Under the pieces are notes generated by a model. That model made no database searches, was not told the origin of the DNA, and saw only the letters and a list, made by a program, of their open reading frames with translations. A stretch of DNA of 64,000 bases from contig NZ_CP022253.1 in assembly GCF_003119195.2 (NCBI RefSeq), positions 700,001 through 764,000 of the forward strand, given 5' to 3'. Positions 1 through 64,000 of the stretch are shown piece by piece. Each line of letters begins with the position of its first letter. The first letter of the stretch is position 1. The stretch is from Azospirillum baldaniorum (GTDB taxonomy: Bacteria > Pseudomonadota > Alphaproteobacteria > Azospirillales > Azospirillaceae). Made by a program: the position numbers and the translations under genes.

Positions 1-1472
1 TCGATCGCGGCGGCGATGGAGGAGGAGATGTCGTTGATCGAGGAGATGGTCGCCCCGATCCCGCGGATGGCGCCGACCGCCCCGCCGGTGGCCGCCTGGA
101 TGGCGCCGATCTGCTGGGCGATCTCCTCCGTCGCCTTGGAGGTCTGGTTGGCGAGGCTCTTGACCTCGCTGGCCACGACGGCGAAGCCCTTGCCGGCCTC
201 GCCCGCCCGTGCCGCCTCGATGGTGGCGTTCAGAGCCAGCAGGTTGGTCTGGGCGGCGATGTTCTGGATCAGGTCAACCACGTCGCCGATGCGCTGGGCC
301 GCTTCCGACAGCCCCTGCACGGTGGCGTTGGTGCGGTCGGCCTCGTCCACCGCCTTGCCGGCGATGCCGGCCGACTGCGACACCTGCTGGGAGATCTCGG
401 TGATGGAGGCGGCCATCTCCTCCGACGCGGCGGCGACGGTCTGCACGTTGGCGGAGGTCAACTCGGCCGCCGCCGCCGCGCTGCCGGCCTCGGCCCGCGT
501 GTGCTCGGCAATGTCGGTCATGCTGCGGGCGGTGGTGTCGAGCTGAGACGCCGCGGCGCCCACGGTCTGCAGGACGCTGTGCACCGCGCCGTCGAAGTTG
601 CGGATCAGCGAATCGATCCGCTCGGTGCGGCGGCGCTTGTTCTCCTCCTCGGCGGCCTGGGCGGCGGTCAGGCGCTCCGCCTCGATCAGGCCGTCCTTGA
701 AGACCTGCACCGCGCGGGCCATGGCGCCGATCTCATCCCGGCGGGTGCCGCCCTCCACGGCGACGCCGAGGTCGCGCTTGGCCAGACGGTCCATGATGGA
801 GGTCAGGGTGACGATGGGCCGGGCGACCGACTTCGTCATGGCGATGCCGGCGAACAGGCAGAGGACCGCCACGAACGCGATGGCGCCCAGAATCCAGTTC
901 TGCGCCCCGACATAGGTGACCCGCCCCCTGTCCGCCGCCTTCGTGGCGTTCTGGACGTTGGAGGCGGTCAGCTCATTGATGAGCGCGGAGCATTCATCGA
1001 ACGCCTTGCGCGATTCTTCCCGGTACACGCCCGTGGCCTTCTCGTTCTCGTTGGCCCGGGAGGGCGGAAGCAGCTTGCCTTGGCTGATTTTCAGATAGCT
1101 GTCCCACGCCGCCTCCCAGCGCTTGAAGGTCTGGGTTTCCCAGCCGGGGGCCAGCAGCGGTTCATACTTCCGCCGGGCCTCCGCCAAGCGGTTCAGCACC
1201 GTGGTCATTTCCTTTTCGACCTCGGCCATTTCCGCGGGGTAGAGCGCCAGGATGTGGGACGCCTCCAGGATGCGGTAATCGTTGGCCGCACCGTCGATCT
1301 CCCCGATGGCGGTGACGCTGGGCAGCCAGTTGGAGCGGATTTCCTCAGCGGCGTGATTGACGGTGCTCAGCCGGTCAACGGCGAACAGTCCCAGGGCGAC
1401 CGACATCAGCAGGACACAGACGGTGGCGGCGACCACCTTGGTTCGGATGGTCATGGAACTCAGCATGGACAT
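1..1472 (-). CDS. Methyl-accepting chemotaxis protein (C-terminus cut by window edge)
   Basis: A transmembrane chemoreceptor that would signal to CheA/CheW. About 490 residues are visible. An N-terminal membrane helix (about residues 10-32) is followed by a helical periplasmic ligand region, a second membrane helix near residues 200-220, a HAMP linker, and the cytoplasmic signalling coiled coil. The conserved hairpin tip is readable as [20 protein letters not shown] followed by [11 protein letters not shown]. The start at 1472 begins MSMLSSM; downstream Met codons at 1466 and 1454 are alternatives. The last helical part lies beyond base 1. The ligand cannot be told from sequence. Confidence 0.93.
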
Positions 1473-1727
1473 GGCGCGTATCTCTTTCCCCCGAAACGAT
1501 GCGGCGGCGGTCGATTGTTTTGAGTCTGAACGAAAGGATTCGGCAGACCAGCCGCCCGTGCGGTGGGCGTTGGATTTGCCGTGATCAAATGATTGAACAG
1601 CAAATATTAAGAAAGACGCAAGAATGATGCAGGGAGGGCTGCCTCCCGCTTTTCAAATGGTTTCTTTCTTTTAAGAAAGATGAATGTCTGAAGAGGCGAG
1701 TGCGACCGGACGACTGCAAGCCAAGGT

Positions 1728-2675
1728 TCAGAGGGGCGGCGCGTAGGTGGCCAGCAGGAAGGACAGGGTGACCACGCTGGCGATGGTGGACATCAGGATC
1801 GCGGCGGAGGTGCGCTCCACATAGATGCGGTACTGGCTGGCCACCACGAAGGTCAGGGCGCCGGTGGGCAGGCCGGCGAGGATGATGGCCGACCCGGCCC
1901 AGAAGGGGTCGAGCGGGAACAGCGTCTGGATGAGGAACCACGCCAGCGCCGGCTGCACCACCAGCTTCAGGGCGCTGATCCAGCCGACCTCCAGCAGGTT
2001 GGCCTTCAGGCTCTGGGTCGCCAGGAACAGGCCGATGGCGAACAGGGCGCAGGGACCGGCGGAGGCGCCCATCAGGTCGCAGTAGATGGCGATCGGGCGC
2101 GGCACCGGCACGCCGGACAGGAAGACCGACCAGGCGAGCCCCAGGGCCGTGGAGATGATCAGCGGGTTCTTGACCAGCGCCCGGCCGACGTCGCGCAGCG
2201 CCTTGCCGATGCCGCCGCCCTGGCTGTTGGCGAACTCCAGCCAGATCACCGCGATGCCGACCATGATCGCGCTCATGATGACGGTGGCGAGGATCGCCGG
2301 GGCCAGACGGTCCGGGCCGAAGGCCGCCAGGAACAGGGGGATGCCCATGTAGCCGGTGTTGGAGAAGCAGGCGTTCAGCCCCTGCATGCACTGGATCTGC
2401 GTCCGCTCCCGGTGGATCAACCAGCCGAGCAGGGCGCCCAGCGCGTAGACCGCCAGCATCGAGCCGAGGAAGGCGCCGATGAAGGGGCCGTTGAAGATCT
2501 CCGACAGCGAGCGCTTCGCGGTGCCGAGGAACAGCACCGGCGGCAGGGCCATCCAGTAGACGAACTTGTTCAGCGCCTCCGACGAGGCGGGACCGAGAAG
2601 CTTCGCCTTACCGGAAAGGACGCCCGCCAGGATGATGGCGAAGACCGGGAGCGCCACGTTGAAGACCACCGACAT
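1728..2675 (-). CDS. AEC-family (auxin efflux carrier-type) transporter
   Basis: A 315-residue integral membrane protein with about ten hydrophobic segments spread over its whole length, typical of AEC/malonate-type carriers. It starts MSVVFNVALPVFAIILAGVL, the usual first helix of the family, and has the half-domain motif NACFSNTGYMGIPL. The ATG at 2675 was chosen because the upstream extension of the frame is arginine-rich and non-membrane. The substrate is unknown; family members move organic acids or other small anions. It is a single gene, divergent from the TerB-like gene. Confidence 0.85.
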   Translation of the reverse strand: MSVVFNVALPVFAIILAGVLSGKAKLLGPASSEALNKFVYWMALPPVLFLGTAKRSLSEIFNGPFIGAFLGSMLAVYALGALLGWLIHRERTQIQCMQGLNACFSNTGYMGIPLFLAAFGPDRLAPAILATVIMSAIMVGIAVIWLEFANSQGGGIGKALRDVGRALVKNPLIISTALGLAWSVFLSGVPVPRPIAIYCDLMGASAGPCALFAIGLFLATQSLKANLLEVGWISALKLVVQPALAWFLIQTLFPLDPFWAGSAIILAGLPTGALTFVVASQYRIYVERTSAAILMSTIASVVTLSFLLATYAPPL

Positions 2676-2822
2676 GGGGGCCGACCTTAAGGGGCAACCC
2701 GTCCCCTGTCGAGGGACCCACCCGTCCGTCCCGGGCATAGCTCCCTTGACGGCGCTCCCTCCCTTGACGGCGCGCGGGGGGCGGGCAAGATTGGGCGGGG
2801 CCCTTTTTCCGCAGGAGTTTCG

Positions 2823-3227
2823 ATGATCAACCATCACAGCGCGCTCATCTACGTCATGGTGCTGGTGTCGGCGTGCGACGGCGACATGACGGACGCGGAG
2901 CTTGAGGCCATCGGCGAGAACGTCCGCTACCTGCCGATCTTCAAGGATTTCGACATCGACCGGCTGACCGACGTGACCCGCGAATGCTCCGGCCTGCTGG
3001 CCGACGCCGACGGGCTGGAGACGACGCTCCAGATCGTCAAGGAGGCGATTCCGTCCAAGCTGTCCGAGACCGCCTACGCGCTCGCCTGCGACATCGCCGC
3101 GGCGGACCCGTCGGCCTCGCAGGAGGAGCTGCGGATGCTGGAGCTGATCCGGCACAAGCTGGGCGTGGACCGGCTGTGCGCCGCCGCCATCGAACGCGGC
3201 GCGCGGGCGCGCCACACCCGTCTGTGA
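2823..3227 (+). CDS. TerB-like (TerB/DjlA helical fold) protein
   Basis: A 134-residue all-helical protein. The N-terminus (HSALIYVMVLVSACDGDMTD) has the pattern of the TerB fold: an acidic metal-binding D-x-D/E patch after the first helix (CDGDMTDAELEAI) and a repeat of this in the C-terminal half (ACDIAAADPSASQEEL). The family is linked to tellurite response and membrane stress, but this stand-alone alphaproteobacterial form has no proven function. It lies 26 bases before the next gene and is probably cotranscribed with it. Confidence 0.75.
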   Translation: MINHHSALIYVMVLVSACDGDMTDAELEAIGENVRYLPIFKDFDIDRLTDVTRECSGLLADADGLETTLQIVKEAIPSKLSETAYALACDIAAADPSASQEELRMLELIRHKLGVDRLCAAAIERGARARHTRL

Positions 3228-3253
3228 CGGCCAGGGACATGACGGCCGGGGAC

Positions 3254-4123
3254 ATGGCAGACCTCAAGGACCGTGCGGTCGGCTTCATCGGGCTGGGCCT
3301 GATGGGCCGGCCGATGGCCCGCAATCTGGCGAAGGCCGGTGCGGCCCTGGTGATCAGCAGCCGCAGCCCCGGCCCGGTCGAGGAACTGGCCGGCGAGGGC
3401 ATGAGCCCCGCCGCCGGACCCGCCGAGGTCGCCGCCCGCGCCGACGCCATCGTGCTGATGCTGTCGGACACCGTGGCGGTGGAGGCGGTGGCCGCGGCGC
3501 TGATGGACGCGCTGCGGCCTGGCCATCTCGTCATCGACATGGGCACCACGGCGGTCGGGGCGACCCGCAAGCTGGCCGAGGCCGTCCGCGCCAAGGGCGC
3601 CGACTGGGTCGACGCCCCGGTGTCGGGCGGCACGGTGGCGGCGGAGGCCGGCACTCTGACCATCATGGCCGGCGGCACGGAGGAGGCCTTCGCCCGCGCT
3701 CTGCCGCTGTTCCAGGCGATGGGCCAGCGCATCACCCATGTCGGTGACAGCGGGGCCGGGCAGGTCGCCAAGATGGCCAATCAGGTGATCGTCGCGCTGA
3801 GCATCGGCGCGGTGGCCGAAGCCCTGGCGCTGGCCAAGGCGGCGGGGGTGGAGCCGGGCAAGGTCCGCGACGCCATCCGCGGCGGCTTCGCCGAGTCGCG
3901 CATCCTGGAACTGCACGGCCAGCGCATGGTCTCCGGCGACTTCACGCCGGGCGGCCGGGTGCTTACTCAGATCAAGGACCTGAAACAGGCGGAGGAGCTG
4001 GCGGAGCAGTCCGGCATCCAGCTTCCCGCGCTGGGCCTCAGCCTGGAGCTGTTCGAACTGCTGGCCGAACAGGGCGACGGAGGGCTGGACCATTCCGCCC
4101 TCTACCGGCTGTTCGTCAAGTAG
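3254..4123 (+). CDS. NAD(P)-dependent beta-hydroxyacid dehydrogenase family protein
   Basis: A 289-residue oxidoreductase of the 3-hydroxyisobutyrate / tartronate semialdehyde reductase family. The N-terminal Rossmann motif is GFIGLGLMGRPMARNL, the substrate-binding motif is DAPVSGG near residue 120, and the catalytic lysine lies in GAGQVAKMANQ near residue 170. The ATG at 3254 puts the Rossmann strand close to the N-terminus; an ATG at 3239 would add five residues. The exact substrate cannot be assigned from sequence. Confidence 0.88.
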   Translation: MADLKDRAVGFIGLGLMGRPMARNLAKAGAALVISSRSPGPVEELAGEGMSPAAGPAEVAARADAIVLMLSDTVAVEAVAAALMDALRPGHLVIDMGTTAVGATRKLAEAVRAKGADWVDAPVSGGTVAAEAGTLTIMAGGTEEAFARALPLFQAMGQRITHVGDSGAGQVAKMANQVIVALSIGAVAEALALAKAAGVEPGKVRDAIRGGFAESRILELHGQRMVSGDFTPGGRVLTQIKDLKQAEELAEQSGIQLPALGLSLELFELLAEQGDGGLDHSALYRLFVK

Positions 4124-4127
4124 CCCT

Positions 4128-4595
4128 TCAGGCGCCGGTCGGGTTCCCCTGGCTGGCGCCATCGAGGGCCAGATGCAGCAAGGGAAACGGACGGCCGCTG
4201 TCGTCCAGCGCGGAGCGCCCGACCTCCCGGAAGCCGAGACGCCGATAGAAGGCCCGTGCAGCGCTGTTCTGCTCGTTCACGTCGACCGTCAGCTCCGGCC
4301 CACCCTCCAGGGCGCGGGCGACCAGGGTACGGCCGATTCCCCGGCCGTGCCACGCCGGATCGACGAACAGCGTGTCGATCTTGCTCCCGGTCATGCCCAA
4401 GAAGCCGACCGGCCGGTCGTCACCGTCCACAGCGACCATGAGCGCCGCCGCCGGAAGATACTGGTCGCGCACGAGGTCGGCGTAGAAGCCGATGTCCTCC
4501 TCGCTCAGGAAATCGTGCGTGCTGCGCACCGCGGCGAGCCAGACGGCGAACAGCGCGGGGACGTCGTCGGGGCGGGAGGAGCGGATCGGGATCAC
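4128..4595 (-). CDS. GNAT N-acetyltransferase
   Basis: A 155-residue acetyltransferase. The acetyl-CoA binding signature is VDPAWHGRGIGRTLVARALE and the C-terminal motif is NEQNSAARAFYRRLGF. It begins with a GTG whose last two bases overlap the TGA stop of the upstream dehydrogenase (GTGA), so translation is probably coupled. The acceptor substrate is unknown. The gene ends four bases from the convergent oxidoreductase. Confidence 0.88.
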   Translation of the reverse strand: MIPIRSSRPDDVPALFAVWLAAVRSTHDFLSEEDIGFYADLVRDQYLPAAALMVAVDGDDRPVGFLGMTGSKIDTLFVDPAWHGRGIGRTLVARALEGGPELTVDVNEQNSAARAFYRRLGFREVGRSALDDSGRPFPLLHLALDGASQGNPTGA

Positions 4596-5611
4596 TCCTC
4601 CAGATACTCCTTCACCAGCAGCTCGGCGATCTGCACGGCGTTGAGCGCGGCGCCCTTGCGCAGATTGTCGGTGGACGCCCAGAAGGACAGGCCGTTGTCC
4701 ACCGTGTAGTCCTCGCGGATGCGGCTGATGAAGACCGGGTCGTCCCCGGCGATCTCGACCGGGGTGATGTAGCCGTCGTTCTCCTGCTGGTCGATCACCT
4801 GCATGCCCGGCGCCTTGCGCAGGATGCGGCGGGCCTCCTCGGCGGTCACCGGCTCCACGCACTCGATGGTGATCGCGGCGGAATGGCCGATGAAGACGGG
4901 GACGCGGACGCAGGTCGCGCTCACCTTGATCTTGGGGTCGAGGACCTTCTTCGTCTCGACGGTCAGCGCCCACTCGTCCCGCGTCGCGCCGTCCTCCATG
5001 AAGGGGCCGATGTGCGGGATGACGTTGAAGGCGATCTGCTTGGAGAAGACGGACTTCTGCACCGGGTCGTTCACGTAGATGGCGCGGGTCTGGCCGAACA
5101 ACTCGTCCATGCCCTCCTTGCCGGCGTCCGAGGCCGCCTGGTAGGTGGAGACGACGACGCGGCTCACCGTGACCTGCTCGTGCAGGGGCTTCAGCGCCAT
5201 GGCCAGCAGGATGGCAGCACCGCCGGGGCTGGCGACGATGTTCTTCTTCGCGTAGCCGGCGAGCGCGTCGCCGTTGACCTCCGGGATCACCAGCGGGACG
5301 TCGGGATCCATGCGGAACTGCGGGCTGGCGTCGATCACCACGGCGCCCGCGGCGGCGCCGCGCGGCGCGTGGGCCGCCGAAACCTTGGCGTCCGCGGCGA
5401 ACAGCGCGATGTCCACGCCCTTGAAGTCGAAGCGGCCGACGTCCTCGACCTTCAGCACCGCGTCCTCGCCGAAGGACACCTCCTTGCCGACCGCGCTGTC
5501 GGCGGCCAGGGCGATCACCGCGTCGGCCGGGAACCGGCGGTCAGCGAGGGTGGTCAGCATTTCCCGTCCGACGTTGCCGGTGGCGCCGACGACCGCGACT
5601 GTGTAGCCCAT
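4592..5611 (-). CDS. Aspartate-semialdehyde dehydrogenase homologue lacking the catalytic cysteine
   Basis: A 339-residue protein with the full Asd fold. The NADP-binding start is MGYTVAVVGATGNVGREML, and later motifs include RVPVFIGHS. Asd normally makes L-aspartate semialdehyde from aspartyl phosphate in lysine, threonine and methionine synthesis. The catalytic motif N-P-N-C-S-T-I is replaced by S-P-G-G-A-A-I at residues 128-134, so glycine 131 stands at the cysteine position. The downstream S-G-A-G element reads S-D-A-G. The reading frame is intact and well conserved elsewhere, so this looks like a repurposed paralogue rather than decay. The start at 5611 is the first Met before the Rossmann strand. 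Confidence 0.85.
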   Translation of the reverse strand: MGYTVAVVGATGNVGREMLTTLADRRFPADAVIALAADSAVGKEVSFGEDAVLKVEDVGRFDFKGVDIALFAADAKVSAAHAPRGAAAGAVVIDASPQFRMDPDVPLVIPEVNGDALAGYAKKNIVASPGGAAILLAMALKPLHEQVTVSRVVVSTYQAASDAGKEGMDELFGQTRAIYVNDPVQKSVFSKQIAFNVIPHIGPFMEDGATRDEWALTVETKKVLDPKIKVSATCVRVPVFIGHSAAITIECVEPVTAEEARRILRKAPGMQVIDQQENDGYITPVEIAGDDPVFISRIREDYTVDNGLSFWASTDNLRKGAALNAVQIAELLVKEYLEE

Positions 5612-5742
5612 GGCGGTTAATCCCTGTGATATGCGGTGCGAAGAGGGCTTGAGGTATGCGGTTCCCATTGGAATTGCAACAGCGCCCGCGTTGTGACACC
5701 GTGTCCGCCCTATCACGAACGACCGCGACCGGCACACAGGGG

Positions 5743-6007
5743 CATGGCCACTCCGCTCGAAGACATCATCGCCAAGGCGATCAAGGACGCGGACAAGTCC
5801 TTCTTCAACGAGGACTACACCAAGCAGGCGCGCTCGGTGATGAACGCGCTGAAGAAGGCCGGCTACGAGGTCGCTCCGGTCCGCCCGCCCGAGGGGCTGG
5901 TGGAATGGGCCAAGGAGAACATTCCCTTCGGCCGGCTGCGTCCGGCGGAGCTGATTACCCAGATGTATTCGATGATGGTGGAGAATGTTCGCCGCTTCGA
6001 CAAGTAA
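5743..6007 (+). CDS. Conserved small hypothetical protein
   Basis: An 87-residue soluble protein, rich in charged helices, beginning MATPLEDIIAKAIKDADKSFF and ending VRRFDK. The codon use matches the surrounding host genes. No catalytic motif or membrane segment is visible. It stands alone between the divergent Asd-like gene and the sdh operon. Function unknown. Confidence 0.75.
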
Positions 6008-6256
6008 TAGGCTGAACGGCGAAACCGGGTTTCGGCCCTGGTAATACCAGTCTGCAGCAAAGCCCGTTAGTTTTCAGGCACTTCCCGCGGTGCGCCATTT
6101 TGGCCACGGCCAAGTCCCTGCCGTTGACTCGTGTGCGGTAGAGGCGTAATTCAATCGCCAAACACAGCAGGGCTTAAAACTTTCGGTCTCGCATCACCCG
6201 CCGTCGCGGCAACAGCCCTCCTTGCCGCGACCGGTCGCCGAACTGAGGACGACGCA

Positions 6257-6646
6257 ATGGCAAACGGCAGCGGTCGGCCGCTCTCTCCGCATCTGCAAGT
6301 CTACAAACTCCCCAGGACCGCGCTCCTGTCCATCACGCACCGCATCACGGGCGTGGGGCTGGCCGTCGGGACCCTTCTGCTGACCTGGTGGCTGGTCGCC
6401 GCCGCCACCAGCCCCGCCGCCTACGAGCGCGCGCAGCATTTCATCGGCTCCTTCTTCGGGCTGCTGCTGATGTTCGGCTGGTCGCTGGCGCTCTACTATC
6501 ACCTGTGCAACGGCATCCGGCATCTGGTGTGGGACGCCGGCAAGGCGTTCGAGCTGAGCGAGGCCGACCGCGGCAACCAGATCGTCATCGGTGCGGCGGC
6601 CGTGCTGACCGTGCTGACCTGGATCATCGGCCTGGCCGTGTGGTGA
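6257..6646 (+). CDS. sdhC: Succinate dehydrogenase cytochrome b556 subunit
   Basis: Membrane anchor of complex II: 129 residues with three membrane helices. The family signature SPHLQVYKL...SITHRITGV is near the N-terminus. The histidine in LYYHLCNGIRHLVWD is the expected haem/quinone-site ligand. It is the first gene of the sdhCDAB operon, 11 bases before sdhD. The ATG at 6257 follows a purine-rich GAGGAC. The 250-base region upstream of it presumably carries the operon promoter, but no clear box was picked out. Confidence 0.96.
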   Translation: MANGSGRPLSPHLQVYKLPRTALLSITHRITGVGLAVGTLLLTWWLVAAATSPAAYERAQHFIGSFFGLLLMFGWSLALYYHLCNGIRHLVWDAGKAFELSEADRGNQIVIGAAAVLTVLTWIIGLAVW

Positions 6647-6657
6647 GGAGAGAAGAC

Positions 6658-7053
6658 ATGGCGTCCAACAGCAAGACCCTCCGCTCGCCGCTGCAGATCG
6701 CGCGCGGCCTGGGCTCCGCCAAGCACGGCACCGAGCATTGGTGGCACCAGCGCGTCACCGCCATCGCCCTGGTTCCGCTGACCATCTGGTTCGTCTTCGG
6801 CGTGATCCGCCATCTGGGCGCCGACCACGCGGCCTTCGTTGCGTGGCTGGAGTCGCCCTTCTCGGCGCTGATGATGGTGCTGACCGCCGTGGTCACCTTC
6901 CACCACGCCCAGGCCGGGCTGCAGGTGGTGATCGAGGACTACGTGCACAACGAGATGGCGAAGATCCTGAGCATCCTGGCCGTGAAAGCCCTGTGCTTCG
7001 TGCTGGGTGCCGCCTGCGTCATCGCCGTCCTCAAGATTTCGTTCGGAGCCTGA
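6658..7053 (+). CDS. sdhD: Succinate dehydrogenase membrane anchor subunit
   Basis: The second membrane anchor of complex II: 131 residues with three hydrophobic helices. HWWHQRVTAIAL opens the first helix, and HHAQAGLQVVIEDYVHNE carries the conserved histidines and acidic residue of the alphaproteobacterial SdhD type. It lies between sdhC and sdhA with short spacers. GAGGAGAGAAGAC just upstream gives a good ribosome binding site for the ATG at 6658. Confidence 0.95.
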   Translation: MASNSKTLRSPLQIARGLGSAKHGTEHWWHQRVTAIALVPLTIWFVFGVIRHLGADHAAFVAWLESPFSALMMVLTAVVTFHHAQAGLQVVIEDYVHNEMAKILSILAVKALCFVLGAACVIAVLKISFGA

Positions 7054-7059
7054 CGAGCC

Positions 7060-8841
7060 ATGGCCGCCTACGATATTATCGATCATTCCTATGACGTCGT
7101 CGTCGTCGGTGCCGGCGGTGCGGGCCTGCGCGCCACCTTCGGCATGGCCGAGAAGGGCCTGAAGACGGCGTGCATCACCAAGGTCTTCCCGACCCGCTCG
7201 CACACCGTGGCCGCCCAGGGCGGCATCTCGGCGGCGCTCGGCAACATGAGCGAGGACGACTGGCGCTTCCACATGTACGACACCGTAAAGGGGTCGGACT
7301 GGCTGGGCGACCAGGACGCCATCGAGTACATGTGCCGCGAGGCCATCCCGGCGATCATCGAGCTGGAGCACTACGGTGTGCCCTTCTCGCGCACGCCGGA
7401 AGGCAAGATCTACCAGCGCGCCTTCGGCGGCATGACCGCGCATTACGGCAAGCAGCAGGCCTACCGCACCTGCGCCGCCGCCGACCGCACCGGCCACGCC
7501 ATCCTGCACACCCTCTACCAGCAGTCGCTGAAGCACGAGGCGGAGTTCTTCGTCGAGTATTTCGCGCTCGACCTCATCATGGAGGACGGCGTCTGCAAGG
7601 GGGTGGTGGCCTGGAACCTCGACGACGGCACCATCCACCGCTTCCGCGCCCAGCTCGTCGTTCTGGCGACGGGCGGCTACGGCCGCGCCTACTTCTCCGC
7701 CACCTCGGCCCACACCTGCACGGGCGACGGCGGCGGCATGGTGCTGCGCGCCGGCCTGCCGCTGCAGGACATGGAGTTCGTGCAGTTCCACCCGACCGGC
7801 ATCTACGGCTCCGGCTGCCTCATCACCGAGGGCGTGCGCGGCGAGGGCGGCTACCTCACCAACTCCAACGGCGAACGCTTCATGGAGCGCTACGCGCCGT
7901 CGGCCAAGGACCTCGCCTCGCGCGACGTGGTGTCCCGCTCGATGACCATCGAGATCCGCGAGGGCCGCGGCGTCGGTGAGCACAAGGACCACATCCACCT
8001 GCACCTGGAGCATCTCCCGCCGGAGATCATCCACCAGCGCCTGCCCGGCATCGCCGAGACGGCCAAGATCTTCGCCGGCGTGGACGTCACCAAGGAACCG
8101 ATCCCGGTTCTACCGACGGTGCACTACAACATGGGCGGCATCCCCACCAACTTCCGGTGCGAGGTGGTCAACCCGACCGCCGAGGACCCGGATCGCGTGG
8201 TGCCCGGCCTGATGGCCATCGGCGAGGCGGCCTGCGTGTCGGTGCACGGCGCGAACCGCCTGGGCTCCAACTCGCTGCTCGACCTCGTGGTGTTCGGCCG
8301 TTCGGCGGCCATCCGCGCCGCCGAGATCGTCGAGAAGGGCAAGTCGGTGTCGTCGTCCGCCGCCGCGACCGACGTCGCCCTGGAGCGCTTCGACCGCATC
8401 CGCAACGCCAAGGGCTCCATCAAGTCGTCGGAGCTTCGCCTGGAAATGCAGCGGACCATGCAGAACAACTGCGCGGTCTTCCGCACCGGCGAGGTGCTGG
8501 AGGAGGGCGTCAAGCTCATCGACCAGACCTTCGCGAAGAAGAGCGATATGGCGATCAGCGACCGTTCGCTGGTCTGGAACTCCGACCTCGTCGAAGCCAT
8601 CGAGCTGGACAACCTGCTGTACCAGGCGGTCGCCACGCTCCACTCGGCGAAGAACCGGCCGGAGAGCCGCGGCGCCCACGCCCGCGAGGACTATCCGGAC
8701 CGCGACGACGAGAACTGGATGAAGCACACCGTCATCGAGGTGTCGGACAAGGGCGAGACGAAGATCGGGTACCGCCCGGTCCATCTCTACACCCTGACCG
8801 ACGAGGTGCAGGTGTTCCCGCCCAAGGCCCGCGTCTACTAA
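7060..8841 (+). CDS. sdhA: Succinate dehydrogenase flavoprotein subunit
   Basis: A 593-residue catalytic subunit that oxidises succinate to fumarate. The FAD-binding start is [16 protein letters not shown]. The histidine of [16 protein letters not shown] is the covalent FAD attachment site in the family. [21 protein letters not shown] and [19 protein letters not shown] are classic active-site blocks. Length matches the family (about 590-600). It sits 6 bases after sdhD and 30 bases before sdhB. Confidence 0.98.
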
Positions 8842-8871
8842 GGCGGCAAGAGCAAGGCAAGGATACGAACC

Positions 8872-9648
8872 ATGGTCGAATTCAACCTGCCCGCCAATTC
8901 CAAGGTCGGCGTCGGCAAGACCATCAACGCCGCCAGCGGCGCCAAGCGGGCGAAGACCTTCAAGATCTACCGCTGGTCGCCGGATGACGGGCAGAACCCG
9001 CGGGTCGACACCTACGTCGTCGACCTCGACAAGTTCGGCCCGATGATCCTGGACGCGATCATCTACATCAAGAACAACATCGACTCGACCCTGACCTTCC
9101 GGCGCTCGTGCCGCGAGGGCATCTGCGGGTCCTGCGCGATGAACATCGACGGCACCAACACGCTGGCCTGCCTGAAGGCCATCGAGGAGGTGAAGGGCGA
9201 CGTCAAGATCTACCCGCTGCCGCACATGCCGGTGGTGAAGGATCTCGTCCCCGACCTGAAGCACATCTATGCGCAGCTCGCCTCGATCAAGCCGTGGCTG
9301 CAGTCGCAGTCGCCGGCCCCGAGCCGCGAGCGTCTGCAGTCGCCGGAGGACCGCGCCAAGCTGGACGGCCTCTACGAGTGCATCCTGTGCTTCTGCTGCT
9401 CGACCTCCTGCCCCAGCTACTGGTGGAACGGCGACCGCTACCTCGGCCCGTCGATCCTGCTCCAGGCCTACCGCTGGATCGTCGACAGCCGCGACGAGAT
9501 GACGGGCGAGCGCCTCGACAACCTCGAGGACCCGTTCCGCCTCTACCGCTGCCACACCATCATGAACTGCACCAAGGCGTGCCCGAAGGGCCTCAACCCG
9601 GCCAAGGCCATCGCCGAGATCAAGAAGCTGATGGTTCAGCGCCGCTGA
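8872..9648 (+). CDS. sdhB: Succinate dehydrogenase iron-sulfur subunit
   Basis: A 258-residue electron-transfer subunit passing electrons from SdhA to quinone. All three cluster motifs are present: [13 protein letters not shown] for the 2Fe-2S cluster, [12 protein letters not shown] for 4Fe-4S, and [14 protein letters not shown] for 3Fe-4S. It is the last gene of the operon and is followed by an intrinsic terminator at about 9,676. Confidence 0.97.
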
Positions 9649-9675
9649 TCCGTCCGTTTCGGTTCACCGATGAAG

Positions 9676-9710
9676 AACGGGGCGTCTCCGCAAGGGGGCG
9701 CCCCGTTTGC
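9676..9710 (+). terminator. Intrinsic terminator after sdhB
   Basis: Inverted repeat AACGGGGCG / CGCCCCGTT (9676-9684 and 9699-9707) with a 14-base loop, ending in a short T-containing tail. It is placed 28 bases after the sdhB stop. Confidence 0.75.
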
Positions 9711-9735
9711 TTTGGTCCTTCGGCGGCGTCTCGGC

Positions 9736-9939
9736 TCAGGCGAAGTCGGGATCGGTGGGCCGGGACGGCGGCAGGTCGTCGTTGGGCAGGGGGGAGGGCA
9801 TGTCCTCCTGCGGGCCGGGAGTCGGCAGGTCCGGGTTGTCGGTCAGGGGGCCCGGGGCGGGAACGTCCTGGCCCGGCGGCGGGAAGGGCGGGGCCGCGCG
9901 CAGCGGCTGCGGAAAGGCGCTCGAATAGGTCCAGCCCAT
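9736..9939 (-). CDS. Proline-rich small hypothetical protein
   Basis: A 67-residue protein starting MGWTYSSAFPQPLRAAPPF, with repeated P-x-P-G-P and acidic N/D-D-L-P units toward the C-terminus. It has no signal peptide or membrane helix and is probably disordered. It is convergent with sdhB and divergent from the aminotransferase. The region is strongly GC-biased, so chance coding is possible. Function unknown. Confidence 0.45.
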   Translation of the reverse strand: MGWTYSSAFPQPLRAAPPFPPPGQDVPAPGPLTDNPDLPTPGPQEDMPSPLPNDDLPPSRPTDPDFA

Positions 9940-10092
9940 GGGGCGGTCGCTCCCGGTGTGGTGAGGGTGTCCTGCATCAACCGTCCGGCTGGCCCGTCTG
10001 CGCAGGTTGACCGGCGGCGATGAGGGGGTATGCTTTTCGAGGGAGCGAATCATCCGGATAGAACCAACCCGAAGCCAAAAAGGGAGAAGATC

Positions 10093-10941
10093 ATGGGCAG
10101 CACGGCCGGTCAGGCGTTGAGCTACATCCAGGGCGAATGGATCGCGGGCAACCCCGCCATCGTCGGCCCGATGACTCACGCGCTCTGGCTGTCTTCGGTC
10201 GTTTTCGACGGCGCCCGGGCCTTCCAGGGCGTGGCCCCCGACCTTGACCGCCACTGCGCCCGCGTTGTGCGCTCGGCCCAGGTGATGGGCCTCGCCCCCA
10301 TGCTGACCGCCGGGGAGATCGAGGAGCTGTGCTGGGACGGCATCCGCCGCTTCCCCAAGGAGGCCGAGCTGTACATCCGGCCGATGTTCTACGCGGAGGA
10401 GGGCTTCGTCGCGCCCGACGCCGAGAGCACGCGCTTCGTCCTGTCGGTCTACGAGGCGCCGCTGCCCAGCGCCGCCGGCTTCACCGCGTGCCTGTCCAGC
10501 CGCCGCCGCCCGGTGCCGGACATGGCGCCGACCGAGGCCAAGGCCGCCTGCCTCTACCCAAACGCCGGGCTGGCGCTGAAGGAAGCGCGGGAGCGCGGCT
10601 TCGATAACGCCATCATGCTCGACCCCATCGGCAGCGTGGCGGAGTTCGCGACGGCCAACCTGTTCATCGCCAAGGACGGGGTGGTGCGCACGCCGGTGCA
10701 CAATGGGACCTTCCTCAACGGCATCACCCGCCAGCGCGTGATCGCCCTGCTGCGCGACGACGGCGTGGCGGTGGAGGAGGCCACCCTGAACCCCCGCGAC
10801 GTGCTGGAGGCGGACGAGGTCTTCTCGACCGGCAATTACGCGAAGGTGGTGCCGGTCACCCGCGTCGAGGAGCGCGTCCTGCAACCCGGCCCCCTGGCGG
10901 CGCGGGCGCGTGGACTCTATTGGGAGTTCGCCTTCCGCTGA
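10093..10941 (+). CDS. Class IV aminotransferase (branched-chain aminotransferase type)
   Basis: A 282-residue PLP enzyme of the IlvE/D-amino-acid transaminase fold. Motifs include SSVVFDGARAFQG near residue 35, the presumed PLP lysine in PTEAKAACLYPNAG, and the phosphate-binding stretches ATANLFIAKDG and TFLNGITRQRV. It probably moves an amino group between branched-chain amino acids and 2-oxoglutarate. The A-A-C-L-Y context after the lysine departs from the usual G-x-Y, so the substrate range may differ. The ATG at 10093 follows AGGGAGAAG. Confidence 0.85.
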   Translation: MGSTAGQALSYIQGEWIAGNPAIVGPMTHALWLSSVVFDGARAFQGVAPDLDRHCARVVRSAQVMGLAPMLTAGEIEELCWDGIRRFPKEAELYIRPMFYAEEGFVAPDAESTRFVLSVYEAPLPSAAGFTACLSSRRRPVPDMAPTEAKAACLYPNAGLALKEARERGFDNAIMLDPIGSVAEFATANLFIAKDGVVRTPVHNGTFLNGITRQRVIALLRDDGVAVEEATLNPRDVLEADEVFSTGNYAKVVPVTRVEERVLQPGPLAARARGLYWEFAFR

Positions 10942-11078
10942 TCCGCATCGGCTGACTCGGAATGCCGGTTTTCGGGCGGTATGCGGCCCGAAAACCGGCT
11001 TGATAGGGGGTTCGTTCCGCGGCATGATTCCTTCGAAACGGTGAACCGGTCCATCGAAGGACTCTGTCGAGGGGGGAG

Positions 11079-11660
11079 ATGATGCAATTCCGCGAACGGC
11101 GCCGCGTGATCCAGGTGATCCGCACCGTCTACGATCCAGACCTGAAGCGCGGTCGGTCGGAGTTGGTCGGGAAGATCGACAAGGCCGCGCCCGTGGTCAC
11201 CGACAGGCTGCAGAAAAGCTGCACGGCGGAGGAACTGTCGGAAATCCTCACCTATCTGGACGACCGCCACAACCGCCTGCGCAACGAGGCGGTGCGCGCC
11301 GGGGCGGAAACCCTGCCGGCCCAGATGCGGGAGGCGGCGGAGTATTTCCGCACCCACCGCGACGACGACGCGCGGGCCTTCGCCACAGAAATCCGCTTGG
11401 CGTGGGAGGAGTTGAAAACGGCGTTGCGCGACTCCGGCTTTTCAAAGAACAAGCTGTTGAAGAAAGCTGCGGAGCGGGCCGAAGCGGCGCCGGTCGCCGT
11501 ACAGGTCGCTGCGGAGGAGGTGGCCGAACCGGTGGAAGTTCCGCCTGCCGAGGCGCGGGCCCGCAAGCCGCACGCAAGGAAGGCGAAGACCGCCCGTGTC
11601 GTTGCCCTGAACACAGGGGGTTCCAAGGCGGACGAAACCGGTGCTCCTCCGGCCGCGTGA
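11079..11660 (+). CDS. Hypothetical helical protein with basic tail
   Basis: A 193-residue protein. The first 130 residues are predicted helical and charged (starting MMQFRERRRVIQVIRTVYDP). The rest is low-complexity, Ala/Pro/Glu-rich then Lys/Arg-rich (ARKPHARKAKTARV), a tail like those of DNA-associated alphaproteobacterial proteins. GAGGGGGGAG precedes the ATG pair at 11079/11082. No known domain recognised. Confidence 0.65.
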   Translation: MMQFRERRRVIQVIRTVYDPDLKRGRSELVGKIDKAAPVVTDRLQKSCTAEELSEILTYLDDRHNRLRNEAVRAGAETLPAQMREAAEYFRTHRDDDARAFATEIRLAWEELKTALRDSGFSKNKLLKKAAERAEAAPVAVQVAAEEVAEPVEVPPAEARARKPHARKAKTARVVALNTGGSKADETGAPPAA

Positions 11661-11673
11661 CGGCGGCGCCGGC

Positions 11674-12015
11674 TCAAGCCTCCGCAAGGAACAGCAGGCT
11701 GGCGGCGTTGCGGTGGTGGGCCAATGCGGTGGTGAGGCGGGACAGCCACGCGTCGCCGGCGGTCCGGTCGGCAGGCAGGGCGCGACGCCGCCGCGCTGCG
11801 CCTTGCCGGGCCTCGGCGGCCAAGCGGTCGTGCAGGCGAAGCACCGCGGCGCGGGCCAGGGCGGCGTGCCGGTCCGACCCGTCGAGAAGCGCCGTCCGAA
11901 GCACACCGCGGGACGGCGCGTCGTCGTGACGGCGTTCGAGAGCATCCAAACGATGTGAAATGAGGGACAGCGGGGCGTTGAATGGACGCGGCAGCGCCCC
12001 GGTGGATCCGGTCAT
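11674..12015 (-). CDS. Hypothetical Arg/Ala-rich protein
   Basis: A 113-residue protein starting MTGSTGALPRPFNAPLSLISHRL, with a long Ala/Arg helix-prone middle and a C-terminus TALAHHRNAASLLFLAEA. It converges with the previous gene with a 13-base gap. No motif recognised. The high GC makes the call moderate only. Confidence 0.5.
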   Translation of the reverse strand: MTGSTGALPRPFNAPLSLISHRLDALERRHDDAPSRGVLRTALLDGSDRHAALARAAVLRLHDRLAAEARQGAARRRRALPADRTAGDAWLSRLTTALAHHRNAASLLFLAEA

Positions 12016-12089
12016 CCCCGGACGTTAAGCCTTCTGATGACCGATGTAAGGGAAGAATGTCCTAGGACAGAGTGCCGCAGGGCTGACGC

Positions 12090-12722
12090 TTACTGGCTTG
12101 CCCAGACGATGCGGGCCATCCAGGCCACTTCGGCGCGCGGGATGCTGCGGTCCGGGTGGGCGCGGTTGATGGAGATCAGCTCGATCTTGGTGGCGGTTTC
12201 GCGAAGGAGTTGCTTCGCCATCACCTCGCCGCCCTTGGTGCGGACGACGACGCGGTCGTTGCGCCGGATCTGCGCGGCGGGCGAGACGATGATGGTGTCG
12301 CCGTCGCGGTAGACGGGGTCCATGCTGTCCCCGGCGATCTCCAGCGCGTAGGCGTGGGGGTCGCCGATGCTGGGAAACAGAAGCTCGTCCCAGCCGACGC
12401 CCGAAGGAAAGCCGGCGTCGTCGAAGAAACCCGCGTTGCCCGCCTGCGCATAGCCGATGACCGGCACCCGCTGGAGCGAGCCGGCGCCCGCGGCATCGCC
12501 GACGAGACTGACGAACTCCGACAGCGACGCGCCGGTCGCCTCCAGAACCTTGGACACGCTCTCCGTCGACGGCCAGCGGAGCTTGCCGTCGCCGGTGGTC
12601 CGCTTGCTCTTGTTGAAGGTCGTCGGGTCCAGCCCCGCGCGCCGCGCGAGTCCGGAGGCCGACAGCCCGTGCTGGGCCGCGAGGCGGTCGATCGCCCGCC
12701 AAATGTCCGCATGTTTGAGCAT
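12090..12722 (-). CDS. S24-family (LexA/CI-like) self-cleaving repressor
   Basis: A 210-residue repressor with an N-terminal helix-turn-helix (LSASGLARRAGLDPTTFNKS, residues 20-39) and a C-terminal S24 peptidase fold. The catalytic serine is S133 in GDSMDP, the lysine is K170 in VMAKQLL, and a likely Ala94-Gly95 cleavage site lies in YAQAGNAG. Such repressors cleave themselves when RecA is activated. It is divergent from the phage genes, with a promoter and a GAAC-N4-GTTC box between them, and is the likely lysogeny or expression switch of the outer prophage. Confidence 0.88.
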   Translation of the reverse strand: MLKHADIWRAIDRLAAQHGLSASGLARRAGLDPTTFNKSKRTTGDGKLRWPSTESVSKVLEATGASLSEFVSLVGDAAGAGSLQRVPVIGYAQAGNAGFFDDAGFPSGVGWDELLFPSIGDPHAYALEIAGDSMDPVYRDGDTIIVSPAAQIRRNDRVVVRTKGGEVMAKQLLRETATKIELISINRAHPDRSIPRAEVAWMARIVWASQ

Positions 12723-12779
12723 GGGAGGATAATCACATAAACGAACCAGCCCGTCCCTAGGAACCTATTCATATTTTCC

Positions 12780-12822
12780 TTGACGAAGGACTTTAATCAG
12801 TACATAACGTGAACATGTGTTC
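12780..12822 (+). promoter_or_regulatory. Candidate promoter with operator for the outer prophage genes
   Basis: TTGACG at 12780-12785, a 17-base spacer, and CATAAC at 12803-12808. The dyad GAACATGTGTTC (12811-12822) would cover the start point. GAAC-N4-GTTC is the type of dyad used by LexA-like proteins in Gram-positives; alphaproteobacterial LexA uses a direct repeat instead. The divergent S24 repressor is the natural candidate to bind it (inference). Confidence 0.5.
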
Positions 12823-12918
12823 GCCAGCCGCGCGTGCCGCGGCCCATCCGGCGCTCCGCCCGAGAGCGAAGTTGCGCCCGCGAACCCAAAAGCTGCAATT
12901 CTCAGGGAGACCTCACGC

Positions 12919-13284
12919 ATGGTCCAGCACCGCAACACGTTTATGGTTCTGTCCGACGCTGTCGGCGAACCGTTCGGCAGCGCGGAGGAGGCGTGGTTCT
13001 GGTCGGTCCAGGCGCAGGACGCCAAGGCCGCCGGCGCCCGCATCGCCGCCGGGCGGGGGCTGGTCCAGCGTCCTTGCGAGCCCGGCGACGTGCTGTGCGC
13101 GGTGGACCGGCTGTACCGTCGCCGCCTGCTGATCCGCGACCATCTGCACGTGCTGGTCCACTACGGGCGCCGCCTGATGGCGCCGGACCCGGCGCGGTAC
13201 CGTGAGCAGCGCGCCCACACCCTCTGGCAGGAGGCGTTCGACCGGCTCCGCCCGGTGCTGCGCGAGAAGGGCATCGTCCAGTGA
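12919..13284 (+). CDS. Outer-prophage hypothetical protein
   Basis: A 121-residue protein starting MVQHRNTFMVLSDAVGEPFG. It contains a tryptophan/alanine helix (AEEAWFWSVQAQDAKAAGARI) and CAVDRLYRRRLLIRDHLHVL. It is the first gene of the rightward run and overlaps the next gene by 4 bases (ATGA-type coupling). The ATG at 12919 follows CAGGGAGACC. Gene order suggests a packaging or regulatory accessory, but the function is unknown. Confidence 0.7.
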   Translation: MVQHRNTFMVLSDAVGEPFGSAEEAWFWSVQAQDAKAAGARIAAGRGLVQRPCEPGDVLCAVDRLYRRRLLIRDHLHVLVHYGRRLMAPDPARYREQRAHTLWQEAFDRLRPVLREKGIVQ

Positions 13285-13706
13285 GCACGCCGACGCCTCA
13301 GTTGTGCCAAGTGGGGCCCTGCCGGGCCGGAGCGGACGCGCCGCGCGTCTGGGTGGTCTTCCGGGGCGAGGCGGAGCTGTGGTGGCTGCGCCTCCTGAAA
13401 CCGGGATTCCGCCACTGCTTCGCGCTGCTGCATGACGGGCGCCACTGGGTGATCGTCGATCCCCTTTCGCCCTTCACCGACGTGTCGGTCCTCGACCTGC
13501 CCGGGGCCTTCGATCTGCCGGGCTGGTACCGCGGGATGGGGATGGCGGTGGCTCCGGCGCCGGTGCGGCGCGGCCTGACGCGTCCGGCCCCCTGGGCGCC
13601 CTTCACCTGCGTCGAGGCGGTCAAACGTCTGCTGGGGTTGCACGCGCCTGCGGTCCTGACGCCCTGGCAGCTTTACCGACGGCTGGCGCGTCCCCCCGCG
13701 TCCTGA
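13281..13706 (+). CDS. Phage-associated protein with Cys/His dyad (possible papain-like fold)
   Basis: A 141-residue protein. The block FRHCFALLHDGRHWVIVDPLS and the later PFTCVEAVKRLLGLHAP-x(5)-PWQLYRRL give a histidine and a cysteine heading a helix, as in NlpC/P60 or papain-like domains. The arrangement is circularly permuted (His before Cys), so the enzymatic idea is tentative. It starts with a GTG overlapping the upstream stop. It precedes the portal module of the outer prophage. Confidence 0.65.
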   Translation: MSTPTPQLCQVGPCRAGADAPRVWVVFRGEAELWWLRLLKPGFRHCFALLHDGRHWVIVDPLSPFTDVSVLDLPGAFDLPGWYRGMGMAVAPAPVRRGLTRPAPWAPFTCVEAVKRLLGLHAPAVLTPWQLYRRLARPPAS

Positions 13707-13772
13707 TCCGCGCCGCCGTCCCGCCCCCGCTTCCAGTCGCCCTGTCTCACCACGAACAAGGACACCCCGCTC

Positions 13773-14204
13773 ATGGCGAACCTGTTCAAGGCGCCGCGGC
13801 CGACGGCGCCGCCCGCGCCCGCCCCGGACCCCACCCCGAATCCCGCGCCCATCCCTCAACCCGCGCCGACTCCCACTCCCGAGCCTGTCCTCGCGCCGGC
13901 CCCGGCGCCGGTGGAAGCTCCAGCGCCGGTTCCCGTCACGACGCCCTGGTGGAACACAGCCCCGGAACCGGCGCCGGCACCCGCCGCCCCGGTGGTCGCG
14001 GCCCCGGCTCCCGTGGTGGTGCCCGCCGCCGATCCGGTCACCCCGCCTCCGGCGACGGAGGAGGAGAAGGACCCGGCCAAGGCCGCAGAAGCGCTGATCC
14101 AGCGGCGCAACCGGGGACGGGCGGGGACGGTCCAGACCTCCTGGCGGGGCGCGCTGGACGTCGGCGCGCTGGTGCCGCTGCGCAAGCGCCTGTTGGGGGA
14201 GTGA
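13773..14204 (+). CDS. Proline-rich phage protein preceding portal
   Basis: A 143-residue protein. The first 95 residues are an almost pure Pro/Ala repeat (APAPDPTPNPAPIPQP style), so disordered. The conserved-looking tail is RRNRGRAGTVQTSWRGALDV followed by a basic PLRKRLLGE. It lies 5 bases before the portal gene. Similar small proteins with a disordered arm sit next to the connector in podoviruses, but the role is not known. Confidence 0.65.
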   Translation: MANLFKAPRPTAPPAPAPDPTPNPAPIPQPAPTPTPEPVLAPAPAPVEAPAPVPVTTPWWNTAPEPAPAPAAPVVAAPAPVVVPAADPVTPPPATEEEKDPAKAAEALIQRRNRGRAGTVQTSWRGALDVGALVPLRKRLLGE

Positions 14205-14208
14205 GGCC

Positions 14209-15726
14209 ATGAAGGACACCGCGCACGGCACCCCCCGGGGGGGCCGCAAGGGGGATGCCGCATCCGCGTTGCCAAACGGGCCGGAGCGTCTGCTGGAGCG
14301 CTACCGGGCGGCACGGGAGCGCCGGTCGGTCTGGGAAAGCCATTGGCAGGACTGCTACGACCACGCCCTGCCCAACGGACAGCCCTTCCGCGGCGGCGGC
14401 ACCCCCGGCGAGCGGCGGGTGGACCGGCTGTTCGACGGGACCGCGCCGGACGCGGTGGAACAGCTCGCCGCCAGCCTGCTGGCCGAATTGACCCCGCCCT
14501 GGTCGCGCTGGTTCGGGTTGCAGCCCGGTCCGTCGCTGCCGGATGGGGAGCGCGACCGCGTGGCCCCGATGCTCGACCGCGCCGCCGGCATCGTGCAGGC
14601 GCATGTCGACCGCTCCAACTTCGCCGTCGAAATTCATCAGGCCTTCCTCGACCTCGTGACGGTGGGCACCGCCTGCCTGCTGATGGAGGAGGCCCCGCCC
14701 GGCGCCGCGTCCAGCCTGCGCTTCACCGCGGTGCCGCTGGCCGAGGCGGTGCTGGAGGAGGGGGCGGACGGGCGGCTCGATGGCACCTTCCGGCGCAGCG
14801 AGGCGACGCTGGCCCAGATCGAGCGCCGCTTTCCCGGCGTGACCATTCCGGACGCGGTGCAGGAACGCGGCGCTGCGGAGCCGGACAGCCGCTTTCCGCT
14901 GGTCGAGGCGGTGCTTCCGGACGGGCTGGCCTACCGCTGGACGGTGGTGCTGGACAGCGGTCTGGCCGATCCCGCCACGCTGGCCGAGGGGCGCTTCGCG
15001 CAATCGCCGTTCATCAATTTCCGCTGGCTCAAGGCGCCGGGGGAAACCTATGGCCGGTCGCCGGTCATGAAGGCGCTGCCCGACATCAAGACCGCCAACA
15101 AGGTGGTCGAGCTGGTGCTGAAGAACGCCTCCGTCGCCGTCACCGGAATCTGGCAGGCCGACGACGACGGGGTGCTGAACCCCGCGACCATCCGGCTGGT
15201 GCCGGGGACGATCATCCCCAAGGCGGTGGGGTCGGCCGGGCTGACGCCGCTCGCCAACCCCGGACGCTTCGACGTGTCGCAGCTCGTGCTCGACGACCTG
15301 CGGGCGCGCATCCGCCACGCGCTGCTGGCCGACCGGCTGGGGCCGCTGGACCAGCCGCGGATGACCGCGACCGAGGTGGTCGAACGCTCCGCCGAGATGG
15401 CCCGGCTGCTCGGCGCGACCTATGGGCGGCTCCAGGCGGAGCTGTTGACCCCGCTGGTGCTGCGCGCCGTCGGCATCCTGCGCCGCCGCGGCGAGATCCC
15501 GGACATCGCGGTGGACGGACGCACGGTGGCCCTGCAGCACCGTTCCCCGTTGGCCCAGGCCCAGGCGCAGCGCGACGTCCAGGCGACGCTGCGCTGGCTG
15601 GACACCGCCCGCCAACTCGGCCCGGAGGCGCTGTCCGCGGTGGATGTCGCGGCGACCGCGCGCTGGCTGGGCGAGGCCTTCGGCGTGCCCGCCAAGCTGG
15701 TGCGGGCGGAGGCGCCCCATGGCTGA
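14209..15726 (+). CDS. Portal (head-tail connector) protein of outer prophage
   Basis: A 505-residue head-tail connector of the T7 gp8-like type. Evidence is size, position before the scaffold and capsid genes, and sequence blocks such as ERRSVWESHWQDCYDHALPN, an N-terminal region typical of podoviral portals, FDGTAPDAVEQLAASLLAEL, and the long C-terminal helix region MTATEVVERSAEMARLLGAT. It would form the dodecameric ring for DNA passage. Its last 8 bases overlap the start of the next gene. Confidence 0.85.
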   Translation: MKDTAHGTPRGGRKGDAASALPNGPERLLERYRAARERRSVWESHWQDCYDHALPNGQPFRGGGTPGERRVDRLFDGTAPDAVEQLAASLLAELTPPWSRWFGLQPGPSLPDGERDRVAPMLDRAAGIVQAHVDRSNFAVEIHQAFLDLVTVGTACLLMEEAPPGAASSLRFTAVPLAEAVLEEGADGRLDGTFRRSEATLAQIERRFPGVTIPDAVQERGAAEPDSRFPLVEAVLPDGLAYRWTVVLDSGLADPATLAEGRFAQSPFINFRWLKAPGETYGRSPVMKALPDIKTANKVVELVLKNASVAVTGIWQADDDGVLNPATIRLVPGTIIPKAVGSAGLTPLANPGRFDVSQLVLDDLRARIRHALLADRLGPLDQPRMTATEVVERSAEMARLLGATYGRLQAELLTPLVLRAVGILRRRGEIPDIAVDGRTVALQHRSPLAQAQAQRDVQATLRWLDTARQLGPEALSAVDVAATARWLGEAFGVPAKLVRAEAPHG

Positions 15727-15991
15727 TCCGACGGAGTGGAACTACGGCGGCTGGGCTTGGCTGGAGGGTGTTTCATCCGCCGAGGCGGTTCCGGCCGGCG
15801 ATCCGGCGCCCAGCTTCGCCCGCTGCTTCGCCGGGCCGGACGGGGCGCGGGTGCTGGACACGCTGAAAGCCATGACGCTCGAACGCACGCTCGGCCCCGA
15901 CGCCTCCGACGCCACGCTGCGCGACCTAGAGGGCCAGCGCCGTCTGGTCACCCTCATCCTCACCCTGACCGCCCGTGGGCAGGGCGCCTGA
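15719..15991 (+). CDS. Bbp19-like small phage protein
   Basis: A 90-residue protein starting MADPTEWNYGGWAWLEGVSS. The core PSFARCFAGPDGARVLDTLK and later DLEGQRRLVTLILTLTARG match the pattern of the Bbp19 family (F-x-G-x-x-G-x-x-V-L-x-x-L, then G-Q-R), small proteins next to podoviral portals. The function in virion assembly is unproven. It overlaps the end of the portal gene by 8 bases. Confidence 0.7.
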   Translation: MADPTEWNYGGWAWLEGVSSAEAVPAGDPAPSFARCFAGPDGARVLDTLKAMTLERTLGPDASDATLRDLEGQRRLVTLILTLTARGQGA

Positions 15992-16016
15992 GTCTTTCAT
16001 CGATAAGGAGCTATCC

Positions 16017-16718
16017 ATGGCCGAGAACCTGCTGACGTCGACCGTTCCCGGCGCCCCGCCCGTGGTGCCCGAGAAGTTCCGCGACCCGGAAACCGGCGCG
16101 GTGCGCGTGGAGGCGCTGTTGAAGTCCTATCTGGAGCTGGAGCGCAAGCTGTCCGCCCCCATCTCTGGTGATGGCGAGCGGCCCGACCTGCTGGCGGCGC
16201 CGGGGGTGCCCGATGGGCCGGAGGGCTATTGCATCGCCTGCGACCATGGGCTGTTCGAGCCGGACCCGGCGATCAACGGCCGCCTGCACGGAGCCGGCTT
16301 CACGCCGGAGCAGGCGCAACTCGTTTACGACCTCGCCGCCGAGCGGCTGGTCCCGCTGATCCAGGAGCTGGCCGCCGAATTCCAGGCGGAACGCGAGGTC
16401 GAACGGCTGTCCGCCCAGTTCGGCGGGGCCGAGCGCTGGCGGGAGGTGTCGCGGCAGCTCCACGCCTGGGCGGTGAAGAACCTGCCGCCCGCCGCGGTGG
16501 AGGGGCTGTCGACCACCTATGAGGGGGTGATGGCGCTTCACCGGATGATGACCGGCGGCGAGCCCGCCGCGCTGTCGATGCCGGCCGGCGCGCCGTCCGC
16601 CGGCGGGGAGGCGGAACTGCAGGCGCTGATGCGCGACCCCCGCTATTGGCGGGACCGCGACCCGGCGGTGGTGTCGAAGGTGACCGACGGGTTCCGGCGC
16701 CTGTATCCGACCTCCTGA
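16017..16718 (+). CDS. Capsid assembly (scaffolding) protein of outer prophage
   Basis: A 233-residue, acidic, helix-rich protein starting MAENLLTSTVPGAPPVVPEK. The motif KFRDPETGAVRVEALLKSYLELERKL and the C-terminal DPRYWRDRDPAVVSKVTDGF are typical of alphaproteobacterial phage scaffolds. Position between portal and capsid agrees with T7 gp9. The ATG at 16017 follows AAGGAG. Confidence 0.75.
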   Translation: MAENLLTSTVPGAPPVVPEKFRDPETGAVRVEALLKSYLELERKLSAPISGDGERPDLLAAPGVPDGPEGYCIACDHGLFEPDPAINGRLHGAGFTPEQAQLVYDLAAERLVPLIQELAAEFQAEREVERLSAQFGGAERWREVSRQLHAWAVKNLPPAAVEGLSTTYEGVMALHRMMTGGEPAALSMPAGAPSAGGEAELQALMRDPRYWRDRDPAVVSKVTDGFRRLYPTS

Positions 16719-16732
16719 GCCTGTGGACCTTT

Positions 16733-16790
16733 GGCGCGGCGTGGCTTTGCGCGGCCTCTCGGGAGGGTTTTTGCGATGCCACGCCGCGCC
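16733..16790. repeat. 13-bp inverted repeat downstream of scaffold gene
   Basis: GGCGCGGCGTGGC at 16733-16745 and its exact complement GCCACGCCGCGCC at 16778-16790, separated by 32 bases that contain a T-run. It could be a terminator or the scar of an insertion, since the following genes are not phage-like. Confidence 0.7.
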
Positions 16791-16895
16791 GGATGGGCAT
16801 AATGTCGCAGCCGGTTTGAAAAGGACGCAGGGGGATCGGGGCGGGCAACTTGACCGTTGCGTGTTTGAAATAAAAAAGCGACGCTTTCGCGCAGA

Positions 16896-19280
16896 ATGAC
16901 AACCGCCCGGAAGCAGCCGGGTGCGACGATTGCCGCCGGGACCGTGATGACGCTGCGCCGCAAGATCCGCTGGCTGACCTGGATCGGCCTGATCGGCTGC
17001 CTCATGGCGGCAATACCGGCGCTTTACCTGCTGCGCAGCGGTTTGATCACGGAGCGGGAACGGTTGACCCACGCGTTGGTCGGGTCGGCGCACGCCATGC
17101 TTGGCGAGATCAACGCGGCCATCGAGGCGGGCGCCCTGCCGCGGGACGAAGGCCAGGGGCAGGCGCGGCTGGCGCTGCGGGCGCTGGGACGCGATCCCTT
17201 CCATGTCAGCGTCTTCACCGATGGGCGCGTGCCCGAGGGCTGGATGGACGAGGGGCATTCGGTCCGCGCCAGCCTGACCTTCGAGCCCTGGGGCTGGGCC
17301 ATCGCAGCGGCCAGCGGAACCGACGATCTCGATCGCGAGTTCGCCATGGAGGCCCTGGCCTTCGTCCTGTTCATCGCCGTTCTGCTGGTGCTGAGCTGGC
17401 CGCTGTCGGTGTTCCTGTCGCAGCACGTGCTGGGCCCCATCGAGGCGCTGTCGGAGCGGATGGAGCGGCTGACCGAAGGGCAGACCGGCATCGACATCCC
17501 CGGCCGCGACCGCAAGGACGAGTTCGGCGCCATGGCCCGCGCCATGGACTATTTCCGGCAGGCCGCCGAGGCGCTGATCGTGCGCGACGAGCGGCTGTTC
17601 GGCATCATGAACAACATCGGCGAAGCCATCGTGCTGGTCGGCGAGGACGGTCGGGTCCAGGAGCACAACCCCGCCGCCGTCGCGCTGTTCGGGGTGCCCG
17701 CGGAGCGGCTCGACGGCCATCGCTTCGCCGACCTGTTCGCCGAGGAGGACCGCGAGCGGGTGGCCCGGCTGCTCGGCCTGGGAGCGCCGGGCGGGGACGG
17801 TGCGGCGGAGTTGGGGGCCAGCGGCCGCACGGAGCGCGCCGAGGAGCTGGTGATCGAACGGGGGGACGGGCGGATCGATGCCTCGCTCTCCCTGTCCTGC
17901 CTGGACGTGCAGGGGCGGCGCAGCTACGTCTGCGCGCTGGCCGACATGACGGAGCGGATGCGCCACGAGCGGGAGCTGCTGCGGCTGGCCACGCGGGACC
18001 GGCTGACCGGCCTGCCGAATCGCGCCCTGATCGAATCGCTGCTCGACACCTCGATCGAGCGGGCGCGCCGCCATGGCCGCCGCTTCGCGGTGCTGTGCCT
18101 GGACCTGTCGCGCTTCAAGCTGATCACCGACACTCTGGGCCACCACGCCGGGGACCTGCTGCTGCAGGAGGTCGCCTCGCGGATCGTCGTCACGGTGCGG
18201 GCGAGCGACACGGTGGGGCGCATCGGCACCGACGACTTCGCGGTGATCCTCGACGAAGTGGGCGAGGCGAAGGAGGCGGAGGTCGCCGCCCAGCGCATCC
18301 TGGCCGCCTTCGACGAGCCGGTGCTGCTGATGGGGACGGAGCATTACGTCCGACCGTCGATCGGCATCGCCCTGTTCCCCGACCATGCCGACAGCGCGCA
18401 GGAACTTATCCGCTCCGCCGACACGGCGCTCTATGCGGCCAAGCGGGCTGGCGGCAAGCGCCACGCCTTCTTCCGCAAGGAACTGGCCGACCAGGCGCAC
18501 CGCCATCTGGCGCTGGACCGCGACCTGCGGGCGGCGCTGGCGCGCGGCGAGTTCCAGCTCCACTACCAGCCCAAGGTGTCGTTGATCGACCAGTCGCTGG
18601 AGGGGTTCGAGGCGCTTCTGCGCTGGGACAAGCCCGGCTTCGGCATGATTTCACCCGGCGAGTTCATTCCGGTCGCCGAGGACACCGGCTTCATCGTACC
18701 GCTCGGCGACTGGGTGCTCGACGAGGCCTGCCGGCAGTTGCGGGAGTGGATCGACCGTGGGCTGGAGCCGGTGCCGGTGGCCGTCAACATCTCGCCGCGT
18801 CACCTGCGCCAGCGCTCCGCCGAGGATTTCCGCCGGATCATCGACCGCCACCGCCTGTCGCCCGATCTGGTCGAGCTGGAGATCACCGAGGGTGCGGTGA
18901 TGCAGGACATGGACCACGCCCTGTCCGTGCTGGCGGCGCTGAAGGCCATGGGCATCCGCGTGGCGGTGGACGATTTCGGCACCGGCCATTCCTCGCTGAG
19001 CTACCTGAAGCGGTTGCCGGTGACGACGCTGAAGATCGACCGCTCCTTCGTGAACGGCGTGCCGAGCGAGCGGGAGGACAACGGCATCGTCTCCACCATC
19101 ATCGCCATGGCCGACATGCTGGGGCTCGACGTGGTGGCGGAGGGGGTGGAGAAGCAGGAGCAGGCCAATTTCCTGCGCCACCACAATTGCACCCTGGTCC
19201 AGGGTTGGCTGACCGGGCGCCCGGTCCCCGCCGGTCAGGCTGCCGATCTGCTGGCCATGCGCCTGCGCCGGTCGGCGTGA
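16896..19280 (+). CDS. Membrane-bound GGDEF-EAL protein (degenerate GGDEF, intact EAL)
   Basis: A 794-residue cyclic-di-GMP protein lying inside the outer prophage. Order: membrane helix near residues 25-47, periplasmic sensor, second membrane helix near 150-172, HAMP, PAS (about 230-350), GGDEF (about 365-520), EAL (about 535-790). The GGDEF motif reads G-T-D-D-F, so cyclase activity is unlikely. The EAL domain keeps EGFEALLRW, DDFGTGHSSLSYLKRLP, KIDRSFV and VVAEGVE, so a phosphodiesterase is expected. Start: a longer Met at 16896 or the in-frame ATG at 16947 (MTLRRKIRW). It sits between scaffold and capsid as cargo. Confidence 0.92.
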   Translation: MTTARKQPGATIAAGTVMTLRRKIRWLTWIGLIGCLMAAIPALYLLRSGLITERERLTHALVGSAHAMLGEINAAIEAGALPRDEGQGQARLALRALGRDPFHVSVFTDGRVPEGWMDEGHSVRASLTFEPWGWAIAAASGTDDLDREFAMEALAFVLFIAVLLVLSWPLSVFLSQHVLGPIEALSERMERLTEGQTGIDIPGRDRKDEFGAMARAMDYFRQAAEALIVRDERLFGIMNNIGEAIVLVGEDGRVQEHNPAAVALFGVPAERLDGHRFADLFAEEDRERVARLLGLGAPGGDGAAELGASGRTERAEELVIERGDGRIDASLSLSCLDVQGRRSYVCALADMTERMRHERELLRLATRDRLTGLPNRALIESLLDTSIERARRHGRRFAVLCLDLSRFKLITDTLGHHAGDLLLQEVASRIVVTVRASDTVGRIGTDDFAVILDEVGEAKEAEVAAQRILAAFDEPVLLMGTEHYVRPSIGIALFPDHADSAQELIRSADTALYAAKRAGGKRHAFFRKELADQAHRHLALDRDLRAALARGEFQLHYQPKVSLIDQSLEGFEALLRWDKPGFGMISPGEFIPVAEDTGFIVPLGDWVLDEACRQLREWIDRGLEPVPVAVNISPRHLRQRSAEDFRRIIDRHRLSPDLVELEITEGAVMQDMDHALSVLAALKAMGIRVAVDDFGTGHSSLSYLKRLPVTTLKIDRSFVNGVPSEREDNGIVSTIIAMADMLGLDVVAEGVEKQEQANFLRHHNCTLVQGWLTGRPVPAGQAADLLAMRLRRSA

Positions 19281-19285
19281 GATCC

Positions 19286-19318
19286 GGAAGAACCGGGGGC
19301 CGTCGCCCCCGGTTCTTC
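19286..19318. terminator. Strong hairpin between convergent genes
   Basis: A perfect 15-bp stem, GGAAGAACCGGGGGC at 19286-19300 with its complement at 19304-19318 and a 3-base loop. It lies between the converging GGDEF-EAL and PRC-barrel genes and probably serves both, although no clear T-run follows. Confidence 0.65.
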
Positions 19319-19337
19319 CCTACGGCCGCCCCTGGCG

Positions 19338-19775
19338 TCAGCGCAGCGCGCCCTTGACGTCCTCGTACTTGTCCTTCTGCCAGGACTCCAGGCCCTTGAG
19401 GTCGTTCTCCGTCATGTCGACGGTCAGGCGCTTGCCCTTCATGTGCAGCCGCTCCAGCGGCAGGACGACGTCCTTGTCGCTGAAGTCGGCGATGTGATCG
19501 ACGTCGATCACCGCGAAGGTCTGGCCGCCCTTGCGGACGATGCCCTCGATCTCGGCGATGTCCTTGCCGTCGCTGCCGTAGACGTCCTTCCCCTTGAGCT
19601 GGGCCGCGGTCATCTTCGCGACCGCCGGGTCGAGCGATCCGTGGGTGGCGGCGACCTGCCCGGTCGCCTTGTTGCTCGGGACCTCCTTGGCGGTGGTTCC
19701 GGACGTGCTTTCGGCCAGGGCCGGCGTGGCGAGCAGAAGCGCGGCGACGCCACAGGCGGTGATGATCGTCTTCAT
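19338..19775 (-). CDS. Exported PRC-barrel domain protein
   Basis: A 145-residue protein with a Sec signal peptide (MKTIITACGVAALLLATPALA, cleavage expected after ALA). The PRC-barrel-like region is LKGKDVYGSDGKDIAEIEGIV followed by FAVIDVDHIADFSDKDVVLPL. Such periplasmic PRC proteins are common in Azospirillum and rhizobia, often stress-induced, with no defined biochemistry. The start at 19775 was chosen for the signal peptide. A host-type gene, out of place within a phage head module. Confidence 0.8.
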   Translation of the reverse strand: MKTIITACGVAALLLATPALAESTSGTTAKEVPSNKATGQVAATHGSLDPAVAKMTAAQLKGKDVYGSDGKDIAEIEGIVRKGGQTFAVIDVDHIADFSDKDVVLPLERLHMKGKRLTVDMTENDLKGLESWQKDKYEDVKGALR

Positions 19776-19910
19776 GAAGCGTATTCCTTTTTTATGCCGT
19801 GTTTTCGGGCCGTTGAGGCCAACCAATCAACAGCGTGGCTCCGGGGGATATTCCACGCCCCGAGGGGGTACCGCGCCAAGGGAATGATTGTTCGGCAAAG
19901 GAAAATATTC

Positions 19911-19939
19911 TTGACATGAAGGGGCGTATGTCCTAGAAA
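19911..19939 (+). promoter_or_regulatory. Candidate sigma-70 type promoter
   Basis: A full-consensus TTGACA at 19911-19916, a 17-base spacer, and TAGAAA at 19934-19939. It would start RNA near 19946. The gap it lies in separates the PRC gene from the capsid gene. Confidence 0.55.
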
Positions 19940-19945
19940 CACTCT

Positions 19946-20067
19946 TGCCAACGCCCGTCGTGCGTCCCCTCACGCGATGGGCCGCGGCATCCCGAACCTC
20001 CCTCCATGCCTGTCCTGAAAGGGGCTGACCGGACAACCGAAAGGCCCGGCCAGCCCCTTTCTTTTTT
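19946..20067 (+). ncRNA. Possible small RNA ending in a strong terminator
   Basis: A predicted transcript of about 120 bases from the promoter above to an intrinsic terminator with stem GAAAGGGGCTG (20017-20027) / CAGCCCCTTTC (20051-20061) and six T. No convincing reading frame is present. The single-stranded CCTCCCTCC near 20,000 could pair with Shine-Dalgarno sequences, as in several rhizobial small RNAs. The RNA itself is inferred. Confidence 0.4.
20017..20067 (+). terminator. Intrinsic terminator upstream of the interrupted capsid gene
   Basis: An 11-bp stem at 20017-20027 and 20051-20061, followed by TTTTTT at 20062-20067. It ends 128 bases before the capsid ATG and would separate upstream transcription from the capsid gene. 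Confidence 0.8.
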
Positions 20068-20195
20068 CGCGCTTCGCCTGCGGCCGGGCGCGCGTCCCTT
20101 CGTCCTTTTCCGGGATTGGGCGCGCCTGACAACCGGGTGGCGGAATGCTTCCCGCCGGACGGGACCCCCGCAGAACGCGAAAGGAATACAATCCG

Positions 20196-20825
20196 ATGTC
20201 CACCTCGGTCGCCCAGGCTTTCGTCAAGCAGTTCGAACGCGAAGTGCACGACGCCTACCAGCGCATGGGCTCCAAGCTGCGCAACACGGTGCGCACCAAG
20301 AACAACGTCCAGGGCGCCTCCACCGTCTTCCAGAAGGTCGGCAAGGGCACCGCGTCGACCAAGGCGCGCCACGGCGCGGTTCCGGTGATGAACCTGGACC
20401 ACACGCCGGTCGAATGCACCCTCTACGACTTCTACGCCGGCGACTGGGTCGATCGGCTGGACGAGCTGAAGACCAACATCGACGAGCGGCAGATCATCGC
20501 CAGCGCCGGCGCCTACGCGCTGGGCCGCAAGACCGATGAACTCATCCTGGGTGAGTTGAACCGCTCCACCAACTACGCGGGTGCGTCCAGCGACGGGCTG
20601 ACCAAGGCGAAGGTGTTGACGGCCTTCGAGAAGCTGGGCGAGTCCGACGTGCCGGACGACGGCCAGCGCTACGCCGTCGTCGGCTGGAAGCAGTGGAGCC
20701 AGCTTCTGGGCATCGACGAGTTCGCCAGCACCGAATATGTCGGCGCCGACGAGCTGCCCTGGCGCGGCACCCAGGCCAAGCGCTGGCTGGGCACGCTGTG
20801 GATGCCCTACTGCGGCGCCTATTGA
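20196..20825 (+). pseudogene. Outer-prophage major capsid gene, 5' part (interrupted by inner prophage)
   Basis: Codons 1-204 of a capsid protein of the Phage_capsid_2 type, starting MSTSVAQAFVKQFEREVHDA. The ATG at 20196 follows GAAAGGA. The frame runs into the attachment core (encoding G-T-L-W-M-P), then five prophage-derived residues (Y-C-G-A-Y) and a stop. The missing 68 codons are found in frame after the right core, ending ...VVTMRCLEA. Removing 20,808-59,558 gives an intact 272-codon gene. As it stands the product is C-terminally truncated and presumably cannot form capsids. Confidence 0.9.
20789..20807. other. attL core of inner prophage
   Basis: The 19-bp direct repeat GGGCACGCTGTGGATGCCC, identical to the copy at 59540-59558. 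Flanking bases differ on both sides (T versus C before, T versus C after), so this is the exact extent of identity. The integrase stop is 61 bases away. Confidence 0.92.
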
Positions 20826-20851
20826 TTTTATTGGGAAATTTCCGCGTGTAG

Positions 20852-20867
20852 CTGTGATGCGTCACAG
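20852..20867. repeat. Palindrome in left prophage arm
   Basis: CTGTGATGCGTCACAG directly after the integrase stop. It is nearly identical to the palindrome at 59451-59468 in the other arm. Possible arm-type site for integrase or excisionase, or a regulator site. Confidence 0.6.
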
Positions 20868-21917
20868 TCACGCGCGATCCAGCGCCCGCCGCGCCCGATC
20901 CAGATGATCCGGCGCGAGGTGTCCATAGGTGGACTGCACCTGCTTGATTGAGGCGTGCCCGAGCCACCGGGCGACATCGTACAGCGGCACGCCTGCCTGA
21001 ACCATCCACGACGCGGCGGTGTGCCGAAGCGTGTGAGGGGTCACCTTGTCGTCCAGCCCGGCGCGCAGCCGGGCCAGCTTCCAGCCCTTCCGAATATCCG
21101 CCACCGGGCCGCCCTGGTAGGTGATGACGTACCCGGTGTCGCTGCCGCGCTTGCGCGCCAACCGCAGGAAGGTCATCAGCCGCCGCGGGATCGGGATCAC
21201 CGCCCGGCCTTTGCTCGTCCGCTCGCGCCCCGGCGGGTTGAAGTCGATCACCCCGCGGGCAAGGTCCACCTGGGGCCAGCGAAGGGACAGGATGGCCTCT
21301 TTCCGCGCCCCGGTGTACAGCCCAATCATGATGAACAGCGGGAGATGCAGCCGGCCCCATTCGCTGGCCCGCGCGCCCATCAGCAGCGCCGCGACTTCGC
21401 CGCGCTCCAGCCACCGTGTGCGCGGCTCCGGACGATCCGGCGTCCACACGTGAACCAGGGCCGAAAGCCGCTGCGCCTCCCAGTCCCGACGAACGGCAGC
21501 CTTCAGAACGATCAGCTCGTTCCCCCACGTCCCCTTGGTGACGCCGCGCCGATCCTTCCCGCTCTCCCGCCATGCGCCATAGGCCCGGCAGGCTCGTTCC
21601 GTGATGTCGGCGACTGCCCGGTCTCCCCACCACTCCGACAGCCGCTCGACCGCGTGCAGGATGCTGGGCGGGTACGCTGCAGCGGGAGCCCGCTCGCCGG
21701 CATAGTCCGCCAACACGTCGTCTATTTTCCGGGAAGCGGGATCACTCGGCCCGAGATGCGATCCGGAGATGAAGCGCGCAAGTTCGCCTTCAGCTCGGCG
21801 ACGGTCGTCAGTGCCCGTGGCACGGACCCGCGCCTTTCCGTTTTCGAACCAGCGGACGTACCAGCCCTTGCGCCTTTCATCCCAGTGGAGGTGAGGGCCT
21901 TTGTTGCGTCTCGGCAT
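20868..21917 (-). CDS. int: Tyrosine-recombinase integrase
   Basis: A 349-residue phage integrase. The catalytic residues are visible: Arg205 (GLYTGARKEAIL), His295 and Arg298 (HTLRHTAASW), His321 (WLGHASIKQV) and nucleophile Tyr331 (STYGHL). The N-terminal AP2-like arm-binding region (WDERRKGWYVRWFENGKARV) is followed by a SAM-like core-binding domain. It is transcribed toward attL and expected to join attP with the attB inside the outer phage's capsid gene. Confidence 0.95.
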   Translation of the reverse strand: MPRRNKGPHLHWDERRKGWYVRWFENGKARVRATGTDDRRRAEGELARFISGSHLGPSDPASRKIDDVLADYAGERAPAAAYPPSILHAVERLSEWWGDRAVADITERACRAYGAWRESGKDRRGVTKGTWGNELIVLKAAVRRDWEAQRLSALVHVWTPDRPEPRTRWLERGEVAALLMGARASEWGRLHLPLFIMIGLYTGARKEAILSLRWPQVDLARGVIDFNPPGRERTSKGRAVIPIPRRLMTFLRLARKRGSDTGYVITYQGGPVADIRKGWKLARLRAGLDDKVTPHTLRHTAASWMVQAGVPLYDVARWLGHASIKQVQSTYGHLAPDHLDRARRALDRA

Positions 21918-22111
21918 GTGCGGCGTTCCGTCAGATAGGCGCGGACATCATCGGGGGCGATCAGGTAGCGGCCAGCGACCAGCGTGGCATGAAGCCGCCC
22001 GGCCTTGCACTCGTCCTGCACGAAGCGTGATGAGCATCGGAGGACGGCGGCAACCTCAAGAGGGGTCGCGAGGTCCGGTAGGTCTGTGATTTTGGTGGCG
22101 TTTTCCGACAT
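21722..22111 (-). CDS. Excisionase-like HTH DNA-binding protein
   Basis: A 129-residue protein starting MSENATKITDLPDLATPLEV. The middle (EVAAVLRCSSRFVQDECKAGRL-HATLVAGRYLIAPDDVRAYL) is a MerR/excisionase-type winged helix (HTH_17 pattern: xVAxxL-x-x-R...G-x-L-x...G-x-x-x-I-x-x-x-D-V). Its 3' part overlaps the integrase start by about 195 bases in another frame, an unusually large overlap. Likely controls excision direction (inference from position and fold). Confidence 0.7.
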   Translation of the reverse strand: MSENATKITDLPDLATPLEVAAVLRCSSRFVQDECKAGRLHATLVAGRYLIAPDDVRAYLTERRTCRDATKALTSTGMKGARAGTSAGSKTERRGSVPRALTTVAELKANLRASSPDRISGRVIPLPGK

Positions 22112-22212
22112 GTTGTGTCTCACCAATGTTTGCCACCGGCAAGTGTGGGGCGATGGTATTGGGATTAAATTCACAAGTCAAGGGCCGTGTAGCGCAACCT
22201 CTGCGCCCATGC

Positions 22213-22518
22213 CTACACCTCTCCCTGCGCTGCGCGGTGATGGGAGAGGGCGGCGCGCACCGGATCAGCAATCCAGCCCCCGATGCGCTCCGCCGGCTCT
22301 GCGGGGATGACGAAATCGCAGTCGCCACACGCGCAGAACTCGGCGCCCCGGCAATGGCGGCAGACCTTGGCGTACCGGATGCCTGACCAGCCGTCCGCTG
22401 GAAGCGCGCGAAACGTCACGGCGAGATAGCGGTCTCCGGCGCTGATGGTGTGTCCGCAGAGGTAGCAGTGGTGGTCCTGCCGGGCGACGTGCTCGGCTTG
22501 CTTGATGGGCTTAGCCAT
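22213..22518 (-). CDS. Cys-rich putative zinc-binding protein
   Basis: A 101-residue protein with two C-x2-C pairs, HHCYLCGHTISAGDRY near residue 17 and KVCRHCRGAEFCACGDC near residue 52. These could bind one or two zinc ions. It is part of the leftward early operon of the inner prophage. Function unknown. Confidence 0.7.
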   Translation of the reverse strand: MAKPIKQAEHVARQDHHCYLCGHTISAGDRYLAVTFRALPADGWSGIRYAKVCRHCRGAEFCACGDCDFVIPAEPAERIGGWIADPVRAALSHHRAAQGEV

Positions 22519-22525
22519 TGCTCAC

Positions 22526-23204
22526 CTACGTCTCGGTGGTCAGGAGGCCGGCGCTGCGGGCCTTGGCGAGCAAGGCATTGCGCTTCGTCATCCATCCGGG
22601 CTCGGTGTGCGGAATGGCGATCAGTTCCGCCAGTTCCCGCGCGATGTCCGCGCCCTGCGCCGGCTGGACGGTCACGCCGACTCCGCGATAGGCGTCCATC
22701 TGGTCGGCAAGCCGGCGAGCCTCGGTGGTCTTCCCCGAGACGCCGCGCTCGGCTTCCCGCTGGTCGGCCCAGCACCGGACAGCCGCCGCAGCGTGCATGT
22801 CTCTGCCCAACAGGACGAAGAACGGCTCACCGTCCCTCAGCTTCTCCAGGCACGGGTTCCAGGGTGCCAGGATGCGGCGGTCCTGCGCCGGCTGGGCAGG
22901 AGACAGGGCGTTGACCGCCTCCACCAGAACGTTTTTGGCGGTCTGGGCGAACGCTTTGGCTTCGGTGGCGCGCGTCGGGACATCGCAGTTCGGGTCAGCG
23001 TGCCACTTCTCGATGAAGACAGCCCGGTAGATCGCGCTGTTCAGCTTTCCCATGGCGGTGTATGCGGCCTCCCGCAGTTCGTCCCGCTCGGCCTCCGCCT
23101 GGGTGGCGCGGGCCTCGGCGGCGGTGAGGTCTGCGGCCTTCCTTCGCCGTCAACTCCCGCAGAGTGACGAGCAGAGTGATTTCGTAGGTCTTGGTCTTGC
23201 TCAT
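22526..23204 (-). pseudogene. Early-operon gene, apparently frameshifted near its 5' end
   Basis: The frame starting at 23204 reads MSKTKTYEITLLVTLRELTAKE, then turns into Arg/Gly-rich nonsense. From about 23,137 the +1 frame reads AADLTAAEARATQAEAERDE and continues as coiled coil without a break into MGKLNSAIYRAVFIEKWHAD and 175 residues of good protein to 22526. One shift near 23,139 would join the two. It is either a mutation, a sequencing error or programmed slippage at AAGGAAGG. The 22526-23053 part can also start at its own ATG. Unknown function. Confidence 0.6.
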
Positions 23205-23257
23205 GGTGTCGTTCTCCTGTGCGCGCTCAGCGCTGCGCGGGGGTGGGGATGTGGGGG

Positions 23258-23902
23258 TCAGGCGACCGGCTCTTGCGTCCAGGCGTAGTAGTCGCGGCGC
23301 AGGCGGTCGAAACGCTGGGCAGCGTCTGCATCCTTGTTGAGTTCAGCGCGGCTCTCCACGCCACAGATGCGGCGGAATGCCTTGACCGCATCAAGCCCGG
23401 AGGCATCCCAGTGATCGGGGAAGCGGTCGGCTATGAAGTTGGGGAACAGCTTCTCTTGGCACAGCAGGGCTGCCCGCTGGCTGAACGGAAGGTCGGTGAT
23501 CTTGCGGCGCTCGGCGGGAGGAGATGGCGGAGCGGCCGGGAGTGCGTCCGGCTCATCCTCTTCCTGGATCGGAGGGAGCCCGCATATCCCCTCGCCGTAG
23601 CATCCGCCACACCCGCCCATGGTCTCGGCGCAGGGATGCGGCTCGGGCTTGGCAGGGGCCTCCGGCGCCACCGGGATCACCAGCACCATGAACTCGTGAC
23701 CGTCCTTCGGAGAGCAGTGCGCCCCCTTGAACGGGTTGGTGGCCGGGTTCTCCAGCGGGTCGGCGGAAGCGTCCAGCCGGAAGCTGGCGTTCATGCCGCG
23801 GGCGTTGTCCGACCAGTTGGTGAGGCGGGCCCGGCCGGCGTAGATGGCGCCACCCTGGCGGAGCATGTTGAAGGCATCAGTCAGGCGGTCAGCCATGGTC
23901 AT
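23258..23902 (-). CDS. Early-operon hypothetical protein
   Basis: A 214-residue protein starting MTMADRLTDAFNMLRQGGAI. The middle is Pro/Glu-rich with a small Cys cluster (CAETMGGCGGCYGEGICGL), and the C-terminal domain is helical (FSQRAALLCQEKLFPNFIAD). It overlaps the next upstream gene by 14 bases. No known family recognised. Confidence 0.65.
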   Translation of the reverse strand: MTMADRLTDAFNMLRQGGAIYAGRARLTNWSDNARGMNASFRLDASADPLENPATNPFKGAHCSPKDGHEFMVLVIPVAPEAPAKPEPHPCAETMGGCGGCYGEGICGLPPIQEEDEPDALPAAPPSPPAERRKITDLPFSQRAALLCQEKLFPNFIADRFPDHWDASGLDAVKAFRRICGVESRAELNKDADAAQRFDRLRRDYYAWTQEPVA

Positions 23903-24338
23903 GACTCCGATAGTAGGGGCGGCACACCTCGACCACCCTGCGGCAACCCTCCACGTTCATCATGCCGATGTGGCAGACGCCGGGATCGATGCCGAGCTGT
24001 TCAGCAAGCCACCGGTAACCGGCTGCGCGGGCCTTCCCCGGCTTGCACCGTTCGCGGTGGATCTTCGCGCGCCACAGCGGGTCGAACGCGGCGTGGGCTG
24101 CCTGCTTTGCTTGGCGAAGCTCTCGGTTGGCAACCCTGCCCAGCGCCTTGAACTTGCTGCTGTTCTTGTGGACACCAACCCAGCCGCAGCCGATGGGGCA
24201 GCGGTAAACCGGGCCGTAGTCCTTTCCGTAGATTTCGGCGCTGCTCTCCAGAAGCTCGGTCGGCATGCCGCAGTAGGAGCAGAGCAGCCAGCCGTTCTCG
24301 TCGCGCGGCGGCTTCTCGGCGATGGGCTCGTGTATCAT
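23889..24338 (-). CDS. DUF3268-type zinc-finger protein
   Basis: A 149-residue phage protein. The N-terminal zinc ribbon is LLCSYCGMPTELLE...YRCPIGCGWVGVH, followed by the DUF3268 hallmark ALGRVANRELRQAKQAAHAAFDP and AAGYRWLAEQLGI...HIGMMNVEGCRRVVE. The family is widespread in prophages next to recombination genes; its activity is unknown. The ATG at 24338 overlaps the upstream gene's stop. Confidence 0.8.
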   Translation of the reverse strand: MIHEPIAEKPPRDENGWLLCSYCGMPTELLESSAEIYGKDYGPVYRCPIGCGWVGVHKNSSKFKALGRVANRELRQAKQAAHAAFDPLWRAKIHRERCKPGKARAAGYRWLAEQLGIDPGVCHIGMMNVEGCRRVVEVCRPYYRSHDHG

Positions 24339-24700
24339 AGCCCCTGCGCCTTCTTCGCGAGGTAGCGCTTCCAAGCCGGGGAGGCGGAGGCGAACTCTCG
24401 GGCCAGCTTCAGCATGTCGATGCCGTGCCGACGCTGGAACTCCAGTTCCCCGACGTTGTGCTGCTGACGGTGGTGTTCAGTGCACAGGCTGATGGCCCGG
24501 TCGTCCGAAGGCTTCATCCCCATGCCGCCGTCGCCGTGGGTGCGGACGTGGGCGGCTTCGATGGGGCGGCCCTGGCAGCCGGGGACGCAGCAACCGTGCT
24601 GGCGGACGAAGGCGAGGTGGCCGGGGCAGCGGTCGCGCTGGGGGCGGCCAGTGTCAGCCTTGCGCTTCGGGAGGCGGGCGGGGAGTGCCATGGCCGTCAC
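24335..24700 (-). CDS. HNH-like nuclease (DUF968-type)
   Basis: A 121-residue protein with CCVPGCQGRPIEAAHVRTHG near residue 37, then GMGMKPSDDRAISLCTEHHRQQHN. The paired cysteines, H-V-R and C-x2-HH are the zinc and active-site pattern of HNH-like phage nucleases. It probably acts in recombination or DNA processing with the neighbouring annealing protein. Translation likely starts at GTG 24700 (GTGA overlap); an in-frame ATG lies at 24691. Confidence 0.78.
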   Translation of the reverse strand: MTAMALPARLPKRKADTGRPQRDRCPGHLAFVRQHGCCVPGCQGRPIEAAHVRTHGDGGMGMKPSDDRAISLCTEHHRQQHNVGELEFQRRHGIDMLKLAREFASASPAWKRYLAKKAQGL

Positions 24701-25695
24701 TCCGCCGCCTGTGACGGGACGCCCTGGAAGACGGAGCGCTTCTTGGCGGCCCTGTCCTTCAGGAATTCGAACGCGCCCTTGTCGGCAGCTTTCAGCCCAT
24801 CAAAAGCCGCCTTGTTGGCCTTCAGCGTTTCGTTCAGCAGATCGAGAGTGGGGGCGCCGTCGATGGCCTTGCTCATCAGGAAGCGCCACCTCTCCCAGTC
24901 GGTGCCGGCGTCGTTGGCGAGCATGGGAACGGGGATCAGGAGCGGGATGTCAGGAGGGTTGTTGTCCTGGCCCGCCGCTTCGCCTTCGCCACGCAGGACA
25001 GCCTCCTTCTTGGCACCGAACATGTTGTAGATGCGGCGCTGCGCCTCCTTGTCGACCGTCCCGATTTCCCGTAGTCGTGATCCAACAGCAGTGCGCCACA
25101 GCTCTTCCATGTCGTCCAGGTCCAGGCAGGCGTCGAGGCGCTTCTTGACATCGGCCTCGAAGGCGGCGATGGCGGCCGGCTGAAGCTCCGGGTTGGACTT
25201 GGCCGCGAAGTACGCCTCGGACTCCTCCCGGTACTTGCTGTCATCGAACTGGCCCATGTAGATGTCCGCGGCCAAGCCGAGCTGAAGTAGGCACTTGCCC
25301 AGTGCGTCGGTGATCGACATCTTCAGGCACTCGTCGGTCGGCTTCGGTTTTCCACCGCGTTCCGGCATCATCTCGGTGCCGCCCCACTGAGGGCCGGTCC
25401 AGCGAGCATTGGCAGGATATGTCTCCCGCCAGCCTTCAGGCCACACCGCGGCGTCTGCGCCGGCCGGCACGTACCAGACGCGGACCTTGCTGAACGCCAT
25501 GTCGTGGCTGATCTTCAGGTCGTCTTCGACGTACCCCCACCCTTGTCCGACCGGGCCGAAAACCTCGGTCATCAGTTGAAGGCGATAGGTCGGGTCGATC
25601 TGCGTTCCCTTGAAGCCGCCGGACTTCTGGAAAGGCTTTGTCGCCTTCGGGTCTGTCCGTTCCAGCTTCTTCCAGATGGTGAGGTTGTCGGTCAT
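24697..25695 (-). CDS. Putative single-strand annealing recombinase (Rad52-like)
   Basis: A 332-residue protein starting MTDNLTIWKKLERTDPKATK. The block KPFQKSGGFKGTQIDPTYRL, the GPVGQGWGYVE strand and ITDALGKCLLQLGLAADIYMGQFDDSKY are the pattern seen in phage Rad52/Sak-like annealing proteins. A helical tail follows. It is expected to anneal single-stranded phage DNA during replication or circularisation. The fold assignment is by motif, not by structure. The start overlaps the previous gene's stop. Confidence 0.65.
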   Translation of the reverse strand: MTDNLTIWKKLERTDPKATKPFQKSGGFKGTQIDPTYRLQLMTEVFGPVGQGWGYVEDDLKISHDMAFSKVRVWYVPAGADAAVWPEGWRETYPANARWTGPQWGGTEMMPERGGKPKPTDECLKMSITDALGKCLLQLGLAADIYMGQFDDSKYREESEAYFAAKSNPELQPAAIAAFEADVKKRLDACLDLDDMEELWRTAVGSRLREIGTVDKEAQRRIYNMFGAKKEAVLRGEGEAAGQDNNPPDIPLLIPVPMLANDAGTDWERWRFLMSKAIDGAPTLDLLNETLKANKAAFDGLKAADKGAFEFLKDRAAKKRSVFQGVPSQAAE

Positions 25696-25895
25696 TTCAG
25701 GGCTCTCGGGTCTTGTGCTCGGTTGAGGGCTTTGGCAGCGTCTTCCTGGCGCTTCAGGACCGTTTCCATGACGGCGAACCACTCGGGAGGGAGGTGGCGG
25801 CGTGCGAAGGACACAGTGTCCAGTGCCGCCGCCTCTGCCTCGTGGACCACCGCATCAGGGATGGGGATGTCCTGAGGGCCTTTGTCGTAGGCCAT
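25692..25895 (-). CDS. Small early protein
   Basis: A 67-residue helical protein starting MAYDKGPQDIPIPDAVVHEA, containing RRHLPPEWFAVMETVLKRQE. Its stop overlaps the start of the annealing protein (ATGA type), so the two are probably made together. Function unknown. Confidence 0.6.
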   Translation of the reverse strand: MAYDKGPQDIPIPDAVVHEAEAAALDTVSFARRHLPPEWFAVMETVLKRQEDAAKALNRAQDPRALK

Positions 25896-25898
25896 GGA

Positions 25899-26411
25899 TC
25901 ACTCCACCGCGCCGTAGCGGCCCGGATAGCGAGGCTCTTCGCCGGGGCTGGGGAGGTTGAAGATCGCGCGACGCTCGTCCTCTCTGGCCTTCCTGGCACG
26001 GGCGAGACGGTCTTCCATCTCCTTCGCCTTCACGTAGGAGCGGTACTGCTCCAGCGTCATGCCCTTGGCCTTTGCGCGCTTGCGCTCGGCGGCGCGGTCC
26101 ATCTCCAGAACGATGTCGCGCGCCTTGTCCATGCTGGCGTCCAAGAACGCCATTGCCTCGGCAACCGTGCGGATCGGAATGGACGAGTGGACCCAATAGC
26201 GAGTGCCGGTCGGCGTGATGATCCGGGTGGCGACGGCGGGGCCGAACATCGAATTGCGCCAGTCCGCCCGCTTTCCGGCCGGGAACTCGCCGCGCTCCGG
26301 GGCGTTCCATTCCTGGCCCATGCGCGGGCCGTTGAAGAGGGGCAGCTTGAGGCTTCCGCGGAACTGGTCCTCGGTCACCTCGACCATGCCGACGAAGGTG
26401 GAGCCGTCCAT
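25899..26411 (-). CDS. Early-operon hypothetical protein
   Basis: A 170-residue protein starting MDGSTFVGMVEVTEDQFRGS. The N-terminal half is beta-rich (RIITPTGTRYWVHSS) and the C-terminal half is a charged helix (RKRAKAKGMTLEQYRSYVKA...). The start at 26411 is preferred over an upstream Met because the extension is poor. Unknown function. Confidence 0.62.
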   Translation of the reverse strand: MDGSTFVGMVEVTEDQFRGSLKLPLFNGPRMGQEWNAPERGEFPAGKRADWRNSMFGPAVATRIITPTGTRYWVHSSIPIRTVAEAMAFLDASMDKARDIVLEMDRAAERKRAKAKGMTLEQYRSYVKAKEMEDRLARARKAREDERRAIFNLPSPGEEPRYPGRYGAVE

Positions 26412-26412
26412 G

Positions 26413-26547
26413 TCACGCCTCCACCATCTCAAGTTCGTCGGCGGTGTCAGCGTAGCTCTGCGCTTCGGAAACGGTGTCGAACGGGCCGATGGGCAGGCAG
26501 TCTGTGGCGATCCACCAGCCGTCGCGGTCGTAGTAGATGTCAGCCAT
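26413..26547 (-). CDS. 44-residue early protein
   Basis: A short reading frame reading MADIYYDRDGWWIATDCLPI followed by GPFDTVSEAQSYADTADELE, a beta-hairpin then helix pattern. It fills the gap between its neighbours, its start overlaps the upstream stop by one base and its stop is two bases from the next start. These features support it despite its size. Confidence 0.6.
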   Translation of the reverse strand: MADIYYDRDGWWIATDCLPIGPFDTVSEAQSYADTADELEMVEA

Positions 26548-26969
26548 CACGCGGCCTCCCCAGGAACGTGCTTCACCGAAATCCCGGCCTTGTCAGCGCG
26601 GCGCGAAGCGCGGATGTCATCCTTGATGTTCTTCAGGTCATCATCGTCCAGCGATCCGCCGTCCATGTGCTTGGCGTATCCGTGGGCAAGCTGCATGAAG
26701 GCTTCTTCCCACTTCTTCCCGTGACCGTCTTCGAGGCCGACGACCGCATGAGCCAACTCGTGCAGAAGCGTGATGGCGACGGCGTGAAGGGGGAGTTCGT
26801 GGTCGATTTCGATGTGGGCCGGGCCGCCATCGTCAGGGAACGCTGTGGCCGCAAATCCGCCAAGGTCCACCAGCCCATCCACCAGTACGATTTTCAGAGA
26901 CAGGTTCGGGTACAGTTCTTCGGCTGCGGCGATGGCAGGGCGGAAGGGATCGTTGAAGGTGATGCCCAT
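26547..26969 (-). CDS. Small putative zinc metallopeptidase (HExxH)
   Basis: A 140-residue protein starting MGITFNDPFRPAIAAAEELY. The helix LLHELAHAVVGLEDGHGKKW contains the zinc motif H-E-L-A-H with a following G-x-x-D-G-H-G-K-x-W, as in SprT-like or phage metallopeptidases. It could cut a host or phage protein; the substrate is unknown. It starts one base inside the stop of the previous gene. Confidence 0.7.
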   Translation of the reverse strand: MGITFNDPFRPAIAAAEELYPNLSLKIVLVDGLVDLGGFAATAFPDDGGPAHIEIDHELPLHAVAITLLHELAHAVVGLEDGHGKKWEEAFMQLAHGYAKHMDGGSLDDDDLKNIKDDIRASRRADKAGISVKHVPGEAA

Positions 26970-27265
26970 CACGCGGCCTCCTGCTGAGCGTTGGCGGCGC
27001 GCTCGGCGGCGTAGCGCTCCACAGCGGCGAGGCAGTCGGAGAGCGTCCCATAGGCGTTCGGGATCGCGATGCAGTCGTGGTGCGAATACTTGTCGTGCTG
27101 CACCCAGTGCGTGGCGTAGCACTCCACCGCATCCTCCCCGACGCTGTAGGTCAGGTTGATCTTGCCGACGCGGCCCATGAGCGCATGAGCGGCGTGCAGG
27201 CGGGACCGGACTTCAATGGCCGGCGGTTCGGCGGTGTCGCGGATCGGCGTGAACATTGCGGTCAT
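26969..27265 (-). CDS. Early-operon hypothetical protein
   Basis: A 98-residue protein starting MTAMFTPIRDTAEPPAIEVR, beta-rich in the middle (CYATHWVQHDKYSHHDCIAI) with an Ala-rich helical C-terminus. It is linked by a one-base overlap to the metallopeptidase gene. Function unknown. Confidence 0.6.
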   Translation of the reverse strand: MTAMFTPIRDTAEPPAIEVRSRLHAAHALMGRVGKINLTYSVGEDAVECYATHWVQHDKYSHHDCIAIPNAYGTLSDCLAAVERYAAERAANAQQEAA

Positions 27266-27275
27266 GGCGTGTCCC

Positions 27276-27458
27276 TCAGAAAGAGAGGCGGAAGAGTTGG
27301 TAAGCAGCCATCAGCACTGCGCCAGTGAGGGCAGATGCGAGGGCGAGGACGATGGGGAACAGGAAGTCCGCCTCCATCTCGGCCTGGGAGCGCTTGCTCT
27401 CGGCCACATGCGCGTCCACGGCGGCGGCGGTGGGGTCGGCGTAGTCGATGTCCATCAC
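27276..27458 (-). CDS. Small single-pass membrane protein
   Basis: A 60-residue protein with a hydrophilic N-terminal half and one C-terminal membrane helix (FLFPIVLALASALTGAVLMA, then AYQLFRLSF). It would be a tail-anchored early membrane protein. Start overlaps the upstream stop (ATGA). Unknown role. Confidence 0.6.
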   Translation of the reverse strand: MMDIDYADPTAAAVDAHVAESKRSQAEMEADFLFPIVLALASALTGAVLMAAYQLFRLSF

Positions 27459-27730
27459 GCGGCCTCTGGCTTGCCGAAGGCGCCGCAGTAGCCGCGCGGA
27501 ATGCGCTCCTCTTCACGGAAGCCCTCGCTCATGACGAGCGGCTTGCCGGGTCTCCACGCCATGCAGTCGGAGGCGATGCAGTTCGGCTTTTCGTACATCG
27601 TCCGCTCGTCAGAGCGGTTGCATGCGGCCCCGCCGACGGCGGTTTCGGCGTGATCCCATCCGGTGACGAGCGTGTTCACTCGCGCGTGCGGGCACCACTT
27701 CGAGCGGGCCTGTTCTTCGGTCATCAGCAT
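27455..27730 (-). CDS. Cys-rich early protein
   Basis: A 91-residue protein starting MLMTEEQARSKWCPHARVNT. Conserved-looking blocks are KWCPHARV, NCIASDCMAWRPG and RGYCGAFGKP, with cysteines spaced for metal binding. The gene ends in ATGA overlap with the membrane protein. Function unknown. Confidence 0.7.
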   Translation of the reverse strand: MLMTEEQARSKWCPHARVNTLVTGWDHAETAVGGAACNRSDERTMYEKPNCIASDCMAWRPGKPLVMSEGFREEERIPRGYCGAFGKPEAA

Positions 27731-27789
27731 AGGGTCTATCTCCCTGTGTTCGGCTATCTCCCCGGTCCCCTGTGGAGGCTGGTGAGGTA

Positions 27790-27818
27790 GCCGGCGGCTT
27801 GTCGTGCCTGCCGCCGGC
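27790..27818 (-). repeat. Intercistronic hairpin 3
   Basis: A perfect 9-bp stem GCCGGCGGC / GCCGCCGGC with an 11-base loop containing TGCCT. It lies just after the stop of the 52-residue gene in the leftward transcript. Related in core sequence to the hairpins at 28098 and 28361. Confidence 0.6.
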
Positions 27819-27835
27819 CTATTTGCTGGCGTGTT

Positions 27836-27994
27836 TTACGGCCCTGAGAGGATCGAGCCCCATACACCGGCCTTAACGGTGCGGTCGCCGCCGTCCTCTG
27901 CGAGGTTGGTGCCGGCTGGCGTGCTGGCCGGGGAAGGCTTCAAGTCCCCGCTGGGCCAGTCGAAACGGACCCAGGTCAGCGCCGGCAAGATCAC
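27836..27994 (-). CDS. 52-residue protein, GTG start (short gene)
   Basis: Reads (M)ILPALTWVRFDWPSGDLKP, then SPASTPAGTNLAEDGGDRTV and KAGVWGSILSGP before TAA. The composition is clearly protein-like and unlike the noncoding bases around it. The GTG at 27994 overlaps the TGA of a 16-codon upstream frame (MASPVAPERGGIRRLK) that follows no obvious start signal of its own; GGAGG lies 15 bases before the GTG. Coupled translation is possible. Function unknown. Confidence 0.5.
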   Translation of the reverse strand: MILPALTWVRFDWPSGDLKPSPASTPAGTNLAEDGGDRTVKAGVWGSILSGP

Positions 27995-28127
27995 TTCAAG
28001 CGTCGGATACCTCCTCTCTCAGGTGCGACGGGGGATGCCATCCCCTCTATCGCCTTAAGCCCCACCCGCTTGTCATGGCGGGTAAGGGGCTGGGACGGTG
28101 TGGCGGCGTTCCTGCCGCCGGGCGTGT
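27995..28127. other. Structured spacer in early operon
   Basis: Contains GGGGATGCCATCCCC (centre near 28,037), then a long two-part hairpin AGCCCC-ACCCGC ... GCGGGT-aa-GGGGCT (about 28,059-28,092), and the 28098 hairpin. Apart from the 16-codon frame noted with the 52-residue gene, no coding sequence was seen. Confidence 0.55.
28098..28122 (-). repeat. Intercistronic hairpin 2
   Basis: GGCGGC gttcct GCCGCC, flanked by GTGT and GGG. It differs from the copy at 28361-28386 at one base in 25 and occupies the same place, just after a stop codon of the leftward operon. Confidence 0.65.
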
Positions 28128-28340
28128 TCAGCGGTAATACGACCTCACTTCGACGGCCTCCCCGTCACCGACGAGGAGGAGCGCCTTACGGACGGCGATC
28201 CCGATGGCCATCGATTGCGACGCTTCGGAGTCCAGGTTCCCCATGCCGGCGTTCGCGTCGATTTCCGCTACTTCCACCTCGTTTCCTTCGGCGTCGAGGT
28301 AGGTCACGACGATGAGCGTATCGTCCAAGTTCTTGCGCAT
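28128..28340 (-). CDS. Early-operon hypothetical protein
   Basis: A 70-residue protein starting MRKNLDDTLIVVTYLDAEGN and ending in VRSYYR, an alternating beta pattern with an acidic patch. Both sides carry intercistronic hairpins. Function unknown. Confidence 0.6.
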   Translation of the reverse strand: MRKNLDDTLIVVTYLDAEGNEVEVAEIDANAGMGNLDSEASQSMAIGIAVRKALLLVGDGEAVEVRSYYR

Positions 28341-28360
28341 TCTGCTGTGCTCCTGCTTTG

Positions 28361-28386
28361 GTGTGGCGGCGTGCCTGCCGCCGGGG
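28361..28386 (-). repeat. Intercistronic hairpin 1
   Basis: GGCGGC gtgcct GCCGCC within a 26-base stretch nearly identical to 28098-28122. It is located between the stop at 28393 and the next start at 28340. Confidence 0.65.
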
Positions 28387-28392
28387 TGGGGG

Positions 28393-28842
28393 TCAGTCAG
28401 TAATTTTCGTGTAAGTGAAGCGACCGTTGTTCATGGTCGGTCCGCGATGACCGAAGGTTCCGTCGCCCAAGTACTCGAAGATGTCCGCAGCCGTGACTGG
28501 CCCTTCGTACTGCCCGGTGAACACCATGGTTGACCCGGATCGGCCGTCGTCAGAGATGTTGAAGACCCGGCCGCCGTGCTGAAATTTGTGGCCGCGCGCC
28601 TTGGCCTCCGCCCATTCTCTCGCCCATTTCGCGTAGGCGTCCTGGCTCTCTTTGCTGAGCGGGGCATTTTTGGCCGCAGGCTCTTCCCACCCGCACTCAT
28701 TGCAGATCAGCCGATTGTCGGTACAGTTGCCGCACGGCGCGCTGATGTGGCAGGAGCAATTCTCGACCTCAGGCCAGTGCAGCACTCCACCGCACCCATC
28801 CGGGCATGGCGATCCGTTTTCAATGAATGCTTCGGCAGCCAT
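28393..28842 (-). CDS. Cys-rich early protein
   Basis: A 149-residue protein starting MAAEAFIENGSPCPDGCGGV. It has C-x3-C, C-x-C, C-x2-C and C-x2-C groups (CPDGC, CSCHISAPCGNC, LICNECGW), suggesting two zinc knuckles. A helix (ESQDAYAKWAREWAEAKARG) and a beta domain follow. Function unknown; several neighbours are also cysteine-rich. Confidence 0.68.
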   Translation of the reverse strand: MAAEAFIENGSPCPDGCGGVLHWPEVENCSCHISAPCGNCTDNRLICNECGWEEPAAKNAPLSKESQDAYAKWAREWAEAKARGHKFQHGGRVFNISDDGRSGSTMVFTGQYEGPVTAADIFEYLGDGTFGHRGPTMNNGRFTYTKITD

Positions 28843-28886
28843 GGCTGTCTCCTGTGTTTCCGGTATGGCGGATGGGTGGGGAGGGG

Positions 28887-29144
28887 TCAGGCGAGACCGG
28901 CGCGGTGATGTTCAGCCCACACGCCAAGCCAGAGTTGCGACGGGTCTTTCCAGAACCGGCTGCTATGGGGCCTCCAAGTCGTGTGGCCCCAGCTCCGCGC
29001 CGTTCCGTCCAAGGCGTAGTCGGCGGCGGCGGAAACCTCTTCGATGGCCGGGTGCCATTTCCATGCGGCGTCAACGGCATCCTTCCAATCCGCCCTGTTC
29101 GCGAGGCGCTGGGACACGAAGTTTTCGATCCGGTACAGGGACAT
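28887..29144 (-). CDS. Early-operon hypothetical protein
   Basis: An 85-residue protein starting MSLYRIENFVSQRLANRADW, rich in tryptophan (ending KDPSQLWLGVWAEHHRAGLA). The start at 29144 was chosen because its ATG overlaps the stop of the tiny upstream gene; the longer frame above it is Arg/Pro-rich and unlikely. Function unknown. Confidence 0.6.
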   Translation of the reverse strand: MSLYRIENFVSQRLANRADWKDAVDAAWKWHPAIEEVSAAADYALDGTARSWGHTTWRPHSSRFWKDPSQLWLGVWAEHHRAGLA

Positions 29145-29215
29145 CACTTCCCCCCGTTCTGAGCGGCCCCGGCGCGGGCCAGTGCTTCGGCAAGCTCGCG
29201 TTCCTGGCGGCTCAT
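29144..29215 (-). CDS. 23-residue peptide gene
   Basis: Reads MSRQERELAEALARAGAAQN then GGK and stop. Both ends overlap the neighbouring genes by start-stop contacts (TGATG and ATGA), which argues for real translation as a coupling link. No function known. Confidence 0.4.
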   Translation of the reverse strand: MSRQERELAEALARAGAAQNGGK

Positions 29216-29505
29216 CGCGTGGACTCCGGCCCGGCGGCTGCGGCAATGACAGCGTGCGCCTGATCGCAAAGCGCGGAGATGGCCTTCCATTCCGTGGCAG
29301 GCGGGCCTTCTCGGTCGATGTATTCGACAAGGTCGCTCAGCACGCGCAGAAGCTCGGGGCCGGAGTTCAGCGACTTCGCCGCCGCAATGGCGTCGGGAAT
29401 GTTCTCGGCACCGATGGCGGAGACGCAGCGGGAGACGAAGCCGTTGGCGCAGGGGATGCGGGCAGCTTCCGAACCATCGTCGTGGTAGATGATGAGGGTG
29501 TCCAT
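29212..29505 (-). CDS. Early-operon hypothetical protein
   Basis: A 97-residue protein starting MDTLIIYHDDGSEAARIPCA. The helical middle LNSGPELLRVLSDLVEYIDR resembles the block SELRDLVEWLE of the next upstream gene, so the two may be related duplicates. Function unknown. Confidence 0.6.
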   Translation of the reverse strand: MDTLIIYHDDGSEAARIPCANGFVSRCVSAIGAENIPDAIAAAKSLNSGPELLRVLSDLVEYIDREGPPATEWKAISALCDQAHAVIAAAAGPESTR

Positions 29506-29507
29506 GC

Positions 29508-29855
29508 TCACGCCTCCTGTCCGGTGGCCGCGGAAAGGGCGGCGCGCGGCCCTTGCAGAAGGTCTTCCGTCAGGCACTCGACCTCGATAGAGCGCTGGTT
29601 CGCTTCCAGCCATTCGACCAAGTCACGCAGCTCTGACAGAAGCTCCGGGGCCGCATCCCGCACCGGGTCCGCCGTCACCCCCAGGAGCGCGGCGATCTGG
29701 GCCGGGTCTTCGCGATACGTCTCCGCCGCCACATCGTTCAGGAAGACGACGCGCGAACCGCCGTCGCCGCGCGCAAAGACCTTCGTGATGTGATCGGCGT
29801 TGACCAGTTCCGGTTGCCCGGAGACGTCGGTCAGCGTGATGAACTTCGGCGTCAT
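29508..29855 (-). CDS. Early-operon hypothetical protein
   Basis: A 115-residue protein starting MTPKFITLTDVSGQPELVNA. The N-terminal beta part (ITKVFARGDGGSRVVFLND) is the kind of small domain where a residue-level regulator loops out, followed by a helical part. Function unknown. Confidence 0.62.
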   Translation of the reverse strand: MTPKFITLTDVSGQPELVNADHITKVFARGDGGSRVVFLNDVAAETYREDPAQIAALLGVTADPVRDAAPELLSELRDLVEWLEANQRSIEVECLTEDLLQGPRAALSAATGQEA

Positions 29856-29921
29856 AGTGTCCCCCTATGCCCCCCCTCCCCGCGATTGAAGCGCTGAGGA
29901 ATGGTGAGGCGTGTGTGTGGT

Positions 29922-30356
29922 TCAGGCGAAAATCACCGCGTACTCGCGGGGCTCGCTGGTCATCGCGTTGGCACGTTCGCAGGCGGTCTTGTGGTGGATG
30001 GCGATGGCGGAAGAGTCGAACCCGGCGATCAGCAGGAGGCGTTCGGTGCACTCGCCGTGGTCGGCGGTGATCTCGATCACCGAAAGGGCCATCTTGCGGA
30101 CCAGCGCTTCGACCTCGGCCCGCGCCTTATCGACGACGCCGGTCTTCGCGGAAGCGATGGCTTCAGCGAACGTAGCAGCGCGGAAGTACAGCGCCTCGCT
30201 TTTGCCGATGCCGCGCGGGTAAACCTGGATGGAAATCGGGGACCGCTCGCCGTACCGGCGGTCGGTATGCGATATCGAGATGCCGGCGTAAGCCCCGCTG
30301 TCAGGCAGCATGGCGGCGATGGCGTCGAGTTCGGCGATGATTTCGGCTTCGTTCAT
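29922..30356 (-). CDS. Early-operon hypothetical protein
   Basis: A 144-residue protein starting MNEAEIIAELDAIAAMLPDS. It has a beta section (ISIQVYPRGIGKSEALYFRA) and helices. It lies directly after structured RNA element B, whose right-hand side ends 26 bases before its start. Function unknown. Confidence 0.62.
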   Translation of the reverse strand: MNEAEIIAELDAIAAMLPDSGAYAGISISHTDRRYGERSPISIQVYPRGIGKSEALYFRAATFAEAIASAKTGVVDKARAEVEALVRKMALSVIEITADHGECTERLLLIAGFDSSAIAIHHKTACERANAMTSEPREYAVIFA

Positions 30357-30381
30357 TGTTCGGTTCCCCCTCGTTGAAATC

Positions 30382-30446
30382 CCCTCCCGAAAGGCCCGCC
30401 GGGACGCTGCTGGATGGAGCGCGACCCGGCGGAAGTCTGAGGAGGG
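30382..30446 (-). ncRNA. Structured RNA element B in early leftward transcript
   Basis: Nested hairpins: outer stem 30382-30387 / 30441-30446 (CCCTCC with GGAGGG), inner stem 30396-30403 / 30425-30432 (CCGCCGGG with CCCGGCGG). It shares the 13-base CCTCCCGAAAGGC and an AGTCT-x-AGG block with element A. The matching layout suggests a cis-acting RNA. Confidence 0.55.
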
Positions 30447-30458
30447 TGGTGGTGTGGT

Positions 30459-30725
30459 TCAGGCGGCGAGCGACTTCGCGGTGTCGTAAAGCGGGTGGCC
30501 GGGGAGGAGGCGGATGCTATCGGCCTCGAAGTAGTCCGTGCGGCCATCGCTGTTGTTTTCGATCACCAGGGCGCGCCGAAACTCGGCCGGGAAGCAGCCC
30601 TTCTTGCTGCGGAGCTTGATGGTTTCCGCCGGAACGCCAGCAATCCAGGGCCCGGCGTCGATGCGGATGCCGGCGCGCTTGCCGTTGACGGTAAGGGTGG
30701 TTTTGCTGAGCTTGGCGTTCATCAT
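30459..30725 (-). CDS. First gene of the leftward early operon
   Basis: An 88-residue beta-rich protein starting MMNAKLSKTTLTVNGKRAGI. It contains ETIKLRSKKGCFPAEFRRAL. It is the first cistron after PL, preceded by GGAGGG and structured element A. By lambda position it would be the place for an N-like protein, but it shows no arginine-rich motif. Function unknown. Confidence 0.62.
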   Translation of the reverse strand: MMNAKLSKTTLTVNGKRAGIRIDAGPWIAGVPAETIKLRSKKGCFPAEFRRALVIENNSDGRTDYFEADSIRLLPGHPLYDTAKSLAA

Positions 30726-30743
30726 TCCCTCCGGTAAATCCCG

Positions 30744-30803
30744 CCTCCCGAAAGGCTCCCGCGGCAGCCGACGCTCAGCGCCGCGGGATGAGTCTCAGGG
30801 AGG
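30744..30803 (-). ncRNA. Structured RNA element A in the PL leader
   Basis: Nested hairpins in the roughly 130-base leader: outer stem 30744-30749 / 30798-30803 (CCTCCC with GGGAGG), inner stem 30758-30765 / 30780-30787 (CCCGCGGC with GCCGCGGG). The conserved CCTCCCGAAAGGC is shared with element B. The position just after PL and before the first cistron recalls antiterminator RNAs (put sites) or a regulatory leader. Confidence 0.58.
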
Positions 30804-30863
30804 TCTGCCACACCACCCACCCGGTGGGATCGGTGATACCGAAGAGGGGGTGGTGTGAGAGGA

Positions 30864-30917
30864 AGTATCTCGCTGCACCGAGACTGCGTCAAGCAAAAAA
30901 GTCTCGCTATGGCGAGA
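30864..30917 (-). promoter_or_regulatory. PL promoter with two operators
   Basis: On the minus strand: TTGACG (30887-30892), 17-base spacer, GATACT (30864-30869). Operator OL1 TCTCGCTGCACCGAGA (30868-30883) lies in the spacer. Operator OL2 TCTCGCTATGGCGAGA (30902-30917) lies upstream. Distances to the start match those of PR. Confidence 0.8.
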
Positions 30918-30995
30918 GAGCGCGACAGCCGCGATGTGCGTCATACTCGCCTCGGTGGCGCTCGATGGTAGGCGCTCGCGGATGCTGGAGGATGA

Positions 30996-31388
30996 ATGAA
31001 GGCCTTGGTCCTGGCTGCCGCTCTGGCGGCCCTCGCCGTTTCCGGCTGCGACCAACGGGGAAGCGTCGTGCCGCTAAAGCAGCTCGCCCCGATCGCGGCT
31101 GCGGACGTCAAGCTCTACGCGGCTATCCCGCCGGGGGCGGAGGTGGTTGCTATGGTCGAGGCGCAAACCACAGGCGGCTGGACGCGCCAAGGCTGGATGG
31201 ACTCGGCAGTCGACAATCTGAAATCCCTCGCCGCAGATGCCGGAGCAAATGGCGTCGTGATCCAACAGCAATCCACGTCGAACGGCGGCGCCATCCTCGC
31301 GCAGCCCGGCGCCGCTTCGCCGATCGTCGTCGCGCCAGTGGGGGGATATCCAGTCCTGCGCGGTACAGCGATCCGAGTGTCGCGGTAA
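30996..31388 (+). CDS. Small lipoprotein encoded beside PL
   Basis: A 130-residue protein with a type II signal peptide (MKALVLAAALAALAVSGC, lipobox V-S-G-C, Cys18). The mature part has a compact alpha/beta pattern (AAIPPGAEVVAMVEAQTTGG, NLKSLAADAGANGVVIQQQS). Its place between PL and the repressor, separately expressed, fits a lysogenic conversion gene such as a superinfection-exclusion lipoprotein, but that is inference. Confidence 0.7.
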   Translation: MKALVLAAALAALAVSGCDQRGSVVPLKQLAPIAAADVKLYAAIPPGAEVVAMVEAQTTGGWTRQGWMDSAVDNLKSLAADAGANGVVIQQQSTSNGGAILAQPGAASPIVVAPVGGYPVLRGTAIRVSR

Positions 31389-32006
31389 CGCCGCGCTTGC
31401 CTTGTGGCCTGCGTCAACCCGCCGCACACATAGTGCATACCCATGCAACCAGCTGATTGTTAGGGGCTTCTGCGAGGCAGGGAACTTCAGAACATACTTT
31501 AGTATGCACGTTACAATGGCGAAATATTGTGCAGCCTTGCCCAAAGGTTTCCCAATATCATAGGATGTACCCGCTGCCCCCTTAGGGGGATGTCAGCCTC
31601 CCCCCGGCAGTGCTGCTAACACGCCAGGGGGATGCGCCGGGAGCCCATCCCCATTGCAGGCACGCCTCACGCGCCGACCGCCAGTCTCCCTGGGCCAGGG
31701 TGACATACGAAGATATGCGCGAGAGGTGTGCCTATGAAAAGAGCAAAGATCCAATTCGTCACGACTCTGCACTATCTTTGTCGTGATCGCTCCAATCTTC
31801 CTTTCCCAAAGATTAACGCAGCACAAAACGCAAAGCGTTTTGCGATCTATCCACTTTACCATTTCAGGGTTTTTATCGCAGTTCTGGATGCTCTTTCATA
31901 CCAACTTCAACCTATGCTCACAGTGAACACGAAGGCCAATCGGCCTCGGTGATCCTTGACAGAGTTCCTGTTTTGTTCCAGCTTTGAGCGATGCGAAGGG
32001 GGCGCA
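31389..32006. other. Low-GC intergenic stretch, no convincing gene
   Basis: About 600 bases, more AT-rich than the surroundings. It holds the palindrome CATACTTTAGTATG (31493-31506), a small hairpin AAAACGC-aaa-GCGTTTT near 31,830, and TTGACA at 31956-31961 without a good -10 partner. A 74-codon plus-strand frame at 31728-31952 (MKRAKIQFVTTLHYL...) has low-GC codon use and weak support. Possible recent acquisition or regulatory spacer. Confidence 0.5.
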
Positions 32007-32189
32007 ATGACCAGTGACAAGGAGCAGCAGGCCGGACGCGCCGAAGATGCGGACCGGGACGCTGGCGCAGAGCTTACGGCAGAGTTCCACGCCATCTGGG
32101 GAGGGATGTCCCCAGCGGAAAAGCTGAGAGCCCTAAGGATCCTTGAGGGAATGGCGCGCCCTACTGAGAGGACGCCAGATCATCCGTGA
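32007..32189 (+). CDS. Small acidic hypothetical protein
   Basis: A 60-residue protein starting MTSDKEQQAGRAEDADRDAG, ending ERTPDHP. The helix WGGMSPAEKLRALRILEGMA resembles the repressor's AIFGAMSPKQKAEAIKKLTD, its convergent neighbour, which it overlaps by 29 bases. The shared SPxxK motif may hint at a common partner. Function unknown. Confidence 0.55.
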   Translation: MTSDKEQQAGRAEDADRDAGAELTAEFHAIWGGMSPAEKLRALRILEGMARPTERTPDHP

Positions 32190-32526
32190 GCTTCTTGATC
32201 GCTTCGGCTTTCTGTTTGGGAGACATGGCGCCGAAGATGGCATCCGCCATTTCATCAAGCTCTGGAACAGGTGCTTCTCGGCCAATGAGCTGGTCGATTG
32301 TCACGGGCCGCTTTAACAGCTTCGTCGCCCCATCGGCAAGCCGCTCGAGGGTCTTGATGGAGATGTTCGGGGTTTTGGCCCCGCTGAGCGGCTCGTTCAG
32401 GGAGTTGTATGACACCCCGGAAGCTTTTGACCATACGTTCGGGTTTTCGAGGCCATCCTTGTTGGCCTCGAAAAACGAGCGCAGGCCGGCGACCCGGCGA
32501 GCTTGATCTTCAGCGTCAGTTGCCAT
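32161..32526 (-). CDS. HTH repressor of inner prophage (CI-like)
   Basis: A 121-residue DNA-binding protein starting MATDAEDQARRVAGLRSFFE. The helix-turn-helix is NVWSKASGVSYNSLNEPLSGAKTPN in pattern. There is no S24 peptidase domain, so induction would not use self-cleavage. It is transcribed away from the Cro-like gene with shared operators between. It is the likely lysogeny repressor. The start at 32526 was chosen over an upstream frame that runs through the operators. Confidence 0.75.
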   Translation of the reverse strand: MATDAEDQARRVAGLRSFFEANKDGLENPNVWSKASGVSYNSLNEPLSGAKTPNISIKTLERLADGATKLLKRPVTIDQLIGREAPVPELDEMADAIFGAMSPKQKAEAIKKLTDDLASSQ

Positions 32527-32544
32527 TCCCCCATTGTGCTGATT

Positions 32545-32613
32545 TCTCGCCACAGCGATATCTCGGTATAGCGAGTTAATGGGCTTGACGTTGTCTCGGT
32601 ATAGCGAGACAAT
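32545..32613 (+). promoter_or_regulatory. PR promoter and three operators
   Basis: PR: TTGACG (32585-32590), 17-base spacer, GACAAT (32608-32613). Operators: OR3 TCTCGCCACAGCGATA (32545-32560), OR2 TCTCGGTATAGCGAGT (32561-32576, abutting OR3), OR1 TCTCGGTATAGCGAGA (32594-32609) inside the promoter. The consensus TCTCGSTATAGCGAGA is shared with PL. Confidence 0.85.
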
Positions 32614-32619
32614 GCACCC

Positions 32620-32841
32620 ATGATGATCGAACGCGCCGCCAATCATATTCGCGCCTGCCTCAACCAACCGGGCGTAAAGATTGACCAGATTGCCCGTAAA
32701 GCGGGTTTGAGCTGGGAGACGGTCAAGAAGGCTTCTGAGCCGGGGTCCGACCCGAAGCTCTCGACCTTGGCAGCTCTGGAGTCTGCTATCGCCGAGGATC
32801 GCAAGAAGCGCCGTCGCCCTCCGCACGAAGCCCGCGCGTAG
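32620..32841 (+). CDS. Cro-like HTH regulator
   Basis: A 73-residue protein starting MMIERAANHIRACLNQPGVK with the helix-turn-helix KIDQIARKAGLSWETVKKAS and a basic C-terminus (RKKRRRPPHEARA). It is the first gene of the rightward operon. Its ATG pair (32620, 32623) lies about at the expected PR start point, so the mRNA could be leaderless. It would antagonise the repressor at the same operators (inference). Confidence 0.75.
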   Translation: MMIERAANHIRACLNQPGVKIDQIARKAGLSWETVKKASEPGSDPKLSTLAALESAIAEDRKKRRRPPHEARA

Positions 32842-33020
32842 GAGACCCGGCCATGGCTGACCATGCCTGCCTCCTCGCCGCGCGCCTCTCGGTTCGCTCC
32901 GGGCAGACTCCTCCCCATTCTCCCACGCGTCGAGCGTACCGGTCCTTCCGGGCCGGTGTCACGGGAGCATGCGGTTGGGTTGCGTCCCTCTGTGGGGTGA
33001 TGGCCTGCCACGTTCGCGCC

Positions 33021-33212
33021 TCAGCTCTGGCTGGGGTGCTGGTTGTCCATCAGGCGGAGCAGGGGCAGGGCGCCGAACTCGCGCCGTTCGATCTGGTCCG
33101 CGATGCCCCGGCAGTAGATCGCTTGCTTCGGGTCGGTCTCTTCGACTTCGGCGGCGGTCTCGCGGAACCACGCGGCGCGGGCCAAGCCATTCGGCGGGCA
33201 GGGGCGGGCCAT
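33021..33212 (-). CDS. Small hypothetical protein, antisense within rightward operon
   Basis: A 63-residue protein starting MARPCPPNGLARAAWFRETA. The helix AAEVEETDPKQAIYCRGIAD and ERREFGALPLLRLMDN is convincing. It follows the next minus-strand gene with a short gap. Both oppose the PR transcript. Function unknown. Confidence 0.5.
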   Translation of the reverse strand: MARPCPPNGLARAAWFRETAAEVEETDPKQAIYCRGIADQIERREFGALPLLRLMDNQHPSQS

Positions 33213-33215
33213 CGG

Positions 33216-33359
33216 TCAGGGCTCCTTTGCAAAACCGGTTTCCAACTGCTCCGCCAGCTCCAGGCACAGCAGCGCCTTCCGTGGCGCCATGCGGGCCAGC
33301 AGGCGAAGCAAAGTCACAATAGCTGAGGCGATCTGAGCGGCCTTTGGGTCATCTGTCAT
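33216..33359 (-). CDS. 47-residue helical protein
   Basis: Reads MTDDPKAAQIASAIVTLLRL, LARMAPRKALLCLELAEQLE and TGFAKEP. Typical small helical protein, start at 33359, stop 3 bases before the start of the next minus-strand gene (an intergenic arrangement that supports a pair). Function unknown. Confidence 0.5.
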   Translation of the reverse strand: MTDDPKAAQIASAIVTLLRLLARMAPRKALLCLELAEQLETGFAKEP

Positions 33360-33387
33360 GCCTCAATCGTAGTAATCGGGGGATTAC

Positions 33388-33852
33388 ATGGACATTCAAT
33401 CTCAGGGCGTCGTGCGGACCAAGCGGGGCAACAAGATTGCCCACGCTGCCGACAAGATGAAGGACTTGGCCCGTCATCTTCGCCGCTACTTCCGAGACAA
33501 GTACGACGATCGCAAGGTGCGCGAGAACATCGCCGCCGATTACGGCGTCTGCCGCCGTACCGCCGGTCAGTGGCTCAGCACCGGCCCTACCGGGAAGCAT
33601 CTGGTCACCATCATCGCCCGCGAAGGCATGGCGTTCGTGACCCGCGTCATCCACCCCATAGCCACCGTGAAGGACATCCATGAACGCCGACTGGACGCCC
33701 GGCAGGCCGCCCTTGAAGCCCAGCTCTCCGCCGAGCGCGCCGACCTGGAAGCAGACGTTGCGTCGGGTGGTGCAATCTCTCGTGGCCGCCGGGATCGCGC
33801 TGTCTCGGTCATTGGGGCGCTGAAGGCCCGCCTCCGCCGGGAGGCCGCGTGA
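33388..33852 (+). CDS. HTH-containing phage protein
   Basis: A 154-residue basic protein starting MDIQSQGVVRTKRGNKIAHA. The helix-turn-helix-like stretch is IAADYGVCRRTAGQWLSTGP; the C-terminal half is a long charged coiled coil (ARQAALEAQLSAERADLEAD). It may be a CII-type or replication-associated DNA-binding protein. Its stop overlaps the next ATG (TGATG). Confidence 0.6.
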   Translation: MDIQSQGVVRTKRGNKIAHAADKMKDLARHLRRYFRDKYDDRKVRENIAADYGVCRRTAGQWLSTGPTGKHLVTIIAREGMAFVTRVIHPIATVKDIHERRLDARQAALEAQLSAERADLEADVASGGAISRGRRDRAVSVIGALKARLRREAA

Positions 33853-34121
33853 TGGACCACCGCGCCATTGATCCCGTCACGCTCCTGACCAGCCACCGCC
33901 CGTTGGGAGCCCGCGCTGTCGCCCTGGACATGGCGGAGCAAGCCCGCCTCGCCGTTGCCGCCGGCGCCAAGGTCACCCGCTACGCGCCGCCGGAGCTGTC
34001 CGCTCACCATGAGGAACTGGCGCGCAAGTTCGCCGAGCGCAGCGCCCGTGCCAAGGCTCGGATCAGGCCGAGCACGCGGGCGGCATGCGCTACCGCTGGA
34101 CGTCGGAAAGGGGACGCCTGA
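33852..34121 (+). CDS. Small hypothetical protein
   Basis: An 89-residue protein starting MDHRAIDPVTLLTSHRPLGA, helical with a basic C-terminus. It is coupled to both neighbours by TGATG contacts. Function unknown. Confidence 0.58.
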   Translation: MDHRAIDPVTLLTSHRPLGARAVALDMAEQARLAVAAGAKVTRYAPPELSAHHEELARKFAERSARAKARIRPSTRAACATAGRRKGDA

Positions 34122-34597
34122 TGTCCCGTCGCTGCGGCGTCTCCGTCAACAATCTTGGCCCCGTCGCCCGCCGTCAGGTGGATGCCTTCCTGATCGCCGA
34201 ACAGGCGGTGAAGGAGATGCGGGCCGCGCCGCGCCGCGCCCCTGCTGTTGCCGAGACGCCGTTGCAAATCTCCGTTGCGGAGTTCCTTGGGCTCGCCCTG
34301 CCGGATGACGCGTGGTTCTGCCACATCCCCAACGGCGGAAAGCGCCTCAAGAGCGAGGCCGCCAAGCTGAAGGCTATGGGCGCCCGCGCCGGAGCGCCGG
34401 ACCTGCTCGTCGTGTGGCGGGGCATCGCCTTCTTCGTCGAGATGAAAACCGACGCCGGGAGCCTGTCTGCTGATCAGCGGGAGTGCCATGCCGCGCTCCG
34501 CTCCGCCGGCTGCTGTGTCGCCGTGGCCCGCTCCGTCTCCGGCGTCGAGCAGGTCCTTCGATCCTGGAACATTCCTTTGAAAGCGAGGGCATCATGA
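34121..34597 (+). CDS. VRR-NUC domain nuclease
   Basis: A 158-residue nuclease of the PD-(D/E)xK superfamily. The VRR-NUC signature is FCHIPNGGKRLKSEAAKLKA, GARAGAPDLLVVWRGIAFFV, E-M-K-T-D, then LSADQRECHAALRSAGCCVA. The catalytic D and E-x-K lie in GAPDLLVV and VEMKTD. Often found in phage early regions, acting on branched DNA. It starts with ATG in the overlapping TGATG of the previous gene. Confidence 0.88.
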   Translation: MSRRCGVSVNNLGPVARRQVDAFLIAEQAVKEMRAAPRRAPAVAETPLQISVAEFLGLALPDDAWFCHIPNGGKRLKSEAAKLKAMGARAGAPDLLVVWRGIAFFVEMKTDAGSLSADQRECHAALRSAGCCVAVARSVSGVEQVLRSWNIPLKARAS

Positions 34598-35061
34598 TGC
34601 AGTTGTCCCCAGCCGAGCTTTCCGCCCCGGCCCGCGCCGCGGTCGCCGCCATGGTGAAGACCGGCCAGCCCGCCGTCGTCCAGTACGAGCGCGGCGAGCG
34701 CAAAGCCTACTTCCGCACCACCGGCGGCAAGGAAAAGCCCGTTGACCCGATGGCCGTTGACGAGCTGGTCAAGGCCGGCATCGTCGCCGACCGTCAGGAC
34801 GGGCTTTTTGCCGGCATCGGCCAGACCTACGAGCCGCGCCAGCACGCCGTCCTGAAGATCCGTCTCGGCGGCACACGCACCGACAAGGCGACCGGCGCCC
34901 GCTTCCGCAAGGCTGAGGTGGAAACGACCGCCGGGGCGTTCCAGTGCGAGGTCTGCGCCCGTGCCAGCAAGGACGCCGACCCGTTGGACGGAGACGGCAT
35001 CAAGGCCGAGGTCCGCCGCCTGATCGCCGAGAAGCGCCCCATGCTTGGCGGTGCCCAATGA
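34594..35061 (+). CDS. Early rightward hypothetical protein
   Basis: A 155-residue protein starting MMQLSPAELSAPARAAVAAM, with a beta section KAYFRTTGGKEKPVDPMAVD and a C-terminal Cys pair (CEVCARASKD). Coupled to the next gene (ATGA). Function unknown. Confidence 0.6.
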   Translation: MMQLSPAELSAPARAAVAAMVKTGQPAVVQYERGERKAYFRTTGGKEKPVDPMAVDELVKAGIVADRQDGLFAGIGQTYEPRQHAVLKIRLGGTRTDKATGARFRKAEVETTAGAFQCEVCARASKDADPLDGDGIKAEVRRLIAEKRPMLGGAQ

Positions 35062-35279
35062 ACCCGGAGACGCAAGCCGTTCTCGCCGCTCTTCCTGGCC
35101 CCGGAGAGCGCGGCGAGACCATCCCGGCAGTGGCCGTCAAGGCGGGGCTCCCCCTCTGGAAAGCCCGTTGCGCGGTGTCCGCTCTGAAGGCCATCGCCCC
35201 CGGCACCATCGAAGACATCGGCCCGGCCACCGCCAAGCGCGGCGCCACCGGCGAGCATCTGTATCGGAGGGCGTCATGA
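35058..35279 (+). CDS. Small winged-helix-like protein
   Basis: A 73-residue protein starting MNPETQAVLAALPGPGERGE. The core IPAVAVKAGLPLWKARCAVSALKAI looks like a winged helix, and GEHLYRRAS ends the protein. Possible transcription or replication adaptor. Coupled by ATGA contacts at both ends. Confidence 0.55.
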   Translation: MNPETQAVLAALPGPGERGETIPAVAVKAGLPLWKARCAVSALKAIAPGTIEDIGPATAKRGATGEHLYRRAS

Positions 35280-35524
35280 GCGACGTCGGCGGCATCGCCG
35301 CGGACCGCCTGAAATCCTTCGTGGAGCGCATCGAGCGCCTGGAGGAGGAGAAGCGCGGCCTGCAGGAGGACATCAAGGAGGTCTACTCAGAGGCCAAGGG
35401 CACCGGTTTCGACACCAAGATCATCCGCGAGATCATCCGCCTCCGGAAGATGGACAAGGCCGACCTTCAGGAGAAGGAGGCGATCATGGCGCTCTACAAG
35501 GAAGCGCTTGGGATGGCGGAGTGA
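35276..35524 (+). CDS. gapR: Phage GapR-like (DUF2312) protein
   Basis: An 82-residue homologue of the alphaproteobacterial chromatin protein GapR. The block ADRLKSFVERIERLEEEKRG, IKEVYSEAKGTGFDTKIIRE and IIRLRKMDKADLQEKEAIMA aligns with the Caulobacter family in every helix. GapR clamps overtwisted DNA ahead of replication forks and transcription. A phage copy beside the replication genes may modify host or phage DNA topology (inference). Coupled to the upstream gene by ATGA. Confidence 0.88.
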   Translation: MSDVGGIAADRLKSFVERIERLEEEKRGLQEDIKEVYSEAKGTGFDTKIIREIIRLRKMDKADLQEKEAIMALYKEALGMAE

Positions 35525-35533
35525 GGACGCGAA

Positions 35534-35779
35534 ATGTCCGCAAGACCCAACCCCATCTCCGATGTCCGCCGCTTCCGTGAGCGCCTGAAGTCGGCCCGCC
35601 TCTCACTCAACCTGACGCAAGGTGACGTCGCCAGCCGCATGGGCAAGGACGCCCGCACCATCCGACGCTGGGAGAACAACGAGGGCGACCCGTCTCTTCC
35701 TGAGGCCGCGCTGTGGGCGCATGCCGTCGGCGTCCAGATGCTCCCGCCGCCGGCGGACGCCCCAACAGCCGCGGAGTAG
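35534..35779 (+). CDS. XRE-family HTH protein
   Basis: An 81-residue protein starting MSARPNPISDVRRFRERLKS. The canonical XRE helix-turn-helix is LNLTQGDVASRMGKDARTIR-RWENNEG. Lies immediately upstream of the O-like initiator and may control replication or late genes. Confidence 0.78.
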   Translation: MSARPNPISDVRRFRERLKSARLSLNLTQGDVASRMGKDARTIRRWENNEGDPSLPEAALWAHAVGVQMLPPPADAPTAAE

Positions 35780-35786
35780 GGCGCCC

Positions 35787-36566
35787 ATGAGCTTCCGCCT
35801 CCAGTCCATCGCTTGGGACGCTCCATTCGCCGGGAACGTCAAGCTGGTGCTCCTGCGCCTATGCCACTTCGCGGACGACGACGGGGCCAACGTGTTCCCG
35901 ACCGTTGGTCGCGTCGCGAAGGACTGCGGCATCAGCGAGCGCACCACCCAGGAGGCTATCCGCGCCATCGAAGCTACCGGCGTTCTGGTCATGGTGAAGG
36001 AGGCCGATGCCGGGGCCAAGCGCGCACGCGAATACCGCATCGACGTGGCCGCTCTGGAGGCCCTGGTAAAGGGTGACGGGTGCGAAATCTGCACGGGTGC
36101 GAAATCTGCACGGGTGCAGAAAACGACGGTGACGGGTGCGAAATCTGCACCCAACCCTATCATAGAACCTATCAATCCTCCTCCTGCTGAGACGGGCGCG
36201 GGCGCAAAGCCGAAAGCCCAGTTCATCGTTGTCGGGGAGCACATCGCCTCCCTGACCGGCTGGGACCGCAACCCGAACTGGCTCGGGAACTACGGCCGCG
36301 TCGTCTCCTGGCTGAAAAGCGGCTGGGACCCCGACCTGGATATCTACCCGACCGTGGAGCGCGTGATGGCCCGGCGCAGCAGCCAAGGCCCGCCGGGCGG
36401 CTTGGAATACTTCGAGCGCGCCATTGCCGACGCCCACGCCAACCGAACGAAACCGATCCCCGAAGGAGCCGCCCATGTCCAACGTGATCCCCTTCGAAGC
36501 CCCCGCCAGCAGCCTGCAAACCGGTTCCAAGACCTACTTGACGCCCAGCTTGCGGGCCGCGCTTGA
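35787..36566 (+). CDS. O-like replication initiator with internal iterons
   Basis: A 259-residue protein starting MSFRLQSIAWDAPFAGNVKL. The N-terminal winged helix (HFADDDGANVFPTVGRVAKD CGISERTTQEAIRAIE in pattern) matches phage replication-initiator HTH domains. A linker encoded by DNA iterons and an AKSA-rich segment follows, then a C-terminal domain (TGWDRNPNWLGNYGRVVSWL). This is the lambda O plan: DNA-binding domain, origin inside the gene, partner-binding C-terminus. The start at 35787 was chosen for the conserved beginning. It overlaps the next gene by 92 bases. Confidence 0.72.
   Translation: MSFRLQSIAWDAPFAGNVKLVLLRLCHFADDDGANVFPTVGRVAKDCGISERTTQEAIRAIEATGVLVMVKEADAGAKRAREYRIDVAALEALVKGDGCEICTGAKSARVQKTTVTGAKSAPNPIIEPINPPPAETGAGAKPKAQFIVVGEHIASLTGWDRNPNWLGNYGRVVSWLKSGWDPDLDIYPTVERVMARRSSQGPPGGLEYFERAIADAHANRTKPIPEGAAHVQRDPLRSPRQQPANRFQDLLDAQLAGRA
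36076..36148. repeat. 17-bp iterons, candidate replication origin
   Basis: ACGGGTGCGAAATCTGC at 36076-36092, 36093-36109 and 36132-36148, with a partial copy at 36110-36117. All are in the same direction, inside the O-like gene. A less GC-rich stretch follows (ATCATAGAACCTATCAATCC). Confidence 0.72.
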
Positions 36567-37146
36567 GACACCCGCCGTGGGCGTCGTGACCGACGAAGGC
36601 TACGTCATGCGCCCTGGGGTCTGGAAGCCGCCGGCCGTCGTGACCGCCGACATGCAGCGGGACGCCGCCCAGGCCATGGGTGCCCTGAAGCTCCGCGGGG
36701 GCCCGGTCAGCCCGCAGAAGGCGCAGGAATGGGTGGCCCACCTCGCCCTGCGGTGCAACGGGAGCCAGCTCCCGCCGGAAACCAAGCTGGCCGGCGCCGT
36801 CTCGGACATCCTGCGTAGCGGCTACCCGGCCGCGATCTTCGAAGACGATGAGGCGTTCGACCGGGTCTCCCGCAAGTTCCGCTTCTGGCCGGGCTGGGCC
36901 GAGCTGTCGGAAGCCCTGGATGCCGAGCGCTCACGGCTGCGCGACGAGTGGTCCCGCCTGTCCGCGATCGCCAAGGGCGGCCAGCAGACTCCGCGCCCCG
37001 CCCAGCAGGATGACGAGCCGACCGGCCCGCGCGCGATGAGCGAGGCGACCCAGAAGCTCATGGACGAGTACTGGGCGAAGAACGGCGGTCGCCCGGCGCC
37101 GCGGGGCATGGCGGCCGCCACCGACGCGCGCCGCATGGAGGGCTGA
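36475..37146 (+). CDS. Replication-region hypothetical protein (P-like position)
   Basis: A 223-residue protein starting MSNVIPFEAPASSLQTGSKT. The helical middle (MQRDAAQAMGALKLRGGPVS) and the C-terminal part (EATQKLMDEYWAKNGGRPAP) show no Walker motif. It directly follows the O-like gene, where helicase-loading partners sit in lambdoid phages; no sequence proof. GAAGGAG precedes the ATG. Confidence 0.6.
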   Translation: MSNVIPFEAPASSLQTGSKTYLTPSLRAALETPAVGVVTDEGYVMRPGVWKPPAVVTADMQRDAAQAMGALKLRGGPVSPQKAQEWVAHLALRCNGSQLPPETKLAGAVSDILRSGYPAAIFEDDEAFDRVSRKFRFWPGWAELSEALDAERSRLRDEWSRLSAIAKGGQQTPRPAQQDDEPTGPRAMSEATQKLMDEYWAKNGGRPAPRGMAAATDARRMEG

Positions 37147-37150
37147 CGGG

Positions 37151-37837
37151 ATGGGGAACATGGCGCTGAGCGCTGAGGTGATGGACCGGGTGGAGCGGAC
37201 CTATACGGCCATGGAGCGGGCCATTGCCTCCGACGAGGCCCGGCGGGAGCTGATGCGCCAGGAGGCGAGGGCGGACTTCCTCGACGGCTTCGGACGGCAC
37301 CGGGACCGGAAGACCGGGATCGTCGTGGACGTCCACGAGAACGACAAGGGCACGGCGCAGACCCGCGCCAAGCTGCGGCCGGACACGCTGGTCCTGCTGC
37401 TGAACCGGGGAGCCGAGCGCGGCCTGTCGCAGGAGCAGTACGACGCCGCCCACCTGATCCGCTCCGCGGTGACGATCATCATCGCCGGCATGGGGCTGAA
37501 GGCCTGCAGCATGGAGCGCCTGGGCGGGCCCGGCCGCTCCGACGGCGAGACCGAGACGGAATGGGCCGTGCGCGTGCAGGAGGACTACAACGCGTGGGTG
37601 GACGTCATGGCGGAGCGGGCCGCCGCGGCGAAGCTGGTGCGCCGGGACAGCAGGGCATGGCAAGCCGGCCCGGTGCTGGACATCGTGGTCGACGGGATGA
37701 CCTGCAACGAGGTCGCCGCGGCCCGGTGCATGCGGGACAAGGCGATCGTCCCGGCGCTGCGCGACGCGCTGGACCTTTACAACGACCTGAGGAAGCACGG
37801 CAGGAAAAGCGCCAACCGGGGTAATCTTTCTGCTTGA
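37151..37837 (+). CDS. Hypothetical regulator at the early-late border
   Basis: A 228-residue helical protein. Noted blocks are RGLSQEQYDAAHLIRSAVTI and VVDGMTCNEVAAARCMRDKA. The latter looks like an HTH. It is the last gene before a candidate promoter and the late block, the place of a Q-type antiterminator or late activator. This role is suggested by position only. Confidence 0.58.
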   Translation: MGNMALSAEVMDRVERTYTAMERAIASDEARRELMRQEARADFLDGFGRHRDRKTGIVVDVHENDKGTAQTRAKLRPDTLVLLLNRGAERGLSQEQYDAAHLIRSAVTIIIAGMGLKACSMERLGGPGRSDGETETEWAVRVQEDYNAWVDVMAERAAAAKLVRRDSRAWQAGPVLDIVVDGMTCNEVAAARCMRDKAIVPALRDALDLYNDLRKHGRKSANRGNLSA

Positions 37838-37862
37838 CCAACTGCCGCCACTAACGTATCGA
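37834..37862 (+). promoter_or_regulatory. Candidate late promoter
   Basis: TTGACC at 37834-37839, a 17-base spacer, TATCGA at 37857-37862. It overlaps the end of the previous gene and precedes the gp49-like, holin-candidate and late genes. Confidence 0.5.
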
Positions 37863-37984
37863 TAGTGGTACGTTGCACCACGCAGCGCTAAGCGTAGCCC
37901 GGCCGGAGAAATCCGCGCCGGGCTTTGCCGTTTCCCCATTCGGAACGAACGTTCCCCCACATCCCCCTCCCCCCGGAGCCCCAC

Positions 37985-38284
37985 ATGCTGAACGAAGCCG
38001 CCCTGAGCGCGGCGCTCGACGCTTGCCCTGGCGAGCGCGTGACGCTGGAATACATGCTATCCCGCATCGTTTCGAAGGACTTCACCGTCCTGCCGGACAG
38101 CACCGTGACCATCTGCAACATCACTTTGGACAACGGCTATTCGGTCCGTGGTGAAAGCGCCTGCGTGGACCCGGCCAACTTCAACCGCGAGATCGGCCAG
38201 CACTACGCGGAGAAGCAGGCCATGGACAAGCTGTGGCCGCTGTTCGGCTTCCTCCTGGCGGAGAAGCGGTCCCGCGCCGCCTGA
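37985..38284 (+). CDS. N4 gp49 / Sf6 gene 66 family protein
   Basis: A 99-residue protein starting MLNEAALSAALDACPGERVT. The family core is TVTICNITLDNGYSVRGESA followed by CVDPANFNREIGQHYAEKQA and KLWPLFGFLLAEK. Common in podoviruses; function unknown. Confidence 0.82.
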   Translation: MLNEAALSAALDACPGERVTLEYMLSRIVSKDFTVLPDSTVTICNITLDNGYSVRGESACVDPANFNREIGQHYAEKQAMDKLWPLFGFLLAEKRSRAA

Positions 38285-38394
38285 CCAATCCCCGAGTTCA
38301 GCGGGTGCGCGCCGCATCGGCATGCCCCGGTCGCTTCTCCCCCAGTGCGCGCCCGCTGATCCCCACAACCTGACCACAGACCCAGCGAGGCCGC

Positions 38395-38580
38395 ATGGCC
38401 CGGAGCAGCGCCATGACCCCAGCATACGGTGACGCAGGCGTTGGGGGCGGCGGCTTAGTGGCTGCTACCTGGGCTGGCACGGTCAACGACGCGCTCCAAC
38501 TCGTTATCCTGCTGCTGACCATCGTGCTTCTCGCCTATCGCATCCGGAACGCACGAAATCGCGCGAAAGGTGAGGACTGA
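38395..38580 (+). CDS. Small membrane protein, holin candidate
   Basis: A 61-residue protein with a glycine-rich N-terminus, one strong membrane helix (ALQLVILLLTIVLLAYRI) and a charged C-terminus (RNARNRAKGED). This is the size and topology of a single-helix holin. Far from the endolysin gene, so only a candidate. Coupled to the next frame by TGATG. Confidence 0.55.
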   Translation: MARSSAMTPAYGDAGVGGGGLVAATWAGTVNDALQLVILLLTIVLLAYRIRNARNRAKGED

Positions 38581-38672
38581 TGCTCTCCTTGCTCGATATC
38601 CCCTCCGGTGTGCTGGCCGTCATGATCGCCACCGTCGAGGCCGCCCGAATGCGCATGGAGCAGAGGCGCTAG
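38580..38672 (+). CDS. 30-residue hydrophobic peptide
   Basis: Reads MLSLLDIPSGVLAVMIATVE then AARMRMEQRR. Short amphipathic/membrane peptide coupled to the holin-like gene. Could be an accessory lysis peptide; weak evidence. Confidence 0.4.
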   Translation: MLSLLDIPSGVLAVMIATVEAARMRMEQRR

Positions 38673-38980
38673 GCCGCGTCCGGCTGTTGCTCTCCCGCCC
38701 GAACTGCCAGAGAGATGCCCAGGGCCTTTGTCACCGCAAGCACGGTGGCAAGGGACGGGTTGCCGCTCTCGCTGAGCGCTCGATACAGGCTCTCTCTGGA
38801 CAGTCCGGCAGTCCGCGCCACGTCGGCCATGCCCTTGGCTCTGGCGATGTCGCCCAGAACCGCGGCAATGACCTTCGGGTCGCCATCCTCCAGGGCGGCG
38901 TCGAGGTAGTCGGCGATTGCCTCCGGTGTGGTGAGGCGTTCCGCCGGGTCCCACACCTTGGTTGCCTTTGCCATGCTCAA
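38669..38980 (-). CDS. Antitoxin of a HigBA-like module
   Basis: A 103-residue antitoxin with an XRE-type helix-turn-helix: MADVARTAGLSRESLYRALS and NPSLATVLAVTKALGISLAV. The N-terminal block EAIADYLDAALEDGDPKVIA is typical of phage-type addiction antidotes. Toxin first, antitoxin second, start overlapping the toxin's stop. It probably represses its own operon at the paired palindromes upstream. Confidence 0.88.
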   Translation of the reverse strand: MSMAKATKVWDPAERLTTPEAIADYLDAALEDGDPKVIAAVLGDIARAKGMADVARTAGLSRESLYRALSESGNPSLATVLAVTKALGISLAVRAGEQQPDAA

Positions 38981-39258
38981 TACTCCTCTGCCAGCTTCTT
39001 GGCGGTCTTGATGTCGCGGGGTTGGGTCCGCTTGTCACCGCCACACAACACGATCACGTCACCACGCTCCACGAAGTACACCCGGTAGCCGGGGCCGTAG
39101 TCGATGCGGAGTTCCCCGATCCCGTCGAAGAACTTGGCGTCGCCCGCGTTCCCCAGCGACAAGCGGCGCAGGCGGACATCGATGCGGCCCTGAGCGCGGG
39201 TGTCGCGGAGCCCGGCGAACCAAGCGTCGTATTCGGGAGTGGTGCGGATCGTCTTCAT
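38977..39258 (-). CDS. RelE/ParE-superfamily toxin
   Basis: A 93-residue toxin of the phage-derived Gp49/HigB kind. The hallmarks are TPEYDAWFAGLRDTRAQGRI, LSLGNAGDAKFFDGIGELRI, DYGPGYRVYFVERGDVIVLC and GGDKRTQPRDI. It would cleave mRNA on the ribosome. First gene of the minus-strand cassette, standing between early and late genes of the prophage. Confidence 0.9.
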   Translation of the reverse strand: MKTIRTTPEYDAWFAGLRDTRAQGRIDVRLRRLSLGNAGDAKFFDGIGELRIDYGPGYRVYFVERGDVIVLCGGDKRTQPRDIKTAKKLAEEY

Positions 39259-39266
39259 GAAGAGAA

Positions 39267-39317
39267 TGTAGCCTGTGGGCTACGCGATGTCAACGGAAAA
39301 GCGTAGCTCGCGGGCTA
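39267..39317 (-). promoter_or_regulatory. Paired operators of the toxin-antitoxin cassette
   Basis: GTAGCCTGTGGGCTAC (39267-39282) and GTAGCTCGCGGGCTAC (39302-39317), centres 35 bp apart, both just upstream of the toxin start. Likely bound by the antitoxin. Confidence 0.75.
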
Positions 39318-39320
39318 CAA

Positions 39321-39524
39321 ATGGAGGCTGATGCCATGACCGGACGCTGTGCCGAGACCTGCATGACGGAAGGCGAATGCACCTGCCACCCCGACGCGGC
39401 GAACGACGAGCTTCGCCGCGTGGACGCCCAGGCCCAGGCCCGCCGGCGCGAAGCCATCCTCACCGAGACGACGGGATGGCCCGAAGGCATCGGGGGTGAG
39501 CCGCTGATGGGAGAGCCGAAATAG
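39321..39524 (+). CDS. Small Cys-containing hypothetical protein
   Basis: A 67-residue protein starting MEADAMTGRCAETCMTEGEC, with cysteines spaced for metal or disulfides, then a helical tail. Divergent from the toxin-antitoxin cassette. An internal start at 39336 is possible. Function unknown. Confidence 0.45.
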   Translation: MEADAMTGRCAETCMTEGECTCHPDAANDELRRVDAQAQARRREAILTETTGWPEGIGGEPLMGEPK

Positions 39525-39538
39525 GCCGCGCTGGGCGT

Positions 39539-39895
39539 TCAGCGGCCCGAGGCCGACCACACAGAGTTCCACGCGCGCTGCGTCTTGTAGAGGCCGTCCG
39601 CCGTGCATCGAACGGAGCGCTTCTCGTCGGACGCCACGACGAGGGTTGCCCGGTACAGCTCGTATGGAGTGGGGAGCCGCGCCGGGTCGGCGTGCCGCTG
39701 CGAGTAGCTGGCCATGCGCGCGTCCATCCCGTCCGTTCGGATGTTGCAGGCTTCGGCGAACCCCTGGATAGCCGCGCTCCACTTCGCGAACTCGTACGGG
39801 TCGGATGGCGGGTTCTCCATGAGTTCCGGAATGCTCTGCTGCGGGGCGCAAGCAGCGAGCGAAACGACGAAGGCGGCCAACAAAAGGCGGCGCAT
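39539..39895 (-). CDS. Small lipoprotein
   Basis: A 118-residue protein with a type II signal (MRRLLLAAFVVSLAAC, lipobox S-L-A-A-C). The mature domain contains ELMENPPSDPYEFAKWSAAI and CNIRTDGMDARM. The reverse orientation beside the toxin-antitoxin cassette fits a lysogenic cargo gene. The start at 39895 was chosen for the signal peptide. Possibly a surface or exclusion protein. Confidence 0.65.
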   Translation of the reverse strand: MRRLLLAAFVVSLAACAPQQSIPELMENPPSDPYEFAKWSAAIQGFAEACNIRTDGMDARMASYSQRHADPARLPTPYELYRATLVVASDEKRSVRCTADGLYKTQRAWNSVWSASGR

Positions 39896-40029
39896 GAGTG
39901 CGGCTCCAGCAAGTGGGGCGAGCATCGTAGAGTGTGAAATCAGTGAACACAACATGGAGGCCCCACCCGCAAGGGCGAGCCGTTCGGGCCTCTTTGAAAT
40001 CCAATCAATCAATCAAACGGAATTCAAAC

Positions 40030-40344
40030 ATGCCCCGTGGCGGAGCAAGGCCGGGCGCAGGACGCAAGGTCGGCGCCGTACAGAAGGTGGCGAGGGAAGC
40101 GCGGGAGAAGGCGGCGGCGTCTGGGATGCTGCCCCATGAATTCCTGCTCGCGATCATGAGAAACGAGGTGGAGGGGGAAAAGCCGACCTTCGAGCAGCGC
40201 TTGGACGCGGCGAAGGCGGCGGCTCCCTACTACGCGCCGAAGCTGTCCGCCGTCGACGCCCAGCACACCGGCAAGGACGGCGGACCTATCGTAACCCGTG
40301 TCGAACTGGTGGCGCTGACCGGAGATGACGAAAGCGACGATTAA
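40030..40344 (+). CDS. Terminase small subunit (likely)
   Basis: A 104-residue basic protein starting MPRGGARPGAGRKVGAVQKV, a common opening of small terminase subunits. LPHEFLLAIMRNEVEGEKPT and RLDAAKAAAPYYAPKLSAVD are typical. It overlaps the large subunit gene by 20 bases. It would recognise the packaging site. Confidence 0.8.
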   Translation: MPRGGARPGAGRKVGAVQKVAREAREKAAASGMLPHEFLLAIMRNEVEGEKPTFEQRLDAAKAAAPYYAPKLSAVDAQHTGKDGGPIVTRVELVALTGDDESDD

Positions 40345-41632
40345 GCTCCCCCCGAAGCTGATACCGGTGTTCCAGGGAGAGGCCGACGTTCGTGGGGCCT
40401 ACGGCGGGCGCGGATCTGGCAAGACACGCACCTTCGCCAAGATGTCCGCCGTGCGGGCCTACATGTGGAGCATGGCTGGGCGTGAGGGCATCATCCTGTG
40501 CGCTCGCCAGTTCATGAACTCGCTGGCCGACAGCTCACTGGAGGAGATCAAGGCCGCCATTCGCTCGGAACCGTGGCTGAACGCCCATTTCGAGATCGGT
40601 GAAAAGTACATCCGGACGAAGTGCGGGCGCGTCTCCTACGCCTTCTCCGGCCTTGATCGTAACATCGACAGCATCAAGTCCAAGGCGCGCATCCTGCTGT
40701 GCTGGGTGGACGAGGCCGAGCCGGTCACCGAAGAGGCTTGGACGAAGCTCATCCCGACCCTCCGTGAGGAGGACAGCGAGTTGTGGGTGACCTGGAACCC
40801 GGAGCGGAAGAACAGCGCCACGCACAAGCGGTTTCGCGAGGCGACCGACCCGCGGTTCAAGGTGGTCGAGATCAACTGGCGCGACAACCCGAAGTTCCCC
40901 GAGAAGCTGGAGCGTGACCGCCAGCGGGACATGCGGGAGCGGCCCGATCAGTATGACCACATCTGGGAGGGCGGCATGAAGGCGGTCTACGAGGGGGCCT
41001 ATTACGCCGCAGCGCTGACGCAGGCGAAACAGGAAGGCCGCATCGGGCGCGTTGCCGCCGATCCGCTGATGACCATCCGCCTCTTCGCCGACATCGGCGG
41101 CACCGGCGCCAAGGCCGACGCCTTCACGCTGTGGGCGGCGCAGTTCATCGGGAAGGAAGTCCGCGTGCTGGCCTACTACGAAGCCGTCGGCCAGCCGCTG
41201 GGCGCCCACCTCGCGTGGATGCGGGGGCAGGGGTACGACCCGGGCAAGGCGCAAATCTGGCTGCCGCACGACGGGGCGACGCAGGACAAGGTGTTCGCCG
41301 TCTCCTACGAGAGCGCGCTGGAGGAGGCCGGCTATCGCGTGACGGTCGTTCCGAACCAGGGAAAGGGCGCTGCGGCGGCGCGCATCGAGGCGGGGCGCCG
41401 GCTGTTCCCACGCTGCTGGTTCAACGAGACGGCGACGCAACCCGGCCTGGACGCGCTGGGTGCCTATCACGAGAGGCGGGACGACAAGCGCGGGATCGGC
41501 CTCGGCCCCGAGCATGACTGGGCGTCCCACGGCGCCGACGCCTTCGGCCTGATGTGCGTGGCCTACGAGGAACCGTCCAAGTCCGCCGGCTTCGGCCGGG
41601 ACCTGAATTACCGATCGCTTGGAGTTGCCTGA
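40325..41632 (+). CDS. Terminase large subunit
   Basis: A 435-residue packaging ATPase-nuclease. Walker A is GGRGSGKT at residues 27-34; Walker B with acidic pair ILLCWVDEAE near residue 130; the nuclease acidic residue lies in RLFADIGGTGAKADAFTLWA. The type resembles PBSX/Bcep22-like large terminases. Its stop overlaps the portal start (TGATG). Confidence 0.95.
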   Translation: MTKATIKLPPKLIPVFQGEADVRGAYGGRGSGKTRTFAKMSAVRAYMWSMAGREGIILCARQFMNSLADSSLEEIKAAIRSEPWLNAHFEIGEKYIRTKCGRVSYAFSGLDRNIDSIKSKARILLCWVDEAEPVTEEAWTKLIPTLREEDSELWVTWNPERKNSATHKRFREATDPRFKVVEINWRDNPKFPEKLERDRQRDMRERPDQYDHIWEGGMKAVYEGAYYAAALTQAKQEGRIGRVAADPLMTIRLFADIGGTGAKADAFTLWAAQFIGKEVRVLAYYEAVGQPLGAHLAWMRGQGYDPGKAQIWLPHDGATQDKVFAVSYESALEEAGYRVTVVPNQGKGAAAARIEAGRRLFPRCWFNETATQPGLDALGAYHERRDDKRGIGLGPEHDWASHGADAFGLMCVAYEEPSKSAGFGRDLNYRSLGVA

Positions 41633-43755
41633 TGGCTGCGATGACGGAAACCGAACTGCGCGCCATCCTCCAGGCGGAGCGCTCGTCAGCCCTTGGTGGC
41701 ACGCTGTCCACCGAACTGGGGGACGAACGGGCGAAGGCGCTCGACTACTACAACGGCGACATGGACAAGGACATGCCGCGTCCTGGGGCGGACCGCTCCG
41801 GCGCTGTGTCCACCGATGTGGCCGACGTGGTGGAAGGGCTGATGCCATCCCTGCTGGAGATCTTCGCCAGCGGCGACGAGGTGGTTCGCTTCGAGCCGGT
41901 TGGCCCGGAGGACGAGGACGCCGCCCAGCAGGAGACGGATTACGTCAACCACGTCTTCATGCAGAAGAACGCCGGCTTCCTGACCCTGCACAACTTCGTC
42001 AAGGACGCCCTGTTGCAGAAGGCCGGCGTCGTCAAGGCGTGGTGGGAGAAGACCGAGCGCCGGGAGCGAGAACGATATGTCGATCTGACCGACGACGAAT
42101 ACGCCCTGCTGGTTGCCGACCCGGCGATTGAGATCGTAGAGCACGAGGAGCGGCCCGCCGCCCCCATGCCGATGGAGCAGATGCCCGCGCCAGACGGGCA
42201 GGCCCCGGCGCCGGCGGGGACGCTGCACACGGTCACCATCGTGACCCGTGAGGAGGTAGGGTGCTGCAAGGTCGAGGGGGTGCCGCCGGAGGAATTCGGC
42301 CTGTCCCGCCGGGCACGCAGCCTGTCCACGGCCCCGTACGCCTACCACAAGCGCCCGGTGCCGGTGTCGGACCTGATCGCCGCCGGCTACGACAGGGACC
42401 AGTTGGACGGCATTCCCGCCGCCAGCGACACGGAGACGACGGAGCAGCAGGCCCGCCAGACACGCACCTTTGACGACGGCCCGCGCAACGACACGCTGAA
42501 CCAAGCGATGCGGGAGGTGGAGGTCACGGAGCATTACATCCGCATCGACTATGACGGCGACGGTGTGGCCGAGCTGCGGCGCGTCGTCACCGCCGGGCCG
42601 CAAGGAGTGGTGCTGAAGCGTGACGGCAAGCCGGAGAACGAGGAAATCGACCGGATGCCGTTCGCGATCATGTCGCCGATCATCATCCCTCACCGGGTGA
42701 TCGGGCGCTCCGTTGCCGAACTCGTGATGGACATCCAGCGCATCAAGACGGCGCTGCTGCGTGCCCTGCTGGACAACGCCTACTTCGCCAACAACCAGCG
42801 CATGGAAGTTGCGGAGGACTGCGCCACTGAGCAGACGCTGGACGACCTGTTGACCAACCGGCCCGGCGGCATCGTGCGCGTCAAGCGGGCGGGTGGCATC
42901 ACGCCCATCGCCGTGCAGCCCATCGGCAACTGGGTCCACCCGCTGATCGAGTACACGGACAGCGTTCGGGAATGGCGCACCGGCGTCACCCGGCAGGGCC
43001 AGGGGCTGGATGCCAACGCGCTCCAGAACCAGACGGCCACCGCGGCGGCGCAGGCTTTCACCGCGGCGCAGGCGCGCATGAAGATGATCGCCCGCGTCCT
43101 GGCGGAGACCGGCATCCGGGACCTGTTCCTGCTGATCCATGAGCTGACCCGCAAGCACAGCGACCAGCAGGCCGTCGTTCGGCTGCGCAACAAGTGGGTC
43201 ACGGTCGACCCGCGGGAATGGCGCACCCGGAACGACATGACCGTCTCGGTAGGCCTCGGCACCGGCAGCAAGGACCAGATGCTGGCGCACCTGTCGTCCC
43301 TGCTGACCTTCCAGATGCAGGCGCTGAACGGTGCCGGCGGCCTGGGTGGCATGATCACGCCCCGGAACGTCTACGCCACGCTCAAACGCATGGTGGAGAA
43401 CGCCGGGCTGAAGTCCATCGACCCATACGCCCAGGACCCGGCCAACGTGCCGCCGGCGCAGCCGCAGCCCGATCCGAAGATGGTCGAGATGCAGGCCCGC
43501 ATGCAGCTGGAGCAGCAGAAGGCGCAGACGCAGGCGGAGGCCGAGCGGATGCGCGCCGAAGCGGACATCACCATAGCCCGCGAGAAGCTGGCGGCGGAGG
43601 TGACGCTGAAGCGGGAGCAGATGCAGGCCGAAATGCAGCTCAAGAGGGAGCAGATGATCCTGGAGGCGGACATGGCCCGCGCCCAGGCGCTGCTGAACGC
43701 CCAGTCGAAGCCGGCCACGGTCTCGGCGGTGCAGCTCGGGGGAGAGGTCGGATGA
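41632..43755 (+). CDS. Portal protein of inner prophage (large podoviral type)
   Basis: A 707-residue portal. Length and blocks such as RPGADRSGAVSTDVADVVEG LMPSLLEIF in pattern, and a C-terminal Gln/Met/Glu-rich coiled coil (about residues 620-680), match the P22/Bcep22-like portals. It would form the DNA-entry vertex. The start at 41632 overlaps the terminase stop. Confidence 0.9.
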   Translation: MAAMTETELRAILQAERSSALGGTLSTELGDERAKALDYYNGDMDKDMPRPGADRSGAVSTDVADVVEGLMPSLLEIFASGDEVVRFEPVGPEDEDAAQQETDYVNHVFMQKNAGFLTLHNFVKDALLQKAGVVKAWWEKTERRERERYVDLTDDEYALLVADPAIEIVEHEERPAAPMPMEQMPAPDGQAPAPAGTLHTVTIVTREEVGCCKVEGVPPEEFGLSRRARSLSTAPYAYHKRPVPVSDLIAAGYDRDQLDGIPAASDTETTEQQARQTRTFDDGPRNDTLNQAMREVEVTEHYIRIDYDGDGVAELRRVVTAGPQGVVLKRDGKPENEEIDRMPFAIMSPIIIPHRVIGRSVAELVMDIQRIKTALLRALLDNAYFANNQRMEVAEDCATEQTLDDLLTNRPGGIVRVKRAGGITPIAVQPIGNWVHPLIEYTDSVREWRTGVTRQGQGLDANALQNQTATAAAQAFTAAQARMKMIARVLAETGIRDLFLLIHELTRKHSDQQAVVRLRNKWVTVDPREWRTRNDMTVSVGLGTGSKDQMLAHLSSLLTFQMQALNGAGGLGGMITPRNVYATLKRMVENAGLKSIDPYAQDPANVPPAQPQPDPKMVEMQARMQLEQQKAQTQAEAERMRAEADITIAREKLAAEVTLKREQMQAEMQLKREQMILEADMARAQALLNAQSKPATVSAVQLGGEVG

Positions 43756-44348
43756 TGCGGCAGGCGGTTCCCGGCCTCTTCGGCGCGATCGCGCCGCAGC
43801 CGCCGGAGGTTCAGGCGCCCACGGTGGCGCCCGGCCTGTTCTCGACGCCGGAAGACGGCCATTCGGCCACGATCCGGCAGGCGCAAAGCAACGTGCAGTC
43901 CTTCCTGGCCGATCCGGTCAAGGCGATGACCTACACGACCCTGAACGGCACGGCCGGGCAGGGGCCGGACGCGGCGCAGCGGAGCCTTGCGGGGCTGGGC
44001 GGTCCGCTCGATCACCGTGGCGGTTTCAGCGACAACAGCGGCCTTGCGGACGTGGCCTCGCGCGAAACGAGCCTGGGTGGGTTCCTGGCAAGCACGCTGG
44101 GGAACATGGCAGCGGTCGCCAACCCGGCGCCCTTCGGCTTGGCCGGCATCGGCCTGGGCATCGCCAACAACAGCCGGTCGCTTGGCATGAAGGGCCTGTT
44201 TGACGCCATCCGCGACTCCCTGGGGCTCGGCGACGGCGGGTCCGGCGATTTCGGAGGGCAGCACGGAGACGCAGGCATTGGCGGCGGCGGCATCGGCAAC
44301 GGCGGCGGCCAGAGCACATCGGACGGCAGCCAGGGAGACACCGCGTGA
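43752..44348 (+). CDS. Head-region hypothetical protein, Gly-rich
   Basis: A 198-residue protein starting MMRQAVPGLFGAIAPQPPEV. The middle has a hydrophobic Gly/Ala stretch (NPAPFGLAGIGLGIANNSRS) and the C-terminus is Gly-rich. Between portal and scaffold. Unknown role, perhaps virion-internal. Confidence 0.65.
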   Translation: MMRQAVPGLFGAIAPQPPEVQAPTVAPGLFSTPEDGHSATIRQAQSNVQSFLADPVKAMTYTTLNGTAGQGPDAAQRSLAGLGGPLDHRGGFSDNSGLADVASRETSLGGFLASTLGNMAAVANPAPFGLAGIGLGIANNSRSLGMKGLFDAIRDSLGLGDGGSGDFGGQHGDAGIGGGGIGNGGGQSTSDGSQGDTA

Positions 44349-44632
44349 TCGACGAAGGAAAGCTTCGGCTGGAGGAGCAGCGCGGCGCCCAGGCGCAAGC
44401 CCTGCTGGACAACGATCTGCTGCGCGAGGCGTTCGCGGGGCTCCGCCAGGACTACATGCGGGCGTGGGAAGCCACCGGCGCCCGCGAAACGGACGCTCGC
44501 GAGCGTCTGTGGCAGGCGGTGCAGATCGTCGGCAAGGTGGAGAGCCATCTCCGCTCCGTTGCCCAGACGGGCCAGTTGGCCCAGCGGCAGATCAACGACA
44601 TTCAGGGCAAGAAAAGCCCCTTCCAGTTCTGA
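44345..44632 (+). CDS. Small helical head-region protein
   Basis: A 95-residue protein reading LEEQRGAQAQALLDNDLLRE, AFAGLRQDYMRAWEATGARE and LAQRQINDIQGKKSPFQF, a pattern common in podoviral head genes. GTG start overlapping the upstream stop (GTGA). Function unknown. Confidence 0.72.
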   Translation: MIDEGKLRLEEQRGAQAQALLDNDLLREAFAGLRQDYMRAWEATGARETDARERLWQAVQIVGKVESHLRSVAQTGQLAQRQINDIQGKKSPFQF

Positions 44633-44673
44633 CGGGAGCCGCATCGAGCGGCCCACCCAACCACAGGTGACCG

Positions 44674-45783
44674 ATGACAATCGAAACGACCCGGCACGCT
44701 CCCCTGATGGGCGGCGTGGCCTTTCTCGCGTCCAGCTTCGGCGGGCACCGCATCCGCTTCGCTCCCGACATGGAGGGCGGTGGCGCCCCGGATGCGGGCG
44801 GCGGCGCTGAGCCGCTGTCCCTGGGCGACGCCGTGGCCCTCTTCAGGGACACGAAGACCACCACAGAGACCCAGGAGCCGGCAGCCGATGGCGCCGCTCC
44901 CGACAAGATCCCGGCAGAGGACGCCGGGCAGGCCCCGGAAGGGGACGACAGCGCCCAGCGGCAGGAGGAGCAGGACGAACCGGACACGAGCCCGGCCATC
45001 GAGCCCCCGCCGACGCTGGACGCCAAGCTTCGCGCAAAATGGGCCTCTCTCGACCGCGAAACACAGCAGGATTTTGCCCAGTGGGAAGCGGCGAAGCAGG
45101 AGGGCGTTCAGGCGAAGCTTCGTGAAGCCGCGGAGACGCGCAAGGCCGGGGAGGCCGAGCGCAAGGCCGCGGAGCAGGAGCGGAAGCAGGCGGCGCAATT
45201 CCAGCAGGTGCTGGACATGGCCGTCGCCGAACTGGGCAGTCAGCTCCAGCAGGAACCGGACTGGGCAAAGCTCGCCACGGATGACCCGCTCGGGTACATC
45301 CAGCAGCGGGCGGCCTGGGACGAAAAGGTCGCGAAGTTCCAGCAGCTTCACGCCGAGCAGCAGCGACAGGCTGCCCAGCAGCAGGCGGAGCAGACGGAAC
45401 GCGTCAAGGCCTATGTCGCCGACCAGTCCCAGAGGCTGTTGGACGCCATCCCGGAATGGAAGGCGGACCCGACGAAGGCCAAGGCCGAGCAGGCGGAAAT
45501 CCGGTCGTTCTTGGAGAAGTCCGGCTTCTCGAAAGAGGAGATCGGACAGCTCTACGACCACCGCATCGGAGTCATGGCCCGTAAGGCTGCCCTCTACGAC
45601 CGCGCGCAGGCGGGCCTCAAGGCCAAGCCCGCCGCCGCCCCTGGGAAACCCGTACCACCTGGAACCGCGCTCACGAAGGGAGAGGCGCAAGCCGTGTCCC
45701 GTGACGCCCTCATCAAGCGTGTGGAGCGCACCGGCAACATCTCGGATGCCGTGGCCCTTCTTCGCGCCAACCGGAGACGATAA
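44674..45783 (+). CDS. Scaffolding protein of inner prophage
   Basis: A 369-residue acidic protein with a long Ala/Glu/Gln coiled coil (about residues 130-260) and a basic C-terminal helix (SRDALIKRVERTGNISDAVA). Position next to the capsid gene and composition are typical of scaffolds, including a C-terminal capsid-binding helix. Confidence 0.8.
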   Translation: MTIETTRHAPLMGGVAFLASSFGGHRIRFAPDMEGGGAPDAGGGAEPLSLGDAVALFRDTKTTTETQEPAADGAAPDKIPAEDAGQAPEGDDSAQRQEEQDEPDTSPAIEPPPTLDAKLRAKWASLDRETQQDFAQWEAAKQEGVQAKLREAAETRKAGEAERKAAEQERKQAAQFQQVLDMAVAELGSQLQQEPDWAKLATDDPLGYIQQRAAWDEKVAKFQQLHAEQQRQAAQQQAEQTERVKAYVADQSQRLLDAIPEWKADPTKAKAEQAEIRSFLEKSGFSKEEIGQLYDHRIGVMARKAALYDRAQAGLKAKPAAAPGKPVPPGTALTKGEAQAVSRDALIKRVERTGNISDAVALLRANRRR

Positions 45784-46737
45784 ATGGCTCTCGCCACCAA
45801 CACCCAGACCACCTACCAGACGGTCGGCATCCGCGAAGACCTGTCCAACGTGGTTTCCCGGATCGACATCACCGAAGTCGCATTTCAGGGCAACATCGGC
45901 AAGTCGAAGGCCACCCAGCGCTATCACGAGTGGCAGACGCAGGCCCTGGCCTCGGCCAACCCGGCGAACGCCGCTCTGGAAGGCGACATCACCGCCGCCA
46001 CCGCCAGCACCCCGCGCGTCCGTGTCGGCAACCGCACGCAGATCTTCAAGAAGGTCGGCGCGGTCTCCGATACCGCCCGGGCCGTGGACATCGCCGGCAT
46101 CGATGACGAGCTGGACGAACAGAAGATCCTCAAGGGCCTGGAGCTGCGCCGCGACGTGGAGGCGGCCCTTCTCCAGAACGCTGCGTCCGTCGTCGGCAGC
46201 GACAGCACCGCCCCGCGAATGGCCGGCATGGAAAGCTGGCTGACCTCCAACGTGTCGCGCGGCACCAGCGGCGCCAACGGCGGCTTCTCCGGCGGCACCG
46301 TCGCGGCCCCGACCGATGGCACGCAGCGCGCCTTCACGCAGGCCCAGCTGGATACCGTCATGCAGTCGGTCTACAGCAACGGCGGCAAGCCGACGCTGCT
46401 GTTCCTCGGCCCGGCGCAGAAGACCGCCTTCTCGGCCTTCACCGGCATCGCCGTCAACCGGGTGAACAACGACGGCAACTCGCAGGTGACCATCGTCGGC
46501 GGCGCCGACGTCTACCTGTCGAACTTCGGCAAGTTGACCGTGGTCCCGACGATCTTCAGCCGGGCGCGATCGGCCCTGATCATCGATCCGAAGATGGTCA
46601 AGAAGGCGACGCTGCGCCCGATGTTCACCGAGAACCTCGCGAAGCAGGGCGACGCCACGCCGTTCCACGTCATCGAGGAAAGCACCCTCGAAGTCGTGAA
46701 CGAGAAGGCGCACGGCATCATCGCCGACCTGTCGTAA
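45784..46737 (+). CDS. Major capsid protein of inner prophage (SU10-like)
   Basis: A 317-residue HK97-fold capsid protein of the SU10/DUF5309 kind. Key blocks: TVGIREDLSNVVSRIDITEV, the YHEWQTQALASANPANAALEG-type N-arm, TARAVDIAGIDDELDEQKIL, and the C-terminal FTENLAKQGDATPFHVIEES. It is unrelated to the Phage_capsid_2 protein of the outer phage. A terminator follows. Confidence 0.9.
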   Translation: MALATNTQTTYQTVGIREDLSNVVSRIDITEVAFQGNIGKSKATQRYHEWQTQALASANPANAALEGDITAATASTPRVRVGNRTQIFKKVGAVSDTARAVDIAGIDDELDEQKILKGLELRRDVEAALLQNAASVVGSDSTAPRMAGMESWLTSNVSRGTSGANGGFSGGTVAAPTDGTQRAFTQAQLDTVMQSVYSNGGKPTLLFLGPAQKTAFSAFTGIAVNRVNNDGNSQVTIVGGADVYLSNFGKLTVVPTIFSRARSALIIDPKMVKKATLRPMFTENLAKQGDATPFHVIEESTLEVVNEKAHGIIADLS

Positions 46738-46765
46738 CGCCGGCCGCAGACCAGAACCACCCACA

Positions 46766-46793
46766 GGGCGCCCCGCAACGGGCGCCCTTTTTT
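46766..46793 (+). terminator. Terminator after inner capsid gene
   Basis: A perfect 8-bp stem GGGCGCCC at 46766-46773 and 46780-46787, a 6-base loop, then TTTTTT. It would lower expression of the tail genes relative to capsid. Confidence 0.85.
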
Positions 46794-46810
46794 CTGTGAG
46801 GAGCCCCGAC

Positions 46811-47023
46811 ATGGCGAAGACCGCCGACACCACCGACGCCCAGGCTGCCCCCGATACCCCCACCGACGCCCCGGCTCCCCCCGCTCTGGTCAAGGTGGCC
46901 TGCATTTCCACGCTCCAGCCTTGGGTGAACAACGCCCCGATGGACTTCAAGGGCGCCTATGAGGTGTCCGAAGAGGACGCCGCGCTTCTGGAGTCCAAAG
47001 ACTTCGTGGTGAGGCTGGGGTGA
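46811..47023 (+). CDS. Small head-tail region protein
   Basis: A 70-residue protein, Ala/Pro/Thr-rich at the N-terminus, then VKVACISTLQPWVNNAPMDF and EVSEEDAALLESKDFVVRLG. Similar short proteins with such a beta core follow podoviral capsid genes. Function unknown. Confidence 0.65.
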   Translation: MAKTADTTDAQAAPDTPTDAPAPPALVKVACISTLQPWVNNAPMDFKGAYEVSEEDAALLESKDFVVRLG

Positions 47024-47367
47024 GCACGCCCCAGCTCCTCCGCCGCCGCGAGGGCGGCATGGAGGTGTGGACGACCCGTCTTCCTGATGGGTCGTTCCTG
47101 ATCGAGCAGCGGCAGGATGTCGGCGCGGCCCTGGACCGCAACAAGGCGATGGCGAACGCAGGCGACGGTTACAGCGCCGATCGCAGCCTCAAGCGCCAAG
47201 CCTTCATCCCCGACATTGTCGCCATGAAGTGGCTGAATGAGGACGGGCTGAACGTCTACGACCCGGATCACGCGGACGCGGTGTGGAAGCGCCTGCACGA
47301 TCCGGACTGGCGATACCTGCTGACGGCTCCCGGCGACATCATCGCCTCCAAGAAGCGAGCGGCGTAA
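47020..47367 (+). CDS. Head-completion region hypothetical protein
   Basis: A 115-residue protein starting with a GTG in a GTGA overlap (MSTPQLLRRREGGMEVWTTR). The block RSLKRQAFIPDIVAMKWLNE and LHDPDWRYLLTAPGDI are well formed. Recurrent in Bcep22-like virion modules by position; function unknown. Confidence 0.68.
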   Translation: MSTPQLLRRREGGMEVWTTRLPDGSFLIEQRQDVGAALDRNKAMANAGDGYSADRSLKRQAFIPDIVAMKWLNEDGLNVYDPDHADAVWKRLHDPDWRYLLTAPGDIIASKKRAA

Positions 47368-47985
47368 ATGGCCCTGTCCACGTATTCGGAGCTGAAGGCG
47401 GCAGTCGCCGACTGGCTCAATCGGGACGACCTGACCGCGGTCATCCCGACCTTCATCGCCCTGGCTGAGGCCGAGTTCAACCGGCGCCTGCGAACCCAGC
47501 GCATGCTGAGCCGGGCCGTCGCCTCGGTGGCGTCGGAATATGCCGACCTCCCGGACAACTTCCTCCAGATGCGCAGCCTGCACCTGCGCGCAATGCTGAT
47601 CCGTCGGCTGGAGTTCGTGACGCCGGCCAACTTCCTTGATCTGGCCGACGCCGGGGTGGCTGGAGAGCCGCGGTGCTTTACGGTGCTGGGGAGCCAGATC
47701 CGGTTCGCCCCGGCGCCGGTCGGTTCCACTGTGGAACTGGTCTATTTCTCGAAGATCCCGGCCCTGTCCGATGCCGCCCCGGCGAACTGGCTGCTCGACA
47801 TGGCTCCCGAACTCTACCTGCACGCCACGCTGTCCCATTCCGCCCCATACCTGCGGGAGGACCAGCGTGTCACCGGCTGGAAGCAGCTGGCCGAAGACCA
47901 GATCGCGCAGATCAACGAGACGGACAAGCGCGCGGCCTTCAACGCCGGTCCGCTGACGATGCGCACCGCCGGCCCGACCCCGTGA
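47368..47985 (+). CDS. Head-tail adaptor protein
   Basis: A 205-residue helical protein starting MALSTYSELKAAVADWLNRD, with IPTFIALAEAEFNRRLRTQR and APELYLHATLSHSAPYLRED. It has the pattern of SU10/P22 gp4-like adaptors that connect portal and tail. The outer phage's 60251 gene is of similar role but unrelated sequence. Confidence 0.8.
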   Translation: MALSTYSELKAAVADWLNRDDLTAVIPTFIALAEAEFNRRLRTQRMLSRAVASVASEYADLPDNFLQMRSLHLRAMLIRRLEFVTPANFLDLADAGVAGEPRCFTVLGSQIRFAPAPVGSTVELVYFSKIPALSDAAPANWLLDMAPELYLHATLSHSAPYLREDQRVTGWKQLAEDQIAQINETDKRAAFNAGPLTMRTAGPTP

Positions 47986-47995
47986 GGATGACGAC

Positions 47996-50095
47996 ATGAC
48001 CATCTGGACCAACGATCTGAGCGGCACCGTCAACCGCGTCGGGCCCGATGTGAGCGATGCGAAGGTGATCCCCACCGGGGAGGGCGACCCCCGGTGGCTG
48101 TCCGACGTCGCGGCGGATGTGGGCAACCTTTCCACCGACAAGCTGGACAAGGACGGCGACGGCTCCGACGTCACGGCCGAAGCGGCGGGCGGCACCGCGC
48201 CCCAAAGGCTGTCCGCCAAGCTCGGGGAGCGGCTGAGCGTGTTCGATATCGCGGGCGTGGTCGCCGATGGCGTGCACGACGACAGCGCGGCGCTTTCGCT
48301 CTACCTCGCGACGACGCTGCGCAAGCCCGGGCCGATCTACGTTCCGGAGTCTGCCAAGGTCAATTTGGGTTCGTCCGTCACGTTCCCTCCGGGTTGGACG
48401 CTGATTGGCCCTGGCGGTCATGGCAAGGTGAGCAACGCTCGCACAGACAGTTTCTATAACCTGGGCGGACAGGTGAAGCTGGCATCAACCGCCTCACTGC
48501 GCCTTATCAATCGCAACGGTCTGGTTGGCCTGCTGATTATCCAGGCCGGGCTTTCCCTTCCTGTGGCGAACTACGCCGCTGCCATGGCCTTCAAAGCTGC
48601 GTGCGCCGGTACTGCCGTGATCTGTGCCGATGCGACAGCGGAGGTGTCCGATTGCGATATCGTCATCGCCGATTGCATGTTCATTGGCTTCAATCTGGCG
48701 ATCAGCGGCACCGCGGACCGCATGACGTTGAAGGATCTCAAGGTGGACAGCAAGAGCGGTATTTTGCTGTCCGGTCAGGTCGATATCTCGCGCCTGCGCA
48801 CGCTTCACGTCTGGCCGTTCGTCACGGTCGAGGCAGCCGATGGGCTGACGCTGGAGCAGATCAACGACGTTCTGACGCGCGACGGATACGGTTTCCGCTT
48901 CGATGATGTGGCGGCGCCGGGGGGCGGCAACGATTGGACGGACGCGCTCGGCCTGTTCACCTACGGGCACAATCCGGGCTACCAGTTTCACAACGTATCC
49001 GGCCTGACGCTCGCCTTTGCAAAGGCCGATTACAAGAACCCGCTCGGCGCCGACGTGCGGGGCTTCGACTTCACCGGTCACTGTGACGTGACGCTGGTCA
49101 GTCCCACCGCCGTTGCCCAACAGACAGGGGTCCGTATCGAGACAACGAGCGGGCTGGTCAAGATCCTCTCCGGTTCCTTCGCCTCGGTGGTGGACAACAT
49201 CGACCGGGTGACCGGGCACGTCATGGCGCTTGGCAACAGCTTCCATTCGGGCTCCGGCGTCGGCGTCCGGCTGCGCAACTGCACCCACACCGCCAATGTC
49301 GCCTTCAATTTCGGCGAGAACATTGGCGCTCTGCTTTACGTCGATCCGGCGCTACCGACCTCGCGGGTCACCACCTACGGCAACGTCGGCCCGGTCGCCT
49401 CGACCGAGGACAACCGCACCGTCGGCGCCCTGCGCCTGTTCACCCCCGGCAACATCGCCGAGGGCATCGGCGCCGGCGTGCGCTTCCGGGGGCCGGTCTT
49501 CTCCGGCGAGATGTCCTACGGTTCGGTGCGCCCTTACCTGAAAAGCGCCACCACCGGTTCCGAGGCCGTGTCCCTGCGCTTTGCCTCGGTGTCCGGCGGA
49601 ACCGAGACCGACCGTTGGGAGCTGGCCTACGACGGGCACCTGTTGCCGCTTCAGGACAACGCCTACAGCCTGGGCAGCGACACCTACCGCATTTCCAAGG
49701 TAGCCGCCGCGCTGGTGTCTACTTCAAATCTTGCGTACAGCGGATTGGTGAAGGTCACGGCAAATGCGCAAGTGGACAGCGGGACCGCGGTCACGCTTGC
49801 CGGCGTCAACGCCATTCAGCGTGTTCGCCTGACGGGGAATGCGACGATCACCTTGCCAACCCTTACCCTGTCGGGGAGCGAGCGCTGTGAACTCTTGGTG
49901 GAGCTGGTGCAGGACGGAACGGGCAACCGGACCGTGACTTGGGCCACGCAAGGCAGCGACACCATTGATTGGGACGGGTCTTCGGTGGCTCCGTCCATCG
50001 CCACAACCGCCGGCTATGAAACGAAGATCGTCTTCATGAGGCGGGCAGGGTCTACGGTCTGGCAGGCCGCTAAAGTCTGGCAGAAGGGGGCGTGA
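47996..50095 (+). CDS. Tailspike with pectate-lyase-type beta-helix
   Basis: A 699-residue receptor-binding protein. The N-terminal virion-binding region ends in LSVFDIAGVVADGVHDDSAA, the pectate-lyase superfamily entry motif. A parallel beta-helix follows for about 350 residues. The C-terminal region carries LPLQDNAYSLGSDTYRISKV, a fibre-type attachment domain. Expected to bind or degrade host surface polysaccharide. Confidence 0.85.
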   Translation: MTIWTNDLSGTVNRVGPDVSDAKVIPTGEGDPRWLSDVAADVGNLSTDKLDKDGDGSDVTAEAAGGTAPQRLSAKLGERLSVFDIAGVVADGVHDDSAALSLYLATTLRKPGPIYVPESAKVNLGSSVTFPPGWTLIGPGGHGKVSNARTDSFYNLGGQVKLASTASLRLINRNGLVGLLIIQAGLSLPVANYAAAMAFKAACAGTAVICADATAEVSDCDIVIADCMFIGFNLAISGTADRMTLKDLKVDSKSGILLSGQVDISRLRTLHVWPFVTVEAADGLTLEQINDVLTRDGYGFRFDDVAAPGGGNDWTDALGLFTYGHNPGYQFHNVSGLTLAFAKADYKNPLGADVRGFDFTGHCDVTLVSPTAVAQQTGVRIETTSGLVKILSGSFASVVDNIDRVTGHVMALGNSFHSGSGVGVRLRNCTHTANVAFNFGENIGALLYVDPALPTSRVTTYGNVGPVASTEDNRTVGALRLFTPGNIAEGIGAGVRFRGPVFSGEMSYGSVRPYLKSATTGSEAVSLRFASVSGGTETDRWELAYDGHLLPLQDNAYSLGSDTYRISKVAAALVSTSNLAYSGLVKVTANAQVDSGTAVTLAGVNAIQRVRLTGNATITLPTLTLSGSERCELLVELVQDGTGNRTVTWATQGSDTIDWDGSSVAPSIATTAGYETKIVFMRRAGSTVWQAAKVWQKGA

Positions 50096-50096
50096 C

Positions 50097-51038
50097 ATGC
50101 GCGCATCCTCCATCATGCGCTCCCCGCGCCCGGACACGAATTTGCAGTTCCTGTCCGGGCTGCTCGATCCGCGGGTATCGGCGTGGACGCGGAGCGGCGT
50201 GAGCAGCCGATGGGACGCCGCCGGGGCTCTCCAGGCGCCGGGGGACAACGTCGCGCGGTTCGATTACGATCCGCTCACGCTGGCCCCCAAGGGCCTCATG
50301 TTCGAGGAGGCCCGCGCGAACCTGATCGCCTCTCCGGACACGCCGGCCACGCAGTCCGTCAGCGTCACAGCGCAAGCCTATACGCTGTCCTTCTACGGCT
50401 CGGGCACGGTGACGCTGAGCGGCGCGGCGACGGCCACCGTAGCCGGGACCGGCGCCGTTCCGAACCGGCGCGCCTACACCTTCACCCCATCCGCCGGCAC
50501 GCTGACGCTGACGGTCAGCGGCACCGTCCGGTATGCCAACCTGGAGGCGGGGGCCTACGCGACAAGTTACATCCCCGGCGCATCCCGCGGGGCCGACACG
50601 GGCATCATTCTGGCGGCCTCGACACTGCCGGGCCTGTCCGTCTCGCAGGGCACGCTTTTCATCGAGTGGCAGTTTCCCGGCATCCTGCCTCCCGGTCAGG
50701 CGGCCATTGTCGGGTTCGATGACGGGACGGGGGCCAATCGCATCCTGCTCCGGGTCGGGCAGGGGGGTGTCGCTGACATGGTGTCCAGCCCCGGCGGCAT
50801 CGACACCACAGGCATAGCGGTCACGGCAGGCACCATCATCCGGCAGGCGGTGGCGTGGTCCTCGGGAAGCTGGGCGCACTGCGCGGGCGGTCAGATTGAG
50901 ACGAGTTCGGTCACGACCATGCCGGCAACCTTCACCCGGCTTAACCTGGGCGGCGGCTCCGGATCGTTCTGGCTCCGCAAGGTCCGGCATTACGCGCTCC
51001 GCCTTCCCGACAACACGCTGAAGACGATGACGACGTAA
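50097..51038 (+). CDS. Phage virion protein with lectin-like domain
   Basis: A 313-residue protein. RFDYDPLTLAPKGLMFEEAR followed by ANLI is a typical head-spike-fibre motif, and the C-terminal part (GTLFIEWQFPGILPPGQAAI) suggests a concanavalin-like fold. Probably a surface fibre or decoration. Confidence 0.75.
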   Translation: MRASSIMRSPRPDTNLQFLSGLLDPRVSAWTRSGVSSRWDAAGALQAPGDNVARFDYDPLTLAPKGLMFEEARANLIASPDTPATQSVSVTAQAYTLSFYGSGTVTLSGAATATVAGTGAVPNRRAYTFTPSAGTLTLTVSGTVRYANLEAGAYATSYIPGASRGADTGIILAASTLPGLSVSQGTLFIEWQFPGILPPGQAAIVGFDDGTGANRILLRVGQGGVADMVSSPGGIDTTGIAVTAGTIIRQAVAWSSGSWAHCAGGQIETSSVTTMPATFTRLNLGGGSGSFWLRKVRHYALRLPDNTLKTMTT

Positions 51039-51047
51039 GGGGCCGAT

Positions 51048-52502
51048 ATGGCATCGCTTCTTTCCATCAGGGCTGGCGACCAAGTCGCAAGCGGCCTCTA
51101 TACCGCCACCAACCCCCTTGACGCGCCCCTGTGGGTGGACGGGCGCAATGTTCTGTTCCGCGACGGCGGCGTGGAGAAGGCCCCCGGCTTCGTCTCCCTT
51201 CTGACGGTGACCGACGCCGGCACGTTGCGCGGCATGGACGCCATGACCGACACGGCGCTGATCCAGCGTCTGTTCCTGGGCGACGCGGGCAAACTCTACC
51301 AGTGGGCCGCCGGCACTCTGACCACGGTCGGCACCGGCTATACCGGGTCTGTCGATGAGGGGGGATCAGCACCGGCTTCCTGCTGGAGTTTCGCCCCCTA
51401 TGGCGACTGGATGCTGGGGACCAACGGCAAGGACCCCGTTCAGGTCTGGAAGAAGACGGTCGGGACCTTCGCCGCGCTCGATGTCGACGGTCAGTTCACA
51501 GCGGCGCAGATCCTGCTGCGCCGGGGTCCCCATCTTCTGGCCTTCGGCTCGGCCGGCGGGGCGGCAGGGGCTGCGGGGGCGTACCACTGGTGCAGCGCCG
51601 ACGACCCGGAGAACTGGGACCCCGACGCGACCGACAGCGCGGGCTTCCAGCCGATCGCGGAGTTGCAGGGGCCGATTGTCGCCGCGGTGCCTCTGGGGGA
51701 CATGATCGCGGTTCTCGGCCGCAATCAGCTGTTCCTGATCCGCTACACCGGGGCGCCCTTCTACTTCCCCTACCAGCCGGCTCTGACCGGCGTGGGGGCG
51801 GTGGGCAAGCGGGCGGTGGTCGAGGCCAACCGGCGGCTCTACGGCATGAGCCGGGCGGGCTTCTGGATGGCGGACGGGACTCAGTACAGCTATATCGACA
51901 CCCCGGCGCTGCGGGATTACCTGCTGCCCCGCCTGAACACGGCGCAGCTGTCCAAGGCGGTGTGCTGGTACGACCAAACCAACCAGCTCGTGTTGTGGTC
52001 GGTCCCGACCACCGGGGTGGAACCGGACGTGACGGTTGGGTTCCATGTCGCATCGGGCGTCTGGACCATCTTCGATTGGGCACGCGCGGCTGCGGTGCCG
52101 CAGCTCGGCGTGTTCCGCCAGCCCTATACCGCCGGGTCGGGCGGTAAGGTCTATGCGCACAACAGCGGCGTGGATGCGGGGGCGGGCGTCGGCATGACGG
52201 CCTATGTCCAGTCCAAGCCGCTAGACTGCGGCGACGCGGGCGTGTGGAAGGCCATCAACGAGGTGCGCGCGCGCCTCCGGCGGATGGCCGGCGCCGTCAA
52301 CCTCCTGATCGGCACGCAGCGCAACAGCGACGATCCGGTGATGTGGCTCCCGGCCAAGGTGCTGGACGACGGCAACGAAAGCCTCTGGCTGCGGGCCAGC
52401 GGGCGATACCTGACGCTCCGGATTGAGAGCACGGCGGTCGGTGCCGATTGGGCGCTGACCGGCTTCGATCTGCTGGGCGTCCCCGCGGGAGAACGGCGAT
52501 GA
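51048..52502 (+). CDS. Tail protein, beta-propeller type
   Basis: A 484-residue protein starting MASLLSIRAGDQVASGLYTA. Repeats of beta strands with GxxF and W motifs (VDGRNVLFRDGGVEKAPGFV) and VCWYDQTNQLVLWSVPTTGV resemble podoviral tail-tube/stopper proteins. Its stop overlaps the next gene (ATGA). Confidence 0.72.
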   Translation: MASLLSIRAGDQVASGLYTATNPLDAPLWVDGRNVLFRDGGVEKAPGFVSLLTVTDAGTLRGMDAMTDTALIQRLFLGDAGKLYQWAAGTLTTVGTGYTGSVDEGGSAPASCWSFAPYGDWMLGTNGKDPVQVWKKTVGTFAALDVDGQFTAAQILLRRGPHLLAFGSAGGAAGAAGAYHWCSADDPENWDPDATDSAGFQPIAELQGPIVAAVPLGDMIAVLGRNQLFLIRYTGAPFYFPYQPALTGVGAVGKRAVVEANRRLYGMSRAGFWMADGTQYSYIDTPALRDYLLPRLNTAQLSKAVCWYDQTNQLVLWSVPTTGVEPDVTVGFHVASGVWTIFDWARAAAVPQLGVFRQPYTAGSGGKVYAHNSGVDAGAGVGMTAYVQSKPLDCGDAGVWKAINEVRARLRRMAGAVNLLIGTQRNSDDPVMWLPAKVLDDGNESLWLRASGRYLTLRIESTAVGADWALTGFDLLGVPAGERR

Positions 52503-53563
52503 ACGGTTTCGGCTCGGTCCTGCCGACACGCAACCCCAGTGAAAGCGCGGAGGCCTTCCTTGACCGGTTGATGCCGGCGCTGGAGAGCAGCTTCTATGCG
52601 CTCACCGGCCCGGCGGCGGCGAACACCTACGACGACCAGGGGCGGGTGATCCTGGGGCCGAAGGGGCACACGGTCTACCGGGATGACGGCACCATCGCCA
52701 TTGCGCCGAACCTGATCCAGATCGACACCGACGATCTGGCAGAAGGGGCGGTGCAACTGGCCCAGACGGACATTCCGACGCTGGTGCTGGCGAACAAGGC
52801 CATCTTCGGGGATGCCATCGTGTTGAGCCTACTGGCCGGTGATCTGGAGGCTGTCACCGCGGAAATCGACAACCTGAAGGTCAACGACGCGAACATTGCC
52901 AACCTCTCTGTGACGAAGCTGCTGGCCGGCACCATCGGCGTGAACGGCGTCTATATCGGCTCACCCGCCTTCGAGCTGGCCGGGGCGGACCGGCAGTTGA
53001 GGGTTCGGGACACCCAGGCCGTCCCGGTGACGCGGGTGCAGCTGGGGCGGCTTGGGGGAGGCGCCGCGGACTATGGCTTGGTCATCCGGAACGCCGCCGG
53101 TACGGAGATCCTCAATGCCAACGGCCTGGGCGTCTTCGTTGTCGGCACCGGGAACCTTGCCTACAACGCGGCAACCGGCCCGATCTCGGCCTACACGAAC
53201 AATCAGATCCCGCTCGGCTCCACCTGGACGAACGCGCAGTCCGTCACGGTCACGGTGACGGAGCCCGATAGCGTCGTCTACCTGTCGTTCACGTGTTCGG
53301 CGCAGGTGATTGCGGACCCTGGTTATGCGGCCACTGTCCAGGGGCGGTTGGTCCGTGGTGGGTCAAGCCTCGTCACGGGGTCGAACGTCGCTTACGCCCC
53401 CGCCGGCGGGACCTCCTATCAGGCGGTGACGATCACCGCCGACGACAGCCCAGGCGTCGGGACATGGACCTACAACGCCGATCTGCAATGGATCAGCTCT
53501 GCTTTCCCGTCCGCCTGCACGGTGCAGGCCCGTCACCTCTTCGCGGTGGAGCTGAAGCGATGA
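52499..53563 (+). CDS. Tail fibre-like protein
   Basis: A 354-residue protein starting MNGFGSVLPTRNPSESAEAF. The helix-loop middle LVLANKAIFGDAIVLSLLAG, EIDNLKVNDANIANLSVTKL and the C-terminal beta region are typical of phage fibre/host-specificity C-termini. Coupled to both neighbours. Confidence 0.68.
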   Translation: MNGFGSVLPTRNPSESAEAFLDRLMPALESSFYALTGPAAANTYDDQGRVILGPKGHTVYRDDGTIAIAPNLIQIDTDDLAEGAVQLAQTDIPTLVLANKAIFGDAIVLSLLAGDLEAVTAEIDNLKVNDANIANLSVTKLLAGTIGVNGVYIGSPAFELAGADRQLRVRDTQAVPVTRVQLGRLGGGAADYGLVIRNAAGTEILNANGLGVFVVGTGNLAYNAATGPISAYTNNQIPLGSTWTNAQSVTVTVTEPDSVVYLSFTCSAQVIADPGYAATVQGRLVRGGSSLVTGSNVAYAPAGGTSYQAVTITADDSPGVGTWTYNADLQWISSAFPSACTVQARHLFAVELKR

Positions 53564-53733
53564 GATACGCCGTTTACCGCCCCGACACGGGGGAAATCCT
53601 GCGCACCGGCTATTGCGGCCGATCTGCCATGGAAGCGCAAGCGCGGACTGGGGAGGCCGCAACGGAAGTCGCCCCCGACGTGAGCGACGAAACCCACCGC
53701 ATCGTTGACGGGCAAGCCGTCGAGAAGGAGTGA
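53560..53733 (+). CDS. Small tail-region protein
   Basis: A 57-residue protein starting MRYAVYRPDTGEILRTGYCG. The block HRIVDGQAVEKE is the common tail of small proteins next to fibre genes. Perhaps a fibre accessory. ATGA coupling upstream. Confidence 0.62.
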   Translation: MRYAVYRPDTGEILRTGYCGRSAMEAQARTGEAATEVAPDVSDETHRIVDGQAVEKE

Positions 53734-53735
53734 CC

Positions 53736-54644
53736 ATGGGCCTGTTCGACAGCCAGACCACGGTGAGCGGCAGCCCCGATTGGGCCACCGACTATCAGAA
53801 GCAGAACCTCAACATTGCCGGTCAGGTCGCGGCGCAGCCCTACCAGCAGTATGGCGGGGACCGGGTGGCGCAGAACCCCATGCTTCCCGGCCTCCTGCAA
53901 TGGTCTCAGGGGATGATCGGCACCGCGGCCAACACGCCGGGCGGCTACAACACCGCGGCGGGGGTGGCCGGCTACAGGCCGGAGACGTTGGCCGGGAAGG
54001 ACCTGTCCGCCTACATGAACCCGTTCACCCAGAATGTGGTGGACGCATCGGCGAACGAGATGCGTCGGCAGGCCGCCATGACGGATCAGCAGATCGGCGG
54101 GCAGGCCGGGCAGGCGGGGGCCTACGGCGGCGCCCGGCACGCGCTCCTCCAAGCGGAGAACACGCGCAACCTGAACGACCAGATCGGCAACATGGTGGCC
54201 GGCCTGAACCTGCAGAACTTCTCCAACGCCCAGAACCAAGCCGTCGGTGACATCAGCCGCGGTATGCAGGGTCAGGCGCTCAACCTGCAGGCCGCCGGCC
54301 AGATGGACCAGTCGGCGGCGGCGGATCAGGCCCGGCTGACCAGCGCGCTTGGGCTGTCGAACCAGCTCGGCCAGCAGCAGCAGCAGTACATGCAGGGCCT
54401 TTACGACACGAATTACCAGAACTGGCAGGACCAGCAGAACTATCCGCTCAAGCAGCTGCAGACGCGCATAGGGGCGCTGAACGGCAACATCCCATCGCAG
54501 CAAACCTATTTCTCGAACAGCGCCGCGAACGCTATTGGCCTTGGCCTTGGTGGCGCGAAGCTCGTTTCTGCGCTCGGTGGCATTGGCGGCATCAAAGACG
54601 GGATCAATTCCGGAATTGACGCCATTTCTGGTTTGCTCGGCTAA
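53736..54644 (+). CDS. Virion-internal/ejection protein, Gln-rich
   Basis: A 302-residue protein starting MGLFDSQTTVSGSPDWATDY. Rich in Gln/Asn/Ala with repeated helix units (QGQALNLQAAGQMDQSAAAD) and a Gly-rich hydrophobic C-terminus. Such proteins precede the transglycosylase in Bcep22/N4-type virions and are thought to be ejected with DNA. Confidence 0.7.
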   Translation: MGLFDSQTTVSGSPDWATDYQKQNLNIAGQVAAQPYQQYGGDRVAQNPMLPGLLQWSQGMIGTAANTPGGYNTAAGVAGYRPETLAGKDLSAYMNPFTQNVVDASANEMRRQAAMTDQQIGGQAGQAGAYGGARHALLQAENTRNLNDQIGNMVAGLNLQNFSNAQNQAVGDISRGMQGQALNLQAAGQMDQSAAADQARLTSALGLSNQLGQQQQQYMQGLYDTNYQNWQDQQNYPLKQLQTRIGALNGNIPSQQTYFSNSAANAIGLGLGGAKLVSALGGIGGIKDGINSGIDAISGLLG

Positions 54645-54654
54645 GGAGATTGCC

Positions 54655-56436
54655 ATGTCCATTTTTGGGATTTTCGGTGATCCGGACACGGGCAACACCT
54701 CGCCCCTGCTCGGCGGATCGCTGCCTGACCCGTCCTCCTACGCCCTGGACGGCGGATTGCAGGCAATCGCCCCCCTCATGGGGCCGCAGCGCGCCCCGGT
54801 TGGAATTGGGCAGTTCGTCGCGGCGCTCGCGGGCGGGATGGGCGCCGGGCGGCGCGTGGGTGAACAGGATCGCCTGCGCCAACTCCTGTCCGCGTATCAG
54901 CTCCAGAAGAACGCCCGTGATGAACGCAAGGCCGCCGCCGCCGACGCGCAGGTGGAGACTGCGGCGAAGGATCTGGAGGGGCAGGGAAAAGCGCAGGAGG
55001 CTGCTTGGTTGCGGGCCGGCGGCGTGTCGGCGTTCAACGAGTTGATGAAGTCCCGGCTGAACAGCGACTGGATGCCGCTTGGGGGCGGAGCCTTCCCCGG
55101 CGCTCCGGGCCCGGTCGGCGGCGCCCAGTCCAGTGGCGGAACGGCGACGCAGCCGCGGGCGCCTCAGGTTCCTGCGGTGTTCCAGGATCTCCTGGCGCAG
55201 CACGCCGACCGCGCCAATCTCTCGCCGCAGCTTGTCGGATCCGTGCTGATGGCCGAGAGCGGCGGCGACCCGAATGCGGTGTCCGGGAAGGGTGCGCGGG
55301 GGCTGATGCAGATCATGCCCGGCACGGCCCGTGATCCGGGCTTCGGCGTCCAGCCGGCCCGCGATGCTTCCCCGGAGGAGAACATCCGCGTCGGCGTGGA
55401 CTACCTCGCGGCGCTCAAGAAGAAGTATGGCGGGGACGAGCGGCTGGCCTTGGCCGCCTACAACTGGGGGCATGCGAACGTGGACAACTGGCTGTCCGCC
55501 GGCGCCGACCCCGCCAAGCTCCCGGCGGAAACCCGTGCCTATGTGGAGAAGGTGCTTGGCCCCGCCGCCGCGCCGGTTCAGGTGGCGGACGCCAGCGGCG
55601 ACGGGTGGCGGCAGGTCTTCCACAAGGGCAGCGGGAAAATTTTCGAGATCAGCCCGGACGGCAAGAAGATGCGGGAGGCGCGCGACCCGCGGGCCGGTCT
55701 GTTCTCCGGAACTTCGGTTGAAGGACAGGCGCTGAACCAGCTGGTACAGAGCGGCCTTCTGTCCAAGGAGCAGGCGCTCGCTTGGGCGGCCGGGAAGACC
55801 GTGACCGGGCCGAACGGGCAACTCGACTTCATCACCCCGCAGTCGGCCCCGCGCGCCGATGCCAGCAATCCGTCGGGCGCCACCTCAACGCCCTCCGGGA
55901 CTGCCCCCGCCATGACGACCGTCCGACCTGGGCAGCTCGCGCCGCAGGACAAGGAGGCCATTATGGAGGCGGACAAGGCTGCGGAAGCGGCTGATGGAGC
56001 AATCCGAGCCCTCAACGATGCCCTGGCGCTGAACAGGAAGGCATGGGGCGGGGCCATGGCTCCCGTGGCCCAAACTCTGGGGCGCACCGGCGTGGTTTTC
56101 CAGGAGGGCGGTCCAGCAACGACGGAGCTGGAGAACATCATCGGGACCCAAGCCCTTGGTCAGCTGAAGGCAATCTTCGGCGCGGCGCCGACCGAAGGCG
56201 AGCGGAAGATCCTCATGGATCTTCAAGGCTCCATCACCAAGTCCGCAGACGAACGCGAAGTAATCTTCAAGCGCTCGCTCGACGCGGCGCAAAAGCGGCT
56301 GGAGCGCGAGCGGGCACGGGCGCAGGCGCTGCGCAGCGGCACCTATTACACCGAAGGCATGCCTCAGCAGGCCGCCCCCCAGGCGGCCTCGGCGCGGGTC
56401 CTTCGTTTTGACGCACAGGGGAACCCGATCCAATGA
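54655..56436 (+). CDS. Ejection protein with lytic transglycosylase domain
   Basis: A 593-residue protein. The SLT domain near residues 180-285 shows the catalytic glutamate in VGSVLMAESGGDPNAVSGKG, then ARGLMQIMPGTARDPGFGVQ and LALAAYNWGHANVDNWLSAG. It would cut murein during DNA entry. The long helical C-terminus (EADKAAEAADGAIRALNDAL) suits a trans-envelope conduit. The start at 54655 follows AAGGAG. Confidence 0.88.
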   Translation: MSIFGIFGDPDTGNTSPLLGGSLPDPSSYALDGGLQAIAPLMGPQRAPVGIGQFVAALAGGMGAGRRVGEQDRLRQLLSAYQLQKNARDERKAAAADAQVETAAKDLEGQGKAQEAAWLRAGGVSAFNELMKSRLNSDWMPLGGGAFPGAPGPVGGAQSSGGTATQPRAPQVPAVFQDLLAQHADRANLSPQLVGSVLMAESGGDPNAVSGKGARGLMQIMPGTARDPGFGVQPARDASPEENIRVGVDYLAALKKKYGGDERLALAAYNWGHANVDNWLSAGADPAKLPAETRAYVEKVLGPAAAPVQVADASGDGWRQVFHKGSGKIFEISPDGKKMREARDPRAGLFSGTSVEGQALNQLVQSGLLSKEQALAWAAGKTVTGPNGQLDFITPQSAPRADASNPSGATSTPSGTAPAMTTVRPGQLAPQDKEAIMEADKAAEAADGAIRALNDALALNRKAWGGAMAPVAQTLGRTGVVFQEGGPATTELENIIGTQALGQLKAIFGAAPTEGERKILMDLQGSITKSADEREVIFKRSLDAAQKRLERERARAQALRSGTYYTEGMPQQAAPQAASARVLRFDAQGNPIQ

Positions 56437-58238
56437 CCGTGCGCGCTGAACTGCATGACGGCACCGTTCTGGAGTTTCCGGACGGCACGTCGGACGAGGT
56501 GGTGTCGAACACCGTGAAGCGCCTGATAGGCGTCCAGCCGGCCACGCCCCAGCCCCCGGAGCGCAGCTTTGGGGAGGAGGCGTTGCGGAAGGCCGAGTTT
56601 GCCAGCCGTGGCGTCTCGGACAGCGTCTTGGAGACCATCGGCGCGATCCCGGATGCCATCTGGAGCGGCGCCCGTGCGCTCGGGCTACCGGCCCCGGAAG
56701 GGAAGGCCGCGGACACCCTGAAACAGGGGTGGAATGCCGTTGGCCGGACCCTCTCCGCCCCCCTCAACGCAGCCTTCCCCGGCGTGATGGATGGGCCGAA
56801 GACGACGGGCGACAAGCTCGTCTATGGGGCTGGGCGGGGCGTCGGCGATGCGCTCACCGTCATGGCCCCGGCGGCAGGGGCTGCCAAGGTCGCGCAGGCT
56901 GGCGGCCTCACGCGTGGCGTGGCGGAGGTCCTGGCCGCTCAGCCTGTCGTGCAGGCGGCTGCGGGCGCTGCCGGCGGTGGTGTCGGCGAGGCGACGGACA
57001 GTCCCTTGATGGGCATCCTCGCCTCACTGGCCGTGCCTGCGTCGATGGCCGGGGCGAGCCGCGTCGTGTCGCCCGTCCGGAACCAGCTCAACCCCGAGCA
57101 GGCCCGTTTGGCGGCGGCGGCGGCCCGCGAAGGCATTGAGTTGACCCCGGCGCAGGCCACCGGCAGCAAGCCGCTTCAGGCGATGGAAGCGGTCATGGGC
57201 ACGCTTCCCATGACCAGCGGCCCGCAACGCGCCCTGGAGGCGACGCAGCGGGAGGCGTTCAACCGCGCGGTTCTGTCGCGGGCGGGCGTCCAGGCTGACC
57301 GGGCGAGCCCGGAGGTGCTGGACGATGCGTTCCGCGTCCTGGGGCGGCAGTTCGACGACTTGGCCCGCCGCACCACGGTCCAGGTGGACGACAAGCTGTT
57401 CAAGGAGGTGGACGCCGTGGCGAGCGAGTATGGGCGGCGCCTGCCGACCGACGTCGCCCCGGTCTTCCAGAGTTACGTGGACGACCTGAACGTTATGAGG
57501 TCGGCTATGGCCCCGCCGCCACCCGCCGGCTCCGGCGCCGCGGGCTCAGTGGTCCCGGCGTCCCAGACATCGACCGTCCAGATCCCCGGCGAAGCGTTCC
57601 AGAACATCGTGTCCGGGCTGCGCGCCCGCGCCCGGTCGGCGCAGAACAACCCGGCCCTGCAAACCGCGCTCGACCGGCTGGCCGATGCGGTCGACCGGAC
57701 GATGGTGCGCAGCGCCACGCCGGAGGTGGCGAGCGCTTGGCGGCAGGCGCGCCGGAACTATCGCAACCTGCTGACCATCGACAAGGCGATGGCCGGCGGC
57801 ACGCAGGCCGATCGGGCGGCGGGCGACATTGCGTTCGGCGCGTTTCGGCAGGCCGTGCGTCAGTCCGACCCCCGCGGGTTTGCGCGAGGGCGTGGGGAGA
57901 TGAACGAGCTGGCGCGCATTGGCGACTTTCTCGGGGCCGCGCGCATCCCGACCAGCGGAACGTCCGAGCGCAACACGATGACCAACCTGCTCACTGGAGG
58001 CGGGCTGGGGGCGACCGGTGGCGCGTTGGCCGGTGGCGCTGATCCGCTGCTTTCCCTGGCCGTGGCTGGTGGCGCCACGGTTCTCCCCCGCGCCCTCCAG
58101 ATGGCCTACAACAGCCCCGCCGGCCGGGCGTGGCTGACGAACCAGCTTGCCGCCGGAGCCGCTCCCGCACCCGGCTTGCTGGGGGCCGTGGCGCTGGGGC
58201 GCGAGAAGGACATTCGCGGGCTGCTCGGCGGACCTTAA
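56433..58238 (+). CDS. Large Ala-rich ejection protein
   Basis: A 601-residue protein starting MTVRAELHDGTVLEFPDGTS. It has hydrophobic Gly/Ala stretches (VMAPAAGAAKVAQAGGLTRG; VQAAAGAAGGGVGEATDSPL) and ARLAAAAAREGIELTPAQAT. Probably the membrane-penetrating internal protein. Overlaps the previous stop (ATGA). Confidence 0.75.
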   Translation: MTVRAELHDGTVLEFPDGTSDEVVSNTVKRLIGVQPATPQPPERSFGEEALRKAEFASRGVSDSVLETIGAIPDAIWSGARALGLPAPEGKAADTLKQGWNAVGRTLSAPLNAAFPGVMDGPKTTGDKLVYGAGRGVGDALTVMAPAAGAAKVAQAGGLTRGVAEVLAAQPVVQAAAGAAGGGVGEATDSPLMGILASLAVPASMAGASRVVSPVRNQLNPEQARLAAAAAREGIELTPAQATGSKPLQAMEAVMGTLPMTSGPQRALEATQREAFNRAVLSRAGVQADRASPEVLDDAFRVLGRQFDDLARRTTVQVDDKLFKEVDAVASEYGRRLPTDVAPVFQSYVDDLNVMRSAMAPPPPAGSGAAGSVVPASQTSTVQIPGEAFQNIVSGLRARARSAQNNPALQTALDRLADAVDRTMVRSATPEVASAWRQARRNYRNLLTIDKAMAGGTQADRAAGDIAFGAFRQAVRQSDPRGFARGRGEMNELARIGDFLGAARIPTSGTSERNTMTNLLTGGGLGATGGALAGGADPLLSLAVAGGATVLPRALQMAYNSPAGRAWLTNQLAAGAAPAPGLLGAVALGREKDIRGLLGGP

Positions 58239-58459
58239 GGCGACATGGACATGGACCGGGCGGCCTTCCAGCCGAACCGGAGCCACACATAGAGAAAGGT
58301 GGATGCCCACCCGGAGGAGAACCCGCCGACCAGCGCGATCAGCAGGGGGACTTTCGGGTTCGGGTCGTCCATGAAGACCCAATAGAGCCAGCAGCCAACA
58401 GCCGCTGAAACTGCGCACTGGGCGACTTCTCCGACCGTCACCTTCATCCGCTTCCCCAT
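58235..58459 (-). CDS. Two-helix membrane protein, antisense to late genes
   Basis: A 74-residue protein starting MGKRMKVTVGEVAQCAVSAA. Membrane helices lie near residues 13-30 and 39-60 (VPLLIALVGGFSSGWASTFL). The size fits a class II holin, yet it is on the opposite strand to the late genes, between the ejection gene and the endolysin. The start at 58459 is supported by the motif, not the longer frame. Confidence 0.58.
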   Translation of the reverse strand: MGKRMKVTVGEVAQCAVSAAVGCWLYWVFMDDPNPKVPLLIALVGGFSSGWASTFLYVWLRFGWKAARSMSMSP

Positions 58460-58555
58460 GGTGGTCCCCGCGAAGCTACCACGCCTGTTGTGATGTGGCG
58501 AGCCAGACGCAGGGCACAACCAGTGCCGCGACAACACTCCAACACCCGACCGACC

Positions 58556-58578
58556 AGGCGCCCGCGAGGCGCCTTTTT
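58556..58578 (+). terminator. Terminator before the endolysin gene
   Basis: Stem AGGCGCC / GGCGCCT (58556-58562, 5868-58574), a 5-base loop, then TTTT. It ends the ejection gene transcript about 20 bases before the endolysin ATG. Confidence 0.8.
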
Positions 58579-58598
58579 CATGCCCGCGAGGAGGCATC

Positions 58599-59084
58599 AT
58601 GAGCACCTTCGACAAGGCCCTTGCCTTCGTCCTGGAGAAGGAAGGCGGGCCGACGATCACCGACGACCCGCGCGACCCCGGCGGCCTGACCCGCTGGGGC
58701 GTCTCCAAGCGCGCCTACCCGGACCTGGACATCCGCAACCTGACCCGCGAGCAGGCGGCGGCGATCTACCGCCGGGACTATTGGGACCGGGCCGGCTGCG
58801 GCAACCTGCCGGCGGGCGTCGGCGTCATGCACTTCGACACCGCCGTGAACCAGGGGGCGGGCACCGCCGCGAAGTTCCTGCAGCTCGCCGCGGGCGTCGA
58901 GGCGGACGGCAAGATCGGACCGAAGACGCTCGCCGCCGTGCAGCGCGCCCGGCCCGCCGATCTGCTGGTGGAGTATGCCGCCCGCCGCGCCGACCACTAT
59001 GGGCGGCTGCCGCACTTCCCGACCTACGGCCTGGGCTGGTCCCGCCGGCTGGCCGCCTGCCTCGCCCTGGCCATCACCGCCTGA
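58599..59084 (+). CDS. GH108-type endolysin
   Basis: A 161-residue peptidoglycan hydrolase starting MSTFDKALAFVLEKEGGPTI. The EKEGG motif holds the expected catalytic glutamate (Glu15), and PRDPGGLTRWGVSKRAYPDL and FDTAVNQGAGTAAKFLQLAA match the family. GAGGAGG precedes the ATG. It would lyse the cell with a holin partner. Confidence 0.9.
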   Translation: MSTFDKALAFVLEKEGGPTITDDPRDPGGLTRWGVSKRAYPDLDIRNLTREQAAAIYRRDYWDRAGCGNLPAGVGVMHFDTAVNQGAGTAAKFLQLAAGVEADGKIGPKTLAAVQRARPADLLVEYAARRADHYGRLPHFPTYGLGWSRRLAACLALAITA

Positions 59085-59226
59085 CGAGCAGGATGCAACC
59101 GCTGATATGCGATCCGTTTTGGCGGAAACTCGGAGGAAATCGGGAGCGGTGACCAATTAAAACAGTGGCTTACACCCAGATTTAAGAGGTGAATCATCCC
59201 GCAAGGAACTCAGCACCACAAGTTGC

Positions 59227-59256
59227 GCCGCCCGGCATCCCGCCCGGCGGCTTTTT
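59227..59256 (+). terminator. Terminator after the endolysin
   Basis: GCCGCC-c-GG ... CC-c-GGCGGC stem (59227-59251), followed by TTTTT at 59252-59256. Ends about 22 bases before the next small gene. Confidence 0.75.
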
Positions 59257-59277
59257 GCTGCCTGAAAGGAGGCACCC

Positions 59278-59400
59278 ATGCCCATCGCCCACCGAAAGAA
59301 GCTCGCCCTCGTCGCGTTCGCCGTCGCCGCCGGCGCGGTCGACTACTTCGCCGGGACCAACTTCCTCCCCATGGCGCTCCAGGCTCTCATGGGGATGTGA
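59278..59400 (+). CDS. 40-residue membrane peptide, last gene of inner prophage
   Basis: Reads MPIAHRKKLALVAFAVAAGA then VDYFAGTNFLPMALQALMGM. One strong membrane helix, positive N-terminus. A very good ribosome binding site (GAAAGGAGG) supports translation. It lies beside the endolysin, so a holin or antiholin role is possible. Confidence 0.6.
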   Translation: MPIAHRKKLALVAFAVAAGAVDYFAGTNFLPMALQALMGM

Positions 59401-59450
59401 GGGCAGGGGCGCCCCGCGCCCCGCTACCCCCGCTCCGCTGTCCAAGTATA

Positions 59451-59468
59451 ACTGTGACGCGTCACAGT
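59451..59468. repeat. Palindrome in right prophage arm
   Basis: ACTGTGACGCGTCACAGT, an exact 18-bp palindrome. It matches 20852-20867 in the other arm except for one base. It is 71 bases from the right core. Confidence 0.7.
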
Positions 59469-59539
59469 ATCAGGCCGCATTTGGCGCGCGACTCGGCAAC
59501 GCAAGCGGAACACAGCCTATAAAAAACAATCACTTAGGC

Positions 59540-59558
59540 GGGCACGCTGTGGATGCCC
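59540..59558. other. attR core of inner prophage
   Basis: The second copy of the 19-bp core. It keeps the capsid frame (GGC ACG CTG TGG ATG CCC), which passes directly into the capsid's C-terminal codons. Confidence 0.92.
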
Positions 59559-59765
59559 CATTCGGGCCTGAAGGCGGAGGGAGGCGTTCGGCTGTGCCAC
59601 TGGTACCACAAGACGGCCATCGGCCACGCCTCCGGTTCCGACGTGAAGACGGACATCTCGTGGCACGGCGATCGGGCCGCGCATTTCGTGAACAACATGA
59701 TGTCGCAGGGCGCCGGCCTGATCGACGCGGCGGGCGTCGTCACCATGCGCTGCCTGGAAGCCTGA
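59559..59765 (+). pseudogene. Outer-prophage major capsid gene, 3' part
   Basis: Codons 205-272 of the capsid protein, reading HSGLKAEGGVRLCHWYHKTA through SDISWHGD-like KTDISWHGDRAAHFVNNMMS to VVTMRCLEA and stop. It has no start or ribosome site of its own; the ATG inside the core (59553) is incidental. Joined to 20196-20807 it restores the gene exactly. Confidence 0.9.
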
Positions 59766-59803
59766 CGCCCTCCCTGCCGACGACCCGACCTGGAGTTTTC
59801 CCC

Positions 59804-60073
59804 ATGGCCTATCTTCCGAAGGACCTGAGTGTCCTCGCCTACGCCAACGGCTTCACCCTGTGGCACTACACGACGCCGGACGCCGCCGCCCTGGTGGACA
59901 ACAGCGGCTATTTCAACGGCGCGTCCGACCTGCTGCGCAGCGGCGATATGATCCTGGCCAACACCGGCACCGCCGGGACGCCCGCCGCCGGCGTCTTCGT
60001 GGTCGCCGCCAACGCGGCGGGGGTGGTGGACGTCACCAACCTGTCGCCCTTCGGCGCGTCCAACACGGACTGA
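59804..60073 (+). CDS. Outer-prophage small virion-region protein
   Basis: An 89-residue protein starting MAYLPKDLSVLAYANGFTLW. The beta-rich body (SGDMILANTGTAGTPAAGVF) resembles small decoration or capsid-associated proteins that follow capsid genes in T7-like phages. Function unproven. It is read from a promoter now separated from the capsid start by the inner prophage. Confidence 0.7.
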   Translation: MAYLPKDLSVLAYANGFTLWHYTTPDAAALVDNSGYFNGASDLLRSGDMILANTGTAGTPAAGVFVVAANAAGVVDVTNLSPFGASNTD

Positions 60074-60091
60074 TGGACGTCGCACGATCTT

Positions 60092-60232
60092 CCCTCTCCC
60101 GCCCCGGGAGAGGGAAGGGGCCCGCGCAACGCGCGGGAAGGGTGAGGGTGCCAGCAACGGGCTGGCGCTCGATCTTTGCAACCACCCTTACCCGCCCGCT
60201 TCGCGGGCACCCTCTCCCGGGGCGGGAGAGGG
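60092..60232. repeat. REP-like imperfect inverted repeat inside outer prophage
   Basis: A 23-bp arm at 60092-60114 and its exact complement at 60210-60232, each itself a near-palindrome of the CCCTCTCCCG type, with GCGGG-rich pieces between. The form is that of chromosomal intergenic palindromic elements, unusual between tail genes. Confidence 0.75.
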
Positions 60233-60250
60233 CTTTGGAGGATCGATCCC

Positions 60251-60820
60251 ATGGCATTGACGGCTATCGGGCTGTGCAGCCGCGCGCTCATCAAGATCGG
60301 GGCGACGGCGATCACCGCCTTCGACGCGGGCACCGCCGAGGCGGAGGTCGCGGGGGCGCTCTTTGAGCCGGCGCGCGACGCGCTGCTCTCCGCCAACGCC
60401 TGGAGCTTCGCCACCCGGCAGGCCCGGCTGGCGCGGCTGGCCGACGACCCGGTCGCCGATTACGGAGCGGCCTTCCAGCTTCCCGCCGATTTCCTGCGCG
60501 CGCTCGGCGCCGGGGCGGGCGGGCGGGGCCGCGGGCTCGACTACCGCATCGCCGGGCGGGCGCTGCACGCGGCGTCCGACGCGGTGGTGCTGACCTATGT
60601 CGGGCGCCCGGCGGAGGAGGACTTTCCCGCCTTCTTCGATCAGGCGCTGATCGCCCGGCTGGCCGCGGAGTTCTGCATCCCGCTGACCGAGAGCACGAGC
60701 CGGGCGGAGCTGCTGCAGCGGCTGGCCGAGAACGAGTTCCGCCGCGCCCGCCAGATCGATGCCCTGCAGGACAGCCAGCCGGGCTTCGAGGATTTCACCC
60801 TGATCGATGCGAGGGGCTGA
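60251..60820 (+). CDS. Tail tubular protein A-like
   Basis: A 189-residue protein starting MALTAIGLCSRALIKIGATA. EAEVAGALFEPARDALLSAN followed by AWSFATRQARLARLADDP, and LTYVGRPAEEDFPAFFDQAL, match T7 gp11-like adaptors. Overlaps the next gene by one base (TGATG). Confidence 0.85.
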   Translation: MALTAIGLCSRALIKIGATAITAFDAGTAEAEVAGALFEPARDALLSANAWSFATRQARLARLADDPVADYGAAFQLPADFLRALGAGAGGRGRGLDYRIAGRALHAASDAVVLTYVGRPAEEDFPAFFDQALIARLAAEFCIPLTESTSRAELLQRLAENEFRRARQIDALQDSQPGFEDFTLIDARG

Positions 60821-62715
60821 TGGCGCGGGTTCGTCAGGTGAAGACTAACTTCACGGCGGGGGAGATTTCCCGCCGGCTGCTCGGGCGCGGCGACCTGCGC
60901 GCCTATGACAACGGGGCGCTGGCGCTGCGCAACCTGTTCATCCACCCGACCGGCGGCGTGACGCGCCGCTCCGGCCTCGCCTTCGTCGATCCGGCCCGCG
61001 GCGACGGGCGGCTGGTCTCCTTCGAGTTCAACACCGAGCAGACCTATCTGCTGGTCTTCTCCGAGGGGCGGATCGACGTCTACGGCAACGACACGCCCAT
61101 CGCCAGCGTGGAGGCCCCCTGGACCGCCGCCCAGCTTCTCCAGATCACCTGGACGCAGAGCGCCGACACGCTGCTGGTCTGCCACCCCGACGTGCCGCCG
61201 CGCAAGCTGACCCGCAGCGGCGCCGACGCCTGGGCGCTGACCGGCTGGAGCTACGTCGCAGAGGGGGAGTGGGTGGCGATGCCCTTCTACCGCTTCGCCG
61301 ACCCGGCCGTGACGCTGACCCCGTCGGGCACCGACGGGCTGGTGACGGTGACCGCCTCCGCCCCGGTCTTCGACCCGAAGCAGGAGGGGGCCCGCCTGCG
61401 CATCCAGGGCAAACAGCTCCGCGTCGAGGGGGTGGTGTCGGCGACCCAGGTCACCGCGACGGCGCTGGAGACGTTGGCGGGAACCGCCGCGACGACGGCC
61501 TGGGACGAGCAGTCCTTCTCGCCGCTGCGCGGCTGGCCGGTGTCGGCGGCCTTCCACCAGGACCGTCTGGTCATCGGCGGGTCGCGCGACCTGCCCAACC
61601 GGCTGTGGCTGTCGCGCTCCGCCGACCTGTGGAATTTCGACCTGGGCACCGGGCAGGACGACGAGGCCATCGAGTTCGGCATCCTGTCCGATCAGGTGAA
61701 CGCGGTGCGCGCCGTCTTCTCCGGGCGGCATCTCCAGGTCTTCACCTCGGGCGCGGAATACATGGTGTCGGGCGATCCGCTGACCCCGCAGAACATCCAG
61801 GTCCACCGGCAGACGCGCATCGGCTCCCCCGTCGACCGCTCCGTCCCGCCGCGCGACGTGGACGGGGCCACCCTGTTCGTGTCGCGCAACGGGCGGGAGA
61901 TCCGCGAATTCCTCTACACCGACACCGAGGCCGCCTATCAGGCCAACGATCTGGCGCTGCTGGCCCGTCATCTGGTGGTGAGGCCGCGCGACCAGGATTA
62001 CGACCAGGGCCGCCGGCTGATGTTCGTGGTGATGGAGGACGGCGCGCTGTGCGCCCTGACCGTCTACCGGCTGGAGCAGGTGACCGCCTGGACCCGGCTG
62101 GAGACCGATGGGGCGGTGCGCTCCGTCGCGGTGGTCGGGGACGAGGTCTACGCGCTGGTCGACCGCGCCGGGCGGTGGAGCGTGGAACGCTTCGACGACG
62201 CTTTGAACCTCGACGCCGCGCTGGTCGGCGACCATGAGGCCCCGACCGCGGTGTGGAGCGGGCTGGACCATCTGGAGGGGCGGACCGTCGCGGTGGTCGC
62301 CGACGGCACGGTGCGAGCCGACGCCACCGTCGCCGCGGGAAAGATCGTGCTCGACCCGCCAGCCCGCCACGTCGAGGCCGGTCTGCCCTACAGCCACCGC
62401 ATCGAGCCGCTGCCGGTCAGCCTGCTCGGTCAGGCGGGCGGAACCGACGCGGTGCGGCTGGTCTCCGTCGGCTTCCGGCTGGAGGAGACGGCGGCGCTGC
62501 ACGCGGACCTGGGGCGCGGCCTTCAGGAGCTGCCGCTGCACCGGACGGGGCCGCAACCGGCGGGCGGCGTTCCGGCGCTGGTTTCCGGGGACCGCAAGCT
62601 GCGGGCGCTGGGCTGGCGGCGCGACAGCGACCGGCCGCTGTGGAGCATCCGGCAGGACGCGCCGCTGCCCTTCACGCTTTTGTCCGTAACCATGGAACTG
62701 AGGGTGAACGACTGA
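60820..62715 (+). CDS. Tail tubular protein B-like
   Basis: A 631-residue protein. RQVKTNFTAGEISRRLLGRG and GALALRNLFIHPTGGVTRRS are hallmark starts of T7 gp12-like nozzle proteins. LYTDTEAAYQANDLALLARH follows later. Its stop overlaps the next start. Confidence 0.87.
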   Translation: MARVRQVKTNFTAGEISRRLLGRGDLRAYDNGALALRNLFIHPTGGVTRRSGLAFVDPARGDGRLVSFEFNTEQTYLLVFSEGRIDVYGNDTPIASVEAPWTAAQLLQITWTQSADTLLVCHPDVPPRKLTRSGADAWALTGWSYVAEGEWVAMPFYRFADPAVTLTPSGTDGLVTVTASAPVFDPKQEGARLRIQGKQLRVEGVVSATQVTATALETLAGTAATTAWDEQSFSPLRGWPVSAAFHQDRLVIGGSRDLPNRLWLSRSADLWNFDLGTGQDDEAIEFGILSDQVNAVRAVFSGRHLQVFTSGAEYMVSGDPLTPQNIQVHRQTRIGSPVDRSVPPRDVDGATLFVSRNGREIREFLYTDTEAAYQANDLALLARHLVVRPRDQDYDQGRRLMFVVMEDGALCALTVYRLEQVTAWTRLETDGAVRSVAVVGDEVYALVDRAGRWSVERFDDALNLDAALVGDHEAPTAVWSGLDHLEGRTVAVVADGTVRADATVAAGKIVLDPPARHVEAGLPYSHRIEPLPVSLLGQAGGTDAVRLVSVGFRLEETAALHADLGRGLQELPLHRTGPQPAGGVPALVSGDRKLRALGWRRDSDRPLWSIRQDAPLPFTLLSVTMELRVND

Positions 62716-63380
62716 TGGGCGGAATCACGACCCTGGCCACGACGGCGCTGCCGCTGGCCAACGCCGTCGCCGACACGGTGGACCGTGTCTCCGGCACGTC
62801 GGACAGCGCGCGCCGCCAGCAGGCTGCCGACGAGCGCCGCTACGCCTATCAGGCGGAACAGCAGCGCCTGCAATGGCAGCGCGAGGACGAGCTGCGCCGC
62901 CAGGACCAGGAGCTTCAGCGCCAGAAGGAGGAGCAGGCCCGCGCCGAGGCGGAGCGGCAGCGCAGCCGCGAGATGGACTGGCTGGCGCAGAGCCAGAACC
63001 TGGCCGCCGAGCAGCTCCGCGCCGGGCAGGCCGCCACGCTGGCGGACAAGGAAGGGGACGCCCGCACGCGGCTGGCGCAGATGTCCGCCGCCGCGCAGTC
63101 CGACGAGCGGCGGCGCGTGGATGCCCTGCGCCGCACCGTGGCGCGCACCCGCGCCACGCTCGGCTCCAACGGGGTCAGCGCGGCGGATGGGTCCGGCGAG
63201 GCGATCCTGCTCGGCGTCGTCAAGGACAGCGCCGCGGAGCGCGGGGAGGCGGAGGGCACCGACCGGCTGAAGCGCGAGGCCATCCAGCAGGAGGTCGACA
63301 GCGTGCGGCGCCGCAACCTGCTGGAGCAGGCGCAGCTCGCCGAGCGCCAGCGGCTGGAGTTCATGAGCCGCTTCTACTGA
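62715..63380 (+). CDS. Coiled-coil internal virion protein
   Basis: A 221-residue protein with a hydrophobic N-terminus (MGGITTLATTALPLANAVAD) and a continuous Arg/Glu/Gln coiled coil thereafter. Position after tail B matches T7 internal core proteins, though it is much shorter. Confidence 0.7.
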   Translation: MGGITTLATTALPLANAVADTVDRVSGTSDSARRQQAADERRYAYQAEQQRLQWQREDELRRQDQELQRQKEEQARAEAERQRSREMDWLAQSQNLAAEQLRAGQAATLADKEGDARTRLAQMSAAAQSDERRRVDALRRTVARTRATLGSNGVSAADGSGEAILLGVVKDSAAERGEAEGTDRLKREAIQQEVDSVRRRNLLEQAQLAERQRLEFMSRFY

Positions 63381-63420
63381 ACGCTTTCCTTCGATCCACG
63401 CAGCAGGAGGGGCGTAACCC

Positions 63421-64000
63421 ATGCCCAGCGCAATCGACGTTCCGCGTGGCAACCCGCGCGTCCAGTATCTTGCCGACGGCGTGCAGGCGGACTTCACCTT
63501 CCCGTTTCCGGTCTTCGAGGACGGCGATCTTCAGGTCTTTCTGGGCGCGGCGCGGCAGACCACCGGCTATGCGGTGAGCGGTGCCGGGGAGACGGCGGGC
63601 GGCACGGTGGTCTTCGAAGCTCCGCCGGAGGCCGGGACGCCCGTCCTGCTGCGCCGCCGCCTGCCGATCGAGCGGATGAGCGATTTCCTGGAGAGCGGGC
63701 CGCTTCCGGCCTCCAGCCTCAACCGCGAGTTCGATCAGCTGACCGCCGCGCTCCAGCAGGTGGCCGGCGATCAGGAGCTGATGCTGCGCTACACCGACAC
63801 CGACCTGCCGGCCTCCAACCGCTTGCCGGAACGGACGGTGCGGGCCGGCCAGCTCCTTGCCTTCGATACGGTGGGAAATCCCATTGTCCGTCCGCCGGTG
63901 GACGAGGAGGCGCTGTCCACCTTCGTCGCCCCCGGCGCCGGCGCGGTGCGCCGCCCGGTGCGGGAGAAGCTGGCCGACGTCCTGTCGGTGAGGGATTTCG
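63421..64000 (+). CDS. Tail fibre/spike of outer prophage (cut by window edge)
   Basis: The first 193 codons of a T7 gp17-type fibre. PRGNPRVQYLADGVQADFTF and PFPVFEDGDLQVFLG give the virion-attachment domain; PLPASSLNREFDQLTAALQQ is typical. The visible end VREKLADVLSVRDF is the usual lead into a pectate-lyase beta-helix. Confidence 0.82.
   Translation, partial: MPSAIDVPRGNPRVQYLADGVQADFTFPFPVFEDGDLQVFLGAARQTTGYAVSGAGETAGGTVVFEAPPEAGTPVLLRRRLPIERMSDFLESGPLPASSLNREFDQLTAALQQVAGDQELMLRYTDTDLPASNRLPERTVRAGQLLAFDTVGNPIVRPPVDEEALSTFVAPGAGAVRRPVREKLADVLSVRDF

What the first reader, a model, noticed from the sequence alone, without database searches (positions are those of the whole stretch)
20196..59765. 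A prophage integrated in frame inside the capsid gene of another prophage
The capsid gene of the outer phage is cut at codon 204. The remaining 68 codons resume 38,751 bp later. The 19-bp core is present at both ends and keeps the reading frame, so excision would restore a 272-codon capsid exactly. The inner phage's attB is thus a phage structural gene. While lysogenic it disables virion production of its host prophage; on excision it would re-arm it. This could be superinfection interference, or a reversible switch like active lysogeny.
Basis: partly seen in the sequence, partly recalled or inferred. Interest (0 to 1): 0.95.

Follow-up and report, generated by a model that had tools for sequence, protein, structure and literature searches.

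The report
Mobile elements disarm a domesticated virus
In this Azospirillum genome a 38.8-kb prophage sits in frame inside the capsid gene of an older virus-derived gene cluster whose capsid gene occurs in all 45 genomes examined of the genus; other mobile elements have cut the capsid or portal gene of the same cluster in eight more genomes of the order, which likely switches off particles that are predicted to carry bacterial genes between cells.

Summary
Observation confirmed. The capsid gene starting at 20196 is cut at codon 204; its last 68 codons resume 38,751 bp later behind an exact 19-bp repeat, and uninterrupted relatives carry the core inside the whole gene. The insert looks like a complete temperate podophage.

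The "outer prophage" is not a prophage. It is a compact podoviral cluster (portal, scaffold, capsid, tail, spike, terminase, lysis) in which no integrase or replication gene was recognised. Its capsid gene is in 45 of 45 Azospirillum genomes and 68 of 82 of the order; terL lies by host pyrD in 44 of 45. It evolves in step with pyrD: domesticated, likely a gene transfer agent (GTA).

The hit recurs. In 82 genomes of the order, elements with att repeats split its capsid gene in 4 of 68 (three phages, two of them related; one restriction-modification island) and its portal gene in 5 of 67 (15-17 kb capsid-bearing satellites, one core). No such element splits ttpB, terL or pyrD. Integrases are mostly distant.

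Closest precedents: helper-embedded PICIs, and mobile elements that break competence genes. GTA function, excision and benefit to the elements are untested.

The parts
12090..12722 (-). HTH + Peptidase_S24 (LexA/CI-type) repressor next to the portal end of the cluster; candidate regulator of the cluster
   Evidence: Pfam PF00717 9e-24; homologue upstream of the portal in relatives; regulatory role inferred
14209..15726 (+). Portal (head-tail connector) of the domesticated podoviral cluster; split by satellites in 5 other genomes
   Evidence: PF12236 3e-147, phrog_332; splits
15719..15991 (+). Bbp19-like small phage protein
   Evidence: PF25181
16017..16718 (+). Scaffold (T7 capsid assembly protein)
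   Evidence: PF05396 1e-10
16896..19280 (+). Host-type GGDEF-EAL gene lying inside the cluster
   Evidence: Pfam; same place in the brasilense-type relatives
19338..19775 (-). PRC-barrel gene inside the cluster
   Evidence: PF05239
20196..20807 (+). Major capsid gene of the cluster, codons 1-204 (ORF runs on to 20825, product 209 aa)
   Evidence: phrog_3437 positions 3-221, PF19821
20789..20807 (+). Left att core (19 bp)
20868..21917 (-). Tyrosine integrase of the inner prophage
   Evidence: phrog_1 3e-52, PF00589
21722..22111 (-). ORF with HTH_17 domain next to the integrase; candidate excisionase
   Evidence: PF12728 6e-8; role inferred
24697..25695 (-). Phage exonuclease
   Evidence: phrog_7838 3e-40
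35787..36566 (+). Replication initiation (O-like)
   Evidence: phrog_1032 4e-13
40325..41632 (+). Terminase large subunit of the inner phage
   Evidence: phrog_3717 2e-60
41632..43755 (+). Portal of the inner phage
   Evidence: phrog_1216 5e-170
44674..45783 (+). Scaffold of the inner phage
   Evidence: phrog_3927
45784..46737 (+). Major capsid of the inner phage (different family from the interrupted one)
   Evidence: phrog_1328 7e-93
47368..52502 (+). Virion and tail genes of the inner phage (47996-50095 within this stretch has no family match)
   Evidence: phrog_2941, phrog_5939, phrog_3287
53736..58238 (+). DNA ejection proteins and lytic transglycosylase of the inner phage
   Evidence: phrog_4287, phrog_26400; phrog_2013
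58599..59084 (+). Endolysin of the inner phage
   Evidence: phrog_315 1e-48
59540..59558 (+). Right att core (19 bp)
59559..59765 (+). Major capsid gene of the cluster, last 68 codons and stop
   Evidence: phrog_3437 positions 228-293
59804..60073 (+). Small conserved gene after the capsid gene; its homologue in G043 is split by a serine-integrase element
   Evidence: phrog_18004
60251..60820 (+). Tail tubular protein A
   Evidence: phrog_394
60820..62715 (+). Tail tubular protein B (ttpB)
   Evidence: phrog_376 2e-145
62715..63380 (+). Conserved cluster gene, possibly an internal virion protein
   Evidence: position and conservation; no phrog match; function inferred
63421..64000 (+). Tail spike (named from position and sequence look, not searched), runs past the window; terL (phrog_38), a small membrane-type ORF and a cell-wall hydrolase follow, then pyrD

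Best explanation
A prophage with podoviral head and tail genes lies between two copies of a 19-bp core inside the major capsid gene of a podovirus-derived gene cluster that likely is a domesticated gene transfer agent, and this cut is predicted to stop that cluster's particle production until the prophage excises. The cluster keeps head, tail, terminase and lysis genes beside an S24-type repressor, shows no recognisable integrase or replication gene, and keeps its place beside pyrD across the genus (shown). Phages, capsid-bearing satellites and a restriction-modification island, most of them with distant integrases, have integrated at four sites in its two head genes, capsid and portal (shown). 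Each leaves the gene truncated, and core repeats would let excision restore it (repeats shown, excision inferred). I infer that these sites are favoured because breaking a head gene removes a suicidal, lysis-linked DNA-transfer programme that kills the element's host cell or lets neighbours cure it, while the gene is dispensable for growth and present in nearly all strains.
For: Anatomy. Uninterrupted relatives with the core. Domestication: capsid gene in 45 of 45 genus genomes, one close copy each; conserved order in most of 40 loci; terL confirmed as terminase, phrog_38 4e-71; pairwise dN of nine cluster genes against pyrD r = 0.92-0.98 and median dN/dS 0.17-0.41 against 0.32 for pyrD (16-40 loci per gene); pyrD within 5 kb of terL in 44 of 45 genus genomes and 17 of 23 others of the order (counted by eye); pyrD also follows the cluster in G096 of another order. 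Recurrence in the order, 82 genomes: capsid split by elements with att repeats in 4 of 68, portal in 5 of 67; ttpB 0 of 67, terL 0 of 69, pyrD 0 of 82. Convergence: eight integrases at the cluster are 22-38% identical where they align (the window and A. picis pair 40%, 44% over 228 aa); the A. picis prophage and the Skermanella island share an 11-bp core with different integrases; the portal satellites carry two unrelated head modules. Printed lead: A. lipoferum and B510 release particles with about 10 kb DNA judged 'rather' GTA, genes unidentified (PMC3899980, passages). An S24 repressor beside the cluster would fit DNA-damage control.
Against: No particle, packaged DNA or excised junction was observed; GTA function is inference. 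The same paper reports 62-65 kb phages, not 10-kb particles, from A. brasilense strains, and no lysis of A. brasilense CBG497 with mitomycin C; the window is of the brasilense type, so the printed lead does not cover it. Purifying selection alone would not separate a GTA from other uses, and pyrD is linked to the cluster, so its distance correlation is not an independent species tree. Outside the order the hits are rare: 1 of 54 closer capsid homologues (G096; counted by eye) and no clear portal case. The five portal cases share one att core; counted as element lineages the excess of head genes over ttpB and terL is modest (0.404 to the power 5 = 0.011 by hand, fraction). IMG/VR also shows an element in ttpB and one between ttpB and the next gene, and G043 has one in the gene after the capsid. 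The window core is not in an unusually conserved stretch (36th percentile) and is exact in only 2 of 30 capsid genes compared. A dispensable, widely shared gene could be a safe att site without any benefit from breaking it.
Confidence: 0.65

Rival explanations
1. Safe-harbour attB: the capsid and portal genes are merely widely shared, dispensable, rarely expressed genes; integrases evolve to use them because insertion costs the host nothing, and loss of the particles has no benefit to the element.
For: The gene is in 45 of 45 genus genomes with one close copy and insertion leaves a viable host. The 11-bp capsid core is exact in 24 of 30 capsid genes and the portal core in 30 of 43 and 16 of 16 intact portal genes compared, so the sites are often available. 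The window core is not in the most conserved part of the gene.
Against: Two longer genes of the same cluster, ttpB and terL, have no such insertion in 67 and 69 genomes while capsid and portal have 9, although these are five element lineages. The window attP brings no replacement end, unlike the usual rule for gene targets described in PMC10111431.
Confidence: 0.3
2. The outer element is an ordinary, perhaps still active podophage prophage and the inner phage is a superinfection competitor or regulator.
For: Full set of virion genes, and excision would restore the reading frame.
Against: No integrase or replication gene recognised in the cluster; 45 of 45 presence, place beside pyrD, host GGDEF gene inside the cluster, portal module at a different place in many species.
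Confidence: 0.04
3. Helper-embedded satellite logic: the guests use the cluster as a helper, drawing tails or late transcription from it, and excision re-arms it at the right moment, as in HE-PICIs.
For: [quoted passage not shown] the late genes of the window, G024 and G025 phages are co-oriented with the capsid gene.
Against: The window phage has its own terminase, portal, capsid and tail genes and needs no such helper; no sign that a podoviral tail fits HK97-type satellite heads; the L097 prophage has its integrase at the opposite end.
Confidence: 0.2
4. Decay: the cluster is dying in these lineages and insertions mark relaxed selection.
For: G006 has a deletion, G043 several frameshifts, G053 a stop and a frame change.
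Against: Open frames in most genomes, pairwise dN/dS well below 1, and ttpB and terL are open in G000, G024, G025 and G081.
Confidence: 0.1

Closest known systems
Helper-embedded PICIs (Tommasini et al. 2023, PMC10111431; abstract, passages and Discussion read)
   Same: An integrative element sits in a late gene of a phage-type element, the capsid and portal genes among the sites; no replacement end in attP; excision restores the gene ('regulated gene integrity').
   Different: Those guests are satellites of one integrase clade in lambda-like helper prophages of enterobacteria. Here the window guest is a full phage, the guests are of several kinds with mostly distant integrases, and the target is a vertically kept cluster without a recognised integrase.
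Mobile elements that break competence genes (Croucher et al. 2016, PMC4774983; Mol Biol Evol 2025, PMC12637031; passages read)
   Same: Convergent integration of unrelated elements into a host DNA-transfer machinery, at several sites with divergent integrases; explained there as escape from curing.
   Different: Target here is the head of a GTA-like particle, not DNA uptake. 'Gene transfer agent' does not occur in the 2016 main text; the 2025 Discussion names GTAs in passing among recombination-dependent exchange mechanisms that such an arms race may touch, without a case.
Gene transfer agents, type I (RcGTA) and type II (BaGTA) (PMC9662315, passages)
   Same: Domesticated caudoviricete cluster co-evolving with its hosts.
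   Different: Here capsid PF19821, portal PF12236 and a T7-type scaffold and tail tubes, nearest to HTVC010P-like podoviruses; particle production not shown; Azospirillum does not occur in that paper.
Pelagibacter phages EXVC031P and HTVC010P and Vibrio phages
   Same: Homologous major capsid, 51%, 32% and about 31%.
   Different: Free phages of 31-37 kb; the cluster from portal to hydrolase is about 15 kb without the insert and shows no replication gene.
Capsid-forming PICIs (name recalled; search listing only)
   Same: The portal inserts: integrase, own HK97-type portal, protease-capsid and terminase genes, 15-17 kb.
   Different: They sit in the portal gene of a GTA-like cluster; helper unknown; the G010 element has one weak tail-family hit (1e-4).

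Membership tests
Gene transfer agent (outer cluster) | Conserved in the host lineage and inherited with it | tested here: met
   45 of 45 genus genomes; dN tracks linked pyrD, r 0.92-0.98; pyrD neighbour in 44 of 45 (by eye)
Gene transfer agent (outer cluster) | Virion, packaging and lysis genes but no integration or replication genes in the cluster | tested here: met
   several small genes have no family match
Gene transfer agent (outer cluster) | Makes particles with pieces of host DNA | not testable with these tools
   Only a printed lead on ~10-kb particles of A. lipoferum and B510, genes unidentified (PMC3899980)
RcGTA-like (Rhodogtaviriformidae) | Homologous HK97-type head-tail cluster | tested here: not met
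   Capsid is PF19821, portal PF12236, T7-type scaffold; RcGTA capsid type recalled, no direct comparison made
Ordinary prophage (outer cluster) | Own integrase, att sites and replication module | tested here: not met
   None recognised among the cluster genes; place beside pyrD. att sites of its own were not searched for
Temperate podophage (inner element) | Integrase, att repeats, replication, terminase, portal, capsid, tail, lysis genes | tested here: met
Temperate podophage (inner element) | Excises and forms infectious particles | not testable with these tools
   no reads or cultures
HE-PICI (inner element) | Satellite that depends on a helper for virion genes | tested here: not met
   Has its own terminase, portal, scaffold, capsid and tail genes
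HE-PICI (inner element) | Integrase of the 11capE clade | not tested
   11capE integrase not fetched
Capsid-forming PICI (portal elements) | Integrase, own head and terminase genes, no tail genes | tested here: inconclusive
   Pfam on seven proteins of G010, G041, G037, one without a match; PHROG on ten of G037, G010, G073: nine head or terminase proteins and one weak distal-tail hit in G010; gene lists of five elements. Absence of tail genes rests on gene lists
Capsid-forming PICI (portal elements) | Needs a helper phage for tails | not testable with these tools
   -

The most novel reading that the evidence does not exclude
The cluster is the unidentified gene transfer agent of Azospirillum and founds a podoviral GTA family spread over Alphaproteobacteria, and its head genes are a convergent kill switch: phages, capsid-forming satellites and a restriction-modification island integrate there to stop GTA lysis and transfer in their host, and re-arm it on excision. 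This would be the first concrete case of intragenomic conflict between mobile elements and a GTA.
Probability: 0.38. Interest if true: 0.95.

Novelty: new variant of a known kind. Interest (0 to 1): 0.86.

Why it matters
Why bacteria keep GTAs and whether mobile elements fight them are open questions. A genus-wide podoviral cluster whose two head genes are repeatedly used as integration sites by several kinds of element gives natural knock-outs, and perhaps natural revertants, in many strains. It also offers a candidate for the genes behind the ~10-kb Azospirillum particles reported in print, and makes both questions directly testable by induction and junction PCR.

Tried and rejected
Rejected: (1) outer element as an ordinary prophage: in every genome of the genus examined, beside pyrD, no integration or replication gene recognised. 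(2) A second capsid copy elsewhere: of the two core-like places with 2 mismatches, the one read (L004) lies in a 286-aa non-capsid gene; the other (L003) was not read for genes. (3) 'att sites fall in the most conserved codons': the window core is at the 36th percentile of 19-nt windows, the G024 core at the 77th. (4) G003's 46-kb break of the portal gene: no att repeat or target duplication found, IS-rich, so not counted as site-specific. (5) G422, G050, G052, G018: contig ends, no inference. G112 and G233 portal splits lie on different contigs, no inference. (6) AlphaFold model of the capsid: pLDDT 46, not used. (7) Frequency claims from the IMG/VR hits: that scan required the core, so its extra insertions are listed but not counted.

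Led nowhere or was limited: Boyer et al. 2008 (Azospirillum phages and ~10-kb particles) is not held; cited only through PMC3899980. The tail-spike gene was not scanned across the order. The 7-bp core of G024 and the 2-3-bp core of G043 were read by eye, whose automatic repeat search missed them; the G081 core was read by eye. In one search the capsid C-half query was out of frame; corrected from then on. One search failed by a file error and was redone. One search was rejected for a stop in the frame I gave; I then used the window's own ttpB.
Full report
OBSERVATION. The 19-bp core GGGCACGCTGTGGATGCCC is exact at 20789-20807 and 59540-59558, 38,751 bp apart, and these are the only exact copies in the 7.68-Mb genome. 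The ORF from 20196 covers positions 3-221 of the major head protein family phrog_3437; the piece at 59553-59765 covers 228-293. The left junction adds five residues and a stop, so the product is 209 aa and lacks the last 68.

THE INNER ELEMENT. It has a tyrosine integrase at the left end, an HTH_17 ORF beside it (candidate excisionase, inferred), an exonuclease, an O-like replication protein, terminase, portal, scaffold, capsid, tail, DNA-ejection, transglycosylase and endolysin genes. Its portal is 53% identical over 82% of its length to one of Bradyrhizobium phage ppBeUSDA76-2 and 46% to a Microcystis phage. It looks like a complete temperate podophage; infectivity is untested.

THE OUTER ELEMENT IS NOT A PROPHAGE. 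The capsid N-half is found in 45 of 45 genomes of the genus, one close copy each, at 81-99% identity in the other 44 (G006 and G043 give partial matches; G020 has an extra 24% hit). Contig lengths identify the genus as Azospirillum (compare; one record bears the name Roseomonas genomospecies 6). Around it lies a compact cluster: S24-type repressor, portal, Bbp19-like protein, T7-type scaffold, a GGDEF-EAL and a PRC-barrel gene in this species group, capsid, a small gene, tail tubes A and B, a tail spike (named by look), terminase (phrog_38, 4e-71), a small membrane-type ORF, cell-wall hydrolase, then host pyrD. No integrase or replication gene was recognised in it. The order is kept in most of the 40 relatives read, except that in the lipoferum-like species the portal module is elsewhere in the genome. 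terL and pyrD lie within 5 kb in 44 of 45 genus genomes (in G006 a terL fragment) and in 17 of 23 other genomes of the order (counted by eye, leaving out the weak G057 hit); in G096, of another order, pyrD also follows. Pairwise dN of nine cluster genes correlates with that of pyrD at r = 0.92-0.98, and median dN/dS is 0.17-0.41 against 0.32 for pyrD. pyrD is linked, so this shows a shared history with the host locus, not an independent species tree. Relatives occur widely: at least 600 stretches in IMG/VR (limit reached), 319 of 334 candidate stretches in one-genome-per-species contigs including Skermanella, Niveispirillum, Rhodospira, Terasakiella, Defluviicoccus, Odyssella and Methylocystaceae (best 80 kept), and 90 of 385 genomes drawn evenly from the class. 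Phage records with this capsid are mainly Pelagibacter and Vibrio phages, 51% at best for a complete annotated phage; one unannotated 5-kb record reaches 61%.

Seven of 40 relatives carry the exact core in an uninterrupted capsid gene and the others have 1-5 mismatches, apart from G006 with its deletion. In a second set, of 30 capsid genes, the exact core is in 2, so the site is mostly one of close relatives. Of 12 IMG/VR contigs with the exact core, 11 read through it and one is the same lysogen.

THE HIT RECURS. Scans of 82 genomes of the order with cluster proteins gave: capsid in 68, split by elements with att repeats in 4; portal in 67, split by such elements in 5, plus one IS-rich break without att repeat in G003; ttpB in 67, no such split; terL in 69, no such split; control gene pyrD in 82, no split, two partial matches at contig ends. 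Frameshifts and stops (among them G039, G043, G050, G053, G068), contig ends (G018, G050, G052) and the deletion and rearrangement in G006 were not counted. The four capsid cases are: the window (codon 204, 19-bp core); G024, a 43-kb prophage with tape measure, HK97-type head and terminase genes and a phrog_1 integrase, at codon about 217 with a core of about 7 bp; G025, Azospirillum picis, a 40-kb podophage related to the window's (terminase 85%, capsid 77%; 20 of 64 window genes have a match) at codon about 250 with an 11-bp core; and G081, Skermanella stibiiresistens, an 11.4-kb island with a C5 methyltransferase and an EcoO109I-like enzyme, whose repeat contains the same 11 bp but whose integrase is different. 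Names come from equal contig lengths. The five portal cases (G037, G010, G041, G015, and G073 of another genus) are 15.0-16.9 kb, share the core GCATCTGGCAGGC at codon about 313, and carry an integrase and their own portal, protease-capsid and terminase genes; the heads of G037 and G073 are of one type and that of G010 of another. No tail genes stand out in their gene lists; G010 has one weak distal-tail hit, 1e-4. In G043 an element with a serine-type integrase (phrog_95) splits the gene after the capsid gene. Outside the order G096 has its capsid gene split at the window's own codon with a 14-bp repeat overlapping the window core; its insert runs over a contig gap and its integrase was not found. 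That is 1 of 54 closer capsid homologues (55% identity or more) outside the order (counted by eye). The class scan with the portal gave no further clear case. IMG/VR records show more: breaks at capsid codons about 12 and 31, in ttpB at 286, and between ttpB and the next gene, three of them with a phrog_1 integrase beside them. These came from a core-selected scan and are not counted.

CONVERGENCE AND CHANCE. Eight integrases compared at the cluster, three of them from the IMG/VR records, are 22-38% identical where they align, and several pairs do not align; the window and A. picis pair is 40% and 44% over 228 residues. Capsid and portal make up 40.4% of the length of capsid, portal, ttpB and terL together. 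All nine counted insertions fall in them, but these are five element lineages at four sites: 0.404 to the power 5 is 0.011, and without the window, which was found first, 0.027 (by hand). The preference for head genes is supported, not proven. The window core is not in an unusually conserved stretch.

HOW IT LIKELY WORKS. Shown: insertion truncates the capsid to 204 of its 272 residues plus five new ones, and core repeats flank the element. Inferred: no functional capsid, so no particles; excision by integrase and excisionase restores the gene. Inferred function of the cluster: a GTA. Supporting lead: A. lipoferum and B510 release particles with about 10 kb of DNA, judged to be rather GTA, and the genes were not identified; the same paper names a single phage-related lysozyme gene as the only prophage-related element in the Azospirillum core genome (PMC3899980, passages). 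Against it: in the same passages A. brasilense strains gave 62-65 kb phages and A. brasilense CBG497 did not lyse with mitomycin C. An S24 repressor beside the cluster would fit DNA-damage control. Why elements go there is open: removing a suicidal transfer programme, escape from curing as argued for competence genes (PMC4774983, PMC12637031, passages), use of the cluster as helper as in HE-PICIs (PMC10111431, abstract, passages and Discussion), or a safe harbour.

KNOWN OR NEW. A satellite in a prophage capsid gene is known (HE-PICI), and mobile elements breaking a DNA-transfer system are known (competence); an arms race touching GTAs is named in passing in PMC12637031. I found no paper on elements integrating into GTA genes, on a podoviral GTA in Alphaproteobacteria, or on Azospirillum GTA genes in the listings (titles and abstract starts only, open-licence library), and Azospirillum does not occur in the main texts of PMC9662315 and PMC10783043. 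I file it as a new variant of a known kind.

Noticed in passing
G000:C2:457895-466712 (own genome, outside the window): A second podoviral gene set (ttpB-like 31-32%, portal-like 32%), distinct from the conserved cluster.
   Followed up: no
L093: IMG/VR record hit twice: a phage end fused to the capsid gene at residue ~13, and an integrase element cutting ttpB at residue ~286.
   Followed up: partly
L097 7967-9139: Prophage joined to capsid codon ~31, with its integrase at the right end, opposite to the window, G024 and G025 phages.
   Followed up: partly
L094 5477-9138: Small element with a phrog_1 integrase and a resolvase-like ORF (by look) between ttpB and the next cluster gene.
   Followed up: partly
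window 16896-19775: A GGDEF-EAL gene and a PRC-barrel gene sit between scaffold and capsid in the brasilense-type species; in lipoferum-like species the portal module is at another place.
   Followed up: partly
L056 (G006): Cluster deleted from capsid residue ~122 to terL, with a second terL fragment and pyrD on another contig.
   Followed up: partly
L299-L301 (G003): Portal gene broken by a 46-kb IS-rich region without att repeat, in a strain whose capsid gene is intact.
   Followed up: partly
L294 5984-7970: Restriction-modification pair (C5 methylase, EcoO109I-like enzyme) on the Skermanella island in the capsid gene.
   Followed up: partly
L302 and L306 against L303: Satellites at the same portal core carry two different head modules (phrog_12/10/9 against phrog_21/4523/15), as if heads were swapped behind one integrase type.
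   Followed up: partly
order genomes G058-G064 (one genus, 7 genomes): No capsid, portal, ttpB or terL match although pyrD is present; the cluster seems absent from this genus.
   Followed up: no
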